DNA of 64,000 nucleotides from an alpha proteobacterium BAL199. GTDB taxonomy: Bacteria > Pseudomonadota > Alphaproteobacteria > Thalassobaculales > Thalassobaculaceae. Numbering within the stretch: the stretch's first letter is position 1; each line of letters begins with the position of its first letter. The notes below the pieces were generated by a model. The model ran no database searches. It saw only the letters and a program-made list of their open reading frames with translations, and was not told the origin of the DNA. Location of the stretch: positions 124,001 through 188,000 of the forward strand of contig ABHC01000008.1 in assembly GCA_000171835.1 (NCBI GenBank), read 5' to 3'. This document shows, piece after piece, positions 1 through 64,000 of the stretch. The position numbers were made by a program, and so were the translations under genes.

Positions 1-408
1 GAAATCCTTCCGGCGGATGTAGTCGAGGATGTAGAGGTTCAGCGCGATATTGACGCACACCACCGCGAGCGCCCGGAACTGCAATGAAGCTATGAACGGG
101 ATCGTCGCCTCGGTGATCATCAAAAGAGACGCCGCCACCATGAACAGGCAGCCGGCCGAGAACACCCACTTCCGCCGGACCACACGGATCACCAAGGGAA
201 CGGCGAAACTCGCCAGAAGCGCCAGCACCCCGATCGTGGTGTAGGTGATCGAGACATTCCGGGCCGAACCCAACAGCTCATAGGCTTCCAACGGAATGAT
301 GCCGGCAATCAGCGACCGCGAAAACGCCTCGGTCGCCGACAGAATCGCAAAAACGTTCGCGCCGGGTCGATCGACGACCCGCAGCCACATGGGAAAGCGG
401 ATTTCCAT
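1..408 (-). CDS. MFS-like membrane transporter, N-terminal part (runs off the window)
   Basis: The reverse strand is open from an ATG at 408 to the window edge, giving 136 residues without a stop; the C-terminus lies outside. The peptide starts MEIRFPMWLRVVDRPGANVF and has about four hydrophobic stretches (roughly residues 18-42, 57-76, 83-105 and 112-128). The second and third are separated by a short basic loop (RVVRRKW), as between helices 2 and 3 of major facilitator transporters. That loop and the helix spacing are the only grounds for the family; no substrate can be inferred. A second ATG at codon 7 is possible. It diverges from the MmcQ-like gene. Confidence 0.6.
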   Translation of the reverse strand, partial: MEIRFPMWLRVVDRPGANVFAILSATEAFSRSLIAGIIPLEAYELLGSARNVSITYTTIGVLALLASFAVPLVIRVVRRKWVFSAGCLFMVAASLLMITEATIPFIASLQFRALAVVCVNIALNLYILDYIRRKDF

Positions 409-645
409 GGGACCAGCTTACCGATCGAACAACACTCGGCCAGCCCGTTTGCGACACCTCAGCAACTCCAGGTCTGACGCAACGGATTGCGACGGTTGAC
501 GGTTCCACGCGGCCCTTTCAACCTCCGCGACTCGGGCCGCAGCCCCAACCGGGCCGGGTATCCCGCCCGGGATCGCTGGAGTATTTTCATCAACCCCGAA
601 CCGAGGCGCATCAGAACTACACGCCTGAACAAAGCCGGAGAACGC

Positions 646-1011
646 ATGACATACGACGAGTTCAACGTGTTCTGCGCGTCGCTGCATGCCACGACCCACG
701 TGGTGCAGTGGGGCGGCTCCGACGTCTGGAAGGTCGGCGGAAAGGTGTTCGCCATCGGTGGCTGGGACAAAGGCAAAGACCCCGCCTACACCTTCAAGGT
801 GTCCGAGATCGCCTATGAATTCCTGAAGGAACAGCCCGGCCTGCGGCCCGCGCCATACCTGGCGTCGCGTGGCATGAAGTGGATCCAGCACTACGGTACC
901 CCGGGCCTGAGCGACGAAGAGTTGAAGGAGTATCTGGGAGTGTCGCACCGCATCGTGGCCGGCGGGCTGACCAAGAAGCTGCGCCGAGAACTGAACCTCT
1001 ACATCGAATGA
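646..1011 (+). CDS. MmcQ/YjbR family protein
   Basis: A 121-residue protein starting MTYDEFNVFCASL. It has the compact MmcQ/YjbR (CyaY-like fold) pattern: an N-terminal helix, a W-x-VGGKVFAIGGW strand segment near residues 28-40, KVSEIAYEFL, and a C-terminal 'YLGVSHRIVAGGLTKKLR' helix. Length is normal for the family, which is thought to bind DNA although its role is unsettled. The ATG at 646 was chosen over upstream in-frame starts because GGAG sits about 7 bases before it and the homologous region begins there. It stands alone and converges with the anti-sigma gene. Confidence 0.8.
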   Translation: MTYDEFNVFCASLHATTHVVQWGGSDVWKVGGKVFAIGGWDKGKDPAYTFKVSEIAYEFLKEQPGLRPAPYLASRGMKWIQHYGTPGLSDEELKEYLGVSHRIVAGGLTKKLRRELNLYIE

Positions 1012-1020
1012 GGCGGCATC

Positions 1021-1347
1021 TCAGCGACGGGTGTCGGCGGAGTCCTCCTGCCGAGCCGCCAGAATCGCCTGGACCAGATCCTCGGGCACGCTCATCAGGG
1101 CCTGCTCATCGCTGTAGCGGATCGTGTCCCCCGCCAGCCGGCGTGCCTTGTCATAGGCTCGTAGATAGCGCCTGCAATGCGAACACAGCCGGGTATGCAG
1201 GTTGATCCGGTGCCGGTCGATCGGGCTGAGCGTTCCGTCCAGATAGTCGACCAGACCCGCCTCGAACTCCTCGCAGGTCATGGCACCGTGCAGGCCCCAA
1301 CTCATCCAGTGGCGGATCCGCTCCATCAGGCTGCGTTGCCGGCTCAT
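1021..1347 (-). CDS. Zinc-binding anti-sigma factor (zf-HC2)
   Basis: A 108-residue soluble protein with the zf-HC2 arrangement: MTCEEFEAGLVDYLDGTL near residues 23-40, then H51-x3-C55-x2-C58. There is no membrane helix, so it resembles cytoplasmic ZAS anti-sigma factors that release their sigma on a redox or zinc signal. Its ATG overlaps the sigma-factor stop (ATGA at 1344-1347), so the pair is translationally coupled; by family precedent it should bind and inhibit that sigma. The ATG at 1347 is preferred to one seven codons upstream because of this coupling. Confidence 0.8.
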   Translation of the reverse strand: MSRQRSLMERIRHWMSWGLHGAMTCEEFEAGLVDYLDGTLSPIDRHRINLHTRLCSHCRRYLRAYDKARRLAGDTIRYSDEQALMSVPEDLVQAILAARQEDSADTRR

Positions 1348-1994
1348 GCCGAGATGTCTCCCGTCCACAGCGGTTCGATCAGGCGCTTCAGGGTCGAGCG
1401 GGCGCGGTGCAGGCGAACCTTCATCGCGCCTTCGGCAATTCCCAACGCGTCAGCGGCCTCTTTGGTGCTCCAACCTTCGAGGTCCCGAAGCACCAATGCC
1501 GTTCGGTACCCATCAGGCAACATGTCGATCTTGCCGCGCACGAAATCCCGTACCCGCCGACGCTCCAACTCGCTTTCGGGATCGCCGTCCGGCACATCGA
1601 CCGTATCGCGCCGCCAGCCGTCGGCGTCGAAGCTCGGCAGCAGATCGTCGATCGGCGTCTCAGCCAGACGTCGCTGTTTGCGCAGCCGCATCAGGGCCGC
1701 GTTGATGGTGATGCGGTGCAACCAAGCACCAATAGAAGAGCGCGGCTCGAAACTGCCGATCGCCCGGAATGCCGACAAGAAGGCTTCCTGTACGCAGTCG
1801 TGGGCTGCCGCCTCGTCGCGCACCAGACGCCGGGCGGCTGCCAGCAATCGTCCGCTTTCACGCCGCACCAGGATCTCGAATGCGCGCTCGTCGCCAGCCT
1901 TTAGGCGGGCGACCAACGCACCCTCCTCGGCTTCGACGTCATCCTGCTGTAGAGACCCCTCGGTCGGCCGCACGCCCGCCCCATCCGATTTCAT
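1344..1994 (-). CDS. ECF-family RNA polymerase sigma factor
   Basis: A 216-residue group 4 sigma factor. Region 2 lies around residues 30-100 (DCVQEAFLSAFRAIGSF, then GAWLHRITINAALMRLRK). A linker follows, and region 4 spans about 150-210 with the helix-turn-helix (GWSTKEAADALGIAEGAMK, then VRLHRARSTLKR). No extra C-terminal domain is present. It is the upstream gene of a two-gene operon with a zf-HC2 anti-sigma factor, so release from that protein is the expected control. Target promoters cannot be read from the sequence. It is distinct from the ECF41 and ECF42 factors nearby. Confidence 0.88.
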   Translation of the reverse strand: MKSDGAGVRPTEGSLQQDDVEAEEGALVARLKAGDERAFEILVRRESGRLLAAARRLVRDEAAAHDCVQEAFLSAFRAIGSFEPRSSIGAWLHRITINAALMRLRKQRRLAETPIDDLLPSFDADGWRRDTVDVPDGDPESELERRRVRDFVRGKIDMLPDGYRTALVLRDLEGWSTKEAADALGIAEGAMKVRLHRARSTLKRLIEPLWTGDISA

Positions 1995-2048
1995 TGGCGC
2001 CCGAGCATCGCAGGGTGGAACGCCAACGCCAAGAGCCCGGTTGTCGGC

Positions 2049-3335
2049 CTAACCAGTACTCAATGCGTCCACTCGTCCTCGGCAGACGTTGGCTCGATCC
2101 AGCAACAGCGTTCGCTCGCGGGCATTGCGGGTGAGCGCCGCCGCCCGCTCGAACTCAGCCGAAGCCTCGGCCAACCGGCCGAGCTTCTCAAGCAAATCTC
2201 CGCGCACGCTCGGCAGTAGGTGGTACGAGCGCAGCATTGGGTCATGCGCCAGCGCATCCACCAGTTCAAGCCCGGCCGAGGCCCCGAACGCCATGCCCAC
2301 GGCGACCGCCCGGTTCAATTCGACCACCGGCGAGGGCGTCGCCAGAGCCAGAGCCTGATAGAACGCGGCGATGCTGATCCAATCTGTGTCCTGCGCCGTC
2401 AACGCCCGCGCGTGGCACGCCGCGATCTCCGCCTGCAGCGCATATGGACCGAGTCGTTCGCCAAGTGCCTCGGCGCGCGCCAGCGCGGCAAGTCCACGTT
2501 GGATCAGCAATTGGTCCCAGCGCGCCCGGTTCTGGGCCGGCAGCAGGACCGGCTCTCCGTCTGGCCCAACCCGGGCGCCCAGGCGCGACGCCTGGATCTC
2601 CATCAGCGCCACCAGACCGTGCACTTCCGACTCGTCGGGTGTCAGTTCGGCCAAGACCCGGCCCAACCGGAGTGCTTCCTCGCACAACGTCGGACGGGTC
2701 CAGTCGTCACCGGAGGTTGCCAGATAACCTTCGTTGAACACCAGGTAGATCACTTCCAGCACTGTCCCGAGCCGGGCGGCTCGGTCAACGCCTCGAGGGA
2801 TCTCAAACGCCAAGCCGGCGTTCGCAAGCGTCCGTTTCGCCCGCAGCATGCGCTGGGCGACAGTCGGTTCGGGGACCAGGAACGCGCGGGCGATCTCGTC
2901 GGTCGTCAGCCCGCAGAGCAACCGTAACGTCAGGGCGACCCGCGCCTCAGCAGACCGCACCGGATGGCACGCGGTGAACACCAGGCCCAGCAGATCGTCC
3001 CCGATATCGTCGTCCAGAGCTGCCTCAAGGTCCGAGACAGCCGCTTCTTGCCGGAACGCCAAGTCGCGGGCGATCTCGTCGTGCTTGACCTCCAGGCGCT
3101 GTCGTCGACGTATCCGGTCGATCGCCCGGCGCTTGGCCGTAACCATCAGCCATGCGCCGGGATTCTCCGGGACGCCAGCGTCGGGCCACCGTTCGAGCGC
3201 GGCGACAAGGGCGTCCTGCGCCAGTTCCTCCGCGAGACCGACGTCGCGCACCATGCGCACGAGGCTGGCGATCAACCTCGGCGACTCGATCCGCCAGATC
3301 GCGTCGATCGTTCGATGTGTCTGAACAGCCGTCAC
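2049..3335 (-). CDS. ECF42-type RNA polymerase sigma factor
   Basis: A 428-residue protein. The first ~190 residues are sigma regions 2 and 4 (LAEELAQDALVAALERWP; GAWLMVTAKRRAIDRIRRR; LCGLTTDEIARAFLVPEPTV). The long C-terminal extension (about 190-428) is the DUF6596/TPR-like domain typical of ECF42 factors (VYLVFNEGYLATSG; AEIAACHARA). This group carries no anti-sigma factor and is paired with a DGPF/YciI protein, which lies 68 bases upstream in the same direction. The start is a GTG at 3335, in frame with the first sigma helix. The role of the extension is not established for this protein. Confidence 0.88.
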   Translation of the reverse strand: MTAVQTHRTIDAIWRIESPRLIASLVRMVRDVGLAEELAQDALVAALERWPDAGVPENPGAWLMVTAKRRAIDRIRRRQRLEVKHDEIARDLAFRQEAAVSDLEAALDDDIGDDLLGLVFTACHPVRSAEARVALTLRLLCGLTTDEIARAFLVPEPTVAQRMLRAKRTLANAGLAFEIPRGVDRAARLGTVLEVIYLVFNEGYLATSGDDWTRPTLCEEALRLGRVLAELTPDESEVHGLVALMEIQASRLGARVGPDGEPVLLPAQNRARWDQLLIQRGLAALARAEALGERLGPYALQAEIAACHARALTAQDTDWISIAAFYQALALATPSPVVELNRAVAVGMAFGASAGLELVDALAHDPMLRSYHLLPSVRGDLLEKLGRLAEASAEFERAAALTRNARERTLLLDRANVCRGRVDALSTG

Positions 3336-3403
3336 GGCTGCGGATCAGACCATCGGCGATCCGGCGGAACAAGCCCGATATCGGCAACGTCAAGGCTGCG
3401 GCG

Positions 3404-3826
3404 TCAGCGCTTCTGTCCGACCGAGTCCTGCATGCCCGGCAGGCTCGCCGCAGCCTTCTGGACGTCTTCGGAGTAGTCGGACATCTCCTGGACCTGACGA
3501 ATCTCGATCGTCTCGTTGTCCGCCCCGGGGCAGCGCGATGCCCACTCGATCGCCTCCTCCCGCGACTTGACCTGGATCATCCAGTAACCGCCGACCACCT
3601 CCTTGGCCTCGGTGAACGGCCCGTCCGTCACCGTTGGTTTGCCGCCGGCAAAGCTGACCCGCGCACCCGCGGACGGCGGATGCAACCCGTCCAGCGCCAG
3701 CAATACCCCGGCTTTCTGCAGCGCCTCGTTGTACTTCATCATTGCTTCGACCCGGTCGACCGGAAGGTCAATGCCCGGCCCCGCCGTCTCGTACCCCTTG
3801 GGGATCATCAGCATCATGAAACGCAT
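3404..3826 (-). CDS. YciI-like DGPF-domain protein (ECF42 partner)
   Basis: A 140-residue YCII-related protein carrying the DGPF motif (TVTDGPFTEAKEVVGGYW, about residues 66-83) and a start of the form MRFMMLMIPKG. Proteins of this type are the conserved neighbours of ECF42 sigma factors, and here it lies just upstream of one on the same strand, so the two probably form an operon. The biochemical function is not known; a role as a sensor or as a target of the sigma factor is inference from conserved context. Confidence 0.85.
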   Translation of the reverse strand: MRFMMLMIPKGYETAGPGIDLPVDRVEAMMKYNEALQKAGVLLALDGLHPPSAGARVSFAGGKPTVTDGPFTEAKEVVGGYWMIQVKSREEAIEWASRCPGADNETIEIRQVQEMSDYSEDVQKAAASLPGMQDSVGQKR

Positions 3827-4045
3827 CGTGGTGTCTCCATCCGGTTAGGAGCATCGCTTCACACGGCGCTCTTCGGTCGCCAATGTCGGCTCTACCCTCT
3901 CAACGATCAGCGGCTCGCGGAAACGACACCATCGTCGGGAAAATTTCAACGGCCGGCAACGAACCGGTCAATTGTCCGGTTCTGGCCTCCTCGGTCTCGC
4001 TGTGTCAGCGTATCCTCTGGAATATGGACGCTCGAAAGGCCGCCC

Positions 4046-5218
4046 ATGAACATGCCGATCACCCGACCGGAATTCACCGCCGACCCGGCCAACCTGACCT
4101 TTGGCGCCGACGGAGTAACCGTCTCTTGGCCGCAGCGTTCCTGGACGTTCCACCCGATCTGGCTGCGCGAACAGTCCCGAGAGCCGTCCGCCCGTGACCA
4201 GGCGATCGGCCAACGCCTGTTCGATGCATGGCGCCTGCCCACCGACCTGCAGATCACCGCAGCAGACCTTGTTGATGATGCAATGACGGTGACGTTCAGC
4301 GACGGGCACCGCGCGTCCTACCCGCTCGATTTCCTGTTGCGGGAGAGCCGGTCAGCCGTTCCTGACGATCTGGTCGGCGCACCCCGTACCTGGGACTCAG
4401 CTCACGCACCGTCGCCACGCCTGGGCTGGACGGATGTCATGACCAGCGACCGTTCGGTGCTGGCGCTAGCCGACGCCTTAGCGGTCCACGGCTTCTGCCT
4501 CCTGACCGACGGTCCAACCGGCGTGGACGACGCCGAGGACATCGCCAACCGGTTCGGGCCGATCCGGCGCACCAACTGGGGCGGCGTCGCCGACATAAAA
4601 GTCATGGCTGACGCGGTCGACCTTAGCCAAACCAACCGCGAATTGGAGCCACACGCCGACAATCCCTACCGCCTGCCGGCCCCCGGCTACATCTTGCTGC
4701 ACTGCCTGCGAAACGACGCCGATGGCGGCGATTCGACCCTGGTCGACGGCTTCCACGTTGCCGAAATCCTGCGCCGCGACGATCCCGACGCCTTCGATGT
4801 GCTCACTACCACTGCGACCCGCTTCCGCTACGTCGATCCCGATACGGTGCTGGAACACTACGGCCCGTTGATCGAGTTGGCCCCCGACGGCAGCGTGCGC
4901 CGGCTGCGCTTCAACAACCGAACGGAGGAGCCACCGGCCCTGCCCGCCGGCCGACTGGCGGCCTACTATGCCGCCCGGCAGCGCTATGCAACGCTGCTGC
5001 ACGCCTCATCGAACACCCTGGTGTTCAAGCTCGAGCCGGGGCAACTGCTGATGATCAACAACTACCGCCTGCTGCACGGTCGACGCGGATACGCACTGGA
5101 AGCCGGTGGCCGTCACATGCGGCAGGCTTATCTGGACCGCGATTGCGTCGCCAGCCGCCAGAAGGTGCTGCGGCGACGGTTCGGCATGGACCTCGACCAT
5201 TGGAGGACGAGCGAATGA
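4046..5218 (+). CDS. tmpA: TmpA-like 2-oxoglutarate/Fe(II) hydroxylase (gamma-butyrobetaine hydroxylase family)
   Basis: A 390-residue TauD/BBOX-type dioxygenase. An N-terminal GBBH-like domain (about 1-100) has the family motif FHPIWLRE at 35-42 but no cysteines, so it cannot hold the zinc found there in BBOX. The catalytic jelly roll follows, with Fe ligands H203-x-D205 (EPHADNP) and distal H344 (LLHGR), and R359 placed to bind 2-oxoglutarate. Its stop overlaps the ATG of an HD-domain oxygenase (ATGA). A BBOX-like hydroxylase coupled to a PhnZ-like HD oxygenase is the signature of TmpA/TmpB, which hydroxylate and then cleave 2-trimethylaminoethylphosphonate. Alternatives are gamma-butyrobetaine or trimethyllysine hydroxylation. 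AAAGG precedes the ATG. Confidence 0.68.
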   Translation: MNMPITRPEFTADPANLTFGADGVTVSWPQRSWTFHPIWLREQSREPSARDQAIGQRLFDAWRLPTDLQITAADLVDDAMTVTFSDGHRASYPLDFLLRESRSAVPDDLVGAPRTWDSAHAPSPRLGWTDVMTSDRSVLALADALAVHGFCLLTDGPTGVDDAEDIANRFGPIRRTNWGGVADIKVMADAVDLSQTNRELEPHADNPYRLPAPGYILLHCLRNDADGGDSTLVDGFHVAEILRRDDPDAFDVLTTTATRFRYVDPDTVLEHYGPLIELAPDGSVRRLRFNNRTEEPPALPAGRLAAYYAARQRYATLLHASSNTLVFKLEPGQLLMINNYRLLHGRRGYALEAGGRHMRQAYLDRDCVASRQKVLRRRFGMDLDHWRTSE

Positions 5219-5817
5219 ACGAAATGACCACCGTCAGCTTCACCAAGATGAAGCACGGTACCCGCGACGACTATGACCTGCTCGGGCGCCACGAAGCCGA
5301 GTACGCCGCCGGCACCGCCGACCGACTGCTCGCACAACTCGCGAAGCTCGGGGACGGACTGTCCGGCTACAAGGTCAGCCGGCTGGAGCACTCGCTGCAG
5401 ACCGCGGCTCGCGCCGAGGCCGATGGCGCCGACATCGACTGGGTGGTCGCCGCCCTGCTGCACGACATCGGCGACGAGTTGGCACCGCACAATCACGACA
5501 GCTTCGCCGCCGACATCATCCGCCCGTTCGTGCGCGACCAGGTCAGCTGGGTGGTGCAGCATCACGGCATCTTCCAGATGGTCTACTACGCCCACCATTA
5601 CGACCGGGACCCGGAAGCCCGCCGCAAGCTCGCCGACCACCCCTGCTACCAGGACGCCGTCGACTTCTGCGAGCGCTGGGACCAGTCGAGCTTCGACCCG
5701 GACTATCCGACCCCGCCGCTGGAGCACTTCGCGTCAAAAGTGCGCGAGGTGTTCGCCCGTCCGGCCTGGGACGAGTCCGTGCTGCGCAAGGGTTTGCGGG
5801 AGCCGTTGGTGTCCTAG
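5215..5817 (+). CDS. tmpB: TmpB-like HD-domain diiron oxygenase (PhnZ-related)
   Basis: A 200-residue HD-domain protein. Likely metal ligands are H59 (RLEHSLQTA), H83-D84 (ALLHDIGDE), histidines in APHNHD (92-94), H116/H117 (VVQHHGI) and D157 (ERWDQ). The block from YKVSRLEHSLQ to ALLHDIGD is close to PhnZ, a mixed-valence diiron oxygenase that cleaves 1-hydroxy phosphonates, rather than to phosphohydrolase-type HD proteins. TmpB converts the TmpA product to glycine betaine and phosphate. Coupling to tmpA by ATGA supports that role. No phosphonate transporter or transcription factor is encoded next to the pair, so uptake would have to be encoded elsewhere. Another HD phosphohydrolase activity is not excluded. 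Confidence 0.66.
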   Translation: MNEMTTVSFTKMKHGTRDDYDLLGRHEAEYAAGTADRLLAQLAKLGDGLSGYKVSRLEHSLQTAARAEADGADIDWVVAALLHDIGDELAPHNHDSFAADIIRPFVRDQVSWVVQHHGIFQMVYYAHHYDRDPEARRKLADHPCYQDAVDFCERWDQSSFDPDYPTPPLEHFASKVREVFARPAWDESVLRKGLREPLVS

Positions 5818-5899
5818 ACGAACCGCGCGCGCCGACACCGAAAAGAGCCTTGTCAGCCGTGAGCATTCTTGGAGAACTAATCATCTTCGTTCAGAGCCT

Positions 5900-6064
5900 C
5901 TGATCCGGCGGCTCCCGGGTCTGTTCCGAATCGTCTGGGGCGCAGCGGCGTTGGCGCTGACCGCGATCGGAATAGGTTGCCTGACAGCCAACAATCCGAT
6001 CGCAGGATACGTTATTCTGGCGCTTGGATTGGTCAGCGGCGGTGTTGCGTTGCTGCGCCGCTGA
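5900..6064 (+). CDS. Possible small two-helix membrane protein (start uncertain)
   Basis: The last ~55 codons before the TAA at 6062-6064 read as a plausible small membrane protein: RRLPGLFRIVWGAAALALTA, a GC-containing turn with two Asn, then a second hydrophobic stretch ending GGVALLRR. Two helices joined by a short loop recall DUF2892-type proteins. There is no in-frame ATG; the position given is a CTG, and a GGAG lies too far upstream to settle the start. The reading frame continues upstream into tmpB out of frame, which is shadow. It may be a real unannotated peptide or chance. Confidence 0.3.
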   Translation: MIRRLPGLFRIVWGAAALALTAIGIGCLTANNPIAGYVILALGLVSGGVALLRR

Positions 6065-6113
6065 AGCTCCAAAGGCACCCTTTCACTGCTTCGATTGGTT
6101 GTCCCCGACACGC

Positions 6114-7010
6114 TCACGCCAGCCAAGCCTGTTCACGCTCGAGTCCGGCCAGTTTGTCCGGATTGCGAACGATGTAGATATCGGCCAGCCGACCCTCGGC
6201 GTCATAGCCGAAGGTCACGGACGCGCCGACATGGCCGTCACCGGAAATCAACAGAACGCCGCGGCCGCCGTTGATGTCAGCCGGCCGCCACTCGTATGGA
6301 CTCCAGTACCCACGCAACGAGCCCATGATGAACTCCAGCACCTCGCCCTTGCCACGCAGGGTACGCTGCAGGGTTGGAACCTTTCCGCCACCATCGGAGC
6401 AGAGCGAGACATCGTCTGACAGCATGGCTGCAAAACCACCGATCTCCCCGGTCAGCAGGGCGCTTTGAAACGCCGACAGAAGGGCTTCCTGGCGCTGCCG
6501 CGGAGCGAGATATCGGTTCGTTGACCGCCCGACGCTGGCCCGTGCCCTGGACACCAGCTTGCGGCAAGTGGCTTCCTGCAGGCCAAGGGACGTCGCGACA
6601 TCCTCGTACGATCTGTCGAAGATGTCGTGCAGCAGGTAGGCTGCCCGCTCCTTCGGGCTCAACCGCTCCAGCAGCAGCAGGAAGGCGGTCGACAGGCTGG
6701 AGGCGAGTTCCAGGGAGCTCTCGGGGGTTTCATCGGTCACCGTGTGGACGGGCTCCGGCAGCCATGTTCCGACATAATCCACGCGCTTGCGCCGAGCCGA
6801 TTTCAGAAGGTCCAGGCAATGCCGCGTGCAAGCGGTGGTCAGCCACGCCGCCGGATTGTCGATCGCGTTCACGTCGGCCCCGCGCCATTTCAGGAACGTC
6901 TCCTGGACCGCATCCTCGGCATCGGCAAGCGAGCCGAGGATGCGGTAGGCGAGCCCGAGCAGGTGTCGTCTGCGTTCCTCAAACAATGCCGCGCTGTCGG
7001 GACGGATCAT
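6114..7010 (-). CDS. ECF41-type RNA polymerase sigma factor (SigJ-like)
   Basis: A 298-residue factor. Sigma regions 2 and 4 occupy about residues 1-170 (LADAEDAVQETFLKWR; NPAAWLTTACTRHCLDLLK; SYEDVATSLGLQEATCRKLV). A WLPEP motif lies between them, and a SnoaL-like C-terminal domain carries the DGGGK motif and ends near NPDKL. WLPEP, DGGGK and NPDKL together mark ECF41, in which the C-terminal domain itself regulates the sigma. The gene lies directly after an AhpD/CMD-like gene (one base between its stop and this ATG), the usual ECF41 partner. No anti-sigma factor is present or expected. Confidence 0.9.
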   Translation of the reverse strand: MIRPDSAALFEERRRHLLGLAYRILGSLADAEDAVQETFLKWRGADVNAIDNPAAWLTTACTRHCLDLLKSARRKRVDYVGTWLPEPVHTVTDETPESSLELASSLSTAFLLLLERLSPKERAAYLLHDIFDRSYEDVATSLGLQEATCRKLVSRARASVGRSTNRYLAPRQRQEALLSAFQSALLTGEIGGFAAMLSDDVSLCSDGGGKVPTLQRTLRGKGEVLEFIMGSLRGYWSPYEWRPADINGGRGVLLISGDGHVGASVTFGYDAEGRLADIYIVRNPDKLAGLEREQAWLA

Positions 7011-7011
7011 G

Positions 7012-7443
7012 TCAGTGCGCCGAGATCTGGATGCGGTTCCACAGATTGATCATCGCTATCGAGGCCGTCAGGGCACCGACTTCCTCATCGCTGAAATGCT
7101 CGCGCAGTTCGGCCCGCAGGGATCCGTAATCGGCCCGGGGTTCGATCGTGGTCAGAGTCTCGGTCCACGCCAGTGCGGCCTTCTCACGGGCCGTGAAGTC
7201 GCTGACGTGCTCCCAGACGATCACGCGATCAAGACGGGCTTCTGTCTCGCCGTCCTCGCGGGCCTCGCGCAGGTGCATCTTGATGCAGAAGGCGCAGCCG
7301 TTGATCTGCGATGCCCGCAGCTGCACGAGATGGTGGATGGTCCGATCAAGGCCGTGAGTGTCCACAGCGGCGTGAACCTGGCCCAGGGCCTGGAGGACGT
7401 CGGGAACGGTCTTACCATAGCTGAACGGCTGGGAATTGTTCAC
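7012..7443 (-). CDS. Carboxymuconolactone decarboxylase/AhpD-like protein (ECF41 partner)
   Basis: A 143-residue CMD-family protein. It has the redox-type C-x-x-C followed by His (GCAFCIKMH, about residues 51-59), as in AhpD peroxidase-coupled proteins, flanked by helices LVQLRASQING and EREKAALAWTE-like segments. The GTG at 7443 is chosen because AAGGAAA lies about 6 bases upstream; the longer frame above it lacks family sequence. It is cotranscribed with the ECF41 sigma factor. ECF41 factors regularly neighbour and activate genes for CMD proteins, oxidoreductases or epimerases, so it is probably both partner and target. Confidence 0.85.
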   Translation of the reverse strand: MNNSQPFSYGKTVPDVLQALGQVHAAVDTHGLDRTIHHLVQLRASQINGCAFCIKMHLREAREDGETEARLDRVIVWEHVSDFTAREKAALAWTETLTTIEPRADYGSLRAELREHFSDEEVGALTASIAMINLWNRIQISAH

Positions 7444-7556
7444 GATCGTTTCCTTCTCTAGAGATACACAGATACCTCTATGACGAGCCAACCGTGCCGT
7501 TTGTGACACGTGGGCGGATTTGTTCGCCGACGGATACCACCGCCCAGGAAGACTCA

Positions 7557-8552
7557 ATGGCAGAACCAACCATTTCAGCGATCATGCCGCTGTTCAACGG
7601 CGAGCGGCATGTCGGCGAAGCCATCGCCAGCGTGATTGCCCAGACCCTGCCACCGAGCGAACTGATCATCGTCGACGATGGCTCGACCGACGGCTCCCGG
7701 GCCTTGGTCGAGGCGATCGAGACTCCGTTCCCGAAGACCATCCTGGACCTGGACAACCGGCGGCAGGGCGCGGCGCGGAACCTTGCGGCATCCCACGCCA
7801 CCGGGAAGTATCTGGCATTCCTCGACCACGACGACGTCTGGTACCCGCGCCATCTGGAGGTTCTGGTTGGCCCGCTCGAAGCCGACGCCCGGCTGGGCTG
7901 GTCCTACAGCGACATCGACGAGATGGATGGCGATGGCGGATTGATCGAGATCAGGGCACTCAAGTCGCTGTGCGAGTTCTTCGACCATCCGAAGACCAGC
8001 CTGTTCAAGATGCTGGAATCCGACATGTTCATCTTTCCGTCGGCGGCGATCGTGCGGGCCGACGCGTTTCGCCAAGCCGGTGGGTTCGACAACCGGTTGT
8101 CCGGCTATGAGGACGACGACCTGTTCCTGCGGTTGTTCCGCAACGGCTGGCTAAACCATTTCGAGCCGGACTCGCAGGTCCGCTACCGCCGCCATCCGAC
8201 CAGCAGCGGCTTTTCCGAGCGCATGTGGATCAGCCGGGAGATCTTTGCCCAGAAACTGATCGAAACCTTCCCCGACGATCGGGACCTGGTGCGCTACTAT
8301 GTGCGCGACATCATCGCGCCGCGCTTCTATCGCGCCGGACATGCCGAGTACATCCGCCACCTGCCGCACGAGCGGTGGGAGCAGTGCGTGATGTCGGTCG
8401 ACCTGATGCGCCGCTACAGCGCGATGATGCACCTCCCCTGGTTTCGCCGGACCCGACGTGCGCTGACCCTGGCAGTGATGCGGCATCCGCGCGTGATCCG
8501 GTCGGTGCACCCGTTCATGCGTTGGCTCTGGCGGCTCCCTTGGCTGCGCTGA
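7557..8552 (+). CDS. Family 2 glycosyltransferase
   Basis: A 331-residue GT-A glycosyltransferase. The nucleotide-binding start is PTISAIMPLFNGERHVGEAI, followed by IIVDDGSTDGS and the metal-binding DHDD (LAFLDHDDVW, near residue 90), then GGFDNRLSGYEDDDLFLRL around 180-200 for the acceptor side and catalytic base. The C-terminal third is basic and probably membrane-associated. AGGA precedes the ATG. The downstream methyltransferase begins 42 bases after this stop, so the two probably act together on a surface glycan, but the sugar cannot be told from sequence. Confidence 0.85.
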   Translation: MAEPTISAIMPLFNGERHVGEAIASVIAQTLPPSELIIVDDGSTDGSRALVEAIETPFPKTILDLDNRRQGAARNLAASHATGKYLAFLDHDDVWYPRHLEVLVGPLEADARLGWSYSDIDEMDGDGGLIEIRALKSLCEFFDHPKTSLFKMLESDMFIFPSAAIVRADAFRQAGGFDNRLSGYEDDDLFLRLFRNGWLNHFEPDSQVRYRRHPTSSGFSERMWISREIFAQKLIETFPDDRDLVRYYVRDIIAPRFYRAGHAEYIRHLPHERWEQCVMSVDLMRRYSAMMHLPWFRRTRRALTLAVMRHPRVIRSVHPFMRWLWRLPWLR

Positions 8553-8593
8553 GCCGGCACTGGGATACCTTGCGGACGATCGCGGACCGGGCG

Positions 8594-9337
8594 ATGTGGG
8601 CCCTGCGACATAGACAGCCGGCCGAACCCGTCCAGCAGTCTGCAATTGCCATCAAGTCGGACCCCATCCCGGCAGTCGACGACCTCGGGCAGGTGTTCCC
8701 GGAATACCGGCCGATCCATCCGACCTTGTCGGGTTTCATCGACGACGCTCACGCGGCGATCGCATCCCTGCCTGTCCGGGACGGATTGATCCAGACAGAG
8801 ACACCCGGCTTCCTGCGGCCAGCCGACGCCCTGGCGCTGTACGAACTAGCCTGGTTCTCCAACGCTGACATCCTGGAGCTCGGATCCGCTTGGGGCCTGT
8901 CCACCTCAATCCTGTGCCAAGCGGCACGCAACGCCGGACGCGGGCGGCGTGTCGTATCGGTCGAGATCGACCCGCAGTTCCAAAGGTTGACCGCCCGCAC
9001 GATCCGACGCCGGGGCCTGTCGGGCGGCTTTCGCCTGATGCCAGGCGAGGCCGCAACAGTCATCAGGCGCCTGATCGACAAGCATCGCCGGTTCGGGCTC
9101 GTGTTCGTCGACCACGACCACTCCGGGCCCGCCACCGCCACGGTCTGCCGCGCGCTGCCGGAGTTGATGCGGCCCGGTGGCATGGCGCTGTTCCACGACT
9201 TCAACGATACCCGCCACCGCACCGAACCTGACGCCTACGGCGTGTATCCGGCCGTCCGGACCCTGCTGGAAGACTACCGCTTCCGGTACCTGCGCACCGT
9301 CGGCTGCTGCGGTCTCGTTCAACGCCTGCCAGCCTGA
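8594..9337 (+). CDS. Class I SAM-dependent methyltransferase
   Basis: A 247-residue protein of the Methyltransf_24 kind. SAM-binding motif I is ILELGSAWGLSTSILCQAA (near 95-113), followed by VVSVEIDPQF (motif II), a segment ending LVFVDHDHSG (motif III/post) and GGMALFHDFND, as in O- or N-methyltransferases of cell-surface sugar clusters. The N-terminal ~80 residues are unlike the core. The ATG at 8594 is the first in frame after the glycosyltransferase stop but has only a weak ribosome-binding site; TTG or CTG starts up to 8522 are possible. Confidence 0.75.
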   Translation: MWALRHRQPAEPVQQSAIAIKSDPIPAVDDLGQVFPEYRPIHPTLSGFIDDAHAAIASLPVRDGLIQTETPGFLRPADALALYELAWFSNADILELGSAWGLSTSILCQAARNAGRGRRVVSVEIDPQFQRLTARTIRRRGLSGGFRLMPGEAATVIRRLIDKHRRFGLVFVDHDHSGPATATVCRALPELMRPGGMALFHDFNDTRHRTEPDAYGVYPAVRTLLEDYRFRYLRTVGCCGLVQRLPA

Positions 9338-9349
9338 TCAAGGTTCAGC

Positions 9350-9766
9350 TCACTGAGGGTGGTATCGTCCAAGCGCCGATCTCAGCGAGTCCGGCATGGG
9401 CAGCGCAGCGACCTCCGAGCCGGCGGTCGTGTAGACAAGCACCTGCGTCGACACGAACCGTTCGTCGCCGCCTACCGCTCCCGTGACAGCAACCGTGAAG
9501 GCGCTGCGGCCGACCTTCAGCACCCGGAGGTCGAGAGTCAGCGCATCACCCTGGCGCAGCGGTCCCTTGAAATCGACCTCCAGCCGGACCGTCGGCACCG
9601 CCCGCCGCTCCACGCCGTGCAACTGCCGCCACGGGTAGCCGAGGGCTTCGTCGAAGAAGTCCTCGATCAGCCGGTTCACCATCATCAGAATGCGCGGGTA
9701 AAATCCGATGCCCGCCGGGTCGCAGTCCTCAAACCGCACTGGCACGGTCTTGGTGAAAACTGCCAT
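9350..9766 (-). CDS. Acyl-CoA thioesterase (4HBT hot-dog family)
   Basis: A 138-residue hot-dog protein with the 4-hydroxybenzoyl-CoA thioesterase signature near the N-terminus (RFEDCDPAGIGFYPRIL, catalytic Asp16) and the later LEVDFKGPLRQGDALTLDLR strand. It is the last gene of the seven-gene aromatic-CoA operon that starts at 15239, 6 bases after the RidA gene. In such operons a thioesterase recycles CoA from dead-end or product thioesters. The substrate is inferred from context only. Confidence 0.85.
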   Translation of the reverse strand: MAVFTKTVPVRFEDCDPAGIGFYPRILMMVNRLIEDFFDEALGYPWRQLHGVERRAVPTVRLEVDFKGPLRQGDALTLDLRVLKVGRSAFTVAVTGAVGGDERFVSTQVLVYTTAGSEVAALPMPDSLRSALGRYHPQ

Positions 9767-9772
9767 CGTCGG

Positions 9773-10204
9773 TCAGGTCGGATCGGGAATCAGCGCCGTC
9801 GCCTCGATTTCCAGACGCGCCGCCCGCTCCACCAGGCCACTGACACCGACCACCGCCATCGCCGGGAAATTGCGGCCCAGGGTCTCGCGGTAGGCGGCCC
9901 CGAGCGCCGGCAAGCAGATGCGGTATTCGTCGAGGTCGACCACATACCAGGTCAGGCGGATCAGGTGCTCCGGTCCTGCACCACCGGCAGCCAGGATCGC
10001 CACGATGTTCTCGAAAATCTGCCTGGCCTGGGCAATGAAACCGTCGGCAAACCGCTCCTCGGCATCCCAGCCGACAAGGCCGCCGGTGACCACCACCGTG
10101 CCGCGCCCCATCATGCCATTGGCGTAGCCTTTGGGGCGTGGCCAGCCTACCGGGTTGAGGGTGGTCGGCCGGTCGTCTCCCGGCACAGGCTTGCGAAGAT
10201 CCAT
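9773..10204 (-). CDS. RidA/YjgF family enamine/imine deaminase
   Basis: A 143-residue RidA-type protein with core segments RGTVVVTGGLVGWD, IFENIVAILAAGGAG, TWYVVDLDEY and the conserved Arg in ERAARLEIEATALIP near the C-terminus. RidA proteins hydrolyse enamines and imines to ketones and ammonia. Here it sits inside an operon with an aromatic acyl-CoA ligase. If the substrate is 2-aminobenzoate, ring reduction yields an enamine that this protein could hydrolyse; that assignment is inference. The ATG at 10204 has GGAG nine bases upstream and is preferred to a TTG at 10219. Confidence 0.85.
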   Translation of the reverse strand: MDLRKPVPGDDRPTTLNPVGWPRPKGYANGMMGRGTVVVTGGLVGWDAEERFADGFIAQARQIFENIVAILAAGGAGPEHLIRLTWYVVDLDEYRICLPALGAAYRETLGRNFPAMAVVGVSGLVERAARLEIEATALIPDPT

Positions 10205-10221
10205 TCCGTCAGTCTCCAAAG

Positions 10222-11880
10222 TCAGGCGGCGCCGCGCGCCTTGTGCCAGGCCGCCGCATGCTCGGCCATGGCGCGCAGTTCATAACGCTTCAGCTTGCCG
10301 GTGTCGGTGCGCGGCAAGGCGCTCAGGTACTCGATCGAGCGCGGATACTTGTAGGGTGCGATCTCGGCCTTCACATGATCCTGCAAGGCCTTGGTCAGGG
10401 CCGGGTCGCCGGTCTGCCCGGGCTTCAGCACCACATAGGCCTTCACGATCGAGCCGCGATCCGGGTCCGGCTGCGCGACGACTCCGCATTCCGCCACGGC
10501 CGGGTGCGACAGCAGCGCGGCCTCGACCTCCGGGCCGCCGATGTTGTAGCCGGACGATACGATCATGTCGTCGTTGCGTGCCTGATACCAGAAGTAGCCG
10601 TCCTCATCCATGCGGTAGGTATCGCCGGTCAGGTTCCAGCCGTCCTGGACGTAGTTGCGCTGCCGGTCGTCGGCCAGATAGCGGCATCCGGTCGGGCCTC
10701 GCACAGCCAACCGGCCGATCTGGCCGGGCGGCAGCTCGGCGCCATCTGGTCCCACCACCTTGGCCTGATAGCCCGGAACAACCTTTCCGGTGGCCCCCGG
10801 TCGGATCTCGTCGAGGGTGGCGGAGATGAAGATGTGCAGCATCTCGGTGGCGCCGATGCCGTCCTGCATCTTGATGCCGGTGGCGGCGAACCAGTCGTCC
10901 CAGGTCGGCTTCGGCAAGGTCTCGCCGGCCGAAACGCATTTGCGCAAGGACGACAGGTCTCGACCCTTCAGCTTGCCGAGGATCGCACGGTAGGCGGTCG
11001 GCGACGTGAAGCAGACGGTCGGCCGGAAGGCTTCGATCGCGTCGATCAACTGATCGGGTCCGGCTTTCTCCAGTAGTACCGCCGAGGCGCCGACCCGCAT
11101 CGGGAACAGCACCAGCCCGCCGAGCCCGAAGGTGAAAGCAAGCGGCGGCGAACCAATGAACCGGTCGTCCGGCTCCGGCCGAAGCACGTGCTTGGAATAC
11201 GCGTCGCAGATCGCCAGCATATCCCGATGGAAGTGCATCGTGCCCTTCGGTTCCCCGGTGGTTCCGGAGGTGAAACCGATCAGGCAGACATCGTCGCGCG
11301 CGGTGTCGACCGCATCGAACGTGTCAGGCTTGCCGGCCATCCGGGCTTCCAGCCCATCCGGTGCGTCGGTCGTGAAGTAAACGATCCGCTCCAGGGTACT
11401 GTTCCGCCGGGCGCCGGTCTTCTCCATCTCGTCGCTGAGTCGACTGTCACACAGCGCCAAGCGGATCTGCCCCTTCTCCACGATCGTGGCCAACTCGACC
11501 GCGCGCAGCAGAGGCATGCTGCACACGACGATCCCACCAGCCTTGATCACGGCGAACAAGGCAGCGGTCATGGTCGGGTTGTTAGCCGAGCGGATCAGCA
11601 CCCGGTTGCCCGGCACCAGGCCAAAATCCTCGACCAGCACCCAGGCCATCCGGTTCACGGTCTTCTGGAACTCGGCGTATGAAACATCGCCCTCGGGGGT
11701 GGCGAACAGCGTGCGCTCGCCGCGGCCTTCGGCCACGTGGCGGTCCAGGAACTCGACAGCGCAGTTCAGACGCTCGGGATAACGGACATCATCCAGGTCG
11801 AACAGGAAGTCCGGCCACTGCTCCTTCGGCGGCAGGTTGTCACGCGCGAAGGTATCGACATGCGCGGTGTAGTCTCCCAT
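10222..11880 (-). CDS. Aromatic acyl-CoA ligase, probably 2-aminobenzoate-CoA ligase (AbmG-like)
   Basis: A 552-residue ANL-family enzyme. The P-loop is GFTSGTTGEPKGTMHFHRD (about 190-210); GATEMLHIF is the A5 motif, LTGDTYRMDEDGYFWYQARND the hinge, and GYNIGGPEVEAAL leads to the C-terminal lysine in PRTDTGKLKRYELR. The benzoate-CoA-ligase-like layout and the genes around it (fused flavin monooxygenase/reductase, RidA, crotonase, SDR) match 2-aminobenzoate-CoA ligase of the aerobic anthranilate pathway known in Azoarcus evansii. Benzoate or salicylate ligase is the main alternative. The ATG at 11880 has GGGAGA seven bases upstream; ATGs at 11895 and 11913 are possible. Confidence 0.78.
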   Translation of the reverse strand: MGDYTAHVDTFARDNLPPKEQWPDFLFDLDDVRYPERLNCAVEFLDRHVAEGRGERTLFATPEGDVSYAEFQKTVNRMAWVLVEDFGLVPGNRVLIRSANNPTMTAALFAVIKAGGIVVCSMPLLRAVELATIVEKGQIRLALCDSRLSDEMEKTGARRNSTLERIVYFTTDAPDGLEARMAGKPDTFDAVDTARDDVCLIGFTSGTTGEPKGTMHFHRDMLAICDAYSKHVLRPEPDDRFIGSPPLAFTFGLGGLVLFPMRVGASAVLLEKAGPDQLIDAIEAFRPTVCFTSPTAYRAILGKLKGRDLSSLRKCVSAGETLPKPTWDDWFAATGIKMQDGIGATEMLHIFISATLDEIRPGATGKVVPGYQAKVVGPDGAELPPGQIGRLAVRGPTGCRYLADDRQRNYVQDGWNLTGDTYRMDEDGYFWYQARNDDMIVSSGYNIGGPEVEAALLSHPAVAECGVVAQPDPDRGSIVKAYVVLKPGQTGDPALTKALQDHVKAEIAPYKYPRSIEYLSALPRTDTGKLKRYELRAMAEHAAAWHKARGAA

Positions 11881-11935
11881 CGCTCGGTCTCCCATCACAC
11901 AGCCCGTCCTCATCCGTACCGCCGGGAACGATCCT

Positions 11936-13117
11936 TCACGCCATTCCCCCGGTCCGCGCGTCCAGGACTTGGCGCGCGATGACGATCTTCTGAACCTCGC
12001 TGGCACCCTCGTAGATCCGCAACGCGCGGACCTCGCGGTACAGCTCCTCGACCTTCACGCCGGTGGTCACACCGAGCCCGCCGTGCAGCTGAACCGCCCG
12101 GTCGACCACGCGCTGGGCAGCCTCGGTGGCGTAGAGCTTGGCCATCGACGCCTCGCGGGTAACGCGCGCGGCACCGGAATCCTTGGCCCACGCGGCCCGG
12201 TAGACGAGAAGGGCAGCGGCATCGACCTCGGTCGCCATGTCGGCCAGCGCCGCCTGGCTCATCTGCAAATCGGCCAGCGGCGCTCCGAACATCCGGCGTT
12301 TGGCAACGCGGTCCAGCGCTTCGTCCAAGCCACGCCGGGCAAAACCGAGCGCTGCCGCGCCGACAGTGGCGCGGAACACGTCCAGGGTCGCCATCGCCAC
12401 CTTGAAGCCCTCACCTGGCTGGCCGAGCCGGTTCGACACCGGAATCCGGCAACCGTTGAAGCGCAGCCGCGCCAACGGATGGGGTGCGATCACCTCGATC
12501 CGTTCGGCGATCTCCAATCCGGGGGTGTCGGCGTCGACCACGAACGCCGACAGGCCCCTGGCCCCCGGCGCCTCGCCCGTGCGCACGAACACCACGTAGT
12601 GACCGGCGATCCCGCCGTTGGAAATCCAGGTCTTCTCGCCGTCGATCCGGAGATGGTCGTTGCCGTCCGGAGTGGCCGTGGTCGTCATTGCGGCAACGTC
12701 GGACCCGGCGTCCGGCTCGGACAGGGCGAATGCAGCGATCGACCGACCTTCACGCACCGGCGGCAACCAGCGATCCTTCTGAGCGTCGGTCCCGAACAGC
12801 GAGATCGAGCCGGTGCCGAGCCCCTGCATGGCGAAGGAGAAATCGGCGAGCCCGGCGTGATAGCCCAGGATCTCGCGCGCCAGGCACAGCGAGCGCACAT
12901 CAAGCTTCGGGTACCAGCCGCCGTGCGACGCCGGTACCACAAGATCCAACCACCCGGCATCGGCCAGGGCCGCCACCAGACGCCTGCACGAGCCGTCAAC
13001 GTCGTGGTGATCGATCAGCCCGGCTACATTCTCCCGGGCCCACGCGTCGATGCCGTTCGCAAGCTCGGCATGATGCGGCTCGAAGAACGGCCAGGACAGG
13101 AAACTGCGGTCGGCCAT
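11936..13117 (-). CDS. Acyl-CoA dehydrogenase
   Basis: A 393-residue flavoprotein with the ACAD domains in order: N-terminal helices, [15 protein letters not shown] (FAD/substrate loop, about 125-140), [10 protein letters not shown], and the C-terminal helical domain with [20 protein letters not shown]. The catalytic glutamate is in [13 protein letters not shown]. Length is standard. It lies four bases after the crotonase gene in the aromatic-CoA operon, where it would oxidise a reduced or ring-opened acyl-CoA intermediate. Electrons would go to ETF, which is not encoded here. Confidence 0.9.
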
Positions 13118-13121
13118 CGCC

Positions 13122-13955
13122 TCAGTTCCCCTCGAACTCGGGCTTGCGCTTGTCGGCGAAGGCGTGGAACGCGCGCTGGAAGTCGCGGGTCTGCATCAAC
13201 ATGCCCTGGGCCAACGCCTCGGCGTCGATCGCCTCGTCGACCCCCATCGCCCATTCCATGTGCAGCATCTTCTTGGTGATGCCGTTGGCGAAACTCGGCC
13301 CGTCGGCGATCCGTCCGGCCAGCGTGCGCGCCTCGGCCTGCAACGCATCCGGTTTGACCAGCCGGTTGAAGAAGCCCCAGCGCTCGCCCTCCTCGCCGCC
13401 CAGCGACCGGCCCGTGTACAGCAGCTCGCTTGCCCGGCCCTGGCCGATGATCCGCGGCAGGATCGCGCAGGCCCCCATGTCGCAGCCGGCCAGCCCGACC
13501 CGATTGAACAGGAAAGCGACTTTGGCAGCGGCGGTGCCGAGGCGCATGTCCGACGCCATCGCCAGGATCGCGCCAGCACCGGCGCACACACCGTCGATCG
13601 CGGCGAGCACCGGTTGCGGGCAGCTGCGCATCGCCTTCACCAGATCGCCGGTCATCTGGGTGAACTCGATCAGGCCGACCGTATCGCGGTCGAGCAGCGG
13701 ACCGATGATCTCGAACACGTCGCCGCCGGAGCAGAAGTTCCCCCCGGCCCCGGTGATCACCACCACCTTGACCTCGGGTTCGTGCTGCAACGCCCGAAAG
13801 AAGTCGCGCAGCTCGGCATAGGATTCGAAGGTCAGCGGGTTCTTGCGATCCGGTCGGTTCAGCGTGACGGTCGCAACCTTGCCGTCGACCTCCAGGCTGA
13901 AGTGCTTCGGCGTGAACTCGCGCACCGGAAGGATCGTGGCGTTGGCGTGGGTCAT
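13122..13955 (-). CDS. Crotonase-family enoyl-CoA hydratase or ring hydrolase
   Basis: A 277-residue crotonase with the first oxyanion-hole segment [15 protein letters not shown] (about 68-82) and the second, [20 protein letters not shown] (about 120-140). In the usual position of the second catalytic glutamate (before [14 protein letters not shown]) it reads [11 protein letters not shown], with an aspartate. Some crotonases with Asp there are dehalogenases or hydrolases rather than hydratases (for example BadI-type ring hydrolases), so ring cleavage is as plausible as hydration. Its ATG overlaps the MarR gene's stop (ATGA), so both are made together. Confidence 0.82.
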
Positions 13956-14473
13956 GACGGCACCGGGTTACGGGAGCTGCGCTGGACCGACCGTTTGGCC
14001 GCTCCCAACAGTCTCATCAGGGAATCGACCTCGACCGGGCCGAGGTCGGCGAACAGATCGGCAACCCAGTCCTCATGCTCGGCCGCCATCACCGCGAACG
14101 TCTGGTGGCCGGCCTCGGTCAGGCTGACATAGTGGGCTCGCCGGTCGGCATCGGACTGCCGGCGCTGCAGCAGCCCCTCGGTCACCAGCCGGTCAACCAG
14201 CCCGGTGACGTTGCCGTTGGACACCATCATCCGGCGCGACAGCTCGCCGAGGGTCATGCCATCCGGCATGCGCTCCAGCTGCGCCATCAGGTCGAAGCGC
14301 GGCAGAGTGATGTCGAACCGGTCGCGCATCCGGCGGCGGATCTCGCCCTCGATCATCGTGGTGCAGGTCAGCATGCGCAGCCATAGCCGCAACTCGGCCT
14401 TGTGGTCGGCATGGCCCCCACGGGCGCGGGATTCGGAGTCGAGGGAGTGGGTTTCAACCGGCTCGGCGCTCAT
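13952..14473 (-). CDS. MarR-family transcriptional regulator of the aromatic-CoA operon
   Basis: A 173-residue winged-helix protein: [19 protein letters not shown], then the recognition region [20 protein letters not shown] followed by [13 protein letters not shown], the wing ([13 protein letters not shown]) and a C-terminal dimer helix. It is embedded between the SDR and crotonase genes, so it probably regulates its own operon. Two palindromes of the form TTTAAGCTTAAA lie in the divergent promoter at 15263 and 15324, and a third before livK at 32079; these are good candidate operators. The ligand is probably the pathway's acyl-CoA, as for related MarR repressors, but this is inference. Confidence 0.85.
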
Positions 14474-14480
14474 CGCATCC

Positions 14481-15239
14481 TCACATAATCTCGCCGCCGG
14501 CGACCGCGATCGCCTGGCCGGTCATCGCGCCGGAATCCGGATCGGCCAGCCACAGCACCGTTCGCGCAACTTCGACCGGGTCGATCAGCCGGCGTTGTGG
14601 GTTGCCCGACACCATCTCTGCGATCAGCGCATCTGGGTCCTTTCCGGTACGCTCAGCGAGATGTGCCGCACTGCCACGCACCAGATCGGTGTCGGTGTAT
14701 CCGGGACAGACCGCGTTCACCGTCACGCCAGTTCGTGCCGTCTCCAGCGCCAGCGACCGGGTCAGCCCGATCACGGCATGCTTGGCCGCGCTGTAGGCCG
14801 AGACGTAGGCGTAGCCCTTCAGGCCGGCAGTACTGGCCACCGAGACGATACGGCCCCAGTTGCGGTCCAGCATGCCGGGCAACACATGGCGGGTCGCACG
14901 GACCACGCTGGTGAGGTTTAGCGCCAACATCCGCTCCCATAGCGCGTCGTCGGCGTTCTGGAACTTGGCGGACTCGGCAGCACCGGCGTTGTTCACCAGG
15001 ATGTCGATCGGACCCAGACCACCCTCGGCCTCGGCGAGCGCAGTAGCCAGGGCCGCCGCATCAGTGACGTCGGCGACCACCATCTGCCCCCCGACACGGT
15101 CGGCGACCTCGTCCAGGGCAGTGCGGTCTCGCCCCAGCACCGTCACCCGAGCGCCGGCCTGTGCCAGGACGTCGGCGATCGCGGCACCGATCCCTCGGCT
15201 GCCGCCGGTCACCAGAGCGTGACGCCCGTCCAAGCCCAT
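14481..15239 (-). CDS. Short-chain dehydrogenase, probable 3-hydroxyacyl-CoA dehydrogenase
   Basis: A 252-residue classical SDR: NAD-binding TGGSRGIGAAIADVL (residues 10-24), NNAGAAESAK, the catalytic Ser in SVASTAGLKG and the Tyr/Lys in YSAAKHAVIG, ending in TGQAIAVAGGEIM. It is the first gene of the aromatic-CoA operon, where a dehydrogenase would oxidise a 3-hydroxyacyl-CoA or reduce a ring ketone. The ATG at 15239 has GAGAGG nine bases upstream; the open frame above it runs through the operator and is not coding. Confidence 0.88.
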   Translation of the reverse strand: MGLDGRHALVTGGSRGIGAAIADVLAQAGARVTVLGRDRTALDEVADRVGGQMVVADVTDAAALATALAEAEGGLGPIDILVNNAGAAESAKFQNADDALWERMLALNLTSVVRATRHVLPGMLDRNWGRIVSVASTAGLKGYAYVSAYSAAKHAVIGLTRSLALETARTGVTVNAVCPGYTDTDLVRGSAAHLAERTGKDPDALIAEMVSGNPQRRLIDPVEVARTVLWLADPDSGAMTGQAIAVAGGEIM

Positions 15240-15262
15240 TGGCACGACCTCTCGATTCAATA

Positions 15263-15276
15263 TTTGAAGCTTAAAA
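15263..15276. promoter_or_regulatory. Candidate MarR operator 1 (SDR side)
   Basis: TTTGAAGCTTAAAA is a 14-base palindrome with one mismatch, centred on AAGCTT, 24 bases before the SDR start. It shares its core with the site at 15324 and with one upstream of livK. Position and repetition suggest the binding site of the MarR protein encoded at 13952-14473. Confidence 0.55.
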
Positions 15277-15323
15277 CAATGGATCGTGCCCGACAAGCAG
15301 GCGAGCCGGTTGTGGGGATTATA

Positions 15324-15337
15324 TTTTAAGCTTAAAG
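15324..15337. promoter_or_regulatory. Candidate MarR operator 2 (monooxygenase side)
   Basis: TTTTAAGCTTAAAG contains the perfect 12-base palindrome TTTAAGCTTAAA. It lies 48 bases before the fused monooxygenase gene in an otherwise GC-rich region. It is 61 bases (about six helical turns, centre to centre) from operator 1, a spacing that would allow cooperative repression of both divergent operons. Confidence 0.6.
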
Positions 15338-15385
15338 TTTTTACATTACGCCGCCTGGTTCCGGCGGCACGCTGGGAGGCGAGCC

Positions 15386-17728
15386 ATGCGAATCTCGATC
15401 GTCGGCGGCGGACCCGCCGGTCTGTATTTCGCCATCCTGATGAAGGCGGCGCGCCCCGCGGACCGCATCACGGTGTACGAGCGCAACCGACCGGACGACA
15501 CCTTCGGGTTCGGCGTGGTGTTCTCCGACGAGACCCTGCAGACCTTCGAGCGCTACGACCCGGAAACCTACCGGCTGATCACCGAGCGGTTCGCCTACTG
15601 GGACGACATCGAGATCCACTTCAAGGATACGGTGCACCGGATCGGCGGCAACGGATTCTGCGGCTGCGCGCGGCCAACGCTGCTGCAGCTGTTGCACCAG
15701 CGCTGCCGAACGCTCGGCGTGGAGTTGGTGTTCCAGCATGAAGTGGGCGATCTCGATGCGCTGATTGTCGACAGCGACCTGGTGGTGGCCTGCGACGGTA
15801 TCAACAGCGGCATCCGCAAGTGCTTCGAGGACCACTTTCAGCCGGAGGTCGACCTGCGGCCGAACTTCTTCGCCTGGATGGGCTCCGACCGGCCGTTGGA
15901 CGCGTTCTCGTTCTTCTTTCGCGAGACCGAGCACGGCATCTTCATCGCTCACACCTATCAGTACGAACCGGGCCACAGCACTTGGGTGATGGAGACCGAC
16001 CCGGCCACCTTCCGACGTGCCGGCCTCGACCATATGGACGAAGCCCAGTCGGCGCGGTTCCTGGAGGGCGTATTCACCAAGGAACTGGCCGGCCACAAGC
16101 TGATCACCAACCGTTCGATCTGGCGCAACTTCCCAACCATCCGCAACGCCCGCTGGGTCAAGGACAACGTTGTCCTGCTGGGCGACGCCAAGGGTACGGC
16201 GCACTTCTCCATCGGCTCCGGCACCAAGCTCGCCATGGAAGACGCGATTGCACTGTTCGAGGCGTTGCAGGCCGAGTCCGCAGTCGACGCCGCGCTGGCT
16301 CGGTTCGAAACCAAACGGCGCGAGGACGTCGAGAAGACCCAGCACGCCGCCGACGTGTCGCTGGTCTGGTTCGAGCATCTCGACCGGTTCTGGCCGATGG
16401 ATCCGGTACAGTTCGCGTTTGGGCTGATGACCCGCTCGAAGTCGATCACGTACGACAACCTTCGTCTGCGCGCGCCCGAGTTCGTAGCCTCGGTGGATCG
16501 GATGGTTGCGACCCAGGTGCGCGACCGGCTCGGCTTCGACGTCGACGTGAAGCGGCCGGTCCCACCGATGTTCCAACCATTTCAGTTGCGCGGCATGACG
16601 CTTGCCAACCGGCTGGTGCTGTCGCCGATGTGCCAGTACTCCGCCGTCGACGGCTGCCCGACCGATTGGCACATGGTTCATCTCGGCGCCCGCGCGCTGG
16701 GCGGGGCCGGGCTGATCTACACCGAGATGACCGACGTCTCGGAGGAAGCGCGGATCACGCACGGCTGCGCCGGGATCTACACCGACGCGCACGAGACCGC
16801 GTGGAAACGGATCGTCGATTTCGTCCACGCCAACTCCGCCGGCAAGATCTGCCTGCAGCTCGGCCACGCCGGGCGCAAGGGCTCGACCAAGCTGATGTGG
16901 GACGGCATCGACGAGCCGCTGGACGACGGCAACTGGCCAATCCTCAGCGCATCGCCCGTCCCCTACTTCCCGCACAGCCAGGTGCCGCGCGAGATGACGC
17001 GCGCCGACATGGACCGGGTGGTTGCCGACTTCGTGCAGGCAACCGAACGGGCCGAGCGCTGCGGCTTCGACATGCTGGAGGTGCACGTCGCTCACGGCTA
17101 CCTGCTGGCCTCCTTCGTCTCGCCGCTGACCAACCAACGCGCCGACGAGTACGGCGGATCGCTGGAGAACCGGCTGCGCTTCCCCCTGGAAGTATTCGAC
17201 CGGGTGCGCGCGGCGTGGCCGGACGACAAGCCGATCTCGGTGCGGATCTCGGCCACCGACTGGAAGGACGGCGGCATCACCGGCGACGATGCGGTGGCGA
17301 TCGCCCGGGCCTTCGCCGAGCACAGCTGCGACCTGATCGATGTGTCGACCGGTCAGACCGTCCACGACGCCGAGCCGGTGTTCGGACGCATGTTCCAGAC
17401 CCCGTTCTCCGAGCAGATCCGTAACGAAGCCGGGCTGGCCACCATGTGCGTCGGGAATATCGTCTCGGCCGACCAGGTCAACACCATCGTGGCAGCCGGC
17501 CGTGCCGATCTGGTCGCTTTGGCCCGGCCGCATCTGGTCGACCCGGGGTTCCTGGTGCGGGCTGCTGCGTTCTATGGTGTCCGTGACGTGCATTGCCCGC
17601 CGCAGTATCTGGCCGGGATGGAGCAACTCTACCGGACCGCTGCGCGCGAACGCGACGACCTGCTGGAGCTGCGACGAAAAGCCCGACCGAAATCTCATCA
17701 CCAATCGCCCGCTGAAGGCGCACAGTAG
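15386..17728 (+). CDS. Fused flavin monooxygenase/old yellow enzyme reductase (2-aminobenzoyl-CoA monooxygenase/reductase type)
   Basis: A 780-residue fusion. Residues 1-~380 are an FAD monooxygenase ([52 protein letters not shown]). Residues ~395-770 form an old-yellow-enzyme FMN barrel ([59 protein letters not shown]). This architecture is found in 2-aminobenzoyl-CoA monooxygenase/reductase, which hydroxylates and then reduces the aromatic ring. Salicylyl-CoA 5-hydroxylases also carry the annotation. The divergent ligase and RidA favour 2-aminobenzoyl-CoA. It is transcribed from the region with two palindromes. Confidence 0.85.
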
Positions 17729-17754
17729 AGCGGTTCGAAGCGAGGAGACGCGCG

Positions 17755-19011
17755 ATGAAAGCTATCGTCGTCGGCGGCGGGATCGGTGGACTGGCAACCG
17801 CGCTCAGCCTGCACGAGAGGGGCATCGAGGTCGCGGTCTACGAGCAGTCGCGCACCATCCGGGAGCTCGGCGTCGGTATCAACACCCTGCCCCACGCCAT
17901 CAAGGAACTGGCTGCACTCGGCCTGCTCGACGCCCTCGACCGGGTCGGGATCCGCACCCACGAGCTCATCTACACCAACCGTTTCGGTCAGCAGGTCTGG
18001 CGTGACCTGCGTGGCCTCGACGCCGGCTATGAGTTCCCGCAATTCTCGATCCACCGCGGCAAGCTGCAGGGCATCCTGCATCAGGCGGTGCTGGAGCGCA
18101 TCGGCAGCCACAACGTGCACCCCGGCCATCAACTGGTTGAGTTCGAGGACGACGGAGGCAGCGTCACCGCCCGTTTCGACCGACGCGACGCTGGCGACAC
18201 CGTGACCGCCTCCGGTGATGTGCTGATAGGCGCCGACGGCATCCACTCCACCGTCCGCTCGACGTTCTACCCGGACCAGGGGCCGCCAAGCTGGAACGGG
18301 CTGATGCTGTGGCGGGGAGCTGTCGAAGGTGAACCGTTCCTGACCGGGCGGTCGATGATCATCGCCGGCGGCATGAACGCCAAGTTCGTGTGCTACCCGA
18401 TCTACAACAATCCCGACACGCCGGGGCGGACGCTGATCAACTGGGCGGTGGTGGCCCGGATCGGCGATGGTTCGTCACCGCCCCCAAGACGCGAGGACTG
18501 GAGCCGGCTGGGCCAGCGCGAGGAACTGATGCGCTACGTCGATGGGGTGTTCACCCTGGACGTCATCGACCCGGTGGCGATCATCAACTCAACGGTCGAC
18601 TTCTATGAGTATCCGATGTGCGACCGCGATCCGGTGGAGCGCTGGAGCTTCGGTCGGGTAACCTTGCTGGGCGACGCCGCCCATCCGATGTACCCGGTCG
18701 GCTCGAACGGCGCGTCGCAGGCAATCCTCGACGCCCGCTGTCTGGCGGCCCTGCTGGCCGCCTGCAAGGACGACGTGACCGGGGCGCTGAAGGCCTACGA
18801 AGCCGAGCGCCTGCCGATGACCGCCGACATCGTGCGCACCAACCGCAAGGGCGGCCCCGAGCAGGTCATCGACCTGGTGGAGGAGCGCGCACCGGACGGC
18901 TTCGATAAGCTCGCCGACGTGGCAACCCACGAGGAATTGGAGGCGATGGTGCGCGGCTACGCCAGCTTGGCCAAGTTCAGCCAGCGCGATGTAAATCGGC
19001 CCAAGGCGTAG
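17755..19011 (+). CDS. FAD-dependent aromatic hydroxylase (PhzS/3-hydroxybenzoate 6-hydroxylase-like)
   Basis: A 418-residue group A flavin monooxygenase: GxGxxG in VVGGGIGGLATALSLHERG (5-23), the DG motif GDVLIGADGIHSTVRS (about 154-169) and the GD motif VTLLGDAAHPMYPVGSNGAS (about 302-321). A GAGGAG site precedes the ATG, 26 bases after the fused monooxygenase, so it is in the same operon. Its substrate may be a free hydroxylated benzoate or an early pathway compound; sequence alone does not say. It closes the forward aromatic operon. Confidence 0.85.
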   Translation: MKAIVVGGGIGGLATALSLHERGIEVAVYEQSRTIRELGVGINTLPHAIKELAALGLLDALDRVGIRTHELIYTNRFGQQVWRDLRGLDAGYEFPQFSIHRGKLQGILHQAVLERIGSHNVHPGHQLVEFEDDGGSVTARFDRRDAGDTVTASGDVLIGADGIHSTVRSTFYPDQGPPSWNGLMLWRGAVEGEPFLTGRSMIIAGGMNAKFVCYPIYNNPDTPGRTLINWAVVARIGDGSSPPPRREDWSRLGQREELMRYVDGVFTLDVIDPVAIINSTVDFYEYPMCDRDPVERWSFGRVTLLGDAAHPMYPVGSNGASQAILDARCLAALLAACKDDVTGALKAYEAERLPMTADIVRTNRKGGPEQVIDLVEERAPDGFDKLADVATHEELEAMVRGYASLAKFSQRDVNRPKA

Positions 19012-19020
19012 GAACGTTGC

Positions 19021-19058
19021 GATGGTTCGTCACCGTCGATCGAACCATGGGAACCATC
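19021..19058 (+). terminator. Hairpin after the forward aromatic operon
   Basis: GATGGTTC at 19021-19028 can pair with GAACCATC at 19051-19058, or ATGGTTCG with CGAACCAT at 19041-19048. It lies just after the hydroxylase stop. No T-run follows, so it may be a transcript-end stabiliser rather than an intrinsic terminator. Confidence 0.35.
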
Positions 19059-19108
19059 GGCTGGCGACAGCGTTTGGCCAAAATCGACGACGATTGCCAG
19101 ATCACCCC

Positions 19109-19140
19109 TTGACCTTCCACCGGGGGGAACCCCCATCTCC
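19109..19140 (+). promoter_or_regulatory. CueR-like (MerR-family) copper promoter
   Basis: TTGACC (19109-19114) overlaps ACCTTCC-N7-GGAACCC, close to the CueR operator form ACCTTCC-N7-GGAAGGT. The spacer to a weak -10 (CATCTC) would be 19 bases, the long spacer MerR-type activators untwist. It lies 35 bases before the first gene of the copper operon. No cueR gene is in the window. Confidence 0.5.
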
Positions 19141-19174
19141 ATGGTCGCAATGCCTGGAGTAGTTCGGTTAACCA

Positions 19175-19537
19175 ATGCGTTTCGGCTTCATCCTAATCTT
19201 GCTTCTCACAATTCTCCTGAGCTTCGGCTCCGGAAAGGCGTGGGCGCATGAAGGAGCCGCGTTACAGGCCCAGGAAGCGATCGCAGCAACCCACACCGCG
19301 GCCGCCCCGGCGACTGGCAGTTTGACCCCTGACCGAACCGGCGAACACCGTCACGGGTCACCAGGGACATCCGACTGCCTAGCGGTCGGTGGGTGCAGTG
19401 GAGCCGGAAGCGTGCTCGGCGAGACCTATCGCATCCCAGTCCCTCAGCAAGTGGTCCGGGTCTCCATGTTCACGGTCGCCAGTACGCCCCGGAGTACCGA
19501 GCCGCCGGTGGAAGACCAACCTCCCCGAACCATCTGA
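19175..19537 (+). CDS. Small secreted protein of the copper operon, function unknown
   Basis: A 120-residue protein with a clear signal peptide (MRFGFILILLLTILLSFGSG, cleavage likely after KAWA at about 24). The mature part contains several His residues (HEGAALQ, THTAAAP, EHRHGSPG), two Cys (DCLAVGGC) and a Pro-rich tail. It is the first gene after the CueR-like promoter and leads into cupredoxin, copA and copB. His/Cys content and context suggest periplasmic copper handling, but I do not recognise a family with certainty. Confidence 0.65.
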   Translation: MRFGFILILLLTILLSFGSGKAWAHEGAALQAQEAIAATHTAAAPATGSLTPDRTGEHRHGSPGTSDCLAVGGCSGAGSVLGETYRIPVPQQVVRVSMFTVASTPRSTEPPVEDQPPRTI

Positions 19538-19691
19538 CTACCGACGCTCCGGCGAGCTTCGCCGGAGCACCTTCAGGCATGGACTGAGCCCGAGCCAGCT
19601 GCGCCACGTGCGCACCCCACGGTGACGGCCTGCCGTTCCTGACACTCTCCACACCCACTTTCTGTCCCTTTCGACACATGGAGTCGACAGC

Positions 19692-20252
19692 ATGAGTTCT
19701 CGTGTTTTGTTCCCCCTCGTGGTTGCCGCCGGCACTTTCATTGGCGCCGCATCCGTCTTCGCTGCCGGATCGCACAGCGGCGGCCATGGCTCCACGACGG
19801 GCTTTGAGTTCGGCCAGCCAGCAGCGGCGGCCAAGGCCACCCGCACGGTCAACGTCGTGATGAAGGACAACCTGTATCAGCCGGAGACCATCTCGGTGCA
19901 GGCCGGCGAGACCATCCGGTTCGTCATCACCAACAAAGGCGAGTTCGTGCACGAGTTCAACATCGGCACGCCCGCCATGCACGCCAAGCATCAGGAAGAA
20001 ATGATGATGATGGTCGAGCACGGCGCGCTGGAGCCCGACAAGATCAACCGCGACAAGATGAAGATGGACATGGGCAACGGTAAGACCATGGAGCACAACG
20101 ACCCGAACAGCGCGTTGCTGGAGCCGGGCGAGAGTGCGGAGATCGTCTGGACCTTTACGAAGGCCGGAAACCTTGAGTTTGCCTGCAACGTCCCCGGTCA
20201 CTACGACGCGGGCATGGTCGGCAAGCTGTCGATCAAGCCGAAGTCGTCCTGA
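19692..20252 (+). CDS. Periplasmic cupredoxin
   Basis: A 186-residue plastocyanin/azurin-fold protein with a signal peptide (to about residue 25) and one copper site. The ligands are His in GEFVHEFNIG, Cys and His in FACNVPGHYDAG, and Met in AGMVGK. A Met/His-rich insert (MHAKHQEEMMMMVEHG and KMKMDMGNGKTMEHN, roughly 95-135) looks like an extra Cu(I)-binding patch. It is followed closely by copA. Likely roles are copper sequestration or electron transfer to the multicopper oxidase. Confidence 0.88.
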   Translation: MSSRVLFPLVVAAGTFIGAASVFAAGSHSGGHGSTTGFEFGQPAAAAKATRTVNVVMKDNLYQPETISVQAGETIRFVITNKGEFVHEFNIGTPAMHAKHQEEMMMMVEHGALEPDKINRDKMKMDMGNGKTMEHNDPNSALLEPGESAEIVWTFTKAGNLEFACNVPGHYDAGMVGKLSIKPKSS

Positions 20253-20296
20253 GGCATCGGATCATCATGACCCTGAACCTTGCAAGGGAGGCTGCC

Positions 20297-21979
20297 ATGG
20301 CGACGATCGTCGTCATGGCAGCCGCGTTGGCGGCCGCCCAATCAGCCCGGGCCGCAACCTACGACATCACGATCGGTGAGATCACCGTCAACCACTCCGG
20401 CACGCCGAAAACCGCGATCGCCTACAACGGCGAGACACCAGGCCCGACCCTGCGCTTCAAGGAAGGTGAAGACGTTACAATCAATGTCACCAACACCTTG
20501 GACGAGACGACGTCGATCCATTGGCACGGCCTGATCCTGCCGTTCCGACAGGATGGCGTACCCGGCATTACCTATGACGGGATCAAGCCCGGGGAGACCT
20601 TCACCTACCGGTTCCGGATCGTCCAGAACGGTACCTACTGGTTCCACAGCCATTCCGGCATGCAGGAGCAGGACGGCGCCTATGGTTCGATCGTGATCGA
20701 GTCCGCCGAGCGCGAGCCGTTCAAGTACGACCGCGATTACGTCGTCCTGTTGTCCGACTCGCACGACGACAGCGGCGACCGGATCCTCGCGAACCTCAAG
20801 AAGATGTCGGACTACTACAACCGCCAGCAGCGTACTGCCGGCGACTTCTTCCGCGACGTCCAGGAGAAGGGCTTCGCGGCCACCCTTCAGGAACGCGCCG
20901 GCTGGGGCGAGATGCGGATGATGGCGACCGACATCGCCGACGTCCAGGGCTACACCTTCCTGGTCAACGGCAAAAACGACGACGGCAACTGGACCGGTCT
21001 GTTCACCCCTGGTGAGCGCGTGCGACTGCGGTTCATCAACGCGTCGGCGATGACCTATTTCGACGTGCGGATCCCCGGTCTCGACCTGCTGGTGGTGCAG
21101 GCCGACGGCAACAACGTCCAGCCGGTGAAGGTCGAGGAATTCCGGATCGGCGTGGCCGAGACCTACGACGTCATCGTCCGGCCGACCGACAGCCAAGCCT
21201 ACACGATCTTCGCGGAGTCGATGGCCCGGACCGGGTTTGCCCGGGGAACCCTCTCCCCGAGCGACGGTCTGCAAGCGGAGATCCCCGACCAGCGCCAGCC
21301 ACCGCTGCTGACCATGGCCGACATGGGTATGGATCACGGTTCGATGGCGGGCATGGATCATTCCAAGATGGCCGGGATGAGCCAAGGCTCAATGACTGGA
21401 ATGGACCACTCCAAAATGGCTGGGATGGACCAGGGCTCGATGGCCGGGATGGACCACTCCAAGATGAAAATGGGCGACAAGCCGGACGCCTTCTACGCGC
21501 CCGGAAGCGGCCTCACCCCGACCGCGGCGGCCGGCGGCAAGTTCCTGTCCTACAGCGATCTGCGCGCCCAGAAGCCGTTGTACCCCGACCGCGAGGCAAC
21601 GCGCGAAATCGAGATTCGCCTGACCGGCAACATGGAGCGGTATTTCTGGTCGATTAACGGCGTGAAATACTCCGACGCCGAGCCGATCCGGCTGAAGTAC
21701 GGCGAGCGGGTACGTTTCAAGTTTGTCAACGAGACCATGATGACCCACCCCATGCACCTGCACGGCATGTGGTCGATCCTCGACACCGACAAAGGCAAGT
21801 GGGACCCGATCAAGCACACCGTCAGCGTCGCCCCCGGCACCACTCTGTACACCGAAACCGAGGTCGATGCGCCCGGACAGTGGGCGTTCCATTGCCACCT
21901 GATGTACCACATGGCCACCGGCATGTTCCGCAAGGTGATCGTCGAGGGCGGGCCGCAGTCGGCCGCGCTCGCCAACTGA
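20297..21979 (+). CDS. copA: CopA-type multicopper oxidase
   Basis: A 560-residue periplasmic multicopper oxidase. Copper ligands lie in SIHWHGLILP, TYWFHSHSGMQEQDG, HPMHLHGMW and WAFHCHLMYHMATGMF, covering the type 1 and trinuclear centres. A Met/His-rich insert near residues 340-394 holds three repeats of the form MDHSKMAGM-QGSM. The protein oxidises Cu(I) and protects the periplasm. AAGGGAGG lies five bases before the ATG at 20297, giving a short signal peptide ending SARAA; an ATG ten codons upstream has a weaker site. There is no twin-arginine motif, unlike many CopA proteins, so export route is uncertain. Confidence 0.92.
   Translation: MATIVVMAAALAAAQSARAATYDITIGEITVNHSGTPKTAIAYNGETPGPTLRFKEGEDVTINVTNTLDETTSIHWHGLILPFRQDGVPGITYDGIKPGETFTYRFRIVQNGTYWFHSHSGMQEQDGAYGSIVIESAEREPFKYDRDYVVLLSDSHDDSGDRILANLKKMSDYYNRQQRTAGDFFRDVQEKGFAATLQERAGWGEMRMMATDIADVQGYTFLVNGKNDDGNWTGLFTPGERVRLRFINASAMTYFDVRIPGLDLLVVQADGNNVQPVKVEEFRIGVAETYDVIVRPTDSQAYTIFAESMARTGFARGTLSPSDGLQAEIPDQRQPPLLTMADMGMDHGSMAGMDHSKMAGMSQGSMTGMDHSKMAGMDQGSMAGMDHSKMKMGDKPDAFYAPGSGLTPTAAAGGKFLSYSDLRAQKPLYPDREATREIEIRLTGNMERYFWSINGVKYSDAEPIRLKYGERVRFKFVNETMMTHPMHLHGMWSILDTDKGKWDPIKHTVSVAPGTTLYTETEVDAPGQWAFHCHLMYHMATGMFRKVIVEGGPQSAALAN
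21314..21481 (+). repeat. Met/His-rich tandem repeats inside copA
   Basis: Three near-identical units, MDHSKMAGMSQGSMTG, MDHSKMAGMDQGSMAG and a shorter MDHSKMKMG, preceded by MDMGMDHGSMAG-like sequence. Synonymous drift between copies is low, consistent with recent expansion. Each unit supplies Met and His ligands for Cu(I). Confidence 0.8.
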
Positions 21980-21993
21980 GCGGAGGGTATGAC

Positions 21994-22716
21994 ATGCGAC
22001 TATTGACACGACTGGCTGCATTCGGTGGGGCGGCCCTGATGGCGGCAGCCCTGCCGGCTCAGGCCGAGATGCTGGATGATGCGCTGTTCACCTCGGTCCG
22101 GTTCGACCATCTCGAATACCGCGTCGGTGACGGATCGAACATTGCCGCCTGGGACGGAGAAGCCTGGGTCGGCGGCGACTACTGGAAGCTGGCGCTGGAG
22201 TCGGAGGGCGAATATGCCACCCGATCCAAGTCGTTCGAAACGCTGGAGAACCAACTGGTAGTCCGCCGGCTGGTCAGCGACTTCTTCGACGTCAAAGCCG
22301 GTATCCGGGTCGACACCCCAGCCGGACCAAACCGATATTATGGGGTCATCGGCTTCGAGGGCCTGGCCCCGCAATGGTTTGAAGTCGATGGTGACCTGTT
22401 CCTCAGTGAAAAGGGCGACCTGACCTCCCGGTTCAGCGCCGAGTACGACATCCTGCTGACCAACCGGCTGATCCTGCAGCCGGTCGCCGAGATCAATCTG
22501 GCCGCCTCTGACGACCGCGAAATCGGACAGGGCCAGGGGATCACCGACATCGAGACGGGACTGCGGCTGCGCTACGAACTGATCGACCGCACCGTCGCCC
22601 CGTACATCGGGGTACACTGGGAGAAGAAGCTCGGAGAAACTGCAACCATCGCCCGCAGCGAAGGCGAGGACACCGACGCAGTGCGCCTTGTGACAGGCGT
22701 CAAGGTCATGTTCTGA
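21994..22716 (+). CDS. copB: CopB copper-resistance outer-membrane protein
   Basis: A 240-residue protein with a signal peptide (to about residue 22, ending PAQA) and a beta-barrel pattern of alternating residues, including VRFDHLEYRVGDG, GEAWVGGDYWKLALESEG, LVSDFFDVKAGIRVD and the C-terminal KVMF. This matches the PF05275 CopB barrel; the Met-rich N-terminal segment of longer CopB proteins is absent. GGAGGG precedes the ATG, 15 bases after copA. It is the last gene before a strong hairpin. Confidence 0.88.
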   Translation: MRLLTRLAAFGGAALMAAALPAQAEMLDDALFTSVRFDHLEYRVGDGSNIAAWDGEAWVGGDYWKLALESEGEYATRSKSFETLENQLVVRRLVSDFFDVKAGIRVDTPAGPNRYYGVIGFEGLAPQWFEVDGDLFLSEKGDLTSRFSAEYDILLTNRLILQPVAEINLAASDDREIGQGQGITDIETGLRLRYELIDRTVAPYIGVHWEKKLGETATIARSEGEDTDAVRLVTGVKVMF

Positions 22717-23078
22717 ACCGGTCAAGGCAGTACCCACGCGGAGGTGAATGGATGCGAAAATCCAAACTATGACCGCTGGCCATGATCGGGCGGATCATCG
22801 CCATGGCCTATTCTCATCCGGTCAATGCCGCACCGATCGAAGTCGAGATGCAGCACTTAAGTTGCTCGACTGACCATAAAAGGCGGCAAGCGGTCTATCC
22901 CGCTTGCCGCTTCTCTGCCTCACACCGAAATTCCGAACTTTGTCTTGTCCTTCAGGGACCAAGCCGTCCCCTGGAACCGGGTCGCTATGCCTTCGCGCGA
23001 CCTGCGATCTGGCTAAAGTCCGCGGACTTGTCGCCTCCGAGGCAATAGCAACTCACTCACAGAAAGCAGCGGTATCCG
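22717..23078. other. Intergenic region after the copper operon
   Basis: 362 bases with no convincing gene. A frame from 22782 to 23048 is open but has no ribosome-binding site, no family resemblance and runs through the hairpin at 22883-22910. The right part would hold the promoter of the PCuAC-like gene; I see no clear operator in it. Confidence 0.6.
22883..22910 (+). terminator. Intrinsic terminator of the copper operon
   Basis: A perfect 10-bp stem, GCGGCAAGCG paired with CGCTTGCCGC, with an 8-base loop, followed by TTCTCT. The U-tract is short, so termination may be partial. Confidence 0.65.
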
Positions 23079-23537
23079 ATGAACGTCGGCCCAAAGATCA
23101 TGGGTAACCTACGGTGCCTCAGTCTTGCACTGGCAGTTGCCGCAACCGTCATCACCATATCTGAGCAGGCCGCTGCGGACGAGACAACCGACGTGACGTC
23201 TGCGGTTCAGGTCACAGCCGCGATGGCCGAACCGGCCCTTGCGGGTTCGTGCACAGAGGTCCGGTTCGAACTCGTCAATGATGGTAGAGAAGATCTCCAA
23301 GTCCTCGGACTCGATGCTGGAATCACGTCCAGAAGCAGGCTGGTCGCAAAGATAGGCACTGGAGACACAGTCACTCTCGAGTCAGTCAGCATTCCAGCTG
23401 GAGAGACTATCGACTTCTCACGATCCCGATGGTTCGAGTTTTGCGGTCTGACAACAACCTTGCAATCGGGCGACAGCTTTGTCGCCGACCTTCGTATCGT
23501 GGGCGGAACCACACCGTTTTCGGTGCACGTTCACTGA
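23079..23537 (+). CDS. PCuAC-like secreted protein lacking the copper ligands
   Basis: A 152-residue protein with a signal peptide (to about residue 33, ending EQAAA). The middle and end follow the PCuA(C) copper-chaperone pattern: RFELVNDGREDLQVLGLDAG, then SVSIPAGETIDFSRSRWFEF, LQSGDSFVADLRIVGG and a final beta strand. Where PCuAC has the H-x-M pair the sequence reads WFEFCGL, and the earlier His/Met ligands are also absent, so copper binding by the usual site is unlikely. Proximity to the copper operon fits the family, but it may now have another function. An alternative ATG lies at 23100. Confidence 0.6.
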   Translation: MNVGPKIMGNLRCLSLALAVAATVITISEQAAADETTDVTSAVQVTAAMAEPALAGSCTEVRFELVNDGREDLQVLGLDAGITSRSRLVAKIGTGDTVTLESVSIPAGETIDFSRSRWFEFCGLTTTLQSGDSFVADLRIVGGTTPFSVHVH

Positions 23538-23663
23538 GTGTGCTGAGTTGGAGTAACTGGAAGTACCTTTCGATTCGTCGAATTTAACATCGAAAAAAAC
23601 GCCCCCGATGACTCGACATTTATAACGAACAAACTGGTCACAATGGGGTTGCACGCACCTATA
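23531..23663 (-). pseudogene. Possible 3' part of a small gene split by the IS1182 element
   Basis: If the insertion and one copy of its TATA duplication are removed, the frame of the truncated gene at 25241-25366 continues here for 42 codons to a TGA at 23531-23533. This part overlaps the 3' end of the PCuAC-like gene by 7 bases. Continuity across the junction supports it, but 42 open codons can occur by chance, and base composition is less AT-rich than the 5' part. Confidence 0.35.
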
Positions 23664-25240
23664 GAGCCTGTTGCTGAATGAGTCTGGCTTGACGGCATGA
23701 AGCAGCTATCCGGTGATTTTGCCCTCAGACGGCATTTTTCTTGTCCAATTGCTTCAGTTCAAGAGCCATTTTCCACCCTTTCTTCCTCTGCGGACGGACT
23801 CCGAGTGTAGTTTTTTGATGTTGTGGGCGGCGCAGTGCAGGTTCCATTCACCCTGGGTCTCCTGCTCCCCGCGCATCATGAATCCGTCTGCGCCCTGGGT
23901 CTCCTTCATTTGCCCGAACACCGGTTCCACGGTCTGGCCGCGCAGCCGGTAAAGTTTTCGGCCCCGTTGGGTCAGGAGCTTACGCTCCATCTGGTCACGG
24001 GCACTCATGTCCCTGGGTATACGGCCCCGGGGTGGTGGAGCATCACGCATCGCCTTGCGCTGCTTCCAATCCTTAGTGGTGGCGATCAGGTATTCGCATT
24101 CCGCTGTTTCCGTGGCCGCGTTCTCGTCAGACCAATAGCCCGCGTCAAACAGGCCAACCCCCAGCACCGCCTCGTCGCCGGTCACCGCCTCCATCATCGT
24201 CAGGGTCCGGGCAATCATCGGGGCCAGTTGGCGAACGTCGTTGGCCTGGTTCGTCACATCGGTGGCGAGGATGATCTGGTCCGCCGTCACCACCGCCTGG
24301 GCATTGTACCCCTGGAGATATCCCTTGCGGCTCTTCATGATCCGGCTGTCCGGGTCGCTCACGTTGGCCTTGGCCTCTTCCTTGACAACCGCCTCGGCTG
24401 TCTTCGGCTTCCGCCCGCGTTTGGCTTTTCCGTTCGCCTTTTCCTCGGCAATCCGGGCGTTGATCTTCTCCTGCTGCTCGACCCGTTGATGGTCGGCTTC
24501 GCGCAAGAGACGTTCATGACAGGAGCGAAGACGGGACAGCCGATCTGACGGCTTCCTCAGCCCGACGGGAACATCGTCACCTCGGCCCTCCCCGAACATC
24601 CCGTCCTCGGCGGCATCGATCGCCTCGGCCTCCGACAGCATGGCGGCAACCTCCGCCTCCAGGGACTTCGAGGTCTGGTTCGCCGCAAGCGACGCATTTG
24701 CCTTCACCTTGGTCCCATCCAGCGCCACCACGCCCAACCGCACCAGCCCCGCCGCATGACACAGCTTCAGGACCTCCACGAACAGGGTCTCCAGGTCGCC
24801 CCGGTGCCGCTTGCGGAACCGCGCTATCACGCTGTGGTCGGGAACCTCGGCGCACACGATCGTCCGAAACCCAGCATCCCGCACGCACAGGCGCTCGATC
24901 TTGCGGCTTGAGCGTTGCCCGTTCGCATACGCATAAACAAGGAGACTAACCATCATCCTCGGCGCGAACGGTGGCGCTCCCGACCCACGCTTCCGGTAGT
25001 GCGTCTCGAATGCCGATAGATCCATCAAACCCACGGCATCCAGAAGAAGGTGCACGAGGTCTGTGTCCGGAACCCAATCCGCCATGTCCACCGGCAGAAG
25101 AAACCGCTGCCTACGATCTGGTTCTCGGTAAAAATTTGCCATCTCCCCCCCCTTCAAATTGCCTCTCCCAACGGAATCAGGACCCCGTCAGTGGGTCAAG
25201 CGGAGATCGTCGGTGGAACCGGTGATTCTGCAACAGCCTC
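23664..25240 (-). mobile_element. IS1182-family insertion sequence, apparently intact
   Basis: About 1577 bases bounded by imperfect inverted repeats: GAGCCTGTTGCTGAATGA at the left and, read inward from the right, GAGGCTGTTGCAGAATCA, which match the GGCTGTTGCA-type ends of IS1182 elements. TATA flanks both ends (23660-23663 and 25241-25244) and is probably the target duplication. One intact transposase gene lies inside. The element sits next to an AT-rich islet and interrupts a small gene. Confidence 0.85.
23754..25142 (-). CDS. IS1182-family DDE transposase
   Basis: A 462-residue transposase. The N-terminal DUF772-type domain contains GAPPFAPRMMVSLLVYAYAN and AEVPDHSVIARFRKRH. The DDE residues can be placed in GVVALDGTKVKANAS (D), LGVGLFDAGYWSDENA (D) and GQTVEPVFGQMKE (E), with a coiled and basic insert (EKINARIAEEKANGKAKRGR) between the first two. 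All three are present and there is no frameshift, so it may be active. The ATG at 25142 follows a GGGGGGG run and begins MANFYREPDRR; a TTG five codons upstream is unlikely. Confidence 0.93.
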   Translation of the reverse strand: MANFYREPDRRQRFLLPVDMADWVPDTDLVHLLLDAVGLMDLSAFETHYRKRGSGAPPFAPRMMVSLLVYAYANGQRSSRKIERLCVRDAGFRTIVCAEVPDHSVIARFRKRHRGDLETLFVEVLKLCHAAGLVRLGVVALDGTKVKANASLAANQTSKSLEAEVAAMLSEAEAIDAAEDGMFGEGRGDDVPVGLRKPSDRLSRLRSCHERLLREADHQRVEQQEKINARIAEEKANGKAKRGRKPKTAEAVVKEEAKANVSDPDSRIMKSRKGYLQGYNAQAVVTADQIILATDVTNQANDVRQLAPMIARTLTMMEAVTGDEAVLGVGLFDAGYWSDENAATETAECEYLIATTKDWKQRKAMRDAPPPRGRIPRDMSARDQMERKLLTQRGRKLYRLRGQTVEPVFGQMKETQGADGFMMRGEQETQGEWNLHCAAHNIKKLHSESVRRGRKGGKWLLN

Positions 25241-25366
25241 TATATTATCAGAATTGTTATTTGTCATTTCCACGCACAGTTTCACCGAGTCAATGTATTC
25301 ATTAATATATATCTTACGCATATAATCATACGATAAATTCTGAGCAGAGAATTTGCTAAAACCCAT
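25241..25366 (-). pseudogene. 5' part of a small gene interrupted by the IS1182 element
   Basis: An ATG at 25366 has an ideal ribosome-binding site, GGAGG, eight bases upstream (25376-25380). The reading runs MGFSKFSAQNLSYDYMRKIY and on to 42 codons, ending exactly at the IS boundary; beyond it the frame enters the inverted repeat and stops after 13 IS-encoded residues. Codons are AT-rich, unlike the rest of the window. The gene would follow the secreted-protein gene at 25553-25966 in an operon. No family is recognised. Confidence 0.55.
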
Positions 25367-25392
25367 TTCGATATACCTCCTTAATCGCTCTT

Positions 25393-25587
25393 TTACGGCA
25401 GTATATTTGCGAAATCATAATCCATCATCGCTACTCCAGTAATAATTTTGTGTTTGATTTGAATGTTTGAATTTTCAATGAAATCGGAATTTATCAAGGT
25501 CATTGCTATGAAATCTTGATATGCTGGAAAATACAGTTCTAAATTACGATGACTACCACTGCACATGATAAATGTATAAAATGTCAA
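25393..25587 (-). pseudogene. AT-rich open frame, possible frameshifted extension of the secreted protein
   Basis: A 64-codon frame starting at a TTG and overlapping the end of the next gene upstream by 35 bases in another frame. The peptide (for example NLELYFPAYQDFIAMTLINS, ending DYDFANILP) looks protein-like and its stop lies 13 bases before the ribosome-binding site of the interrupted gene. It may be a separate small gene, or the true C-terminus of the 25553-25966 product displaced by a frameshift around 25560-25590. Sequence alone does not decide. Confidence 0.35.
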
Positions 25588-25966
25588 ACTGAGCTATGAG
25601 TAGATCAAAAAACAACCTATCAAACTGGACTGTTCGCTCAGTTTCGGCATATCCCGTTTCAAACCAAACGCATAATTCTGGAACAAATACATAAGATTCT
25701 TCGATTGGTGATCGCAAGGTCAGTTCAAATAATTCACGCTCGCCTTCAATCTGACATTTATTCAAATACACATATCGAATGCCTGCATCAGGATTTTCGA
25801 TAATCCGATCCGACAATCTTACATTTCTAACGTCTTGCTGGAGCGCCAAAATTTCATCATGAAGAGTAGCCCGAGCTTCTGTAACTCCGGAAGAAAACAA
25901 TCCGAAAGTCAACCCGAGCAATACCGCTAGGCTTTTTCGAACACTATCTTTGAGCCACACCCTCAT
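25553..25966 (-). CDS. Secreted protein of unknown function in an AT-rich islet
   Basis: A 137-residue protein with a signal peptide (KSLAVLLGLTFGLFSSGV, cleavage likely near TEARA at 32). The mature part has two Cys (NKCQIEGE, ELCVWFE) and a C-terminal aromatic stretch (FDILYIYHVQW). AAGGGA lies about nine bases before the ATG. Composition is clearly more AT-rich than neighbouring genes, which suggests transfer. I recognise no family. Downstream are a 64-codon frame and a gene split by the IS, perhaps originally one operon. Confidence 0.6.
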   Translation of the reverse strand: MRVWLKDSVRKSLAVLLGLTFGLFSSGVTEARATLHDEILALQQDVRNVRLSDRIIENPDAGIRYVYLNKCQIEGERELFELTLRSPIEESYVFVPELCVWFETGYAETERTVQFDRLFFDLLIAQFDILYIYHVQW

Positions 25967-26171
25967 AAAGCGCGTCCCTTGCCGGGAACATTCTTGAAAC
26001 CGATAGGGTGCCTTACAACAGGTCGGATGGCAACGCGATGAACCTGGTGCAGCCTACTTGGAGATCAAGACACTCCGGTGGCCAGCGACGCCGCTGAGGT
26101 TTGGTATCCGCAGCAGCAGACCCCGCGCCCCAGCGCTTGTCGGTGAAAGTTCGATCGAGGTTGTCAGTTGG

Positions 26172-26271
26172 CTAGTGGTGAAAATCAAACGGGTGAGTCC
26201 GTCTGGATCGGCAGATTTCCGCCATGCGTTTGCTGATGCACGGGTTTCATCTGTCTGATTCCCACCACTAG
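26172..26271. repeat. Possible 100-bp MITE with CTAG ends
   Basis: Both ends read CTAGTGGTGxxAATCA inward; over the first 25 positions about 20 match between the two arms. The element starts and ends with CTAG, so a TA duplication as made by IS630/Tc1-type transposases would fit. It carries no gene. The rest of the 25967-26275 interval holds no convincing gene either; a reverse frame through it has codon use unlike its neighbours. Confidence 0.45.
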
Positions 26272-26275
26272 ACAC

Positions 26276-26725
26276 TTACGCGCCCGGAGGCGGCGGCAAG
26301 AACTCCACGTCGTGCTCGGCGGCGATACGCACCACCTCTGCCGGGTCGGCAACGTTGTGAATGCGCTCGAACAGCGTGCGCAGCGACAGGGCCGGGGTCA
26401 CCCAGAACAGAGCCTTCACCGATTTATCGGACTTGTTGAAGATCCCGTGCGGCAGGCCCATCGGCATCCGTATCAGATCGCCATTGGTGGCGTGCACGGT
26501 CTGGCCGTCCAGCATCAACTCGAATCGACCGTCCAGCATGTAGATGAATTCGTCCTGGGTCGGATGGATGTGCGGCGGCACGAAGGTTCCGACCGGAAAC
26601 AGCGTCTCGAACGCAAACGAGGAAACGCTCTCCTGCTTGGGGTAATAGGTCTGGCCCAGGATGTTCCAGGCAACACCGTCCAGGCCTTTGCCGGCCGGCG
26701 TGATCCCCGCGGTCATGACAGTCAT
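26276..26725 (-). CDS. Cupin-domain protein
   Basis: A 149-residue single cupin. Motif 1 is in PPHIHPTQDEFIYMLDGRFEL (about 50-70), with metal-ligand His-x-His and Glu. Motif 2 is in MPMGLPHGIFNKSDK (about 87-101), supplying the third His. The C-terminal tail (DVEFLPPPPGA) is typical of small single-domain cupins of unknown substrate. AAGGAGG precedes the ATG at 26725. It diverges from the GNAT gene and has no operon partner, so its role is open. Confidence 0.8.
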   Translation of the reverse strand: MTVMTAGITPAGKGLDGVAWNILGQTYYPKQESVSSFAFETLFPVGTFVPPHIHPTQDEFIYMLDGRFELMLDGQTVHATNGDLIRMPMGLPHGIFNKSDKSVKALFWVTPALSLRTLFERIHNVADPAEVVRIAAEHDVEFLPPPPGA

Positions 26726-26850
26726 CGCGCACCTCCTTGTGGCGTTTCGTTCCAGAGTGAAGCATATCGATTGCGGTTTCGGGAAGGAGCGGCTTGCGTG
26801 CTTCGCCATCGCCCGCCACGGTATGGTTTGAGAGAACAAGAGGACCCGCG

Positions 26851-27393
26851 ATGACCGACCGCGATGCCAGTGTCCACGTCCGCCCATCGACGACCGATGA
26901 TCTGGCCGCCATCCACGCGATCTACGCCCATCATGTGACCAACGGGCTCGGATCGTTCGAGGAAGTGCCGCCGGGAATTGACGAGATGGCGGAGCGCCGG
27001 CTGGCGATCGTCGAACGCGGCATGCCGCACCTCGTGGCAGAAGCCAACGGCCGGCTGCTCGGTTACGCCTATGTCGGGCCGTACCGCCCGCGCCCCGCCT
27101 ATCGATACACCGTCGAGAACTCGGTCTATGTGGCTCCCGAAGCGACCCGCCTTGGTGTCGGACGCGCCCTGCTCGGCACGCTCATCGAGATCTGCGAGGC
27201 CGGACGGTGGCGGCAGATGGTTGCCGTGATCGGCGACCGCGGCAACACCGCCTCGATCGCGTTGCACGCTGCCCTCGGATTCCACGAGGCCGGGCACCTC
27301 AAGGCCGTCGGGTTCAAGCATGGACGCTGGGTCGACGTGGTGATCATGCAGCGGGCGCTTGGCGTCGGCGACGACGAGCGCCCCGGCGACTGA
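26851..27393 (+). CDS. GNAT N-acetyltransferase, phosphinothricin/methionine-sulfone acetyltransferase-like
   Basis: A 180-residue GNAT protein. The N-terminus VHVRPSTTDDLAAIHAIYAH, the ATFEE-type position (GLGSFEEVPP), RPAYRYTVENSVYVAPEATR, the acetyl-CoA loop RLGVGRALLG (about 109-118) and NTASIALHAALGFHEAGHLK place it with Pat/YncA-type enzymes that acetylate phosphinothricin or methionine derivatives. GAGGAC precedes the ATG. It converges with livF, four bases apart. The physiological substrate is unknown. Confidence 0.85.
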   Translation: MTDRDASVHVRPSTTDDLAAIHAIYAHHVTNGLGSFEEVPPGIDEMAERRLAIVERGMPHLVAEANGRLLGYAYVGPYRPRPAYRYTVENSVYVAPEATRLGVGRALLGTLIEICEAGRWRQMVAVIGDRGNTASIALHAALGFHEAGHLKAVGFKHGRWVDVVIMQRALGVGDDERPGD

Positions 27394-27397
27394 CCGC

Positions 27398-28111
27398 TTA
27401 GACATGCAGGTATCGGTCGATGATGCCGGCATCGGCCTGAAACGCCCCGCTGTCGCCCTGCCAGACCACCTGACCCTTTTCGACGACGTAGTGCCGGTCG
27501 GCCAAGCCGAGCAACGCCGACACTGTCTTGTCGATCACCAGGATGGCCTCGCCCTCGGCCTTGAGGCGGCCCAGGCAGTTCCAGATCTCCTCGCGGATGA
27601 TCGGCGCCAGACCTTCGGTCGCCTCGTCCAGGATCAACAGCTTGGGGTTGGTCATCAACGCACGGCCGATCGCTAGCATCTGCTGCTCGCCACCGGACAA
27701 CTGACCGCCAAGGTGACGCCGGCGCTCGCCCAGGCGGGGAAACAACTCGACCACGGCGTCCACTGTCCACCGAGCAGGCCCGCCGCCGCGGTTGGCCGAG
27801 GTTGCAACCAAGTTCTCCTCGACCGTCAGGGTCGGGAACACCTGCCGCCCCTCCGGCACCAGGCCAAGGCCTCGCTGCGCGATCCGGTAAGGCGGCTGAC
27901 CTTGCACCGGCACGCCGTCGACCCGGATCGAGCCACCGGTCGGGCGCACGAGCCCCATGACAGTACTGACAGTGGTGGTCTTGCCCATGCCGTTGCGGCC
28001 CATCAGGGTGACCACCTCGCCGGCCGCAATCTCGAACGACATGCCGAACAGCACCTGGCTGTCGCCGTAGCCCGAGGTCAGGCTCTCCACGCTGAGCATC
28101 GGCGCGGTCAC
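27398..28111 (-). CDS. livF: Branched-chain-type ABC transporter ATP-binding protein (LivF)
   Basis: A 237-residue ATPase: Walker A MGRNGMGKTTTV (about 38-49), the LivF-typical QRGLGLVPEGRQVFPTLTV, signature LSGGEQQMLAIGRAL, Walker B LLILDEATEGLAP. Last gene of the livKHMGF operon, overlapping livG by four bases. With LivG it powers the transporter. The operator-like palindrome before livK links it to the aromatic-CoA pathway, so the real substrate may be an aromatic acid rather than an amino acid. Confidence 0.92.
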   Translation of the reverse strand: MTAPMLSVESLTSGYGDSQVLFGMSFEIAAGEVVTLMGRNGMGKTTTVSTVMGLVRPTGGSIRVDGVPVQGQPPYRIAQRGLGLVPEGRQVFPTLTVEENLVATSANRGGGPARWTVDAVVELFPRLGERRRHLGGQLSGGEQQMLAIGRALMTNPKLLILDEATEGLAPIIREEIWNCLGRLKAEGEAILVIDKTVSALLGLADRHYVVEKGQVVWQGDSGAFQADAGIIDRYLHV

Positions 28112-28863
28112 AGCGCGGCCTCCTCGCCCAGATAGGCCGAGCGGACCTCCGGGTCGGCCCGGATCGCGTCCGGCTTGCCATCGGCGATCACCCGGCCATA
28201 GACCAGCACCGAGATCCGGTCGGCCAGCGCAAAGACAGCGTCCATGTCGTGCTCGACCAGTAGGATCGTCAGGCTGCCACGCAATGCCTCCAGGGTGGCG
28301 ACGAGCCGTTCGCTCTCCTCGTGACCGGTGCCCGCCATCGGCTCGTCTAGCAGCAGCAGCTTCGGCTTCATTACAAGGGCGATGGCGATCTCAAGTTGAC
28401 GCTTTTCACCATGGCTGAGCGCACCGGCGCGAACCCCGGCCCGATGCTTCAGGCCAACGGTTTCGAGCGAGGCCATTGCCGCCTCGTTCAAGCGTGCTTC
28501 GGCCGCAGCCGGGCGCAGGAACCGGAAGCTGTGCCCATCATGCGCCTGGGCCGCGACCGCGACGTTCTCCAGCGCGGTGAAACTCGGCAGGATGGTGGTG
28601 ATCTGGAACGAACGGGCCAAGCCGAGCCGGCAACGCGCATGCATCGGCAGGTCGGTGACGTCGCGGCCGTCGAACCGGATTCGCCCGGCATCCGGCGCTA
28701 TCTGCCCGGAAATCTGGCCGATCAGCGTGGTCTTTCCGGCACCGTTCGGCCCGATCAACACGTGGATCGACCCGGCCTCGACCGTCATCGTCAGGTCATC
28801 GGTGACGGTCAGCGCGCCATAGGCCTTGGATAGCCCTTCCAGGGCCAGGATCGGTTCAGCCAC
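28108..28863 (-). CDS. livG: Branched-chain-type ABC transporter ATP-binding protein (LivG)
   Basis: A 251-residue ATPase: Walker A IGPNGAGKTTLIGQISG (about 37-53), Q-loop region GLARSFQITTILP, signature ALSHGEKRQLEIAIAL, Walker B LLLLDEPMAGTGHEE and the C-terminal IRADPEVRSAYLGEEA typical of LivG. It overlaps livM by eight bases and livF by four, so all are cotranslated. Confidence 0.92.
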   Translation of the reverse strand: MAEPILALEGLSKAYGALTVTDDLTMTVEAGSIHVLIGPNGAGKTTLIGQISGQIAPDAGRIRFDGRDVTDLPMHARCRLGLARSFQITTILPSFTALENVAVAAQAHDGHSFRFLRPAAAEARLNEAAMASLETVGLKHRAGVRAGALSHGEKRQLEIAIALVMKPKLLLLDEPMAGTGHEESERLVATLEALRGSLTILLVEHDMDAVFALADRISVLVYGRVIADGKPDAIRADPEVRSAYLGEEAAL

Positions 28864-29827
28864 CGGCGCCCCTCCCGCCGATCAGCCGCCCGAGACCGCC
28901 GCGTGCAAACAGCACCACCAGGATCAACATCGGCCCGAAGAATACACGCCAATGCTCTGTGACATGCGACAGGATCTCCTCGAGCGCCAGATAGGCGACG
29001 GCGCCCAGGATCGCCCCATGCAGCGTACCGGTGCCGCCCAGAACCACCATGATGATCAGGTCGCCGGAGCGCTGCCACGACATGGTAGACGGGCTGACGA
29101 ACTCAGTGTGGTTCGCCAGCAACGCACCAGCGAGTCCGGCCATCATCCCGGCGATCACATAGGCGACGAGTTGGTAGGCATACGGGTTGAAGCCTACCGC
29201 CTGCATCCGCAGCCGGTTCTCGCGCACGCCGACAATCACCCGACCGAAACGCGACCCAACCAGCGCCTTCGCAAACACGTAGCACGATGCCAAGCACGCC
29301 AGGACGACGTAGTAGAACGTCGTCTCGTTCTCGAGCGGCGAGTAGCCGAAGACCTCGCTGCGCCCCCACATGGTCAGCCCGTCGTCGCCGCCATAGGCCG
29401 ACAGGCTGCTGGCGGTGAAGTAGGCCATCTGGCCGAATGCCAGCGTGATCATGATGAAGTACACGCCGCGGGTCCGCAGGCAGATCGCTCCGGTGACCAG
29501 GGCGAACAGCCCACCGCCCAGCATCGCCATCGGAAAGGTGATCGACGCGTCCCACAGATCGTGCGCCGAGGCGATGCCGACGGCATAGGCGCCGATCCCG
29601 ATGAAGGCGGCGTGACCGAAACTGACCATCGCGCCGTAGCCGAGGATGATGTCGAGGCTGAGCGCGGCAATCGCGTAGATCATGATCCGCGACACCATCT
29701 GAGTCGCGAAACCGAGGTCGGCCGCGTTCGCCAGCGCCGGCACGGCGGCGAACAGGATCAGCAGAACCGGGGCAACCTGCCGAGCTGCGCCGATGGGCTT
29801 GTTCACGGGTGAGCTTGGCGCGCTCAT
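28856..29827 (-). CDS. livM: Branched-chain-type ABC transporter permease (LivM)
   Basis: A 323-residue permease with about nine membrane segments and the LivM core (LSLDIILGYGAMVSFGHAAF; GVYFIMITLAFGQMAYF; GGTGTLHGAILGAVAYLALE). The ATG at 29827 overlaps the livH stop (ATGA); the longer open frame upstream is livH antiframe and is not used. It would form the channel with LivH. Confidence 0.92.
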   Translation of the reverse strand: MSAPSSPVNKPIGAARQVAPVLLILFAAVPALANAADLGFATQMVSRIMIYAIAALSLDIILGYGAMVSFGHAAFIGIGAYAVGIASAHDLWDASITFPMAMLGGGLFALVTGAICLRTRGVYFIMITLAFGQMAYFTASSLSAYGGDDGLTMWGRSEVFGYSPLENETTFYYVVLACLASCYVFAKALVGSRFGRVIVGVRENRLRMQAVGFNPYAYQLVAYVIAGMMAGLAGALLANHTEFVSPSTMSWQRSGDLIIMVVLGGTGTLHGAILGAVAYLALEEILSHVTEHWRVFFGPMLILVVLFARGGLGRLIGGRGAGG

Positions 29828-30747
29828 CGTCCGGCGGCAGGGAACAGGCCGGTCGGCCGGAAGAACAGCACGCCGGCCATCAGCAGGTAGATCAGCATGG
29901 ACGCGATCGCCGGGCCCACCTGGTTGGCCGCGGCCGGCGCCATCATCGTCTTGAAAATGTCGGTCATGAACGACCGTCCGAGGGTATCGACCAATCCGAT
30001 GATCAGGGCCGCCACGAAAGCGCCGCGGATCGAGCCGATACCGCCGATCACGATCACCACGAAGGCCAGGATCAGCACGCCGTCGCCCATGCCGGGCTCG
30101 ACCGAGAAGATCGGGCCGGCCATCACGCCGGCGAACCCCGCCAGCATGGCGCCGAAGCCGAACACGACCATGAACAGCCGTCGGATGTCGACGCCGAGAG
30201 CAGCGACCATGCGCGGGTTGGTGGCCCCTGCCCGCACCAGCATCCCGACCCGGGTCCGGGTGACCAGCACCCACAGCAGGACAGCCGTCGCCAAGCCGGA
30301 CAGGATCATCGCCACCCGGTAGATCGGGTATCCGAAGCCGTCCATCAGCGGGATGGTGCCTTTCAGCAGATCCGGGATCGGATACGACAAGGGGGCCGCC
30401 CCCCAGACGATCCGAACCCCTTCGTTCAGGAACAGGATCACGCCGAAAGTCGCCAGGACCTGATCGAGATGGTCCCGGTCGTACAAGTGGCGGAACACCA
30501 GAAATTCCAACAACAGGCCGAATGCCAGCGCCGCCAGCAACGCCAGGATCAGGGCCATGAAGAAACTGCCCGTCAGACCGTAGAACGTGACCGCTAGGTA
30601 GGCACCGAGCATGTACTGCACGCCATGCGCCAGATTGATGAAGTCCATCACGCCGAACACCAGCGTCAAGCCGGCGGCCACCAGAAACAGCAGCACTCCG
30701 AGTTGAAGCCCGTTCAGCACCTGGACCGCAACCAGAGTCGCTGTCAT
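29824..30747 (-). CDS. livH: Branched-chain-type ABC transporter permease (LivH)
   Basis: A 307-residue permease with about eight membrane segments and LivH motifs (LVFGVMDFINLAHGVQYMLG; LATFGVILFLNEG; VVIGGIGSIRGAFVAALIIG). GGAGGGGG lies just before the ATG at 30747. A small hairpin separates it from livK, which would let the binding protein be made in excess of the permeases. Confidence 0.92.
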   Translation of the reverse strand: MTATLVAVQVLNGLQLGVLLFLVAAGLTLVFGVMDFINLAHGVQYMLGAYLAVTFYGLTGSFFMALILALLAALAFGLLLEFLVFRHLYDRDHLDQVLATFGVILFLNEGVRIVWGAAPLSYPIPDLLKGTIPLMDGFGYPIYRVAMILSGLATAVLLWVLVTRTRVGMLVRAGATNPRMVAALGVDIRRLFMVVFGFGAMLAGFAGVMAGPIFSVEPGMGDGVLILAFVVIVIGGIGSIRGAFVAALIIGLVDTLGRSFMTDIFKTMMAPAAANQVGPAIASMLIYLLMAGVLFFRPTGLFPAAGR

Positions 30748-30800
30748 CCGCCCCCTCCGAAACAGATGGCGGGCGAAGCGCAATCGGCTCCGCCCGCCCG

Positions 30801-30815
30801 CCGGGTCAAACCCGG
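30801..30815 (-). terminator. Hairpin between livK and livH
   Basis: CCGGGT pairs with ACCCGG around a CAA loop, starting one base after the livK stop. With no T-run on the reverse strand, it is more likely an attenuating or mRNA-protecting hairpin than a full terminator. Confidence 0.45.
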
Positions 30816-30816
30816 A

Positions 30817-31986
30817 TCACTTCATCGCGCATTCGCTGGCGTAGACGTCGCCGTAGTCGTCGAACACCTTCTCGACAACCGACGTGGCGTACTTGCCGTC
30901 GGCACGCTTCACCGCCTGGACCAGATAGAAGTCCTGAATCGGGAAGTGATTGTTGTTGTACTTGAAGTCGCCGCGAACCGAGGCGAAGTCAGCCTTCTTC
31001 AAGGCGGCGGTGACCGCCTTCTTGTCGGACAGGTCGCCCTTGACTGCCTTGACGGCGGAGTTGATCAGCTGGGCCGCGTCATAGCCCTGGCTGGAGTACA
31101 GCGACGGAACGTAGCCGTACTTGGCTTCATACGCCGACACGAACGCCTTGTTGGCGGCGTTGTCCAGGTCCGGAGTCCACTGCGACGACGAGAACAGGCC
31201 GACCGCGTCGTCCTTGGTCGCCGGCAAAGTGGTCTCGTCCACCGTGAAGGCCGACAGGAACTTCACGTTCTTGTCGAGGCCCGCTTGGCGGAACTGCTTG
31301 ACCAGATTCACGCCCATGCCGCCCGGCATGAAGGTGAAGACCACATCCGGCTTGGCCGCCGCGATCTTCGCCAGCTCAGCCGAGAAATCCAGGTTGCCGA
31401 GCTTGGTGTAGACCTCGTCGACGATCGTGCCCTTGAAATGGCGCTTGAACCCGGCGACCGAGTCCTTGCCGGCCTGATAGTTCGGGGTCAGCAGAAAGGC
31501 GCTCTTGAAGCCCTTGTCCTGCGCGTACTTGCCCATGACCTCGTGGATCTGGTCGTTCTGCCAGGAAGTCGAGAAGAAGTACGGGCTGCAGCCCTTGCCG
31601 GCAAAGGTCGAGGTGCCAGCATTCGCGCCGATCAGAAAGGTCTCGCTCTCGGTGACCGGGCGGAAGACCGCCTGCAGGATGTTCGAGAACACGATACCGG
31701 CCACGAAGTCGACCTTGTCACGCTCGAGCAGGCCCTTGACCTTGGTCAACGCCACATCGGGCTTCAACTCGTCGTCGGCAACGATGATCTCGACGTCGCG
31801 ACCGCCGAGCTTGCCGCCCTGCTGATCGACGAACAGCTGGAAGCCGTCGTTGATGTGCTTGCCGAGCACCGCCGGTGGCCCCGACAGCGTCACCATCATT
31901 CCAATTTTCAGAGGATCGGCGGCGTGTGCCGACACCCCCATCCCCACGCCGGCCGCCACGAGGGCCGCCGTCAAAACCTTGCGCAT
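30817..31986 (-). CDS. livK: Periplasmic substrate-binding protein of the liv-type transporter
   Basis: A 389-residue type I binding protein with a signal peptide (to about residue 22, ending SAHA). Family features: DPLKIGMMVTLSGPPAVLGK at the start, FVAGIVFSNILQAV, SWQNDQIHEVMGKYA, VFTFMPGGMGVNLVKQF and EAKYGYVPSLYSSQGYDAA. Related proteins bind branched-chain amino acids, amides or aromatic acids; this one resembles the aromatic-acid branch in context. It is first in the operon, and a palindrome matching the MarR-type sites at 15263/15324 lies 93 bases before its start. Confidence 0.9.
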   Translation of the reverse strand: MRKVLTAALVAAGVGMGVSAHAADPLKIGMMVTLSGPPAVLGKHINDGFQLFVDQQGGKLGGRDVEIIVADDELKPDVALTKVKGLLERDKVDFVAGIVFSNILQAVFRPVTESETFLIGANAGTSTFAGKGCSPYFFSTSWQNDQIHEVMGKYAQDKGFKSAFLLTPNYQAGKDSVAGFKRHFKGTIVDEVYTKLGNLDFSAELAKIAAAKPDVVFTFMPGGMGVNLVKQFRQAGLDKNVKFLSAFTVDETTLPATKDDAVGLFSSSQWTPDLDNAANKAFVSAYEAKYGYVPSLYSSQGYDAAQLINSAVKAVKGDLSDKKAVTAALKKADFASVRGDFKYNNNHFPIQDFYLVQAVKRADGKYATSVVEKVFDDYGDVYASECAMK

Positions 31987-32078
31987 GTCCGTCTCCCTAG
32001 TACCACAGCCTCGTCCGATACCCGGGCAACGGCTTCTCGCGTCCGTCTCCCGATGCATCCCGATCGTTCAGGCAGATA

Positions 32079-32092
32079 CTTTAAGTTTAAAA
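32079..32092. promoter_or_regulatory. Candidate MarR operator 3 (upstream of livK)
   Basis: CTTTAAGTTTAAAA contains TTTAAGTTTAAA, one base from the palindrome at 15325-15336. It is an AT-rich stretch in GC-rich DNA at promoter distance from livK. The shared sequence is the main evidence that the transporter belongs to the aromatic-CoA regulon. Confidence 0.55.
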
Positions 32093-32202
32093 TAACTCGC
32101 CTGCCAAGCCCCACACCCACGGCGTCGGACGGCACAGTCTGCACACCCCGCCCATGACCGCCAAGCCCAACGCGGCGGTGTCCAGGAAAACAGCAGTGAT
32201 GG

Positions 32203-32388
32203 TCAGGAGTTGGAGGAGCTGGACTCTCCGCCGGACGCGGATCTGGCCGCTTCGGCTGCCCGCTCGCGGAGGCGGCGCTCGGAGCCGCGGCTCAACCTCC
32301 ATAGGACGAAGGAGATGGCGCCATACGCCAGCGCAAAGGCACCCAGTCCGACCGCCAGCTCGATTTCGATAAGATACAACGCCGACAT
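32203..32388 (-). CDS. Small single-helix membrane protein, unknown
   Basis: A 61-residue protein: one membrane helix (LAVGLGAFALAYGAISFVLW, about 11-30) followed by a basic, then Ser-rich tail (RRLRERAAEAARSASGG). GAAGG lies eight bases before the ATG. The composition of an N-terminal anchor with a coil-like Arg/Glu/Ala segment occurs in many alphaproteobacterial small proteins. It lies between livK and the histidine kinase gene with over 100 bases on each side, so it is probably a single-gene unit. Confidence 0.55.
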   Translation of the reverse strand: MSALYLIEIELAVGLGAFALAYGAISFVLWRLSRGSERRLRERAAEAARSASGGESSSSNS

Positions 32389-32499
32389 TGCAGAAGCCTT
32401 CGAGCGTGATGACGAAACGGACAGCGCCGTCCGAACTGGAAATACTCTTACCGCCGTCCTGGAACAATCGACTAGTGGCGATCGTCGAGGCGAATTGCC

Positions 32500-33888
32500 T
32501 CACCCTCGGCTGATCGGCATCACCATATCCGCACGGAGCCCAGGCTCCGCGTCCGATAGCACCAGCGAGCCGCCGTGCAGACGGGCAACCGCGGCAACCA
32601 GACTGAGCCCCAATCCGCTTCCCCTGCCCGTCCGGCTCGGATCGAGCCGAACGAACCGCTGTATGGCCCGCTCCCGGTCCTCCTCCGGGATTCCGGGTCC
32701 ATCGTCAACCACGCTCACCTTGACTGATCCATCCGCCAGGCTGACCTCCACGCGCACGTGTTGACGCGCGTATTTCGTCGCATTGTCGACCAGATTGGAC
32801 ACGGCCTGCGCCAGCAACTCGCCATGGCCCATCAGCATTACCGGCTGGTCGGCGGTCGCCTCGATCGACAGACCTGCCTCTTCCGCCGTCGGGTCGTAGA
32901 GTTCGGCAACGTCGACGGCAACCGACGCGACGTCGATTTTAGTCATCTGTTCACGCTGCAGGCCCGACTCCGCCCGAGCGATCTCCAGCAACCGGTTGAG
33001 CAGGTCCAGCGTGGCGTCAATGTCGCCCAAAGCGTCATCAAGCGCCTGATCCCGTTCCGTCGGCGAGGTCTCGGAGGGCTGGATCCGCTCCAACCGACTG
33101 CGCAGCCGGGTCAGGGGGCTGCGCAGGTCATGGCCGATGCTGTCGGTAACGGTTCGCATACCGACCATCAGTTCCTCAATCCGGTCCAGCATCGCGTTCA
33201 TCGACGCCGCCAGCCGATCGAACTCATCGCCGGAGCCACGGACCGGAACGCGGCGCCCCAGGTCTCCCACCATCACGTCACGATTGATGGCCGCCACCTC
33301 GTCGACCCGCCGCAGGATCGTACGCGACAACAGCAACCCGCCACCGACAGCCATCGCCCAGAGTGCGGCCAATGCCCAAAGCACCGCCTCGCCGATGGCG
33401 TCCTGGATCTTCACCCGCCCGTCGAGCGCACGACCGACCAGCAGGCGAACGCCGCCGGGGAGCGCGTGCGCCCGCGCGCCGATCAGGATCGGCTGGCCAC
33501 CACCACGCCGATACAACTCTACTTTTCGCCAACGGCCGTCCGGAGGGATAACTGGCGGCCACGCCATGAGGTTTCCCGCCAGATAGTTGCCCAGGCCGTC
33601 GACGATCAGGTAAACCGGCTCAGCCTCGCTGGTGATGTCCGACCGCTCTTGGACCGAGCGCACCAACCCCAACAGGCCCGAGTCACCGAAATGCTCGGCC
33701 AAGCCGCGAATCTCGGACGCAACGGTGTCGGCAGCCTGCTCTTCGACCACTCCGACGGCTCGCCAGTACAGAAAGCCGAACACCACGCCGATCGTCAGAG
33801 TCGACAACACTGCCGACGCCACCACCAACCGGACCGTTACCGACCGCCACAGGCGCACCGGGACGCGACGCTGTCCTGTGACACTCAT
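32500..33888 (-). CDS. Sensor histidine kinase
   Basis: A 462-residue membrane kinase. TM1 is near 22-44, a periplasmic sensor domain spans about 45-165, TM2 is near 166-188, then HAMP. The H-box is DSIGHDLRSPLTRLRSRLE, the N-box VSNLVDNATKYA, G1 VVDDGPGIPEED and G2 RTGRGSGLGLSLVAA. It overlaps the response-regulator gene by four bases. The sensor region has no recognisable ligand domain. A DegP protease gene sits just upstream on the same strand, so envelope stress is a reasonable guess for the signal. Confidence 0.9.
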   Translation of the reverse strand: MSVTGQRRVPVRLWRSVTVRLVVASAVLSTLTIGVVFGFLYWRAVGVVEEQAADTVASEIRGLAEHFGDSGLLGLVRSVQERSDITSEAEPVYLIVDGLGNYLAGNLMAWPPVIPPDGRWRKVELYRRGGGQPILIGARAHALPGGVRLLVGRALDGRVKIQDAIGEAVLWALAALWAMAVGGGLLLSRTILRRVDEVAAINRDVMVGDLGRRVPVRGSGDEFDRLAASMNAMLDRIEELMVGMRTVTDSIGHDLRSPLTRLRSRLERIQPSETSPTERDQALDDALGDIDATLDLLNRLLEIARAESGLQREQMTKIDVASVAVDVAELYDPTAEEAGLSIEATADQPVMLMGHGELLAQAVSNLVDNATKYARQHVRVEVSLADGSVKVSVVDDGPGIPEEDRERAIQRFVRLDPSRTGRGSGLGLSLVAAVARLHGGSLVLSDAEPGLRADMVMPISRG

Positions 33889-34574
33889 CCGTCGAGCGCC
33901 AGCATGTAGCCGCTACCGCGCACGGTGTGAATCAGCGGGCTGTCAAAGTCCTTGTCGACCTTCTGACGCAACCGGCTGATGTGCACGTCGATCACGTTGG
34001 TCTGTGGGTCGAAATGGTAGTTCCACACACCCTCGAGCAGCATGGTTCGGGTCACCACCCGGCCGGCATGCCTCATGAGATACTCCAGCATCTGGAATTC
34101 CCGCTGCTGCAGCGGAATCGGACGGCCGGCTCGCGTCACCTTGCGGGACAGCAGGTCGAGTTCGAGGTCGGCGACGACCAGCCGCGAAGGCGGAGCCTCC
34201 GTACCCGCAGCGCTGCGCCGAATCAGGGCGTCAATGCGAGCGTGCAACTCGACGAAGGCGAACGGCTTCACCAGATAGTCGTCGCTGCCGGCGCGCAGAC
34301 CGCGCACCCGCTCATCCAAGGCGCCCATCGCCGACAGAATCAAAACCGGCGTTTGGACCCCCGCCGCGCGCACTGCCTTGAGTACGGACAGTCCGTCCAG
34401 GCCGGGCAGCATCCGGTCAAGCACGACCGCGTCGTAATCCTGGCCGGTCGCCAGGAACAGCCCTTCACGGCCATCGGCGGTACGGTCGACCGCATAGCCC
34501 TGTTCAACGAATCCGCGCTCCATGTAGGCCGCCGTCTCGATATCGTCCTCAACAATCAGAATCTTGCGGGTCAC
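33885..34574 (-). CDS. OmpR-family response regulator
   Basis: A 229-residue regulator. The receiver domain has acidic ILIVEDDIETAAYME, the phospho-acceptor Asp in YDAVVLDRMLPGLDGLSV, the Thr/Ser position in LILSAMGALDERVRG and Lys in GSDDYLVKPFAF. The C-terminal OmpR/PhoB winged helix includes LQQREFQMLEYLMRHAGRVV and NVIDVHISRLRQKVDKD. It is transcribed with its kinase; the palindrome at 36266 before degP is a candidate target but is untested. Confidence 0.93.
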   Translation of the reverse strand: MTRKILIVEDDIETAAYMERGFVEQGYAVDRTADGREGLFLATGQDYDAVVLDRMLPGLDGLSVLKAVRAAGVQTPVLILSAMGALDERVRGLRAGSDDYLVKPFAFVELHARIDALIRRSAAGTEAPPSRLVVADLELDLLSRKVTRAGRPIPLQQREFQMLEYLMRHAGRVVTRTMLLEGVWNYHFDPQTNVIDVHISRLRQKVDKDFDSPLIHTVRGSGYMLALDG

Positions 34575-34636
34575 AACGCCCCCCGAAGTTGAAACACCGA
34601 AACAGTGTACATCGCCCCAGCCCCATCGGATGCAGG

Positions 34637-34666
34637 GAAGCCCGGCCGCCGAGGCGACCGGGCTTC
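34637..34666 (-). terminator. Hairpin between degP and the response-regulator gene
   Basis: A perfect 9-bp stem, GAAGCCCGG with CCGGGCTTC, and a 12-base loop. On the degP strand no T-run follows, so it may reduce rather than abolish read-through into the two-component genes. Confidence 0.5.
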
Positions 34667-34705
34667 AGGCAACACCCGTTCGGATACCGCGCGTGGGGCA
34701 CGCGG

Positions 34706-36178
34706 TCACGCATCAGCAAGCTTGATGCCAACGAACAGTGTGTTGCCATGACGATTGATCAGCGCAAGAACGCTGGGCGTCTTCGCATCCTGCACAGCAG
34801 CCACGACGTCTCCCGGACCTTTGATCACTCGACCATTGATCTTCTGGATCACGTCGCCTGCCGTCAGACCGGCGTCTGCCGCGGCACCGTCCGGCTTGAC
34901 GCTGGTCACCACCGCACCTTCGGCATTTCGCTCCAGACTCAGCTGAGAGCGAACTTCGTCGGTGACCGGAGCCACTGTCACGCCGAGCCGACCGAGTGCC
35001 GCATTCTGCGACCGAGGTTCGGTTCCCGTCGCCGCGCTGGCAACTTTCTGCTGGCGGCGACCGATCTCCACCGGCACGTCGATGCTCTTGCCGTCACGGA
35101 TCACGCCGAGGGTTGCGGACTGACCGACCTTCGATGCGGCGATCAGCTTCGGCAGGTCACGCAGTGAGTCGACTGGCTTGCCGTCAACCGCCTGAATGAC
35201 ATCTCCGGACTGCAGACGATCGGCGGCCGGACCACCCGGTACGACCTGGGCAACCAATGCGCCCTTCTCGTCCTGAAGGTTGAGCGCTTGGGCGATCTCC
35301 GGGGTCACCGGCTGGATCGAGACACCGAGCCAGCCGCGTTCCACCTGACCGCTGTCCTTCAACTGCGCGATCACCGCGCTTGCCGTGTCGGACGGGATGG
35401 CAAAGCCGACACCGACCGAGCCGCCGTTCGGCGACAGAATCGCGGAGTTCACGCCGACTACTCGGCCCTCGGTGTCGAACAGTGGGCCACCCGAGTTGCC
35501 GCGGTTGATCGATGCATCAGTCTGAATGAAGTCGACATAGGGACCGTCATCGATGCTGCGGCCGCGGGCCGATACGATGCCGGAGGTTACGGTACCGCCC
35601 AGCCCGAACGGATTGCCGACTGCGATCACCGGATCACCGACCCGCAGGACCGAAGACTTCCCGAACGATACCGACGGCAGCGGCTTGGGCGCCGATACCT
35701 TCAACAGCGCCAAATCGGTGTCCGGATCGGTACCGACCAGCGTCGCCGGATACTCCTGCTGATCGGCCATCTTGATCTTGATCTCGGTGGCACCGTCGAT
35801 CACGTGGTTGTTTGTGACGACGTAACCGCTGGAGTCGATCACGAAACCGGACCCCAGGGCATGCATCGGTCCCTGAGGACCCGGTTGCGGAGTCGGGATG
35901 CCGAAGCGCTTGGCGAAGTCCTCGAACGGACTGCCGGGGCCGAATGGTGACTGGCGGGGATCGGCCGTCGGCGCAGGCTGCGTGGTGAACACGTTGACCA
36001 CCGCCGGCGCGACCTTCTCGACCAGGTCGGCATAACCGCCGGTCGCCGCGGACGCCACGCTCGACCAAACCAGCAGCATGGCACCCGCCACGGCCGCCCC
36101 GACGGTTCTTTGCCGGACGATTTTCGGTGCATGGCCGCCTCGACTGGCGTCCCGGCGCAAATCAGTGATGGGGATCAT
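34706..36178 (-). CDS. degP: DegP/HtrA-type periplasmic serine protease
   Basis: A 490-residue protease. A signal or anchor segment lies near 25-45 (AAVAGAMLLVWSSVASA). The trypsin domain has catalytic His in YVVTNNHVIDG, Asp in DPDTDLALLKV and Ser in INRGNSGGPLFD. Two PDZ domains follow (RGWLGVSIQPVTPEIAQAL; LGRLGVTVAPVTDEVRSQL). The ATG at 36178 has GGAGG six bases upstream; an ATG two codons earlier is too close to it. It degrades or refolds misfolded envelope proteins. It is probably read together with the two-component genes downstream. Confidence 0.92.
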   Translation of the reverse strand: MIPITDLRRDASRGGHAPKIVRQRTVGAAVAGAMLLVWSSVASAATGGYADLVEKVAPAVVNVFTTQPAPTADPRQSPFGPGSPFEDFAKRFGIPTPQPGPQGPMHALGSGFVIDSSGYVVTNNHVIDGATEIKIKMADQQEYPATLVGTDPDTDLALLKVSAPKPLPSVSFGKSSVLRVGDPVIAVGNPFGLGGTVTSGIVSARGRSIDDGPYVDFIQTDASINRGNSGGPLFDTEGRVVGVNSAILSPNGGSVGVGFAIPSDTASAVIAQLKDSGQVERGWLGVSIQPVTPEIAQALNLQDEKGALVAQVVPGGPAADRLQSGDVIQAVDGKPVDSLRDLPKLIAASKVGQSATLGVIRDGKSIDVPVEIGRRQQKVASAATGTEPRSQNAALGRLGVTVAPVTDEVRSQLSLERNAEGAVVTSVKPDGAAADAGLTAGDVIQKINGRVIKGPGDVVAAVQDAKTPSVLALINRHGNTLFVGIKLADA

Positions 36179-36265
36179 CAACATCCTCCTTCGAACGGTG
36201 CGCGGCCATTCGTCTGCCGCTCACCATTGAAGATGGACCAGCAACCCATCCACAGCCTTACGTCG

Positions 36266-36287
36266 ACATGAACATTTGTTCATGTCC
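36266..36287. promoter_or_regulatory. Strong palindrome upstream of degP
   Basis: GACATGAACA-TT-TGTTCATGTC: perfect 10-base arms with a 2-base spacer, 88 bases before the degP start and 18 bases beyond the stop of the upstream gene. No T-run follows, so an operator is more likely than a terminator. The core GAAC-N4-GTTC also resembles the LexA box of Gram-positive bacteria, though alphaproteobacterial LexA normally uses GTTC-N7-GTTC. Confidence 0.55.
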
Positions 36288-36305
36288 GTCGATTATGTCG
36301 CCCGA

Positions 36306-37205
36306 TCACGGACCGTTGCGGTGAATCCGGCCGAATCCCGAAAGGTCGTAGCCGCCAAGAACCTCGGCGCGCGTGCGAAACGCTTCGGTATCGGCGAACA
36401 CCAGCAGGCGCTGGATCGGAGGCTCGAACACATCGCGACGCCACAGTGCCAAGTCGTATCGCTCGTCGGCGATCGGCACGAAGTCGAGCCGGTGTTGCCG
36501 AGCCACTCCCTCAATCGCCAGCCCGGCGTCGGCGCGGCCCTCGCCGACCGCCAAGGCCACATCGGCCTCGCTGCGCGCCGGACTGGCCAGAAGGGTGATA
36601 GAACCGGAGGCAAGACCGGCCCGTTCGAGCAGATGGTCGAGCAACACCCGACTGCCCGCCCCCGGTTGCCGGGCCACCACCCGCCGCCCGAACAGATCCG
36701 CGACACCGGAAATCCCCAGCGGGTTGCCGGCCGGGACGACCAATCCTTGACGTCGCCGCGCCCACTCCATCAGCACGACCGGTTCATCCGGCAGAAGCCG
36801 TCCAACGTGACCGACGTTCCAGTCGCCGATGTCCGGTTCGAACAGATGAACACCGGCGCCGATCACCCGCCCGGCGGCCAGCCGTTTCAGCCCATCGAGA
36901 CTGCCGTCGAAAAACGTGGCGATCTCCGATCCGGACTCCCGCAACGCCCAGTCCAAAAGCGGATCATGGCTGCCGGCGAACACCGTCGGCCGCGGCATCA
37001 AGGGGGCGGTGTCTTCCTTGTACTCAACGCGGCGCCGGACCCAGGCCTCGACCAGATCGCGCGGAAACAGCAGTTTGCCGGTCGCCCGGCTGACCGGAAT
37101 GTCGCCGCCCGCCACCAGGTCGTAGACCTTGCGTTCCTTGATTCTGAGATAAACCGCCACCTCGCGGGTGGTCATCAGTTCGGACGGACGTCGGCCGCGA
37201 TCCAT
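36306..37205 (-). CDS. HTH regulator with molybdate-type substrate-binding domain
   Basis: A 299-residue fusion. An excisionase-type helix-turn-helix at the N-terminus (MTTREVAVYLRIKERKVYDL, then KLLFPRDLVEAWVRRR) is followed by a periplasmic-binding-protein-like domain of the PF12727 kind (TVFAGSHDPLLDWALRESGS; VVARQPGAGSRVLLDHLLER; EADVALAVGEGRADAGLAIE). Such proteins sense molybdate, tungstate or another oxyanion inside the cell. It lies at the end of the formate dehydrogenase operon, with a tungstate transporter at the other end of the island, so it probably adjusts enzyme or transporter expression to metal supply. No ribosome-binding site decides between the ATGs at 37205 and 37175. Confidence 0.8.
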   Translation of the reverse strand: MDRGRRPSELMTTREVAVYLRIKERKVYDLVAGGDIPVSRATGKLLFPRDLVEAWVRRRVEYKEDTAPLMPRPTVFAGSHDPLLDWALRESGSEIATFFDGSLDGLKRLAAGRVIGAGVHLFEPDIGDWNVGHVGRLLPDEPVVLMEWARRRQGLVVPAGNPLGISGVADLFGRRVVARQPGAGSRVLLDHLLERAGLASGSITLLASPARSEADVALAVGEGRADAGLAIEGVARQHRLDFVPIADERYDLALWRRDVFEPPIQRLLVFADTEAFRTRAEVLGGYDLSGFGRIHRNGP

Positions 37206-37228
37206 GATGACCCGATCGTCGGCGATGC

Positions 37229-37360
37229 TCAGTTGAGGCGAACCGACCCGCGATCGGCGGTGTTGGCGGTCTGAGACGAGCCGTCGAGATTATCCAGTAC
37301 GGCCCAGCTGATAGCCGCAATAGCCAGCATCGCAATGCACGCGGACACGAAGGCTTTCAT
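37229..37360 (-). CDS. Short single-helix membrane peptide of the formate dehydrogenase operon
   Basis: A 43-residue peptide: MKAFVSACIAMLAIAAISWA forms one membrane helix, followed by a short polar tail ending GSVRLN. GGGAGG lies five bases before the ATG. It sits between the WD40-cytochrome gene and the molybdate-type regulator. Peptides of this form, with a VRL-type end, occur near cytochrome and redox operons in related bacteria; a role as a small subunit or assembly factor is inference. Confidence 0.65.
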   Translation of the reverse strand: MKAFVSACIAMLAIAAISWAVLDNLDGSSQTANTADRGSVRLN

Positions 37361-37386
37361 CCGATCCTCCCTCGTCGATCCCGCCG

Positions 37387-38706
37387 TCAGCGGGTCGCAC
37401 TCTTCAAATACTCGATCAGGTCGGCCCGGTCACGAGCGTTCGTCATCTTCTGCAACGGCATCTTGGTTCCCGGAACAAAGTTCTCGGGCCCTTGCTCGAA
37501 CAACTGGTCTACAGTCTCGGCCGTCCAAACGAGGTCGATCCCAGTCAGCGCACCGGAATATGGATATCCGTCGACGGTGCCAGCGCGCCGTCCCATGAGG
37601 CCGTGAAGCGTCGGGCCCGCCCGCCGCGCCGTATCGCGGGACAGAGTATGGCAGATCCGGCATTTCCGTTCGAACTGCCGCTCGCCATTAGTCATCGGCG
37701 CCCCACCAGCGCGAGTGCGGGTCGCGACATCGGAAGGTCGCCGCAACGGGTCCAACGGCCACACCGCTACGCTCGACCCGAGCCCGCCGACCAGCAGGCT
37801 CTCATCGCGCGGTCCGAACGCCAGCGCCCAGATCGGACCCCGGGCTGCGGGGAAGTCCTGTGTGACCTGACCAAGAGCGGTGTCGACGACGGTGACAACC
37901 CCGTGCCCGTCGCCAAAGGCAATCCGTCGACCGTCGTGACTTTCGGCCAAGGCGAGGATCGGCGTGCGATCGTGCTCGAAACCGGTGCGAACCTCACCGC
38001 TGGCCAGATCAACAACCCGCATTCCGCCGTCGAGCGCCCCATAGGTCAACTGACCGGCAACCTCGTCCACCGCGATGACATTGATCCCGAAACCATGGCG
38101 CACCAGCGTCCGGACCTCCCGCCGCTCCGGCACGTTCCACAACCTGACCGTCCCGTCGTAGCCCGCCGAATAGAGCCGGGTACCATCGTCCGACAGGACC
38201 ACCGCGTTCACCGGGCCTTGGTGGCCTTCGAGCATCGCCAGCGGCGCTGGTGGATTCAGCGACCATAAGCCGACCTTGCCATCCCAACTGGCTGTCGCGG
38301 CCAGCCCGCCATCCATGGACACCGCCACCTGAAGGATCTTGCCCTGATGCCCGGTCAGGCGCGCCAGCGGTTCGCGCCGCTCACCCGAACCGCCGGTTGG
38401 CCACACCAGGACCAACCCGTCGTCTCCGACCGTGACCAAATGGCGGCCATCCGGCGTGAAGGCAACGGCGTTTGCAGCGGCATCATGTCCATACAGGATG
38501 GACTGCTCAACGCCACTCGGCCAGGACCGCACGATGACACTGTAGTCGAAGCTGGCCGTCGCAACCCGGTCACCGGCCGGGGCGACGGTGATGCCCTTCA
38601 CCGGTCCGCCGTGCCCGGTCAGATGTTCCGGCAACTCGGCCGCCCAAGCTCCAGCCGTACAGCCCAGGGCTGCCGCCGCAATCAGGCCAGCCGCCCCGAG
38701 GCGCAT
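37387..38706 (-). CDS. WD40 beta-propeller fused to class I cytochrome c
   Basis: A 439-residue periplasmic protein. A signal peptide (to about 22, ending AWA) is followed by seven WD40-type blades (about 28-320), each with a GH...DG...W-type pattern such as GHQGPVNAVVLSDDG. The C-terminal ~100 residues are a cytochrome c: haem site C349-R-I-C352-H353, GPTLHGLMGRRAG, and axial Met in VPGTKMPLQKM. It lies between the cytochrome b subunit of formate dehydrogenase and a small membrane peptide, 11 bases from the former. It could take electrons from formate oxidation to periplasmic acceptors or act as an assembly platform. The fusion itself is unusual. Confidence 0.85.
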   Translation of the reverse strand: MRLGAAGLIAAAALGCTAGAWAAELPEHLTGHGGPVKGITVAPAGDRVATASFDYSVIVRSWPSGVEQSILYGHDAAANAVAFTPDGRHLVTVGDDGLVLVWPTGGSGERREPLARLTGHQGKILQVAVSMDGGLAATASWDGKVGLWSLNPPAPLAMLEGHQGPVNAVVLSDDGTRLYSAGYDGTVRLWNVPERREVRTLVRHGFGINVIAVDEVAGQLTYGALDGGMRVVDLASGEVRTGFEHDRTPILALAESHDGRRIAFGDGHGVVTVVDTALGQVTQDFPAARGPIWALAFGPRDESLLVGGLGSSVAVWPLDPLRRPSDVATRTRAGGAPMTNGERQFERKCRICHTLSRDTARRAGPTLHGLMGRRAGTVDGYPYSGALTGIDLVWTAETVDQLFEQGPENFVPGTKMPLQKMTNARDRADLIEYLKSATR

Positions 38707-38717
38707 CGCCCTGCCAC

Positions 38718-39791
38718 CTACTCCGCAGCGCTGTGACGGCGGGCTGCCTCGCCTTCTTCGACTTCCTCAGCCCACAGGGAGTGGTGCTCTCGCGCCCAGT
38801 TCACATCGACCTGCCCGGTTCCCATGGCGTCGAAGGCGCCCTCCATTCCGAGCGAGCCGATGTAGATGTGGGCGATGATGACCGCGATCAGGAAAACCGC
38901 CATGATGGTGTGCCAGAGCTGGCCGAGCTGCATTTCCTGCATGGCCGTCAGGCTGGTCGGCAGGTCGAACCCGACCAGGTTCAGGACAGCAAATGTCTTG
39001 GCGAACAGCGGCAGTTCGAACGGGAACATCAGCGAGATGCCCGACATGCTGATCGACAGCCCACCCAGCATCACCAGCCAGAACAGGATCTTCTGACCGG
39101 CATTGAACTTGCGCGCCGGCGGGTGCGCCGAGCCGATCATCCCGCCGCCCTTCGCGAGCCAGACGAGATCGCTCTTGTGCGGCAGGTTGTGTGCAACCCA
39201 CAGCACGAATGCCAGTACCAGGCCGATCATGAACGCGAAGGCGAGATAGTTGTGGGCATACTTGCCGAACAGCGTCAGCGCCCCGAACGCATCCGGTCCA
39301 ATCACCGGCTTCAGGACGTAACGCCCATAGAGAATGTTCAACCCGGTGAGACCGAGAATCACGAAGGAGCCGGCCATCAGCCAATGAGCGAACCGCTCGA
39401 CCGCCTTGAAACGCTCGATCGTCACGCCCGACGGTCCGCCGTGAATCCGGATACGGCCGCGGATCGCAAAGAACGCGGCGACGGCAATCACCGCCCCGAG
39501 CAGCGCCCAGGCGCCGTAGGTGGAAACCGGTCCGTTGCGGACCGATCGCCAATTATCGCCCTCGGACTGGATCAGCACGCCCGACTGGTTGTTAGGGATC
39601 GAGACCTGACCCTGCGTGCCTTGGCGGATCTGGCGCCAGAAGTCGGCGTCGGAACTGGTGCCCAGTGTCTCGCCCGGAACCTTGCCATCGGTTTGCGCGA
39701 TGGCCGGGGTATGCATGACGGCGACCGATGCGGTCACCAGCACGGCTAAAAGTGCAAGTACCGTCGCAATGCGTCGAGCGATCATGGCCAT
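38718..39791 (-). CDS. fdoI: Formate dehydrogenase cytochrome b (gamma) subunit
   Basis: A 357-residue membrane protein. An N-terminal signal-like helix (about 5-33), a periplasmic segment and a helix (YGAWALLGAVIAVAAFFAIR) precede the FdoI-type core of four helices. Haem ligand histidines are expected in ERFAHWLMAGS, YAHNYLAFAF, WVAHNLPHKS and LWHTIMAVF/IIAHIYIG. It anchors the periplasmic alpha-beta dimer and passes electrons to quinone. It is longer at the N-terminus than E. coli FdoI. GGAGG precedes the ATG at 39791. Confidence 0.9.
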   Translation of the reverse strand: MAMIARRIATVLALLAVLVTASVAVMHTPAIAQTDGKVPGETLGTSSDADFWRQIRQGTQGQVSIPNNQSGVLIQSEGDNWRSVRNGPVSTYGAWALLGAVIAVAAFFAIRGRIRIHGGPSGVTIERFKAVERFAHWLMAGSFVILGLTGLNILYGRYVLKPVIGPDAFGALTLFGKYAHNYLAFAFMIGLVLAFVLWVAHNLPHKSDLVWLAKGGGMIGSAHPPARKFNAGQKILFWLVMLGGLSISMSGISLMFPFELPLFAKTFAVLNLVGFDLPTSLTAMQEMQLGQLWHTIMAVFLIAVIIAHIYIGSLGMEGAFDAMGTGQVDVNWAREHHSLWAEEVEEGEAARRHSAAE

Positions 39792-39841
39792 CCCGCCTCC
39801 GTTGCGCCAGGCGCTATCCGCACCCGAGGCGATCGTCGTTG

Positions 39842-40039
39842 TCAGTAGTAGCTTTGGTTTCGTGCACGCTGCCGCAGGGCGTCGAGCGTATCCCTGGACA
39901 ACGCCGTATCCGGATTGCCCTGATAGGTCCCTTTCGCATAGCTCAGGGGACGTTCCTGTTCATGCTCGCGGCATCCGGCCAACGTTGCCAGCGCGACCAG
40001 ACCAACAACCATTGCGGTTTTGCCGTGCTTCGCCTTCAT
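39842..40039 (-). CDS. Small lipoprotein of the formate dehydrogenase operon
   Basis: A 65-residue protein with a lipobox (LATLAGC, Cys near residue 22) after a helix, then a polar tail (SYAKGTYQGNPDTALSRDTL) ending RARNQSYY. It is probably anchored in the outer leaflet of a membrane. It sits between the beta and gamma subunit genes, 137 bases from the beta gene, so it belongs to the complex or its assembly. The ATG at 40039 is chosen over a TTG seven codons upstream. No characterised homologue comes to mind. Confidence 0.65.
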   Translation of the reverse strand: MKAKHGKTAMVVGLVALATLAGCREHEQERPLSYAKGTYQGNPDTALSRDTLDALRQRARNQSYY

Positions 40040-40176
40040 CGTAACCGTCCCATCCGACAAGCGAACCGACCCCGCCGCAAGAGGTCATCCCACGGCGGCA
40101 GGGTCGTCCGATGTGCAACCAGCGTGATGGACAGGGGGCGCATCCTCCAACGGGACGACACGCCCCCCGGTTTCGA

Positions 40177-40770
40177 TCAGGAGCCCTTCAGCCCGTAGGC
40201 CGTGCCCCATCCCCAAGCGCCCGATCCGAAGCCACGGGCAACCACCCGCTCGCGGAAGATCGACGACACCATGTCGCCGTCACCGGCGAGCAGGGCTTTG
40301 GTCGAGCACATCTCCGCGCACAGTGGAAGTTTGCCTTCTGCCAAACGGTTGCGGCCGTACTTCTGGAACTCAGCCGAGGAGTTGTCCACTTCCGGGCCAC
40401 CGGCGCAGAACGTGCACTTGTCCATCTTGCCGCGCGAGCCGTAGTTGCCCGCCTGCGGGTACTGCGGAGCCCCGAACGGGCAGGCGTAGAAGCAGTAACC
40501 GCAGCCAATGCAGAGGTCCTTGGAGTGCAGGACCACGCCTTCGTTGGACTCGTAGAAGCAGTCCACTGGGCACACAGCCATGCACGGCGCGTCGGAGCAG
40601 TGCATGCAGGCGACCGAGATCGACCGCTCGCCGGGCTTGCCGTCACTAATCGTGACGACCCGACGCCGGTTGACCCCCCAGGGAACCTCGTGCTCGTTCT
40701 TACAGGCGGTGACGCAAGCGTTGCATTCGATGCAGCGCTCGGCATCACACAGGAACTTCATGCGTGCCAT
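40177..40770 (-). CDS. fdoH: Formate dehydrogenase iron-sulphur (beta) subunit
   Basis: A 197-residue ferredoxin-type subunit with four cysteine clusters: CIECNACVTACKNEH, CMHCSDAPCMAVCPVDCF, CIGCGYCFYACPFGAP and CTFCAGG...CAEMCSTKAL, enough for four [4Fe-4S] centres. It lacks the long membrane-anchor helix of E. coli FdoH, which would leave transfer to the gamma subunit by direct contact. It lies 12 bases after the alpha gene. Confidence 0.93.
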   Translation of the reverse strand: MARMKFLCDAERCIECNACVTACKNEHEVPWGVNRRRVVTISDGKPGERSISVACMHCSDAPCMAVCPVDCFYESNEGVVLHSKDLCIGCGYCFYACPFGAPQYPQAGNYGSRGKMDKCTFCAGGPEVDNSSAEFQKYGRNRLAEGKLPLCAEMCSTKALLAGDGDMVSSIFRERVVARGFGSGAWGWGTAYGLKGS

Positions 40771-40782
40771 ATCGCGTCTCCC

Positions 40783-43653
40783 TTACGCTCGTTCGATGCG
40801 GCAGAGGGTGGCTTTCGTCTCCTGCATCTGCGTAACGGCGTCGTAGCCGTAAGTCTGCGCAGTGTTGGAGGACTCGCCGAGTACGTACGGATCGGCTCCC
40901 TGCGGATACTTGCTCCGCAGGTCCTTTCCTTCCAGATGCCCACCGAAGTGGAACGGCATGAACGCCACGCCGCCGGCAACCCGCTCGGTCACCATCGCCG
41001 CGACCTTCACCTTGGCCCCTTCCGGTCCGTGCACCCAGACCATCTCACCGTCCCGAACGCCGAGATTGTTGGCGTCGCGCGGATTGATCTCGACGAACAT
41101 TTCCTGCTGGAGTTCGGCGAGCCAGGGATTCGATCGGCTTTCATCACCGCCACCCTCGTACTCGACCAACCGACCAGAGGTCAGGACCGTCGGGAAATCC
41201 TTCGCGAAGTCCTTGTCCTGGATCGACTTGTACAGCACCGGCAGGCGCATAAACTTCCGATCGTCATAGGTCGGATAGTCCGCCACCAAATCGCGCCGTG
41301 GCGTGTACAGCGGCTCACGATGGGTCGGCACCGGATCCGGGAACGTCCAGACCACAGCGCGGGCCCGGGCGTTACCGTACGGAGCGCAACCATGCTTGAT
41401 GGCAACCCGCTGGATGCCGCCCGACAGGTCGACCTTCCAGTTGGCTTTCTCGCCACCGACTTCGGCAATGGCCTTGCGCTCGTCGTCGGTCAGGTCGACA
41501 TCCCAGCCGAGCTTCTGAAGCATGGCCATCGTGAACTCGGGATAGCCATCCTCGATCTCGGAGCCGACCGGCCAGCTGCCGTCGGACAGCAGGTTGTCGC
41601 CGTTCCGCTCCACGCCAAACCGGGCGCGGAAGCCCATGCCACCATCGGCCACCGACCGAGAGGTGTTGTACAGCACAGGCGATCCCGGATGCTTCATCTC
41701 CGGCGTTCCCCAGCACGGCCAGGGCAGTCCATAGTAGTCGCCATCGGCCGGACCGCCGTTCGCGCGCAGCGTCGTGCGGTCGAACGTCGCCTGGTTGGCC
41801 ATGTGCAACCGCAGCCGTTCCGGCGACTGCCCGGTGTAGCCGACTGTCCACATGCCGCGGTTGAACTCCCGCGTCAGGTCCTCGATCAAAGGCTCGTCGC
41901 CATTGACCTTGATGTTGCGGAACATCCGGTCTTCAAACCCGAACTTCTTCGCGAACAGATACGCGATGTTGTGATCAGGCTTGGACTCGAAGAGCGGTGC
42001 AAACACCTTCTCGCGCCACTGCAGTGACCGGTTCGACGCCGTGACCGAGCCGTAGGTCTCGAACTGGGTCGAGGCCGGCAGCAGGTAGGCACCGTCCTTG
42101 CGGTCGTGCAGAACCGCCGACACCGTTGGGTAAGGATCGATCACGACCAGGAGATCAAGCTTCTCCATGGCCGCCTTCATATCCTTCAGGCGGGTCTGCG
42201 AGTTCGGCGCGTGGCCCCAGAACACCATGGCCCGGATGTTGTCGGGCTGATCGATGTTCTCCTTGGCTTCGAGCACACCGTCGAACCAGCGCGAAACCGG
42301 AATGCCGTCGGCGTTCATCAGTTCCTTGGACTTGAAGCGGCTGACCAGCCACTCGTAATCCTCGCCCCAGACCCGCGCCCAGTGCTTCCATGCGCCGTCC
42401 GCCAAGCCGTAATAGCCCGGCAAGGTGTTCTGCAGCACACCGAGGTCGGTAGCGCCCTGCACGTTGTCGTGGCCGCGGAAGATGTTGGTGCCGCCGCCTT
42501 CCTTGCCCATATTGCCGAGGGCCAGTTGCAACACGCAGTAAGCACGGGTGTTGTTGCTGCCGTTGGAGTGCTGAGTCCCACCCATGCACCACACGATACT
42601 GCCCGGTCGGTTGTTGGCCATCAGGCGGGCAACCCGCTTCATCTGCGAGCCCGGCACGCCGGTGACCCGTTCGGTCTCCTCAGGCGTCCACTTCTTCACC
42701 TCGTTGCGGATCTGGTCCATGCCCCAGACGCGCTGACGGATGAACTCCTTGTCTTCCCAGCCGTTCTCGAAGACGTGCCAGAGAATGCCCCAGATCACGG
42801 CAACGTCGGTGCCGGGCCGGAACCGCATATACTCGTCGGCGTGGGCCGCCGTCCGGGTAAACCGCGGATCGCAGACGATCAGCGGCGCGTTGTTTTGCTC
42901 TTTCGCTTTCAAGAGATGCAGCAGCGAGACTGGATGCGCCTCGGCGGGATTACCGCCAATAATGAGGATCGCCTTGCTGTTGTGCATGTCGTTGTAGGAG
43001 TTCGTCATCGCGCCGTAGCCCCAGGTATTGGCTACGCCGGCGACGGTCGTCGAGTGGCAGATACGCGCCTGGTGATCGACGTTGTTGGAACCCCAGTAGG
43101 CCGCGAACTTACGAACCAGATAGGACTGCTCGTTGCTGTGCTTGGCCGAGCCCAGCCAGTACACCGAGTCGGGACCCGACTTCTCGCGGATCTCGAGCAT
43201 CTTGTCGCCGATCTCGTTGATCGCGGTTTCCCAGGAGACCCGCTCCCACTTTCCGCCGACCATCTTCATCGGATACTTCAAGCGGCGCTCGCCGTGCGCG
43301 TGCTCGCGCACCGACGCGCCCTTGGCGCAGTGGGCACCCAGGTTGAACGGGCTGTCCCAACCGGGCTCCTGCCCGATCCACACGCCGTTCTGAACCTCGG
43401 CCATGACCGTGCAACCGACGGAGCAATGCGTACAGACCGATTTGATGACCTCGACCGCACCCTTGCCTGCCGCCGCTGCCTCGGCCTTGCGGACCGAACC
43501 GCCAGAGAACGCCGTCGCGGCGGCAAGGCCGCCTACGGCAAGACCGGAACTCCGGAGGAAACTCCGGCGGTCATAGGTCTTCTCTGCGGTCTTGGCAGCG
43601 AAAGTCGACAGACGAGGGCGTGACGCAACCTCGCTAGCCTTCTTCCTAAGCAT
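40783..43653 (-). CDS. fdoG: Formate dehydrogenase catalytic (alpha) subunit, cysteine type
   Basis: A 956-residue molybdopterin oxidoreductase. The TAT signal is at R29-R30 (YDRRSFLRSSG). [4Fe-4S] ligands are C74, C77, C81 and C109 (CTHCSVGC; GAHCAKGAS). The active site C199-H200 lies in DHQARICHSTTVAG, where E. coli FdnG/FdoG have selenocysteine, so no UGA recoding is needed. The metal, Mo or W, is bound by two pterin cofactors; the tungstate transporter in the same island makes W possible. GGAGGG precedes the ATG at 43653. Periplasmic, formate to CO2 with electrons to beta and gamma subunits. Confidence 0.95.
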   Translation of the reverse strand: MLRKKASEVASRPRLSTFAAKTAEKTYDRRSFLRSSGLAVGGLAAATAFSGGSVRKAEAAAAGKGAVEVIKSVCTHCSVGCTVMAEVQNGVWIGQEPGWDSPFNLGAHCAKGASVREHAHGERRLKYPMKMVGGKWERVSWETAINEIGDKMLEIREKSGPDSVYWLGSAKHSNEQSYLVRKFAAYWGSNNVDHQARICHSTTVAGVANTWGYGAMTNSYNDMHNSKAILIIGGNPAEAHPVSLLHLLKAKEQNNAPLIVCDPRFTRTAAHADEYMRFRPGTDVAVIWGILWHVFENGWEDKEFIRQRVWGMDQIRNEVKKWTPEETERVTGVPGSQMKRVARLMANNRPGSIVWCMGGTQHSNGSNNTRAYCVLQLALGNMGKEGGGTNIFRGHDNVQGATDLGVLQNTLPGYYGLADGAWKHWARVWGEDYEWLVSRFKSKELMNADGIPVSRWFDGVLEAKENIDQPDNIRAMVFWGHAPNSQTRLKDMKAAMEKLDLLVVIDPYPTVSAVLHDRKDGAYLLPASTQFETYGSVTASNRSLQWREKVFAPLFESKPDHNIAYLFAKKFGFEDRMFRNIKVNGDEPLIEDLTREFNRGMWTVGYTGQSPERLRLHMANQATFDRTTLRANGGPADGDYYGLPWPCWGTPEMKHPGSPVLYNTSRSVADGGMGFRARFGVERNGDNLLSDGSWPVGSEIEDGYPEFTMAMLQKLGWDVDLTDDERKAIAEVGGEKANWKVDLSGGIQRVAIKHGCAPYGNARARAVVWTFPDPVPTHREPLYTPRRDLVADYPTYDDRKFMRLPVLYKSIQDKDFAKDFPTVLTSGRLVEYEGGGDESRSNPWLAELQQEMFVEINPRDANNLGVRDGEMVWVHGPEGAKVKVAAMVTERVAGGVAFMPFHFGGHLEGKDLRSKYPQGADPYVLGESSNTAQTYGYDAVTQMQETKATLCRIERA

Positions 43654-43726
43654 TTCCAATCCCTCCCTGCACCATCCCTGAATTGAGTCTTCGGGATGTA
43701 GCGAACCGGTTAGCCCAATCCTGAAA

Positions 43727-43918
43727 TCAGAAGCGGGTGGTCTCGTAATACGTCCGGATGTGGGCTGTTTCGCGATAGCCCGTTCCACTGGGTTCCGCCG
43801 CCTCGACCGTCGTCGGCCGGATGGCCGCCGCGGTCCCTGCCGCCGCCACGCCGAGCGCGGACAGCTTCAGGAAATCGCGGCGTGCGGAGACTTTCTGGTC
43901 GTCCTTCCGATCCTTCAT
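43727..43918 (-). CDS. Formate dehydrogenase region TAT-target peptide (TIGR02811 type)
   Basis: A 63-residue protein: twin-arginine signal ARRDFLKLSALGVAAAG, then a short mature part with the conserved C-terminal motif ETAHIRTYYETTRF. This combination defines the small TAT-target proteins found in formate dehydrogenase clusters. It lies directly upstream of the alpha gene. Function is not established; export with the complex or a role in assembly is inference. Confidence 0.88.
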   Translation of the reverse strand: MKDRKDDQKVSARRDFLKLSALGVAAAGTAAAIRPTTVEAAEPSGTGYRETAHIRTYYETTRF

Positions 43919-43968
43919 GTCTCACTCCTCTTCACACGGCTGCCGACAGATTTTACCGGCAGCCAGAC

Positions 43969-44589
43969 TCACTCTTCCATGGCAAAGGCCGCCGTCTCGA
44001 TCTCCATGAACAACCGGCCAATCGTCCCGGCCGGTCGGTAGAGATCCGCAGACTTCGCGGCTTCGACATCAGCAAAAAAATGCCCCACCCACGGTGCAAG
44101 ATGGCGTTCGAAGAACGCGCGCTGCAGCTTGACAGGCGCCGCCTCAATGAACCTGCCACGGATCAGACCCGCCATCATCTCGCACAGCGCAGCGATGTGG
44201 TCTTCCGGCTCGCTCACGCCCTCGGTCCGGACGATACCGAGGCGCGCCATGTCATCCCGCAGAACCGCCAGCGGCTTCTCGTTCAGGAAGCCGGTCAAAT
44301 AAAATGATCCGTACGGCACCAGTTCGCCACGGCCGAGGCCAATGAATAGATCGCTGTACTCCCGTCGCGCCACCGCAAGCTTCGTGGCGCGCGCACGGGT
44401 CGCCAACCCGGCGAACGCCTGCCCCAACGGGGTGTCGTCGCCCTGCAACCGTGTCAGTTCGGAAAGCAGTGCGGACTCCGGTTCACGCCGAAACACCGCC
44501 GCAAGCATGTCGTAGACATTGGCTCGCAGCGCGTCCTCTTCGGACACCGAGGTCGCATCGGGATCAAACGTTTCGGCAGTGGCCGACAC
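43969..44589 (-). CDS. TorD/DmsD-family chaperone for formate dehydrogenase
   Basis: A 206-residue all-helical protein of the TorD family: ALRANVYDMLAAVFRREP at the start, EYSDLFIGLGRGELVPYGSF (the YxxLF-x-GPG-PxxPY-like motif), and PEDHIAALCEMMAGLI followed by FFERHLAPWVGHFFADVE. It binds the TAT signal and inserts the cofactor before export. First gene of the operon that continues through the TAT-target peptide and the three subunits; the promoter is probably in the ~115 bases above it. Confidence 0.88.
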   Translation of the reverse strand: MSATAETFDPDATSVSEEDALRANVYDMLAAVFRREPESALLSELTRLQGDDTPLGQAFAGLATRARATKLAVARREYSDLFIGLGRGELVPYGSFYLTGFLNEKPLAVLRDDMARLGIVRTEGVSEPEDHIAALCEMMAGLIRGRFIEAAPVKLQRAFFERHLAPWVGHFFADVEAAKSADLYRPAGTIGRLFMEIETAAFAMEE

Positions 44590-44704
44590 TCATCCCTCCC
44601 ACCTGTTCGTTCCGCGGTCCCAGATTCATTCGGCCAGCGGTTGTGTACAATCTTAAGCCAATTTCAACGTCTCGCCAGATCTAATTGTTAAAATGCCCGT
44701 GAGT

Positions 44705-45388
44705 TCAGTCCTGGTCGCGAGCCCCCGGCGCAGCGAATACCATGTGACGGCGGCGAACGACCGCCTCTTCGACCGGGCGTTCCACCGGTTGCTCTTGCTC
44801 GGCATCCAGCTCAGGGGACCCGTCGTCGGTGATTGCCGACGCGTCAGCATCGTTCTCATTCGCCAGTGCGGCATCGTCGGCATCCATCGGGCTGTCTTCC
44901 GACTCCTCGGACTCGCCCAGGAGCTTCGCCTTCTCCAGCGCGTCCTGCAGGTAGGCCGCCGCGCCCCGACCGACTTGGTAGGTGGTCTTGAGGTTCGGTA
45001 TCACCGTGGCAGCGTCGGTGTAGTCGTCATTGTACTCCACCAAGCCATCGAGATTTGCCAGCATCGGGTGCAGTTTCCACATGCGCCGCAACGCCAGATT
45101 CCTCAATCGCGTCGGGATGCCGGAACGCATGAACGCCGACACATCGTCCGCGACGGTCAGGCTGCTAGGATCCGGCAGTTCATAACGAGCCAGCAGTTCT
45201 TCGTCGGAGAGTTCCGCCTCGTCGACCGCATCCTCGGTCTCCGCCACCGTCGGCACGACTCTGGCGGCTTCCGGCGGGAGGGAATCGTCCGGTTCTTCCG
45301 GGAGCTGCTCCTTGGGTGTGAGCTTGCGGCGCGACCAGCGGGCCAGGAACCCGCCGTCGTCTCCACCGTCGCGGGTCGGCCGGCTCAT
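44705..45388 (-). CDS. DUF3306 protein of the formate dehydrogenase island
   Basis: A 227-residue acidic protein: FLARWSRRKL near the N-terminus (the DUF3306 hallmark), then LLARYELPDPSSLTVADDVS, FMRSGIPTRLRNLALRRMWK and a middle LHPMLANLDGLVEYNDDYTD. The C-terminal third is a low-complexity Asp/Glu region. Its start overlaps the DUF3305 gene's stop by four bases. Occurs in formate dehydrogenase clusters; biochemical role unknown. Confidence 0.82.
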   Translation of the reverse strand: MSRPTRDGGDDGGFLARWSRRKLTPKEQLPEEPDDSLPPEAARVVPTVAETEDAVDEAELSDEELLARYELPDPSSLTVADDVSAFMRSGIPTRLRNLALRRMWKLHPMLANLDGLVEYNDDYTDAATVIPNLKTTYQVGRGAAAYLQDALEKAKLLGESEESEDSPMDADDAALANENDADASAITDDGSPELDAEQEQPVERPVEEAVVRRRHMVFAAPGARDQD

Positions 45389-45921
45389 CGTGGCCTCCTG
45401 ACCGTCGGAGCTCGGAACACGTCGGCGGTCTGGCGAATGCGCGGGTCGCCCTTGCCATCCTCATTCAGGTCGACGTCAACCCGGTCACGCCGACGCTTCA
45501 CGAACTCGGTATCGTGGTGGTGGGTGGCGACGAATGTTTCCAGCCACTCGAGCAGCACCGGCGGCAAGATCAGCCGCTCGATGATCTCCTCGGCGCTGTC
45601 CAGACGGTCCTGCACTTCGTAGGGCGACACCGTCACGAAGCTCGGCTCGAAATCCCACTCATCGGTCCCGGGTTCGCCTTCACGCAATCCGACATAGATC
45701 GCCGGTGCCCCGGTCTCCAGATTCGCGACATAGGCTTCCGTATCGGAGCGATAGACATGCATCGGCAGCGTGGCCGCGTGATATTGGATGCGGTCGGGCT
45801 CCTCGGTCAGAAGCCGCCAGCGAACGCCATTGTCAGCCCATGGCAGCACCCCGACGGGCTCCCAGGCCCATTCCTGCCAGCGATGATTGATCCGGCGCTT
45901 CTGGACGATGATGCCGACCAT
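45385..45921 (-). CDS. DUF3305 protein of the formate dehydrogenase island
   Basis: A 178-residue protein: VGIIVQKRRINHRWQEWAWE at the N-terminus, AATLPMHVYRSDTEAYVANL, PAIYVGLRE and FVTVSPYEVQDRLDSAEEII, matching DUF3305. The ATG at 45921 has AGGAG six bases upstream. It is read divergently from the large ferredoxin-like gene and cotranslated with DUF3306. Co-occurrence with formate dehydrogenase suggests a shared maturation or regulatory task. Confidence 0.82.
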   Translation of the reverse strand: MVGIIVQKRRINHRWQEWAWEPVGVLPWADNGVRWRLLTEEPDRIQYHAATLPMHVYRSDTEAYVANLETGAPAIYVGLREGEPGTDEWDFEPSFVTVSPYEVQDRLDSAEEIIERLILPPVLLEWLETFVATHHHDTEFVKRRRDRVDVDLNEDGKGDPRIRQTADVFRAPTVRRPR

Positions 45922-46018
45922 CATCGTCTCCTGCCTGTCCATCCCTGTCGGTCGTTCCTGCAACAGCCTGCTCCCGTCTTGGACCATGTCCCGCAAGCGC
46001 GCTCCTATGCAACGAGTC

Positions 46019-46036
46019 CGACACACTTTAGTGTCG
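46019..46036. promoter_or_regulatory. Palindrome in the divergent promoter of the island
   Basis: CGACAC-ACTTTA-GTGTCG: perfect 6-base arms, 6-base spacer, between the DUF3305 gene and the large [4Fe-4S] protein gene. Position suits an operator acting on both. Confidence 0.4.
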
Positions 46037-46089
46037 ATCGCAAGGGACCGAAGAACCCAACAGGCGCCCCGGCGAGGAGACCATACGGC

Positions 46090-48120
46090 ATGCAGCGAGG
46101 CGATCGCACTGTCCTGATCTGCGACTGCGGCGGGACCATGGACATCGACGGTGCCAAGCTGTCGAAAGCGTGCGGGGGCACCGGCGGAACCGTGTTCACA
46201 GCATTGTGTCGACGCGAAATCAACCGGTTCACCGACGCGCTCGGCAATACCGGTTCGGTCGATGTCGCCTGCACTCAGGAAGCGCCGGTGTTCTCCGAGG
46301 TCGCCGAGGAGCATGACGCCGGCGACCGGGTGTCGTTCTTCAACATCCGAGAAGCCGCCGGCTGGTCCGACGAAGGCGCCTCCGCCCTGCCGAAGATGGC
46401 GGCACTGATCGCGGAAGCCACCGTACCAGTTCCCGCGTCGCGCAGCCTTACCCTGACGTCGGAGGGCACGTGTCTGGTCTACGGTCGCGGCCAGGTGGCG
46501 CTCGACGCGGCAGTCAAATTGTCGGACGGCCTGTCGGTTACCTGCATGCTGATCGACGCCGACGATACGATTCCGCCTGCAGTCGTCGATTTCCCGATCG
46601 TCGCCGGCCGAATCCGACAGGCAACCGGCCGCTTCGGAGCGTTCGCGGTGACAATCGATCGGTTCGCCGAGCGAAACCCGTCAGCCCGTACCGGTCTGGG
46701 CTTCGGGCGCCCGGCCGACGGCGCTGAGTCCGAGTGCGACGTCATCGTCGACCTGACCGGCGACCCGACGCTGTTCCCGGCACCGGAAAAGCGCGACGGC
46801 TACCTGCGGGCCGATCCGCGCGACCCCGCCGCGGTGATGTCGGTCGTGATGGAAGCATCGACCCTGGTCGGCGAGTTCGAGAAACCGATCTACGTCAACG
46901 TCAACGACAGCCTGTGCGCTCATTCACGCAACCGCAAGACCGGCTGCACCCGCTGCCTCGACCTGTGTCCCGCCAGCGCAATCGCCCCGGCCGGCGATGT
47001 GGTATCGGTCGACCCGGCACTGTGCGGTGGCTGCGGCTTGTGTGCCGGCACCTGTCCGACCAGCGCGATCACATACGCTTACCCAGACGTGCAGTCGGTG
47101 CATCAGCGGATCATGGCGCTGGCCAGCGCATACCGGGGAGCCGGCGGCAAGGCACCACGTATCTTAATTCATGACGACAAGACAGGATTTCAACTTATTG
47201 AACTATCAGCGCGATATGGCCGAGGTCTTCCAGCGGATGTGATTCCGCTGTCTATTAACGAGGTCGGCCAAGTCGGCCACGATATCCTGTTGAGCGCCCT
47301 TGCCCAGGGCTTCCAGGAGATCGTCCTGCTGACCGATCCGCGTCGACCCGACGACTACGCCGGCCTGGACGCGCAGATCGGCGTGGTCGAGGCATTGTTG
47401 ACCGGCCTGGGCGATGTCGGGGGACGCGTACGCGTTCTGGACACCCCCGATCCCGACGCGTTGTCGGATGCGCTGTACGGGCACCGACCCGCCCAGACGC
47501 TGCCAGTGGCGACATTCGTGCCGCTGGGTCGCAAGAAGGCCATCACCCGACTGGCAGTCAAAGGCCTTGCCGCCGCCCTCGGGGCGCCGGACGAACCGCT
47601 GCCCCTACCCATTGGCGCGCCGTATGGCCGCGTCGTTGTCGATACCGAGGGCTGCACGCTGTGCCTGGCCTGCGTCAGCGCCTGCCCGGCCAGCGCGCTG
47701 CAGGACAACCCCGACAAGCCGCAGTTGCTGTTCCAGGAAGACGCCTGTGTGCAGTGTGGGCTGTGCGCCGCCACCTGTCCCGAGAAGGTCATCACGCTGG
47801 AGCCGCGCTACGCGCTCGCCGACTCCGCACTCTCGGCGCAGTTGGTGTTCGAGGACGAACCTTACCCCTGCGTGTCGTGCGGCAAGCCGTTCGGCACCAA
47901 GCGCTCGATCGAGGCCATCGTCACCCGCCTGTCCGGCAAGCACTGGATGTTCGCGACCGACGACCGCACCAAACTCATCCGGATGTGCGAGGACTGCCGG
48001 GTCACCACGCAGTTCCACAGCAAGGACAACCCGTTCGCCGGCCCACCCCGCCGGCTGCCGCGCACCACTGCCGACTACGAGCAGGCACGCGCCGAGGGCC
48101 GAGAGTTGGAGGACGACTGA
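46090..48120 (+). CDS. Large multi-[4Fe-4S] ferredoxin-domain protein of the formate dehydrogenase island
   Basis: A 676-residue soluble protein. The N-terminal half (about 1-280) has no recognised fold but starts TVLICDCGGTMDID. Clusters follow: CTRCLDLCPASAIAPAG and CGGCGLCAGTCPTSAI (about 297-335), then CTLCLACVSACPASAL and CVQCGLCAATCPEKVI (about 520-575), plus CVSCGKPFG and MCEDCRVTT near the C-terminus. At least four [4Fe-4S] centres are likely. GAGGAGA lies nine bases before the ATG. Unlike the rest of the island it is on the forward strand. It may pass electrons in maturation or link formate oxidation to a cytoplasmic partner. Confidence 0.85.
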   Translation: MQRGDRTVLICDCGGTMDIDGAKLSKACGGTGGTVFTALCRREINRFTDALGNTGSVDVACTQEAPVFSEVAEEHDAGDRVSFFNIREAAGWSDEGASALPKMAALIAEATVPVPASRSLTLTSEGTCLVYGRGQVALDAAVKLSDGLSVTCMLIDADDTIPPAVVDFPIVAGRIRQATGRFGAFAVTIDRFAERNPSARTGLGFGRPADGAESECDVIVDLTGDPTLFPAPEKRDGYLRADPRDPAAVMSVVMEASTLVGEFEKPIYVNVNDSLCAHSRNRKTGCTRCLDLCPASAIAPAGDVVSVDPALCGGCGLCAGTCPTSAITYAYPDVQSVHQRIMALASAYRGAGGKAPRILIHDDKTGFQLIELSARYGRGLPADVIPLSINEVGQVGHDILLSALAQGFQEIVLLTDPRRPDDYAGLDAQIGVVEALLTGLGDVGGRVRVLDTPDPDALSDALYGHRPAQTLPVATFVPLGRKKAITRLAVKGLAAALGAPDEPLPLPIGAPYGRVVVDTEGCTLCLACVSACPASALQDNPDKPQLLFQEDACVQCGLCAATCPEKVITLEPRYALADSALSAQLVFEDEPYPCVSCGKPFGTKRSIEAIVTRLSGKHWMFATDDRTKLIRMCEDCRVTTQFHSKDNPFAGPPRRLPRTTADYEQARAEGRELEDD

Positions 48121-48123
48121 CGG

Positions 48124-48411
48124 CTATTTCGGAGTTGTCGCCCGGCACAACGCCTCGGCGCGGGACTTGAAGAGAGCCGCCTGGTCGGATTTGAAGATCC
48201 CGTCGGTCACGCCCTTGTCGATGGTCGCGTGGTGTTCGGAAATGCATCGCGCCAGCGGGTCGTCCTTGACCGCCCCCGGCCCCGCCAGCCAAGCGGACAG
48301 ATCGTCGCGATGGATGACGGCCAGCGCACCGACCGCCGCCAGCATCACCGCAACCGCTGCCAACCGGGCAGCGGGCCGATCCAGCGGATGAGATGAATCG
48401 TTCTCATTCAT
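48124..48411 (-). CDS. Small membrane-anchored protein of the formate dehydrogenase island
   Basis: A 95-residue protein with one helix (LAAVAVMLAAVGALAVI, about 17-33) and a periplasmic part that has two Cys (ARCISEHHATIDKGV; EALCRATTPK), possibly a disulphide. It lies four bases after the DUF6352-like gene and converges with the ferredoxin-like gene. No named family recognised; conserved placement suggests a link to the dehydrogenase. Confidence 0.65.
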   Translation of the reverse strand: MNENDSSHPLDRPAARLAAVAVMLAAVGALAVIHRDDLSAWLAGPGAVKDDPLARCISEHHATIDKGVTDGIFKSDQAALFKSRAEALCRATTPK

Positions 48412-48415
48412 GAGA

Positions 48416-49420
48416 TTAATTTGATATCTTAAGCGGCAGATTTGAAACGATATTCTGTGGCTTCATTCGGATGACACCATCGGGGTCCATGGCAAGGCCG
48501 AGGTGTATCGACCGTCCCGCCACGTTGTCCAGCACCGCCGCCGTGTCGTCGATCTCCATGCTGAACAGCGCCACGATCTGCCGCAAGCGTCCCTCGTCCA
48601 GGGTTTGACCCTCGTACAGCGCGTTCAGGATCGCGTTCGCGTCCCGGTCCAACCCGATGTGCCAGACCCACCGCTCGTCATCGATCCGGCGCATCGGCGT
48701 CACCCGACAGGTGATTCCAACCAGATGAGCGACCCAGGCCTCCAGCGCCCGCGCCAGTCCATCGAGGCCCGGTTGCGGATAGGCGATGTCGATGGCGGTG
48801 TCGAAGCCGTCTGAGCGCGCCCAATACTCGTCGCTCGCCTCCTCGCCCAGTACGTCGATGTCGACCATCGCCGGCCGGCCGTCCCCAGCCTGCAGCGCAC
48901 GGCCGGACTGAGCGTGCAGGTCGACTACGGCGAGGTCGGCCACCATGACGCGCTCGTCGCCCAGGGTGACCCGCTGCGGGCGAAAGAACAGTTCACCAGC
49001 CCGCACCCGGAACGGGTCGCGCGCGCCGTCAAGGGCCGAACGCAGAATGACGTGGGTCAAATGGTCGACGAACATCGGCGGAAAATCGATTCCGCCCTCG
49101 CGCACCACGTGGAGATAAGCTGCCTCAATCGATGGAAAGCGCGTCAGAAACGCCCGGAAGCGCAGGATGGCGCGGTAGTTGTCAGCCGCGTCGGGATCGG
49201 CCAGCGCCTGCAGTTCGGCCTCCGGGACCGGACGCATCGGATCGTCCAGCAGCGCGGCATGCAGTGCCAGTTCGCGGTCGCAGGACTCATCGACCGGCGC
49301 CACCTCGGGTCGACGCCAATACGCTGCGACGAAGGCAGGGGTCGGGGTCAGCCGGCCGGACTCATCCCGGTCGAGAAGACGAAAGCCCGAACTGAGCCAA
49401 AAATCGTGTGCGACCGTCAT
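48416..49420 (-). CDS. DUF6352-like protein of the formate dehydrogenase island
   Basis: A 334-residue cytoplasmic protein: DFWLSSGFRLLDRDESGRLT at the N-terminus, then AYWRRPEVAPVDESC, ADNYRAILRFRAFLTRFPSI and FFRPQRVTLGDERVMVADL. This matches what I know of DUF6352 proteins, which accompany formate dehydrogenase genes. It overlaps the DUF6505-like gene by four bases (ATGA at 49417-49420). Function unknown. Confidence 0.75.
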   Translation of the reverse strand: MTVAHDFWLSSGFRLLDRDESGRLTPTPAFVAAYWRRPEVAPVDESCDRELALHAALLDDPMRPVPEAELQALADPDAADNYRAILRFRAFLTRFPSIEAAYLHVVREGGIDFPPMFVDHLTHVILRSALDGARDPFRVRAGELFFRPQRVTLGDERVMVADLAVVDLHAQSGRALQAGDGRPAMVDIDVLGEEASDEYWARSDGFDTAIDIAYPQPGLDGLARALEAWVAHLVGITCRVTPMRRIDDERWVWHIGLDRDANAILNALYEGQTLDEGRLRQIVALFSMEIDDTAAVLDNVAGRSIHLGLAMDPDGVIRMKPQNIVSNLPLKISN

Positions 49421-49908
49421 CGGAAGGTTCCATCCTCGTCGAACATCGACCAGATCGATTGCGCCGCGCCAGGATCGGCTGCCGCCACCCGGCGGAAGGC
49501 CTCGCGAACACCATCCGGCCCGAGTTCGCGGGTCACGGTCAAGGTCGTCCCGGCCTCGTAGGGCTCGCAGAGTTCGATCGCGAAACCGATCTCCTGCGCC
49601 GCCACCGGGCGGGCGGCCTCGCGGCTCGGTGCACCGTAACGTTCCACGAAGTGGTCGGCCAAGGCATCGACGAGCCGGGCATGAACCGTATCGTCGGCAG
49701 TGGCGACCGCCACGAAAGTGGTGCGCCCGAACCCCGCCAACCCGAGGAACCCATTGGCAAAAGCCTGGCGGCGCTTGCCGATCAACGTTTCGGTCGTGTC
49801 GTTGGCGAATTCGAAGCCACCCGGAACCGCCCACTCGCCGTCTTCGGCGGCGGTTTCGAACACCCGGCCGTCGGAATCGTCGAACCGTACCGCCCGCAGC
49901 AGCTTCAC
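49417..49908 (-). CDS. DUF6505-like protein of the formate dehydrogenase island
   Basis: A 163-residue protein: MKLLRAVRFDDSDGRVFETA, GEWAVPGGFEFAN, RRQAFANGFLGLAGFGRTTF and ALADHFVERYGAPS, consistent with DUF6505. It overlaps both neighbours by four bases, so it is made in step with the biotin-ligase-like and DUF6352-like proteins. Function unknown. Confidence 0.75.
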   Translation of the reverse strand: MKLLRAVRFDDSDGRVFETAAEDGEWAVPGGFEFANDTTETLIGKRRQAFANGFLGLAGFGRTTFVAVATADDTVHARLVDALADHFVERYGAPSREAARPVAAQEIGFAIELCEPYEAGTTLTVTRELGPDGVREAFRRVAAADPGAAQSIWSMFDEDGTFR

Positions 49909-50627
49909 AGCGTCAAGTCCTCGAGGTGGTTCGCCAGGGAATCGGCCCGCGTGCCCACCGCATCCTTGAGCAACGCCCGGCCGTCCTCATCCAGACCGAC
50001 AAAGACGGCGTCGCCGACCATCATTCCCGGTTCCGCCCGGGCTCGCCAGGCATCATGGATCGGACGGAATCCGTCTTCCTCCCACCGGCGCAGCCAGGTC
50101 AGGAAATGCCGGGACATCGACTCCAGCAAACGCGACACCGCGATCGGGCCGCTACCTTCTTCATACAGCGTCGTCTCACCAGGACGGTCGCCTGGTTCCG
50201 CCGATCCATCGTCTTCCAGGCGAAGGTCGAGGCCAACGACCAGCCAATCCGGTTCGAGCGCCGCATCGCGGTGCGACGCCGCCAACCGAACCCTCCCGGC
50301 GGCGGCCCCGTTGACCAGGATCGTGGTCGGCCAGCGGTACTCGACCGCTACCTCCGGCGGCGCCAGCGCCCCGATTGAATCGCCAATCGCGACCATCAAG
50401 GTGTGCGCCATCTGCACCGCACGGTCGAGCGGCACCTCCGGCGCCAGCGCAATCGCGAAACGCAGCCGGTCGCCGGGTTCGGCGTAGGCCACAAGCCCCG
50501 GATCACCACCGTCGACCATCGAACGGGCCGCGGTCACCGTTGGATCGTCACCCTGCCCGACCTCCTGCCCGGACAGCAGCGGCGGAAACACCGGCGGCCA
50601 TCCTGCCTCCACCCATTCGTCGGTCAT
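49905..50627 (-). CDS. Biotin/lipoate-ligase-like protein with C-terminal DUF4444
   Basis: A 240-residue protein of the biotin protein ligase fold: DRLRFAIALAPEVPLDRAVQ, AIGDSIGALAPPEVAVEYRW and the segment RWPTTILVNGAAAGRVRLA, which aligns with the KWPND...GI motif of BirA. The lysine that holds the acyl-adenylate is Arg here, and the GRGR-x-G adenylation loop is not evident, so normal ligase activity is doubtful. The C-terminal ~50 residues (EPGMMVGDAVFVGLDEDGR) resemble DUF4444, a beta-barrel appendage. It is coupled to Mrp and DUF6505, so it may carry or modify something in dehydrogenase assembly. Confidence 0.72.
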   Translation of the reverse strand: MTDEWVEAGWPPVFPPLLSGQEVGQGDDPTVTAARSMVDGGDPGLVAYAEPGDRLRFAIALAPEVPLDRAVQMAHTLMVAIGDSIGALAPPEVAVEYRWPTTILVNGAAAGRVRLAASHRDAALEPDWLVVGLDLRLEDDGSAEPGDRPGETTLYEEGSGPIAVSRLLESMSRHFLTWLRRWEEDGFRPIHDAWRARAEPGMMVGDAVFVGLDEDGRALLKDAVGTRADSLANHLEDLTL

Positions 50628-51709
50628 GCTGCCGCTTCCTCAACCGCCCGGATCACGGCGCGCGCGGCGTCGCGGAACGCCTGCGCATGGATGCTGTTCG
50701 GACGGGCGATCACGATCGGCGTACCGGAGTCGCCGCTCTCCCGGACCGCGACGTCCAGCGGGATTGCCCCAAGCAGCGGCACGCCGTGGCGCTGCGCCTC
50801 CTTGCCGGCACCGCCATGACCGAAGATGTGGTCGACCCGTCCGCAATCCGGGCACTGGTAGAAGCTCATGTTCTCGATCACGCCGAGGATCGGCACCTGG
50901 GCCCGCTGCAGCATGGCGATCGCCTTGCGGGCGTCGAGCAGTGCCACGTCCTGAGGCGTGCACACCACGACCACGCCATCCACCGAGGTCTGCTGAATCA
51001 TGGTGATCGGCACGTCCCCGGTGCCCGGCGGCAGGTCGATCACCAGATAGTCGAGCTTGCCCCAGGCCACCTTGGTCAACATCTGGGTCAGCGCCGACTG
51101 CACCATCGGGCCGCGCCAGGCAATCGGCGTGTCCTCGGCTGCCAGCAGGCCCATTGAGATCAGCTTGACGTTGTAGTTCTCCAGTGGCGCCACGGTGTCT
51201 TGGGATAGCGGCTTCGGGCGACCGGTCACCCCGAGCATGCGGGGTTGCGACGGGCCGTACACATCGGCATCGAGCAGGCCGACCGACCGGCCCTCCAACG
51301 CCAGCGACACCGCCAGATTGGCCGCGGTGGTGGACTTCCCGACCCCGCCCTTGCCGCTGGCCACCGCAATCACATAGTGGAACTCGGCAAGCGGTTCGGA
51401 CGAAACCGCAACCGGTGGCTCCATCATCGGGTTGCTGCTCCGCCGCGCGGCTCCAGCGGCGGAGTGTGCCGTCAGCAGACCGGTGGCGCTGGTCACCCCC
51501 GGCAACGCCTGAACCACCGCTTCCGCCCGCCGGCACAGCGGTTCCAGCGCCGCGCCGCGATGCGCATCGACCAGCAGGGTGAACCCGACATTGCTGCCGC
51601 GGATCGTCACGCTCTCGACCATGCCGGCACTGACGAGATCGACGCCACGCGACGGATCAACGACGGTCCGCAACGCCGTCAGAACGGCGTCCTCGGTGAT
51701 CTCAGCCAT
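50624..51709 (-). CDS. mrp: Mrp/ApbC-type P-loop ATPase, iron-sulphur carrier
   Basis: A 361-residue protein. An N-terminal MIP18-like domain (about 1-80; ALRTVVDPSRGVDLVSAGMV) is followed by the Mrp ATPase: deviant Walker A VASGKGGVGKSTTAANLA, LDADVYGPSQPRML, DLPPGTGDVPIT and the Cys pair YQCPDCGRVDHIFG that holds a bridging [4Fe-4S] cluster. Mrp proteins deliver Fe-S clusters to client enzymes. Inside this island it probably serves the many clusters of formate dehydrogenase and the 676-residue protein, though it may be the cell's only copy. It overlaps the next genes on both sides. Confidence 0.9.
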   Translation of the reverse strand: MAEITEDAVLTALRTVVDPSRGVDLVSAGMVESVTIRGSNVGFTLLVDAHRGAALEPLCRRAEAVVQALPGVTSATGLLTAHSAAGAARRSSNPMMEPPVAVSSEPLAEFHYVIAVASGKGGVGKSTTAANLAVSLALEGRSVGLLDADVYGPSQPRMLGVTGRPKPLSQDTVAPLENYNVKLISMGLLAAEDTPIAWRGPMVQSALTQMLTKVAWGKLDYLVIDLPPGTGDVPITMIQQTSVDGVVVVCTPQDVALLDARKAIAMLQRAQVPILGVIENMSFYQCPDCGRVDHIFGHGGAGKEAQRHGVPLLGAIPLDVAVRESGDSGTPIVIARPNSIHAQAFRDAARAVIRAVEEAAA

Positions 51710-51911
51710 GCGGGCTGGGCAGGACGATCTCAGCTTCGACGACATGCTGGAGATCGGTGCCCTCAAGAGTGATGACGGCGCGCGCCTTGCGGGTAGCCGG
51801 CGCACCGCCGGTGTTCGACGCCCGCGCTGCCCGCTCCAACTCCTGATGACCGGTCACACCGACCTGTTTCAGGAACTTGCGCACCGATCCTTCGAATGCG
51901 TCATCGCTCAT
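51702..51911 (-). CDS. DUF6494-like small protein, first gene of the accessory operon
   Basis: A 69-residue protein: SDDAFEGSVRKFLKQVGVTG, HQELERAARAS and RKARAVITLEGTDLQHVVEA, as in DUF6494. GGGAGG precedes the ATG at 51911. The frame continues upstream through the promoter but that part is not coding. It overlaps the Mrp gene by eight bases and begins the six-gene run down to 48124. Function unknown. Confidence 0.75.
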   Translation of the reverse strand: MSDDAFEGSVRKFLKQVGVTGHQELERAARASNTGGAPATRKARAVITLEGTDLQHVVEAEIVLPSPHG

Positions 51912-51971
51912 CGTGTCATCCTCCCCAATCGTGTTTTGCGCACTGTAGGGGCCGTACCCGGGACCCGCAAT

Positions 51972-51989
51972 CGATGCAACCGTGCATCG
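51972..51989. promoter_or_regulatory. Palindrome between the accessory operon and tupBCA
   Basis: CGATGCA-ACCG-TGCATCG: perfect 7-base arms, 4-base spacer, 61 bases before the DUF6494-like gene and 110 before tupB. It is a candidate operator shared by metal transport and dehydrogenase maturation. Confidence 0.45.
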
Positions 51990-52098
51990 TCGATGTACGA
52001 AATTAGGCATTTTCCTGTCTTTAATACCGGTCAATCATCCGATCTGTACAGAGTGCATTCAATGCCTAGAATCCTGCACCACGGAAGGAAACAGGACA

Positions 52099-52806
52099 GT
52101 GCAGGACTTCGGCTCAGCCTTCGGGGAAGCGTTTCGCTTGGTGGTGGTGTTGGATCCGGCCCTGGTCGAGATCGTCGCCCTGTCCCTGCGTGTCAGCCTG
52201 ACGGCAGTCTTGGCCGCTGGACTGGTCGGCTTGCCGATCGGTGCTGCCCTGGCGGTTGTCCGCTTTCCCGGCCGCAGCGTGGCCCTGGTCGGGCTCAACG
52301 CGCTGATGGGGCTGCCGCCGGTCGTGGTTGGTTTGCTGGTGTACCTCGCCCTGTCGCGGGCCGGACCGCTCGGGCCGCTCGGACTGCTGTACACCCCGAC
52401 TGCAATGATCATTGCCCAGATGATCCTGGTGATTCCGATCATCGCCGCGGTCAGCCGACAGACCATCGAGGACATGAAAGACGAGTACGACGAGCAGCTG
52501 CGTGCGCTCGGCGTCGGTCCGTTCGGGATGGTCGCTACGCTGCTTTGGGATGCCCGATTCAGCTTGCTGACCGCCATGCTCGCCGGGTTCGGTCGGGCTG
52601 TTGCCGAGGTCGGGGCGGTCATCATCGTCGGCGGAAACATCAACCACGTGACCCGGGTAATGACGACGGCCATCGCCCTGGAAACCTCCAAAGGCGACCT
52701 GGCGCTGGCGCTTGGCCTGGGCCTGATCCTCCTGGTTCTGGCGATCACCGTGAACGCTGCGGTCATGGCCCTGCGCCGGACGGCAGGACATGCGTCCTTC
52801 GCTTGA
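52099..52806 (+). CDS. tupB: Tungstate ABC transporter permease (TupB)
   Basis: A 235-residue permease with five to six helices and the TupB/ModB-like loop (EYDEQLRALGVGPFGMVATLL; GRAVAEVGAVIIVGGNINHV). The start is a GTG at 52099 with AAGGAA upstream; no ATG fits the first helix. It overlaps tupC by 17 bases. Together with tupC and tupA it forms a tungstate uptake system; the order B-C-A differs from the more common A-B-C. Confidence 0.88.
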   Translation: MQDFGSAFGEAFRLVVVLDPALVEIVALSLRVSLTAVLAAGLVGLPIGAALAVVRFPGRSVALVGLNALMGLPPVVVGLLVYLALSRAGPLGPLGLLYTPTAMIIAQMILVIPIIAAVSRQTIEDMKDEYDEQLRALGVGPFGMVATLLWDARFSLLTAMLAGFGRAVAEVGAVIIVGGNINHVTRVMTTAIALETSKGDLALALGLGLILLVLAITVNAAVMALRRTAGHASFA

Positions 52807-53560
52807 TTTCGCCACCGGCGGCGGTGTCGGCGACCAGCCGGTGGATCGCGTGCTGCCGATCCGCGGATCCGGGGTCTCGATCCGCCGCGCCGGTCGCACC
52901 CTGCTCGATCGCGTCGATCTGACCATCGAGCCCGGGCCGCTGACGGTGATTATGGGCCCGAACGGCGCCGGCAAGAGCCTGTTGCTGCGGGTCCTGGCGG
53001 CCCTGATCGAGCCGGACGACGGTGCCGTGTCCTGGGCCGGCACCGCGCCCAGTCGACGCCGGGCGCCCCGGCTCGGCTTCGTGTTCCAGAAGCCGGTGAT
53101 GCTGCGCCGATCGGCCATCGACAACGTGCGCTACGCCTTGAAGGTCGCTGGAGTGCCGCGTATCGAGCGCGATAGCCGCGCGCTGGACGCGCTCGCAGGA
53201 GCCGGACTCGACCGGCTGGCCGGATCGCCGGCCCGGGTGCTGTCGGGCGGCGAGCAACAGCGGCTGGCAATTGCCCGTGCGCTTGCCACCCGGCCCGAGA
53301 TCCTGTTGCTCGACGAACCGACCGCCAATCTCGATCCGACCGCAACGCTGGCGATCGAAGATCAGGTCCGGCGCGCGCACCAGGCCGGGACCACTGTGGC
53401 GTTCGTCACCCACGACCTCGGCCAGGCCCGGCGCCTTGCCGATCAGATTGTGTTCCTGCACCAGGGCCGGATCGCGGAACACGCGCCGGCCGCCCAATTC
53501 TTTGCACAGCCGTCCAGCGAGGCGGCCGCCGCATTCATCGAAGGGAGACTGATGCCATGA
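52790..53560 (+). CDS. tupC: Tungstate ABC transporter ATP-binding protein (TupC)
   Basis: A 256-residue ATPase: Walker A MGPNGAGKSLLLRVLAAL (about 55-72), Q-loop FVFQKPVMLRRSAIDNVRYA, signature LSGGEQQRLAIARALATRP, Walker B ILLLDEPTANLDPTAT. No ModC-like TOBE domain is present, as expected for TupC. Four bases overlap with tupA. Confidence 0.9.
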   Translation: MRPSLDFATGGGVGDQPVDRVLPIRGSGVSIRRAGRTLLDRVDLTIEPGPLTVIMGPNGAGKSLLLRVLAALIEPDDGAVSWAGTAPSRRRAPRLGFVFQKPVMLRRSAIDNVRYALKVAGVPRIERDSRALDALAGAGLDRLAGSPARVLSGGEQQRLAIARALATRPEILLLDEPTANLDPTATLAIEDQVRRAHQAGTTVAFVTHDLGQARRLADQIVFLHQGRIAEHAPAAQFFAQPSSEAAAAFIEGRLMP

Positions 53561-54378
53561 AACGTCTTGGCCTGACGCTGATGTCCGCTGCGCTGCTGGC
53601 TCTGCCGCTGCAGGAATCCACTGCGGCCGAGCGCTTCATCACCGTGCAATCGACGACATCGACCCAGAACTCCGGCCTGTTCGAGTCGATCCTGCCGCAA
53701 TTCACCACGCAGAGCGGGATCGAGGTACGGGTGGTCGCGGTCGGCACCGGCCAGGCCATCAAGAACGCTGCCAACGGCGACGGCGACGTGTTGTTCGTGC
53801 ACGCCAAACCGGCCGAGGAGAAGTTCGTAGCCGACGGCTGGGGCGTGAAGCGCTCCGACGTCATGTACAACGACTTCGTCTTCGTCGGCCCGCCCGCCGA
53901 TCCGGCGAAGATCAACGGCGGCAACGACGCGACCAAGGCGCTGACGGCGATTGCCGATGCTAAGGCGCCGTTCGCATCGCGCGGTGACGACAGCGGCACC
54001 CACAAGAAGGAGAAGTCGCTGTGGAAGGCCGCCGGCATCGACCCGAGCAAGGCCAGCGGCGACTGGTACCGCGAAACCGGCTCCGGCATGGGTGCGACCC
54101 TCAACGCCGCCGTCGGCATGGGCACCTACGCGATGACCGACCGGGCCACCTGGATCTCGTTCAAGAACAAGGGCGACTACGCAATCGCGGTCGAAGGCGA
54201 CCCAATCCTGTTCAACCAGTACGGCGTCATTCTGGTGAACCCGGCCCAGCACGCGCATGTGAAGGCGAAGGACGGTCAGGCATTCATAGACTGGCTGTTG
54301 TCGGTCAACGGCCAGTCAGCGATTGCGGCCTACAAGATCGATGGACAGCAACTCTTCTATCCGAATGCCGTGAAATGA
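53557..54378 (+). CDS. tupA: Tungstate-binding periplasmic protein (TupA)
   Basis: A 273-residue binding protein with a signal peptide (to about residue 24) and the TupA anion site VQSTTSTQNSGLFESILPQF. Further family segments are DVLFVHAKPAEEKFVADG, SRGDDSGTHKKEKSLWKAAG and GMGTYAMTDRATWISFKNKG. The TTTS-type motif separates TupA from ModA. It gives high-affinity tungstate uptake, matching the formate dehydrogenase encoded beside it. WtpA-like molybdate/tungstate binding is less likely. Confidence 0.9.
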   Translation: MKRLGLTLMSAALLALPLQESTAAERFITVQSTTSTQNSGLFESILPQFTTQSGIEVRVVAVGTGQAIKNAANGDGDVLFVHAKPAEEKFVADGWGVKRSDVMYNDFVFVGPPADPAKINGGNDATKALTAIADAKAPFASRGDDSGTHKKEKSLWKAAGIDPSKASGDWYRETGSGMGATLNAAVGMGTYAMTDRATWISFKNKGDYAIAVEGDPILFNQYGVILVNPAQHAHVKAKDGQAFIDWLLSVNGQSAIAAYKIDGQQLFYPNAVK

Positions 54379-54481
54379 GCCGGACGTTCTGTCCAGTGGT
54401 TGACGTTAATTCCGGGCAACTTGGCAGCGTGCGCACCAGGACCTAATGTCCGATAAGGACACTCGAGGAAGGATTTGAGAC

Positions 54482-55225
54482 ATGGCCGACGCCACCCGCG
54501 TTGCCTTCGTCACTGGCGCCGGGCGAAACATCGGCCGGGCCATCGCGCTTGCCCTGGCCCGGCAAGGTTGCGACGTCGTAGTCAACGGCCGCTCCGACCG
54601 CAAGGTCTGCGACGATGTTGCGGCTGAGGTGATAGCCCTCGGTCGTCGCGCCTTGGTGTTGATGGGAGATGTCGGCCGACCCGACGCTGTTGCAGGCATG
54701 GCCAAGGAGGCGCTGGCGACCTTTGGACGGATCCAGATCGTCGTCAACAACGCCGCGATCCGGCCGCAGAAGCCGTTTCTGGAAATGACCGACGACGACT
54801 GGCACCGGGTGCTGGACACCGACCTGAACAGCGCGTTCTACACTGCCCGCGCCTTCGGAGCCGGCATGGTCGAGGCCGGATGGGGCCGGATCGTGAACCT
54901 GACTGGCATGAACGCGATGCACGGCTACAGTGGCCGGGCGCCGGTCTCGGTCGCCAAGCATGGGCTGTGGGGGCTGACCAAGTCGCTCGCCAAGGAACTG
55001 GGGCCGAACGGCGTGACGACCAATGCCATTTCGCCCGGGCCGATCGACACCGAGCACGCTGATGCCGCGATGACCGCCCACATCCGCGAGCAGAAGAGCC
55101 GGATCCCGGTCGGCCGGCTCGGCACGCCCGACGACATTGCGGCACTGACCGCGTTCCTATGCTCCAATGCTGGCGGCTTCATCAACGGACAGATGATCGC
55201 GTCCAACGGCGGAGCCCAGACATGA
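54482..55225 (+). CDS. SDR-fold protein lacking the catalytic Ser and Tyr
   Basis: A 247-residue protein with intact NAD(P)-binding features (FVTGAGRNIGRAIALALARQ; NNAAIRPQKPFLEM) and C-terminal SDR pattern (NGVTTNAISPGPIDTEHAD). In the catalytic region it reads VNLTGMNAMHGYSGRAPVSV then AKHG: compared with the usual S...YxxxK, Ser is Gly and Tyr is Val, only Lys remains. Normal dehydrogenase chemistry is therefore unlikely; it may bind nucleotide, or catalyse another reaction. GAGGAAGGA precedes the ATG. It stands alone between tupA and a PAS gene. Confidence 0.8.
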   Translation: MADATRVAFVTGAGRNIGRAIALALARQGCDVVVNGRSDRKVCDDVAAEVIALGRRALVLMGDVGRPDAVAGMAKEALATFGRIQIVVNNAAIRPQKPFLEMTDDDWHRVLDTDLNSAFYTARAFGAGMVEAGWGRIVNLTGMNAMHGYSGRAPVSVAKHGLWGLTKSLAKELGPNGVTTNAISPGPIDTEHADAAMTAHIREQKSRIPVGRLGTPDDIAALTAFLCSNAGGFINGQMIASNGGAQT

Positions 55226-55250
55226 CCGCCGACCACCACGGCTTTCCCGC

Positions 55251-55715
55251 ATGACGCTGACACCCCGCGCGAGCCTGAGCATCGCCAGTACCCTGTTGCG
55301 GGACCTCTGTGCGTACTGGGATCAGTGTCGCGCCGGCCGCGCGATGCCGTCACGCGCGGATCTCGACCCGGTCGATATCCCTCGCCTTCTGCCGACTCTG
55401 ATTCTGTTCGATGTCGAACCGGACACTGAACGGTTGAAGGCTCGGTTGGTCGGTACCAGGATCGTCGAGATGTACGGCACCGACTACACCGGCCAATACC
55501 TGGACGAGATCGACTTCGGAGACCGCCGCAAAGCGATCCTCCACGACTACATGACCTGCTACCGCACGAAGAGCATGTACGTGTCGGAGCACACCTTCTG
55601 GACCATGCGTGACATCAGCTATCGGGTTGAGCGGCTGATCCTGCCGCTGTCCGACGACGGCGAGACCGTGACCATGCTGCTGTCCGGGCTGGACTTCGAC
55701 GCCGTTGCCTCGTAG
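55251..55715 (+). CDS. PAS_5-type PAS-domain protein
   Basis: A 154-residue protein: LLRDLCAYWDQCRAGRAMPS, DLDPVDIPRLLPTLILFDVE, KARLVGTRIVEMYGTDYTGQ and RVERLILPLSDDGETVTMLL. This is the PAS_5 (PF07310) pattern common in alphaproteobacteria, single domain, no output domain. Ligand and partner unknown. Confidence 0.82.
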   Translation: MTLTPRASLSIASTLLRDLCAYWDQCRAGRAMPSRADLDPVDIPRLLPTLILFDVEPDTERLKARLVGTRIVEMYGTDYTGQYLDEIDFGDRRKAILHDYMTCYRTKSMYVSEHTFWTMRDISYRVERLILPLSDDGETVTMLLSGLDFDAVAS

Positions 55716-55976
55716 CGAGAGTTGGTCGCCGGCGGCGTTGGTGAGCAGGACGGGCCGGCTAGCGCTGGGCGGCTATCTGCGAGCTGTCGCGATTCGCCGC
55801 GAGACAGCAACGATCAGACGGGAACACCTAAGACACAATGCCTGTGCGCAAGATCAAGACCCACACGCACCTAAAAGCGCACGATTCAAGCAAACTCCGG
55901 TCTTGGGATTTCCAACCAAGTCGACCACAGTGTGGCTCCTCATCTCTGACAAACCATATGCAAACCGAAAGCGCCG

Positions 55977-57302
55977 ATGAACCTGGGTCACCCACTCATT
56001 CCGATCTTGAGAGACCCTTCGAAGGTCGCAGGTTATCTAAAGTTGGCCAAAGCAATCGGGGCCGACAACAATGCGGCCGCCTGTACGGTCTTGTACCGAC
56101 GAGCGTTGCTGGTCGAGCCGCTCAATGTTTATGCGAACGAGCAGATATTCGTAATCATGCGGGGGACAAACCTGCTCGCCCTTCGACGCATGGTTCGATG
56201 CCTCATAACCAATCCGGATTCATATTACGGACTTCTGTTCGGCGGCATACACCTTAGGAACAAGAACCGGTTGGCCGAGGCTGAGCGACTTCTGACCCGT
56301 GCCCAGGCAATCAACCCGCGAGCCAGTGAACCCAAGGAGCAGCTCTGGAAGGTCCGCTCAAACTGGGGGTGGGAAGGACGCGGTATGGTCGGGCGATTCA
56401 CGCTGAAGGATGCGCTTGACGACGACGAGCAGTTCTATCGAACCGACACCACTCGGTTTTTTCCACGTCTCCGTGAGGAGTTTGACGATCTGGATACAGT
56501 CCTGCAGCGTGACGTGTTCCACGGATACCTGCCGGAGCGTCCTCTCATCCCCAACGACAAGCCAACCGTGGCTATGGGGTCCTGTTTTGCACAACACATT
56601 AGGCAGTTCCTTATCCGACACGGGAGACTCTCGGAGCATGTCCCGATCCCGGAGGGACTGAACAACACATTCGCGGTCCGTCAATTCGTTGACTGGATCG
56701 AAGGTCGGGACGAACTGGTTTTCTCCTATGAGAAAAGCACCGACGGCCGAATGCAGCGATGGGACGTTGATAAGGACCGAGGGTTGTTCCGTGCTGCGAT
56801 GAAAAGCGCGGGTGCGTTTATCGTCACCATCGGGGTGGCTGAGGTCTGGCGGGATCGTTTGACTGGCGGGGTCTACTGGCGCGGCGTTCCCGAGGACCAG
56901 TACGATCCAGCACGGCACGAGCACGTGCTGAGCACGGTTGAAGAGAACATCGAAAACCTTAAGGCCATCACCGACGGCCTGCGGCGCATCGCCGGCGAAG
57001 TCCCGATTGTCCTAACACTGTCCCCGGTGCCGCTGCTCGCCACCATGCAGAAGGGGACGTCGATCTTCGCGGCAGACACCGTGAGCAAGTCGATTCTGCG
57101 CTTGGCCATTGAAGCGGTGGTAAGAGCGCCTGGTAGTCACGCCCGCTATTGGCCGTCGTTCGAGGCCTTTCGCTCGCTCGGCGCACATCTCGATCAGTCG
57201 ATGTACGACGGCGAAGGCAATCCCCGTCACCCGAACACCGAGATGATTGGACGGATCATCAAGCTATTCGTCGATCACTACTTTGATCCGGCACGCGCCT
57301 GA
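55977..57302 (+). CDS. TPR-like/GSCFA-domain protein
   Basis: A 441-residue protein. The first ~130 residues are helical with TPR-like spacing ([40 protein letters not shown]). The rest is a GSCFA domain: [20 protein letters not shown] (about 200-219), [26 protein letters not shown] and [13 protein letters not shown], ending [25 protein letters not shown] is an SGNH-hydrolase relative (Ser in GSCFA, His near the C-terminus), so esterase or acyltransferase action on a glycan is plausible. The 260 bases before it hold nothing recognisable. Codon use is less GC-biased than most of the window. Confidence 0.82.
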
Positions 57303-57376
57303 CGTGCATCCGCCCGCGGGCGCGTCGATCAATCGTCCCCCTTGCCTCCCCTGACGTGCCATGGCATCCCGGCACG

Positions 57377-59065
57377 ATGGAAACCCGCGAATTCGACTAT
57401 GTGATCGTCGGCGCCGGGTCAGCAGGCTGCGTGCTCGCCGACCGGTTGAGCGCTGACGGGAAGAACAACGTCCTGGTGCTGGAGGCCGGGGGCAGCGACC
57501 GCTCGATCTTCATCCAGATGCCGACGGCCCTGTCGATCCCCATGAACATGAAGCGGTTCAACTGGTTCTTCGAGACCGAGCCGGAGCCTGGGCTGAATGG
57601 TCGCCAGATGCATTGCCCGCGCGGCAAGGTGATCGGGGGGTCCTCCTCGATCAACGGCATGGTCTATGTGCGCGGTCACGCCCGCGACTTCGACGAATGG
57701 GAAGCGTCAGGCGCAACCGGCTGGGGCGGCCGGCATGTGTTGCCGTACTTCAAGCGGGCGGAAACCTGGATCGGCGGCGGAGACGCCTACCGCGGCGGCG
57801 ACGGACCGCTCGCCACCAACAACGGCAACGCCATGCGCAACCCGCTGTACCGCGCCTTCATCGAGGCGGGCGTCCAGGCCGGCTATGGTGCCACCGACGA
57901 CTACAACGCCGAGCGCCAGGAGGGTTTCGGCGCCATGCACATGACCGTCAAGAACGGCGTGCGCTGGTCAACCGCCAACGCCTACCTGAAGCCGGCCCTG
58001 AAGCGACCGAACCTGCACCTGGTTACGCGCGCCCTCACCCATCGCCTGACCAGCGAGGGCCGCCGGACAACCGGTGTCGAGTACTCAGTGGGCGGCGAAA
58101 TCCGGACAGCCAAAGCGCGGCGCGAGGTGATCCTGTCCGCCGGTCCGATCGGCTCGCCTACCATCCTGCAACGCTCCGGCATCGGCCCCGTGGATCTGCT
58201 GCGAAGCAACGGCATCGAAGTGGTCGCCGACCGGCCGGGTGTCGGCGGCAATCTGATGGACCACCTGGAGGTCTATTTCCAGTTCCGCTGCACCCAGCCG
58301 ATCTCGTTGAACGCCGAGTTGTCGCCATGGCGGAAGCTGCTGATCGGGTTGCGCTGGATCCTGTTCAAGGATGGCCTCGGCGCCACCAACCACTTCGAAT
58401 CCTGCGCCTTCGTACGCTCACGCGCCGGGATCGAGTGGCCGGACATCCAGTACCATTTCCTGCCCGGCGCCATGCGCTATGACGGCAACGCGGCGTTCGA
58501 CGGCCACGGCTTCCAGGTCCATGTCGGACCCAACAAGCCGCGCAGCCGGGGCAGCGTCACCATCGGGGGTGCCGCACCCACGGATTCACCGTCGATCCAG
58601 TTCAACTACCTGACACACGACCAGGATGTTGAGGACTGGCGCCGGGTGGTCACGATCACCCGCGAGATCATGGCGCAGTCGGCGATGGCGCCATATCGGG
58701 GCGACGAGATCCAACCGGGCGTCGGTATCACCGCCGACGCCGATGTCGACACCTGGGTACGGGCCAACGTCGAGAGCGCCTACCACCCAAGCGGCACCTG
58801 CCGGATGGGTGCGGTTGACGATCCGCTTGCCGTCGTCGACCCAGACCTGAAGGTGATCGGCGTGGACGGCCTGCGAGTGGTCGACAGTTCGATCTTCCCG
58901 TCCATCACCAACGGCAATCTGAACGCCCCCACCATCATGGTCGGCGAGAAGGCATCGGACATCATTCTTGGCAAGCAGCCCCTGGCACCGGCTAACCTGC
59001 CGGTCTGGATCGCGCCGAACTGGCAGGACCAGCAACGCGAAACGCCCGCGTCATCAGGGAGCTAG
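57377..59065 (+). CDS. GMC oxidoreductase, choline-dehydrogenase-like
   Basis: A 562-residue flavoprotein: FAD-binding [20 protein letters not shown], signature 1 [20 protein letters not shown], signature 2 [19 protein letters not shown], and the active-site region [11 protein letters not shown]...[12 protein letters not shown] with the catalytic His-Asn pair expected in YHPSG and NLNAP. It resembles BetA in [11 protein letters not shown] and the final segment. Choline to betaine aldehyde is a good guess, but alcohol dehydrogenases (AlkJ-like) share these motifs. The ATG at 57377 begins METREFDYV; a GTG lies seven codons earlier. Confidence 0.82.
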
Positions 59066-59175
59066 AGAGGCCCGTGCAATGTCGCTGCTCTTGCGTCAGC
59101 GCCGATAACCACCAGGCGGCGACACTGGATCGGCACGGCCAGTCACGTCACTCGATGAAACTGGCTGAGTCCTCC

Positions 59176-59379
59176 TCAAGCCCGACCGGAGATCGTCGCC
59201 CAGTCACCTCCGCCGCTGGCAGCCGAGCTACCGGTACCCGAGCCGGACGCCTTACCCGCAGTGTTGTCACTGCCCGGCGGAAGCTTTGGAGCCGACTTCA
59301 GCAGGTTGACGGTTCCCGGAACCCAACCGATATACGGCGGCGCAATACGCAAGCGCGGATCCACCGATTTTGTCGCCAT
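59176..59379 (-). CDS. Possible 67-residue protein, unknown
   Basis: ATG at 59379 has GAGGAGAC about eight bases upstream, and the peptide starts MATKSVDPRLRIAPPYIGWV with a Gly/Ser-rich end (GSGTGSSAASGGGDWATISG). It converges with the GMC gene. The good ribosome-binding site and lack of competing genes in 59066-59519 support it; no family is recognised. Nothing else is seen in this 450-base gap. Confidence 0.45.
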   Translation of the reverse strand: MATKSVDPRLRIAPPYIGWVPGTVNLLKSAPKLPPGSDNTAGKASGSGTGSSAASGGGDWATISGRA

Positions 59380-59519
59380 CGCACTGTCTCCTCTGCCAAG
59401 TCAAAGACTGTGTTGTTTGCCACATACAAGATCGGGCATTCCGCTCCGTATTTCCAGAGTTTCTGCCAGATTAAATCATTTGTAATCTTCAACTCGACCT
59501 CGACCAGCCGGGTCGAAGG

Positions 59520-60710
59520 ATGAATTGGTCAGTGGACGATGCCGACGTCCTGATCCTCGGCGCCGGCGCCGCTGGGCTGATGTGCGCGATCGAGGCCGGC
59601 AAGCGCGGCCGCCGGGTGGTTGTGCTGGACCAGTCGTCGAAGCCGGCCGAGAAGATCCGGATCTCCGGCGGCGGTCGCTGCAATTTCACCAACCGTCACA
59701 CCACACCGGCCAACTTCCTGTCGAACAACCCGCGGTTCTGCGTGTCAGCGCTGCGCCGCTACACTCCGCAGGATTTCATTCACCTGATCGATGCACATGG
59801 CATCACCTGGCACGAGAAGACCCTGGGTCAGTTGTTCTGCGATCACTCGGCCCAGCAGATCATTGACCTGCTGCTGGCGGAATGCGCGGCTGTCGGCGTG
59901 GAAATCCGCCTTAGCCAGCGCATCCGCGGAGCGGCCAAGCCGGACGAGCGGTTCTCAATCAGCACCGACGCCGGGCTGATCCGCTCGGAGTCGCTGGTGG
60001 TGGCGACCGGCGGCCCCTCAATCCCGAAGATGGGGGCATCCGGTTTCGGCTACGACGTCGCCCGCCACTTCGGCCTCACCGTGATTCCGCCACGCGCCGC
60101 CCTGGTTCCGTTGACCTTCGGCCCGGAGGTGCTGGCGTGGAGCAAGGACCTCTCCGGTGTCTCGGTCGATTCCGAGGTCGGTTTCGGGAAGACCCGGTTC
60201 GCCGAGGGACTGCTGTTCACCCACCGTGGGCTCAGCGGCCCGTCGATCCTGCAGATCTCGTCGTACTGGCAGGACGGCGAGGCGATCGAGGTCGATTTGG
60301 CGCGCGGAATCGATGTGTTCGACATGCTGAAGCGGGCGCGCACTGAACACGCCAAGCGCGAGTTGGGCACCGTGCTGGCGGGCATCGTGCCGAAACGCCT
60401 GGCAGACCGCATCGTCGAGGAGACCGCGGTGAACGGGCGGCTGGCCGATCTGAGCGACAAGCGACTGCGGGCCGTCGCTGACCGGATCAACCGCTGGCGG
60501 ATCATCCCAAACGGTACCGAGGGCTACCGCACCGCCGAGGTGACCCTCGGGGGCGTTGACACCGACGGCCTGTCGTCGAAAACCATGGAGGCAAAAGCCG
60601 TCCCGGGCCTGTACTTCATCGGCGAGGTGGTCGACGTGACCGGCCATCTCGGCGGCTTCAACTTCCAATGGGCCTGGGCGTCCGGCCATGCCGCCGGTCA
60701 GGCGGTGTGA
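59520..60710 (+). CDS. BaiN/HI0933-family NAD(P)/FAD-dependent oxidoreductase
   Basis: A 396-residue flavoprotein: ADVLILGAGAAGLMCAIEAG (FAD binding), the family motif EKIRISGGGRCNFTNRHTTP (about 41-60), LVVATGGPSIPKMGASGFGY, FTHRGLSGPSILQISSYW and the C-terminal GLYFIGEVVDVTGHLGGFNF then WAWASG. This is the HI0933/BaiN type, of uncertain physiological substrate. It overlaps the end of the opposite dioxygenase gene by 13 bases. Confidence 0.88.
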   Translation: MNWSVDDADVLILGAGAAGLMCAIEAGKRGRRVVVLDQSSKPAEKIRISGGGRCNFTNRHTTPANFLSNNPRFCVSALRRYTPQDFIHLIDAHGITWHEKTLGQLFCDHSAQQIIDLLLAECAAVGVEIRLSQRIRGAAKPDERFSISTDAGLIRSESLVVATGGPSIPKMGASGFGYDVARHFGLTVIPPRAALVPLTFGPEVLAWSKDLSGVSVDSEVGFGKTRFAEGLLFTHRGLSGPSILQISSYWQDGEAIEVDLARGIDVFDMLKRARTEHAKRELGTVLAGIVPKRLADRIVEETAVNGRLADLSDKRLRAVADRINRWRIIPNGTEGYRTAEVTLGGVDTDGLSSKTMEAKAVPGLYFIGEVVDVTGHLGGFNFQWAWASGHAAGQAV

Positions 60711-61522
60711 TCGCCTGCCTCGGCAACCAGTTCACTGGTCTCGACAATGCGGACGCTCCGGCGTCCGACGCCGTCGGTCTGCACCACAGCGGCCCAGAGG
60801 TCTCGTTTGCTGTAGACATCAGGCAGAGACCGAACTCCGGCGATGCGAAATTCAAGCGACCCCCGCGGCTTTGGAGTCTCCCGAACGACTTCGGTGGAAT
60901 GTGCGACCAGTTGGTGAAACGCGATGAACCCACCCGCCTTGATCCGCGGGGCCACGAAGGCCTCACCGCCGAGGTCCTCGTAAATCCGTTCGACCGTCCG
61001 CCGATCAAAGAAGATATCGACGGCCGCCCCCGGCCCGTGCTTGGCGATTCGCGCATCGTACTCGGCACGCCAGATCCCATAGAGTTTCAATGGGTCCGCC
61101 TCTGGGCTGAGGAAGGTCAAACCCGGAACACCGTTTCCGAGGTCATCCAGCGGCACCCAGACGTTGTAGACTTTGCCGCCCAGCCCCAGAAAACTGGCAT
61201 CGAAGTGCATCTCCAGATGGCTCTTGGTCGACGCCGGGTCGTGGTAGCGGAACGAGCAGTTCCACAGCAGGAAGCAGTAATCGTCGGGGAACTGCTCGGC
61301 GGCGAAATCATGGGCGCCGGAGTTTAGGAACGCCCCGATCACTGCTGTCAGGGGTGCCGGCTCATTGCGACGGCGCAGCTGGTCGAAACCGATCGAGTTG
61401 GCGCGGTTCTGCCGATCACTCATGAACGGTCGGCAGGCGTCCATCGCCGAACGCAGCTCGGTCACTTGATGCGCCGAGAATGCCTGCTCGACCACGACCG
61501 GCGCAAAGCTGGGTAACGGCAT
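60698..61522 (-). CDS. Phytanoyl-CoA dioxygenase-like protein
   Basis: A 274-residue protein of the cupin-like 2OG/Fe(II) type. Likely Fe ligands are H-x-D in SHLEMHFDASF and a distal His in FIAFHQLVAHSTE, with an Arg (PRGSLEFRI) for the co-substrate. Between them VYNVWVPLDDLGNGVPGLTF follows the PhyH pattern. GGAGAAGGG lies before the ATG at 61522; the longer frame upstream contains the promoter. Substrate unknown; oxygenases of this group act on lipids, amino acids and secondary metabolites. It diverges from the second GMC gene. Confidence 0.7.
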   Translation of the reverse strand: MPLPSFAPVVVEQAFSAHQVTELRSAMDACRPFMSDRQNRANSIGFDQLRRRNEPAPLTAVIGAFLNSGAHDFAAEQFPDDYCFLLWNCSFRYHDPASTKSHLEMHFDASFLGLGGKVYNVWVPLDDLGNGVPGLTFLSPEADPLKLYGIWRAEYDARIAKHGPGAAVDIFFDRRTVERIYEDLGGEAFVAPRIKAGGFIAFHQLVAHSTEVVRETPKPRGSLEFRIAGVRSLPDVYSKRDLWAAVVQTDGVGRRSVRIVETSELVAEAGDHTA

Positions 61523-61666
61523 CGTCGGCCCTTCTCCTGGTACGAACCGTTGTTCCGCCTCGAACCTCCTACCATTGGGAACCTCGGAACGCGATCCTGC
61601 TTTCGTCGGATCGCGCATCGACTACACTCCGACCGGAAAAATCAGTCATTGAGGGAGATACCGCCG

Positions 61667-63280
61667 ATGGCCGCCGACGCGACCTGGGACTACATCATCG
61701 TCGGCGCCGGCTCGGCCGGGTGCGTGTTGGCGAACCGCCTGACCGAGAACGGCCGCTACAAGGTGCTCCTGCTGGAGGCCGGCCCCAAGGACCGCAGCCT
61801 GTGGATTCCCATGCCGGTGGGCTTCTACAAGCTGCTGACCAGCAAAACCTACAACTGGGGATTCGTGACCGAGCCGGAGGCTGGCACCGGCAACCGGCCG
61901 ATCGCCACGCCGCGCGGCAAGACCCTGGGTGGGTCGAGCGCGATTAACGGCGTGCTGTACGTGCGCGGCCAGCCGCTCGACTACGACACCTGGAGCCAGC
62001 TCGGCAATCGCGGCTGGTCGTACGATTCGGTGCTGCCGTATTTCCGCAAATCGGAGACCTACACCAACGGCGGCGATGATTCCCGGGGTACCGACGGTCC
62101 GCTCGGGGTCACCGAGACGACCGAGCGCCACGAGTTGCTGGACGCCTTTGTTGACGCGGCGGAGTCCCAAGGGTTTCCACGCAACAGCGACTACAACAAC
62201 GGCGATCAAGAAGGCTTCGGCTACTATCAGCTGACCGCCCGCGGCGGCCGGCGGGTAAGCACCGCCAAGGCATTCCTGCACCCAGCAAAGGGGCGGGCCA
62301 ACCTCACGATCGAAACCGGCGCCTTCGCCACCGGCCTGCTGTTCGACGGCACCCGCGCAGCGGGAGTCGCCTACACCGTCAACGGCCAGAAGCGCGAGGC
62401 CCGGGCCGGGCGGGAGGTCATCCTAGCGGCCGGTGCGGTGCAGTCGCCGCAACTGCTGGAGTTGTCCGGGATCGGCGCGCCCGAGATTCTGAAGCGCCAG
62501 GGCATCGAGGTTCGCCACGCCCTGCCCGGCGTCGGCGAGAACTACCGCGACCACTACGGCACAAGGATGCGCTGGCGGGTCACCAAGCCGATCACCCTGA
62601 ACGAACTGACGCGCGGGCCGAATCTGGTCCGGGAGGTGATCCGCTGGGGGCTGACGGGCCAGGGCGTGTTGGGCTATGGAGCGGGCATCATCTTCGGCTT
62701 CGTGAAGACCCGGCCGGAGTTGGAGACCCCCGACGTGCAGTTCCACCTGGCGCACGCCAGCTACGCCGACGCGGCCACCCGCAAGCTGGAGAAGGAGCCG
62801 GGCATGACCCTGGCCGTCTGCCCGCTACGTTCGGAATCCAGGGGCAGCATCCACATCAAGTCGGCCGATCCCGCCGCTCCTCCGGCGATCCGGGGCAATT
62901 TCCTGTCCGACCCGGTCGACGTCGCGGCGATCGTGGAGGGCATGAAGATCGGCCGGCAGATCGCCGAGGCCGCCCCGCTCGACCCCTACCGGGCGTTCGA
63001 AATGACGCCGGGACCGGACTGCGCCACCGACGCCGATTTCGAGGCCTATGCCCGGCAGACCGGCCAGACCCTGTATCACATCGTCGGCACCGCCAAGATG
63101 GGCCCCGCCACCGATGGACAGGCGGTGGTCGACGACCGCCTGCGGGTCCATGGCGTGCCCGGCCTGCGGGTGGTTGACGCCTCGATCATGCCGACCCTGG
63201 TCTCCGGCAACACCAACGCGGCGGCAATCATGATCGGCGAAAAAGGCTCGGCGATGATTCTGGAGGACGCACAGGTATGA
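61667..63280 (+). CDS. GMC oxidoreductase, alcohol-dehydrogenase-like
   Basis: A 537-residue flavoprotein with the same motifs as the GMC gene at 57377: [60 protein letters not shown], and YHIVGTAKMGP then LVSGNTNAAAIMIGEKGS around the active site. It is closer to AlkJ-like alcohol dehydrogenases than to BetA. GAGGGAG lies upstream of the ATG. Its stop overlaps the ATG of the phosphatase gene (ATGA), so the two are coupled. Confidence 0.85.
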   Translation: MAADATWDYIIVGAGSAGCVLANRLTENGRYKVLLLEAGPKDRSLWIPMPVGFYKLLTSKTYNWGFVTEPEAGTGNRPIATPRGKTLGGSSAINGVLYVRGQPLDYDTWSQLGNRGWSYDSVLPYFRKSETYTNGGDDSRGTDGPLGVTETTERHELLDAFVDAAESQGFPRNSDYNNGDQEGFGYYQLTARGGRRVSTAKAFLHPAKGRANLTIETGAFATGLLFDGTRAAGVAYTVNGQKREARAGREVILAAGAVQSPQLLELSGIGAPEILKRQGIEVRHALPGVGENYRDHYGTRMRWRVTKPITLNELTRGPNLVREVIRWGLTGQGVLGYGAGIIFGFVKTRPELETPDVQFHLAHASYADAATRKLEKEPGMTLAVCPLRSESRGSIHIKSADPAAPPAIRGNFLSDPVDVAAIVEGMKIGRQIAEAAPLDPYRAFEMTPGPDCATDADFEAYARQTGQTLYHIVGTAKMGPATDGQAVVDDRLRVHGVPGLRVVDASIMPTLVSGNTNAAAIMIGEKGSAMILEDAQV

Positions 63281-64000
63281 GTGTTCCAACCGGTCTGCGC
63301 GACCTCGCCGAGCATCTGGCCGACACCGCTCGCTCCATCGTGCGCGACGGTCGCGACCGGCTGGCCATGGACATCAAGGCGGACGGCAGCCCGGTCACCG
63401 CTATCGACCGAGCGGTCGAGAAGGCACTGCGCGATACCCTGACGCGCGAGGCGCCGGACCACGGGGTGCTGGGCGAGGAGTTCGGGCCCCAGGGACTGGA
63501 CCGGGAGTACGTCTGGGTACTGGACCCGATTGACGGCACCAAGCATTTCGCCGCCGGCCTGCCGACCTTCGGGGTGCTTATCGCACTTTGTCGCAGCGAA
63601 CGGCCGGTGCTCGGCATCATCGAGCAACCGCTGACCGGCGAGCGCACCCTGGGAATCGTCGGCCAAGGTTGCTGGCTGAACGGTCGAGAGGTGATGACCA
63701 GCGGCAAGACCGATATTGCCGAGACGATCGCCGCCATCGCCGACCCGGACGCCTTCGACGCCGCTCACGATCCAGGCATCCAGCGCCTGCGCACGGCAAC
63801 GCGTTGGAACGTCTGGGACACCGGCTGTCTCGGTTACGCGTCGCTGGCGCGCGGCGCGGTCGACATCGTGGTCAACGGCCCTAACCTCGACCCCTTCGAC
63901 ATCTGCGCCCTAGTCCCGGTGATCGAAGGTGCCGGCGGCGCGATCACGGCTTGGAACGGCAAAGCGCTGACCCTGCACAGCTCCGGCGCCATCGTCGCAT
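63277..64000 (+). CDS. Inositol-monophosphatase/HisN-type phosphatase, partial (C-terminus outside)
   Basis: 241 residues are visible; only the C-terminus is cut off. Motifs of the Mg-dependent phosphatase: DGSPVTAIDRAVEKALRDTL, GEEFG (Glu67/68), VLDPIDGTKHFAAGLPTFGV with Asp83 and Asp86, and the C-terminal NLDPFDICALVPVIEGAGG. The HFAAGLP/FGV form and the PFD segment are near histidinol-phosphatase (HisN) and other IMPase relatives; inositol, fructose bisphosphate or PAP phosphatase activity is not excluded. It is coupled to the GMC gene, which does not fit histidine synthesis and may mean a sugar- or polyol-phosphate substrate. Confidence 0.85.
   Translation, partial: MSVPTGLRDLAEHLADTARSIVRDGRDRLAMDIKADGSPVTAIDRAVEKALRDTLTREAPDHGVLGEEFGPQGLDREYVWVLDPIDGTKHFAAGLPTFGVLIALCRSERPVLGIIEQPLTGERTLGIVGQGCWLNGREVMTSGKTDIAETIAAIADPDAFDAAHDPGIQRLRTATRWNVWDTGCLGYASLARGAVDIVVNGPNLDPFDICALVPVIEGAGGAITAWNGKALTLHSSGAIVA

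Follow-up and report, generated by a model that had tools for sequence, protein, structure and literature searches.

A 64,000-nucleotide window of the alpha proteobacterium BAL199 genome (contig ABHC01000008.1) holds the three subunits of a formate dehydrogenase (FDH) in an island at 36306-51911, among a dozen poorly understood genes, which raises the question of what these companions contribute to the enzyme. A sequence-only reading of the window had proposed that they act together as one uncharacterised maturation and electron-transfer system. We find this too strong: a core can be told apart from a shell that is largely confined to alphaproteobacteria, and further genes are only loosely attached.

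An FDH3-type enzyme among layered companions

The enzyme is encoded on the minus strand by FdhC, the cytochrome b gamma subunit (38718-39791), FdhB, the FDH3-type iron-sulfur beta subunit (40177-40770), and FdhA, the alpha subunit with its Molybdopterin domains (40783-43653, from the ATG taken as start; the open frame extends to 43788). FdhB passed the curated cut-off of the FDH3_beta model NF038355 (339.5 bits against 240), as did FdhC that of TIGR01583 (151.5 against 115.85). FdhA scored 488 bits against TIGR01591, the general Fdh-alpha equivalog, under its cut-off of 666; six listed FDH3 alphas, some of them truncated, also fall below it, so this model fits the cytoplasmic type better, and its cut-off was not used as a defining feature of FDH3. 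By eye, FdhA bears a twin-arginine signal. On the same strand lie an FDH-region TAT-target small protein (TAT peptide, 43727-43918), marginally below the cut-off of TIGR02811 (48.3 against 48.45 bits), and a TorD/DmsD-type chaperone (PF02613, 43969-44589). Judged by these matches, the enzyme is an FDH3-type formate dehydrogenase, predicted to be Tat-exported and periplasmic.

Family matches bore out the companion families previously listed for the island, each at its place. DUF3306 (PF11748, 44705-45388) and DUF3305 (PF11749, 45385-45942) overlap by 4 nt on the minus strand, while the 676-residue polyferredoxin (46090-48120) lies on the plus strand, pointing away from DUF3305 and towards the gene that follows it; the island therefore cannot be a single operon. 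The gene that follows (48124-48411, minus) encodes a small protein in which one membrane segment is visible by eye. A further minus-strand run comprises DUF6352 (PF19879, 48416-49420), DUF6505 (PF20115, 49417-49908), a biotin/lipoate-ligase-like protein (49905-50627), an Mrp/ApbC-type Fe-S carrier ATPase assigned by family match (50624-51709) and DUF6494 (PF20104, 51702-51911), with overlaps, counted from DUF6494, of 8, 4, 4 and 4 nt. The tight overlaps noticed earlier hold for these two runs only; the remaining gaps in the island are 3-181 nt. Likewise, of the lipoprotein and two small membrane proteins reported there, a 65-aa lipoprotein-like protein (39842-40039, minus) and the membrane protein at 48124-48411 are present, and a second membrane protein was not found.

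The neighbourhood also takes in a WD40 repeat protein with a C-terminal c-type cytochrome domain (37387-38706, minus) and a protein with helix-turn-helix and PBP-like domains (HTH_17 and PF12727; 36306-37205, minus). The latter resembles the C-terminal part of the molybdopterin biosynthesis protein PRK14498, making it a candidate oxyanion- or cofactor-responsive regulator. Beyond 51911 follows a tungstate-type ABC transporter (51982-54378, plus) that the earlier account did not include. Its three parts are present together: a TupB-like permease (PF00528, 51982-52806, start uncertain), a TupC-like ATPase (52790-53560) and a TupA-like tungstate-binding protein (53557-54378), which scored 222.6 bits against the TupA equivalog NF041772, under a cut-off of 400 that none of 172 genomes of the class passed. 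The source genome encodes FdhD away from the island (G000:C67, 250.5 bits), and the scan of island proteins with family models turned up no FdhE.

Three companions track FDH3 across the class

We surveyed the same 172 alphaproteobacterial genomes, of which 24 were positive for FDH3 beta and 148 negative. DUF3305, DUF3306 and the polyferredoxin each occurred in 24/24 positive and 3/148 negative genomes (Fisher p 2e-26 each, a statistic that ignores phylogeny). The three exceptions for the polyferredoxin are not the same set as those for the DUF pair, and in two of the latter (G071, G127) an FdhA cut at the contig edge adjoins the core. DUF6352 (20/24 against 3/148), DUF6505 (14/24 against 2/148) and, in its strong form, the biotin-ligase-like protein (17/24 against 2/148) were associated with FDH3 as well. 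Thus, for these six families, wide occurrence in genomes lacking formate dehydrogenase, which would have spoken against the earlier proposal, was not seen. The picture was weaker for DUF6494 (18/24 against 13/148), which is not FDH3-specific, yet all 13 negative genomes with it carry FdhD. TupA-like proteins occurred in 23/24 positive and 32/148 negative genomes, and FdhD was not detected in two positive ones, G044 and G122. The DUF3305 and DUF3306 models had no match in 14 control genomes, including E. coli.

The grouping recurs in varying order

Eighty named loci were fetched through the polyferredoxin, 50 of them with full flanks. DUF3305 was found in 69 of the 80, DUF3306 in 68, FdhA in 57 and TorD in 55; among the full-flank loci the counts were 45, 45, 43 and 41. 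DUF3305 was absent within the available stretch of the other 11, and in at least five of these the polyferredoxin is separated from FdhA and has MoaA, MobA, FdhD or Tup-like genes nearby. A further 15 loci, fetched through DUF3305 from outside the class, all carried polyferredoxin, TorD, TAT peptide and FdhA; 14 also had DUF3306, 10 a clear FdhD and 4 a TupA-like protein. The grouping recurs, with its order varying, in most of the 80 named loci and in the 15 outside-class loci, and it goes beyond chance.

Some relatives' islands add moeA, mobA, mobB and fdhD. In L362 and L363, an FdhCBA-TAT-TorD-DUF3306-DUF3305 set adjoins both polyferredoxin-Mrp-biotin-ligase-like-DUF6505 and MoeA-MobB-MobA-FdhD-TupACB. 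Annotated examples include plasmids of Alloyangia pacifica and Sinorhizobium sp. M103; in the latter, a helix-turn-helix regulator adjoins the Tup-like transporter. Relatives of the WD40-cytochrome c protein occurred in 43/80 named loci. Other members are more loosely attached: relatives of the small membrane protein occurred in 10/80 and of the 65-aa lipoprotein-like protein in 8/80, and these two, like DUF6494, DegP and the regulator, vary widely across this set.

A polyferredoxin that has lost its flavin motif

The polyferredoxin has 24 cysteines, of which 23 are invariant in 81/81 sequences and the last is kept in 80/81. It has four ferredoxin cluster motifs and, in its N-terminal part, another four cysteines. 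It shares with HdrA of heterodisulfide reductase a C-terminal ferredoxin (E 2.6e-18) and, collinear with it, an N-terminal domain whose match is weak (E 2.1e-4 over the whole sequence, 0.008 for the best single stretch). For the clusters, ferredoxins of other kinds (FwdF) are a closer match than HdrA, and what ties the protein to HdrA is the weak N-domain similarity together with the collinear order. Unlike HdrA, it has an extra dicluster ferredoxin and a CX2C-CX2C tail, and the FAD-binding GxGxxG motif is intact in only 1/81 sequences. The protein therefore looks HdrA-related with its flavin motif lost. No signal peptide or membrane segment was visible in it by eye, so it is probably cytoplasmic.

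The remaining companions

DUF3305 also matches the DUF3305 half of the MobA-DUF3305 family model NF011058. Predicted structures of DUF3305 (pLDDT 90) and DUF6352 (pLDDT 92.8) had no Foldseek match to solved structures at E<=0.001; the best VIA Z values were 2.8 (rmsd 3.5, 50 aligned) and 3.6 (rmsd 3.2, 56 aligned), respectively. The biotin-ligase-like protein matches PF16917 (237.7 bits), 3BFM (E 3.2e-83) and, more distantly, BirA (E about 4e-7). Biotin protein ligases carry a GRGR biotin loop and a catalytic lysine. GRGR lies inside the protein in 0/60 sequences, every match preceding the start, while a lysine occupies the aligned catalytic position in 3/60 and KWPND occurs in 1/60; by sequence, the protein is related to ligases but lacks the ligase motifs. 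Mrp/ApbC keeps both its Walker A motif (GKGGVGKS) and CxxC in 36/36 sequences, including that of the window. DUF6352, DUF6505 and the biotin-ligase-like protein appear to be optional additions found mainly in alphaproteobacteria.

A proposed cytoplasmic assembly line

From association and homology, we think it rather probable that the island combines a quinone-linked formate dehydrogenase of FDH3 type, exported by Tat, with a cytoplasmic assembly line dedicated to it. Going by its genes, TupBCA would import tungstate, possibly molybdate, perhaps under control of the helix-turn-helix/PBP regulator. MoeA, MobB and MobA would make W/Mo-bis-MGD and FdhD would sulfurate it, roles established for other FDHs in passages of PMC13197769 and PMC10609526. 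DUF3305 and DUF3306 may stand between MobA/FdhD on one side and apo-FdhA on the other and pass on the dinucleotide cofactor, as suggested by the MobA-DUF3305 fusion family and one fdhD-mobA-DUF3305-DUF3306 run. The polyferredoxin, probably cytoplasmic and derived from HdrA, would hold about five [4Fe-4S] clusters and one CX2C-CX2C metal site but lacks an intact flavin motif; it could provide electrons of low potential for a reductive step in the insertion of cofactor or clusters. By family, Mrp would load Fe-S clusters, TorD would guard the Tat signal until FdhAB is complete, and the TAT peptide would be co-exported; DUF6352, DUF6505 and the biotin-ligase-like protein might conceivably form an assembly scaffold. 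Of the role first proposed for the companions, the maturation half is well supported by association; for electron transfer we find only the clusters, in a protein that is probably cytoplasmic. A bolder and doubtful extension is that DUF3305, DUF3306 and the flavin-less polyferredoxin might form a machine, so far undescribed, that inserts the cofactor of W(/Mo)-bis-MGD FDHs reductively, an alternative to FdhE that serves periplasmic FDH3 and perhaps helps cytoplasmic MeFDH1-type enzymes.

If the polyferredoxin and its partners were instead working electron-transfer partners, passing formate electrons to a cytoplasmic acceptor as HdrA-type proteins do, its cluster motifs and cysteines, its HdrA similarity and its sharing of islands with beta and gamma subunits would be expected. 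We consider this unlikely, given that FdhA, by its apparent twin-arginine signal, works outside and the polyferredoxin shows neither signal peptide nor membrane segment by eye, that the flavin motif is almost always lost, and that the polyferredoxin can sit with cofactor and Tup-like genes apart from FdhA. It also seems improbable that the core belongs to tungsten/bis-MGD handling generally, with a cytoplasmic two-subunit enzyme of MeFDH1 type depending on it no less than FDH3, or even more. G125 does have the core, FdhD and MobA without FDH3, alongside a two-subunit NAD-type FDH (NuoF-like plus an Fdh-alpha at 767 bits), plas3 of Alloyangia pacifica holds both FDHs, TusA, glp and mobB within one block, and TupA-like proteins are enriched; however, the core is joined to the TorD, TAT peptide and FdhA of FDH3 in most named and all 15 outside-class loci. 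Moreover, according to passages of PMC13396061, some of the MeFDH1 produced in E. coli is active and loaded with W and Fe, and the DUF3305 and DUF3306 models are silent there, so this pair is not strictly needed for MeFDH1.

Least convincing to us, and very unlikely, is a largely ordinary neighbourhood held by inheritance, in which only FdhABC, TorD and the TAT peptide matter for formate oxidation. The wide variation of the loosely attached genes fits it, but block inheritance poorly explains a core conserved across classes while order, strand and neighbours vary. Several observations sit uneasily with dedicated FDH3 assembly itself: the FDH3-free core of G125; a diverged polyferredoxin in G053, a genome that encodes an NAD-type FDH alpha at another place, next to Phs/Arr-like and TorD-like genes; the 11 named-locus stretches lacking DUF3305; a plasmid DUF3305-DUF3306 pair in Azospirillum lipoferum 4B with no FDH gene within 14 kb; the two genomes where FdhD went undetected; TupA-like proteins in 32 FDH3-negative genomes; the better FwdF match; and the lack of a clear solved-fold match for the DUF3305 and DUF6352 models.

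Relation to known systems

The function of the companions stands as uncharacterised, but the DUF3305/DUF3306 pair beside FDH operons was already in print in 2015 (PMC4464133). There it accompanies DmsD-fdhGHI operons, with fdh tat and a 4Fe-4S gene in a figure legend; the relevant passages call both putative membrane proteins and draw no link to maturation, tungstate or HdrA. Methylobacterium-type FDH3 operons (NF038355, the model whose curated cut-off the window FdhB passes) share the arrangement: in the Methylobacterium loci L275 and L285, FdhABC is accompanied by the core and shell described here, and L305, a locus cut short, has core and shell. A literature search found no description of companion function in these operons. 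In Shewanella oneidensis, SO4503-SO4510 encode FdhD, two conserved hypotheticals, an Fe-S protein, FdhT, FdhA and FdhB (passages of PMC2535785 and PMC5826389), the order of L364-L366, where the polyferredoxin open frame is shorter (554-561 aa); we infer that SO4504/SO4505 are DUF3305/DUF3306.

In passages of PMC13197769, TupBCA, MoeA, MobB, MobA and FdhD are tied to the W-FDH MeFDH1 of Methylorubrum extorquens; genes of this set also border some FDH3 islands, although MeFDH1 is a two-subunit enzyme, unlike the island FDH3; in its main text the term "DUF" does not occur and "ferredoxin" occurs once. Escherichia coli FDH-N/O are likewise periplasmic and need dedicated factors, there FdhD and FdhE (passages of PMC10609526); FdhE has CX2C metal sites, and no FdhE was among the scanned island proteins.

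Metal-dependent FDHs are sought for CO2 reduction, and their production in other hosts is difficult. From a dozen unknown genes, our analysis singles out DUF3305, DUF3306 and the polyferredoxin as core candidates for maturation. Their neighbourhoods link these three to the uptake of tungstate and the synthesis of bis-MGD, whereas other companions prove optional or lack catalytic motifs. In E. coli, MeFDH1 shows low activity and alpha-subunit loss, with alpha-subunit maturation as the bottleneck (passages of PMC13396061), which makes the core candidates directly testable; on the bolder reading above, the core could be one missing helper behind this poor activity and alpha loss, even though some active enzyme forms in E. 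coli without DUF3305 and DUF3306.

Organization of the formate dehydrogenase island

The genes for FdhA, FdhB and FdhC of the Tat-exported formate dehydrogenase (FDH3) lie on the minus strand within 36306-51911, together with those for the TAT-target peptide, the TorD-type chaperone, DUF3306, DUF3305, a small membrane protein, DUF6352, DUF6505, a biotin-ligase-like protein, Mrp and DUF6494. At its downstream end, the island also encodes on this strand a helix-turn-helix/PBP regulator and a WD40-cytochrome c protein. FdhB passes the curated FDH3 cut-off (339.5 bits vs 240). The plus strand encodes the 676-residue iron-sulfur protein, a polyferredoxin, whose gene is separated by 147 nt from the DUF3305 start and by 3 nt from where the small membrane protein gene ends. 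The sequence-only reading had described tight overlaps in the island; this is borne out for two gene runs, DUF6494-Mrp-biotin-ligase-like protein-DUF6505-DUF6352 and DUF3305-DUF3306, which are coupled through overlaps of 4-8 nt, but not elsewhere, where gaps of 3-181 nt separate the genes. Because the polyferredoxin gene is on the other strand, we rejected a single operon.

Directly beyond DUF6494, and divergent from it, 51982-54378 encodes a tungstate-type transporter absent from the companions listed earlier; it comprises permease, ATPase and TupA-like binding protein. The TupA match reaches 222.6 bits vs a strict cut-off of 400, which is passed by none of 172 alphaproteobacterial genomes. 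Rfam at gathering thresholds returned no RNA families in the window, and a tRNA-Ser (GGA) called by ARAGORN at 51490-51581, inside the mrp frame and without Rfam support, is probably spurious.

Directly downstream of the regulator, 32500-36184 holds a pair resembling a two-component system (by eye) and a Do/DegP-type protease; DegP occurs in 6 of the best 80 of 429 polyferredoxin loci. Further away, cupredoxin- and multicopper-oxidase-like frames were recognized by eye at 19175-23537, with overlapping frames in the vicinity of 21769-21979 that might be a frameshift. The stretch at 23754-25966 looks like an acquired element: it is locally AT-rich (GC 0.529 in 24001-26000) and contains a transposase-like frame, seen by eye, and a frame with very low third-position GC.

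Co-occurrence of the companions with FDH3

We searched one sample of 172 alphaproteobacterial genomes family by family, at E-value settings of 1e-3 by default, 1e-40 for the polyferredoxin, 1e-20 for FdhD and 1e-30 for TupA. FDH3 beta exceeded its cut-off in 24 genomes. DUF3305 was found in 27, DUF3306 in the identical 27 and the polyferredoxin in 27; each of these three families, hereafter the core, was present in 24/24 genomes with FDH3 beta vs 3/148 without (the co-occurrence p-values ignore phylogeny). DUF6352, detected in 23 genomes, followed the same pattern (20/24 vs 3/148), as did DUF6505 (14/24 vs 2/148), whose 16 genomes over cut-off include one with a stop in the DUF6505 frame (G119) and omit one at 20.5 bits (G091). 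The biotin-ligase-like family PF16917 matched 111 genomes at E<=0.001, but the weaker matches include ordinary BirA, and we counted only the 19 genomes above 100 bits (17/24 vs 2/148), a line of our own choosing that drops five FDH3-positive genomes at 66-96 bits. The proposed tie of the companions to this enzyme, for which co-occurrence had been suggested as a check, held for the core, DUF6352, DUF6505 and strong PF16917 matches and was weaker for DUF6494. Present in 31 genomes (18/24 vs 13/148), DUF6494 was rejected as FDH3-specific since 13 of these 31 have no FDH3 beta. FdhD was found in all 13 and a TupA-like protein in 11; no neighbor was common to all eight listed DUF6494 loci from FDH3-negative genomes, and a few neighbor clusters recurred in 3 to 5 DUF6494 loci.

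FdhD itself occurred in 86 genomes (22/24 FDH3-positive vs 64/148 FDH3-negative) and does not explain the pattern, because most FdhD-bearing genomes are without the core. TupA-like proteins were present in 23/24 vs 32/148. In one genome in which FDH3 beta was undetected (G007), DUF6352 lies immediately 3' of a TupA-like gene (locus L204, 1911-3810), a pair from which a link between DUF6352 and tungstate is possible.

Among FDH3-beta-negative genomes, DUF3305 and DUF3306 were found in G071, G125 and G127, and the polyferredoxin in G053, G071 and G125. FdhA is cut off at a contig edge, adjoining the core, in G071 and G127. The other two are real exceptions. In G125 the genes fdhD-mobA-DUF3305-DUF3306 form a run that diverges from the polyferredoxin, and the genome also encodes an NAD-type formate dehydrogenase of two subunits. 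In G053, a diverged polyferredoxin adjoins a TorD-like protein and a Phs/Arr-like molybdoenzyme pair (locus L375, 9200-15384), with an NAD-type formate dehydrogenase alpha subunit elsewhere; from this locus, polyferredoxins of this type may serve other molybdoenzymes too.

Gene neighborhoods within and outside the Alphaproteobacteria

As named polyferredoxin loci we took the best 80 of 429 stretches that passed, a selection biased to near relatives in which the polyferredoxin is present by construction and both flanks are nearly full in 50. Within the sequence retrieved for these best 80 loci we found DUF3305 (69), DUF3306 (68), the biotin-ligase-like protein (59), FdhA (57), DUF6505, FdhC and TorD (55 each), TAT (54), FdhB (53), the WD40-cytochrome c protein (43), DUF6494 (37), Mrp (36), DUF6352 (30) and the regulator (23). 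Profiles built from recurrent neighbors, each cluster of which took its name from a single representative or by eye, added TupA-like proteins (22), MoaA (13), FdhD, MobA and MoeA (10 each) and MobB (8). The polyferredoxin is on the strand opposite DUF3305 in 68 of the 69 named loci having both. Organisms represented include Azospirillum, Bradyrhizobium, Methylobacterium, Roseovarius, Ruegeria and Stappia. On Alloyangia pacifica plas3 the block runs on into a second formate dehydrogenase alpha subunit with a subunit-E-type partner, a TusA protein, glp and mobB. Sinorhizobium sp. M103 pM103b, whose incomplete gene table does not contain FdhA, brings together a helix-turn-helix regulator, an ABC transporter that we read as Tup, molybdopterin genes, the core, DUF6352, DUF6505, the biotin-ligase-like protein, fdh3B and FdhD. 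For the DUF3305-DUF3306 pair on an Azospirillum lipoferum 4B plasmid, no formate dehydrogenase gene is listed within 14 kb. A protein of about 100 residues lies near the island in seven loci (L246, L248, L262, L271, L277, L299 and L306), and one representative matches DUF3144.

DUF3305 was detected in 35 of 259 genomes sampled across the Pseudomonadota, 18 of them outside the class. We examined 15 of these 18, leaving out G229, G298 and G408, from genera already covered. In these loci, found through DUF3305 and containing it by construction, the polyferredoxin, TorD, TAT and FdhA were present in 15/15, DUF3306 in 14, a clear FdhD in 10, Mrp in 5, a TupA-like protein in 4, DUF6505 and the biotin-ligase-like protein in 2, and neither DUF6352 nor DUF6494 in any; in 13 loci the polyferredoxin shares the strand of the operon. 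Two loci (L362 and L363) carry a Tup-like transporter, MoeA, MobB, MobA, FdhD, the core, Mrp, the chaperone and the enzyme contiguously. Gene order in three others (L364-L366) is that of Shewanella oneidensis SO4503-SO4510, as far as two published tables name the genes. One report gives SO4504, SO4505, SO4506 and SO4509 as lowered in a regulator mutant, with SO4503 lowered less evenly and SO4719 also lowered (PMC2535785); another gives the same direction of change for SO_4506, SO_4507, SO_4509, SO_4510 and SO_4719, there named TupA (PMC5826389).

Sequence features of the companions

Residues 9-156 of the polyferredoxin match HdrA at E 2.1e-4 (0.008 for the best single stretch), and for residues 283-345 the match to the HdrA C-terminal ferredoxin reaches 2.6e-18; other cluster motifs have even stronger matches to FwdF-type polyferredoxins (2.6e-24). 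Of 81 sequences, 1 retains an intact flavin motif, GxGxxG. The 24 cysteines of the polyferredoxin comprise N-terminal residues 11, 13, 40 and 61, dicluster ferredoxin sets at 276-322 and 522-563, and CX2C pairs at 594/597 and 633/636; 23 are invariant in 81/81 sequences and C553 is kept in 80/81. This arrangement would accommodate five [4Fe-4S] clusters and one mononuclear metal site. No signal peptide was seen by eye. For the C-terminal CX2C tail, the only matches were to different kinds of zinc finger, and the short motif is probably the reason. An FlpD/MvhD-like middle part drew one weak match in 19 members (E 0.014), and PDB gave nothing convincing (best E 0.059).

A MobA-DUF3305 family model aligns in its second half with DUF3305 and in its first half with the G125 MobA. 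Across the DUF3305 family one tryptophan is invariant and a K-R-x-R stretch is conserved; the structure predicted for DUF3305 is confident (pLDDT 90, falling in the tail). Searching for folds with the models of DUF3305 and DUF6352 gave nothing useful, and an absent match does not equate to a new fold. For the biotin-ligase-like protein, the structure of a relative of unknown function has been solved (3BFM); the GRGR loop is absent in 60/60 sequences and the lysine in 57/60, and with these ligase motifs missing we rejected an active biotin ligase. Mrp kept its ATPase and cluster motifs in 36/36 sequences. Each alignment combined the window's own sequence with a subset of the others: 18/20, 20/21, 26/26 and 14/16 locus sequences (A1-A4), 28/30 (A5), 65/68 (A6) and 22/80 (A7-A9). 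Presence, gene order, co-occurrence, sequence relationship and motif loss are what the analysis shows.

A candidate role in cofactor handling

A 2015 survey includes DUF3305/DUF3306 as accompanying dmsD-fdhGHI operons (PMC4464133); we found no function for the DUF families in open-licence PMC literature searched by DUF name or Pfam/TIGR accession. The core might be a reductive cofactor-insertion machine for W(/Mo)-bis-MGD formate dehydrogenases, an alternative to FdhE that perhaps also helps MeFDH1, the two-subunit tungsten enzyme of Methylorubrum extorquens; we rate this as less likely than not. We consider it improbable that the core instead serves tungsten/bis-MGD handling generally, and a cytoplasmic MeFDH1-like enzyme as much as or more than FDH3. 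For MeFDH1, a 2026 study reports moeA1, mobB and fdhD as essential and describes a moeA1-mobB-tupBCA cluster (PMC13197769). A second 2026 report places the bottleneck for MeFDH1 in E. coli at alpha-subunit maturation, with 4-14 U/mg vs 80-100 in the native host and near-complete iron in the best E. coli preparation (PMC13396061). The DUF3305 and DUF3306 models had no match in 14 control genomes, E. coli among them. Since E. coli nevertheless makes some active MeFDH1, DUF3305/DUF3306 are not strictly needed for that enzyme, which slightly lowers the odds both of this wider role serving MeFDH1-like enzymes and of the cofactor-insertion machine.

The best-supported role for the system is cytoplasmic maturation of FDH3 before Tat export, in which every biochemical step is inferred and in which the core would act around the hand-over and reduction of bis-MGD.
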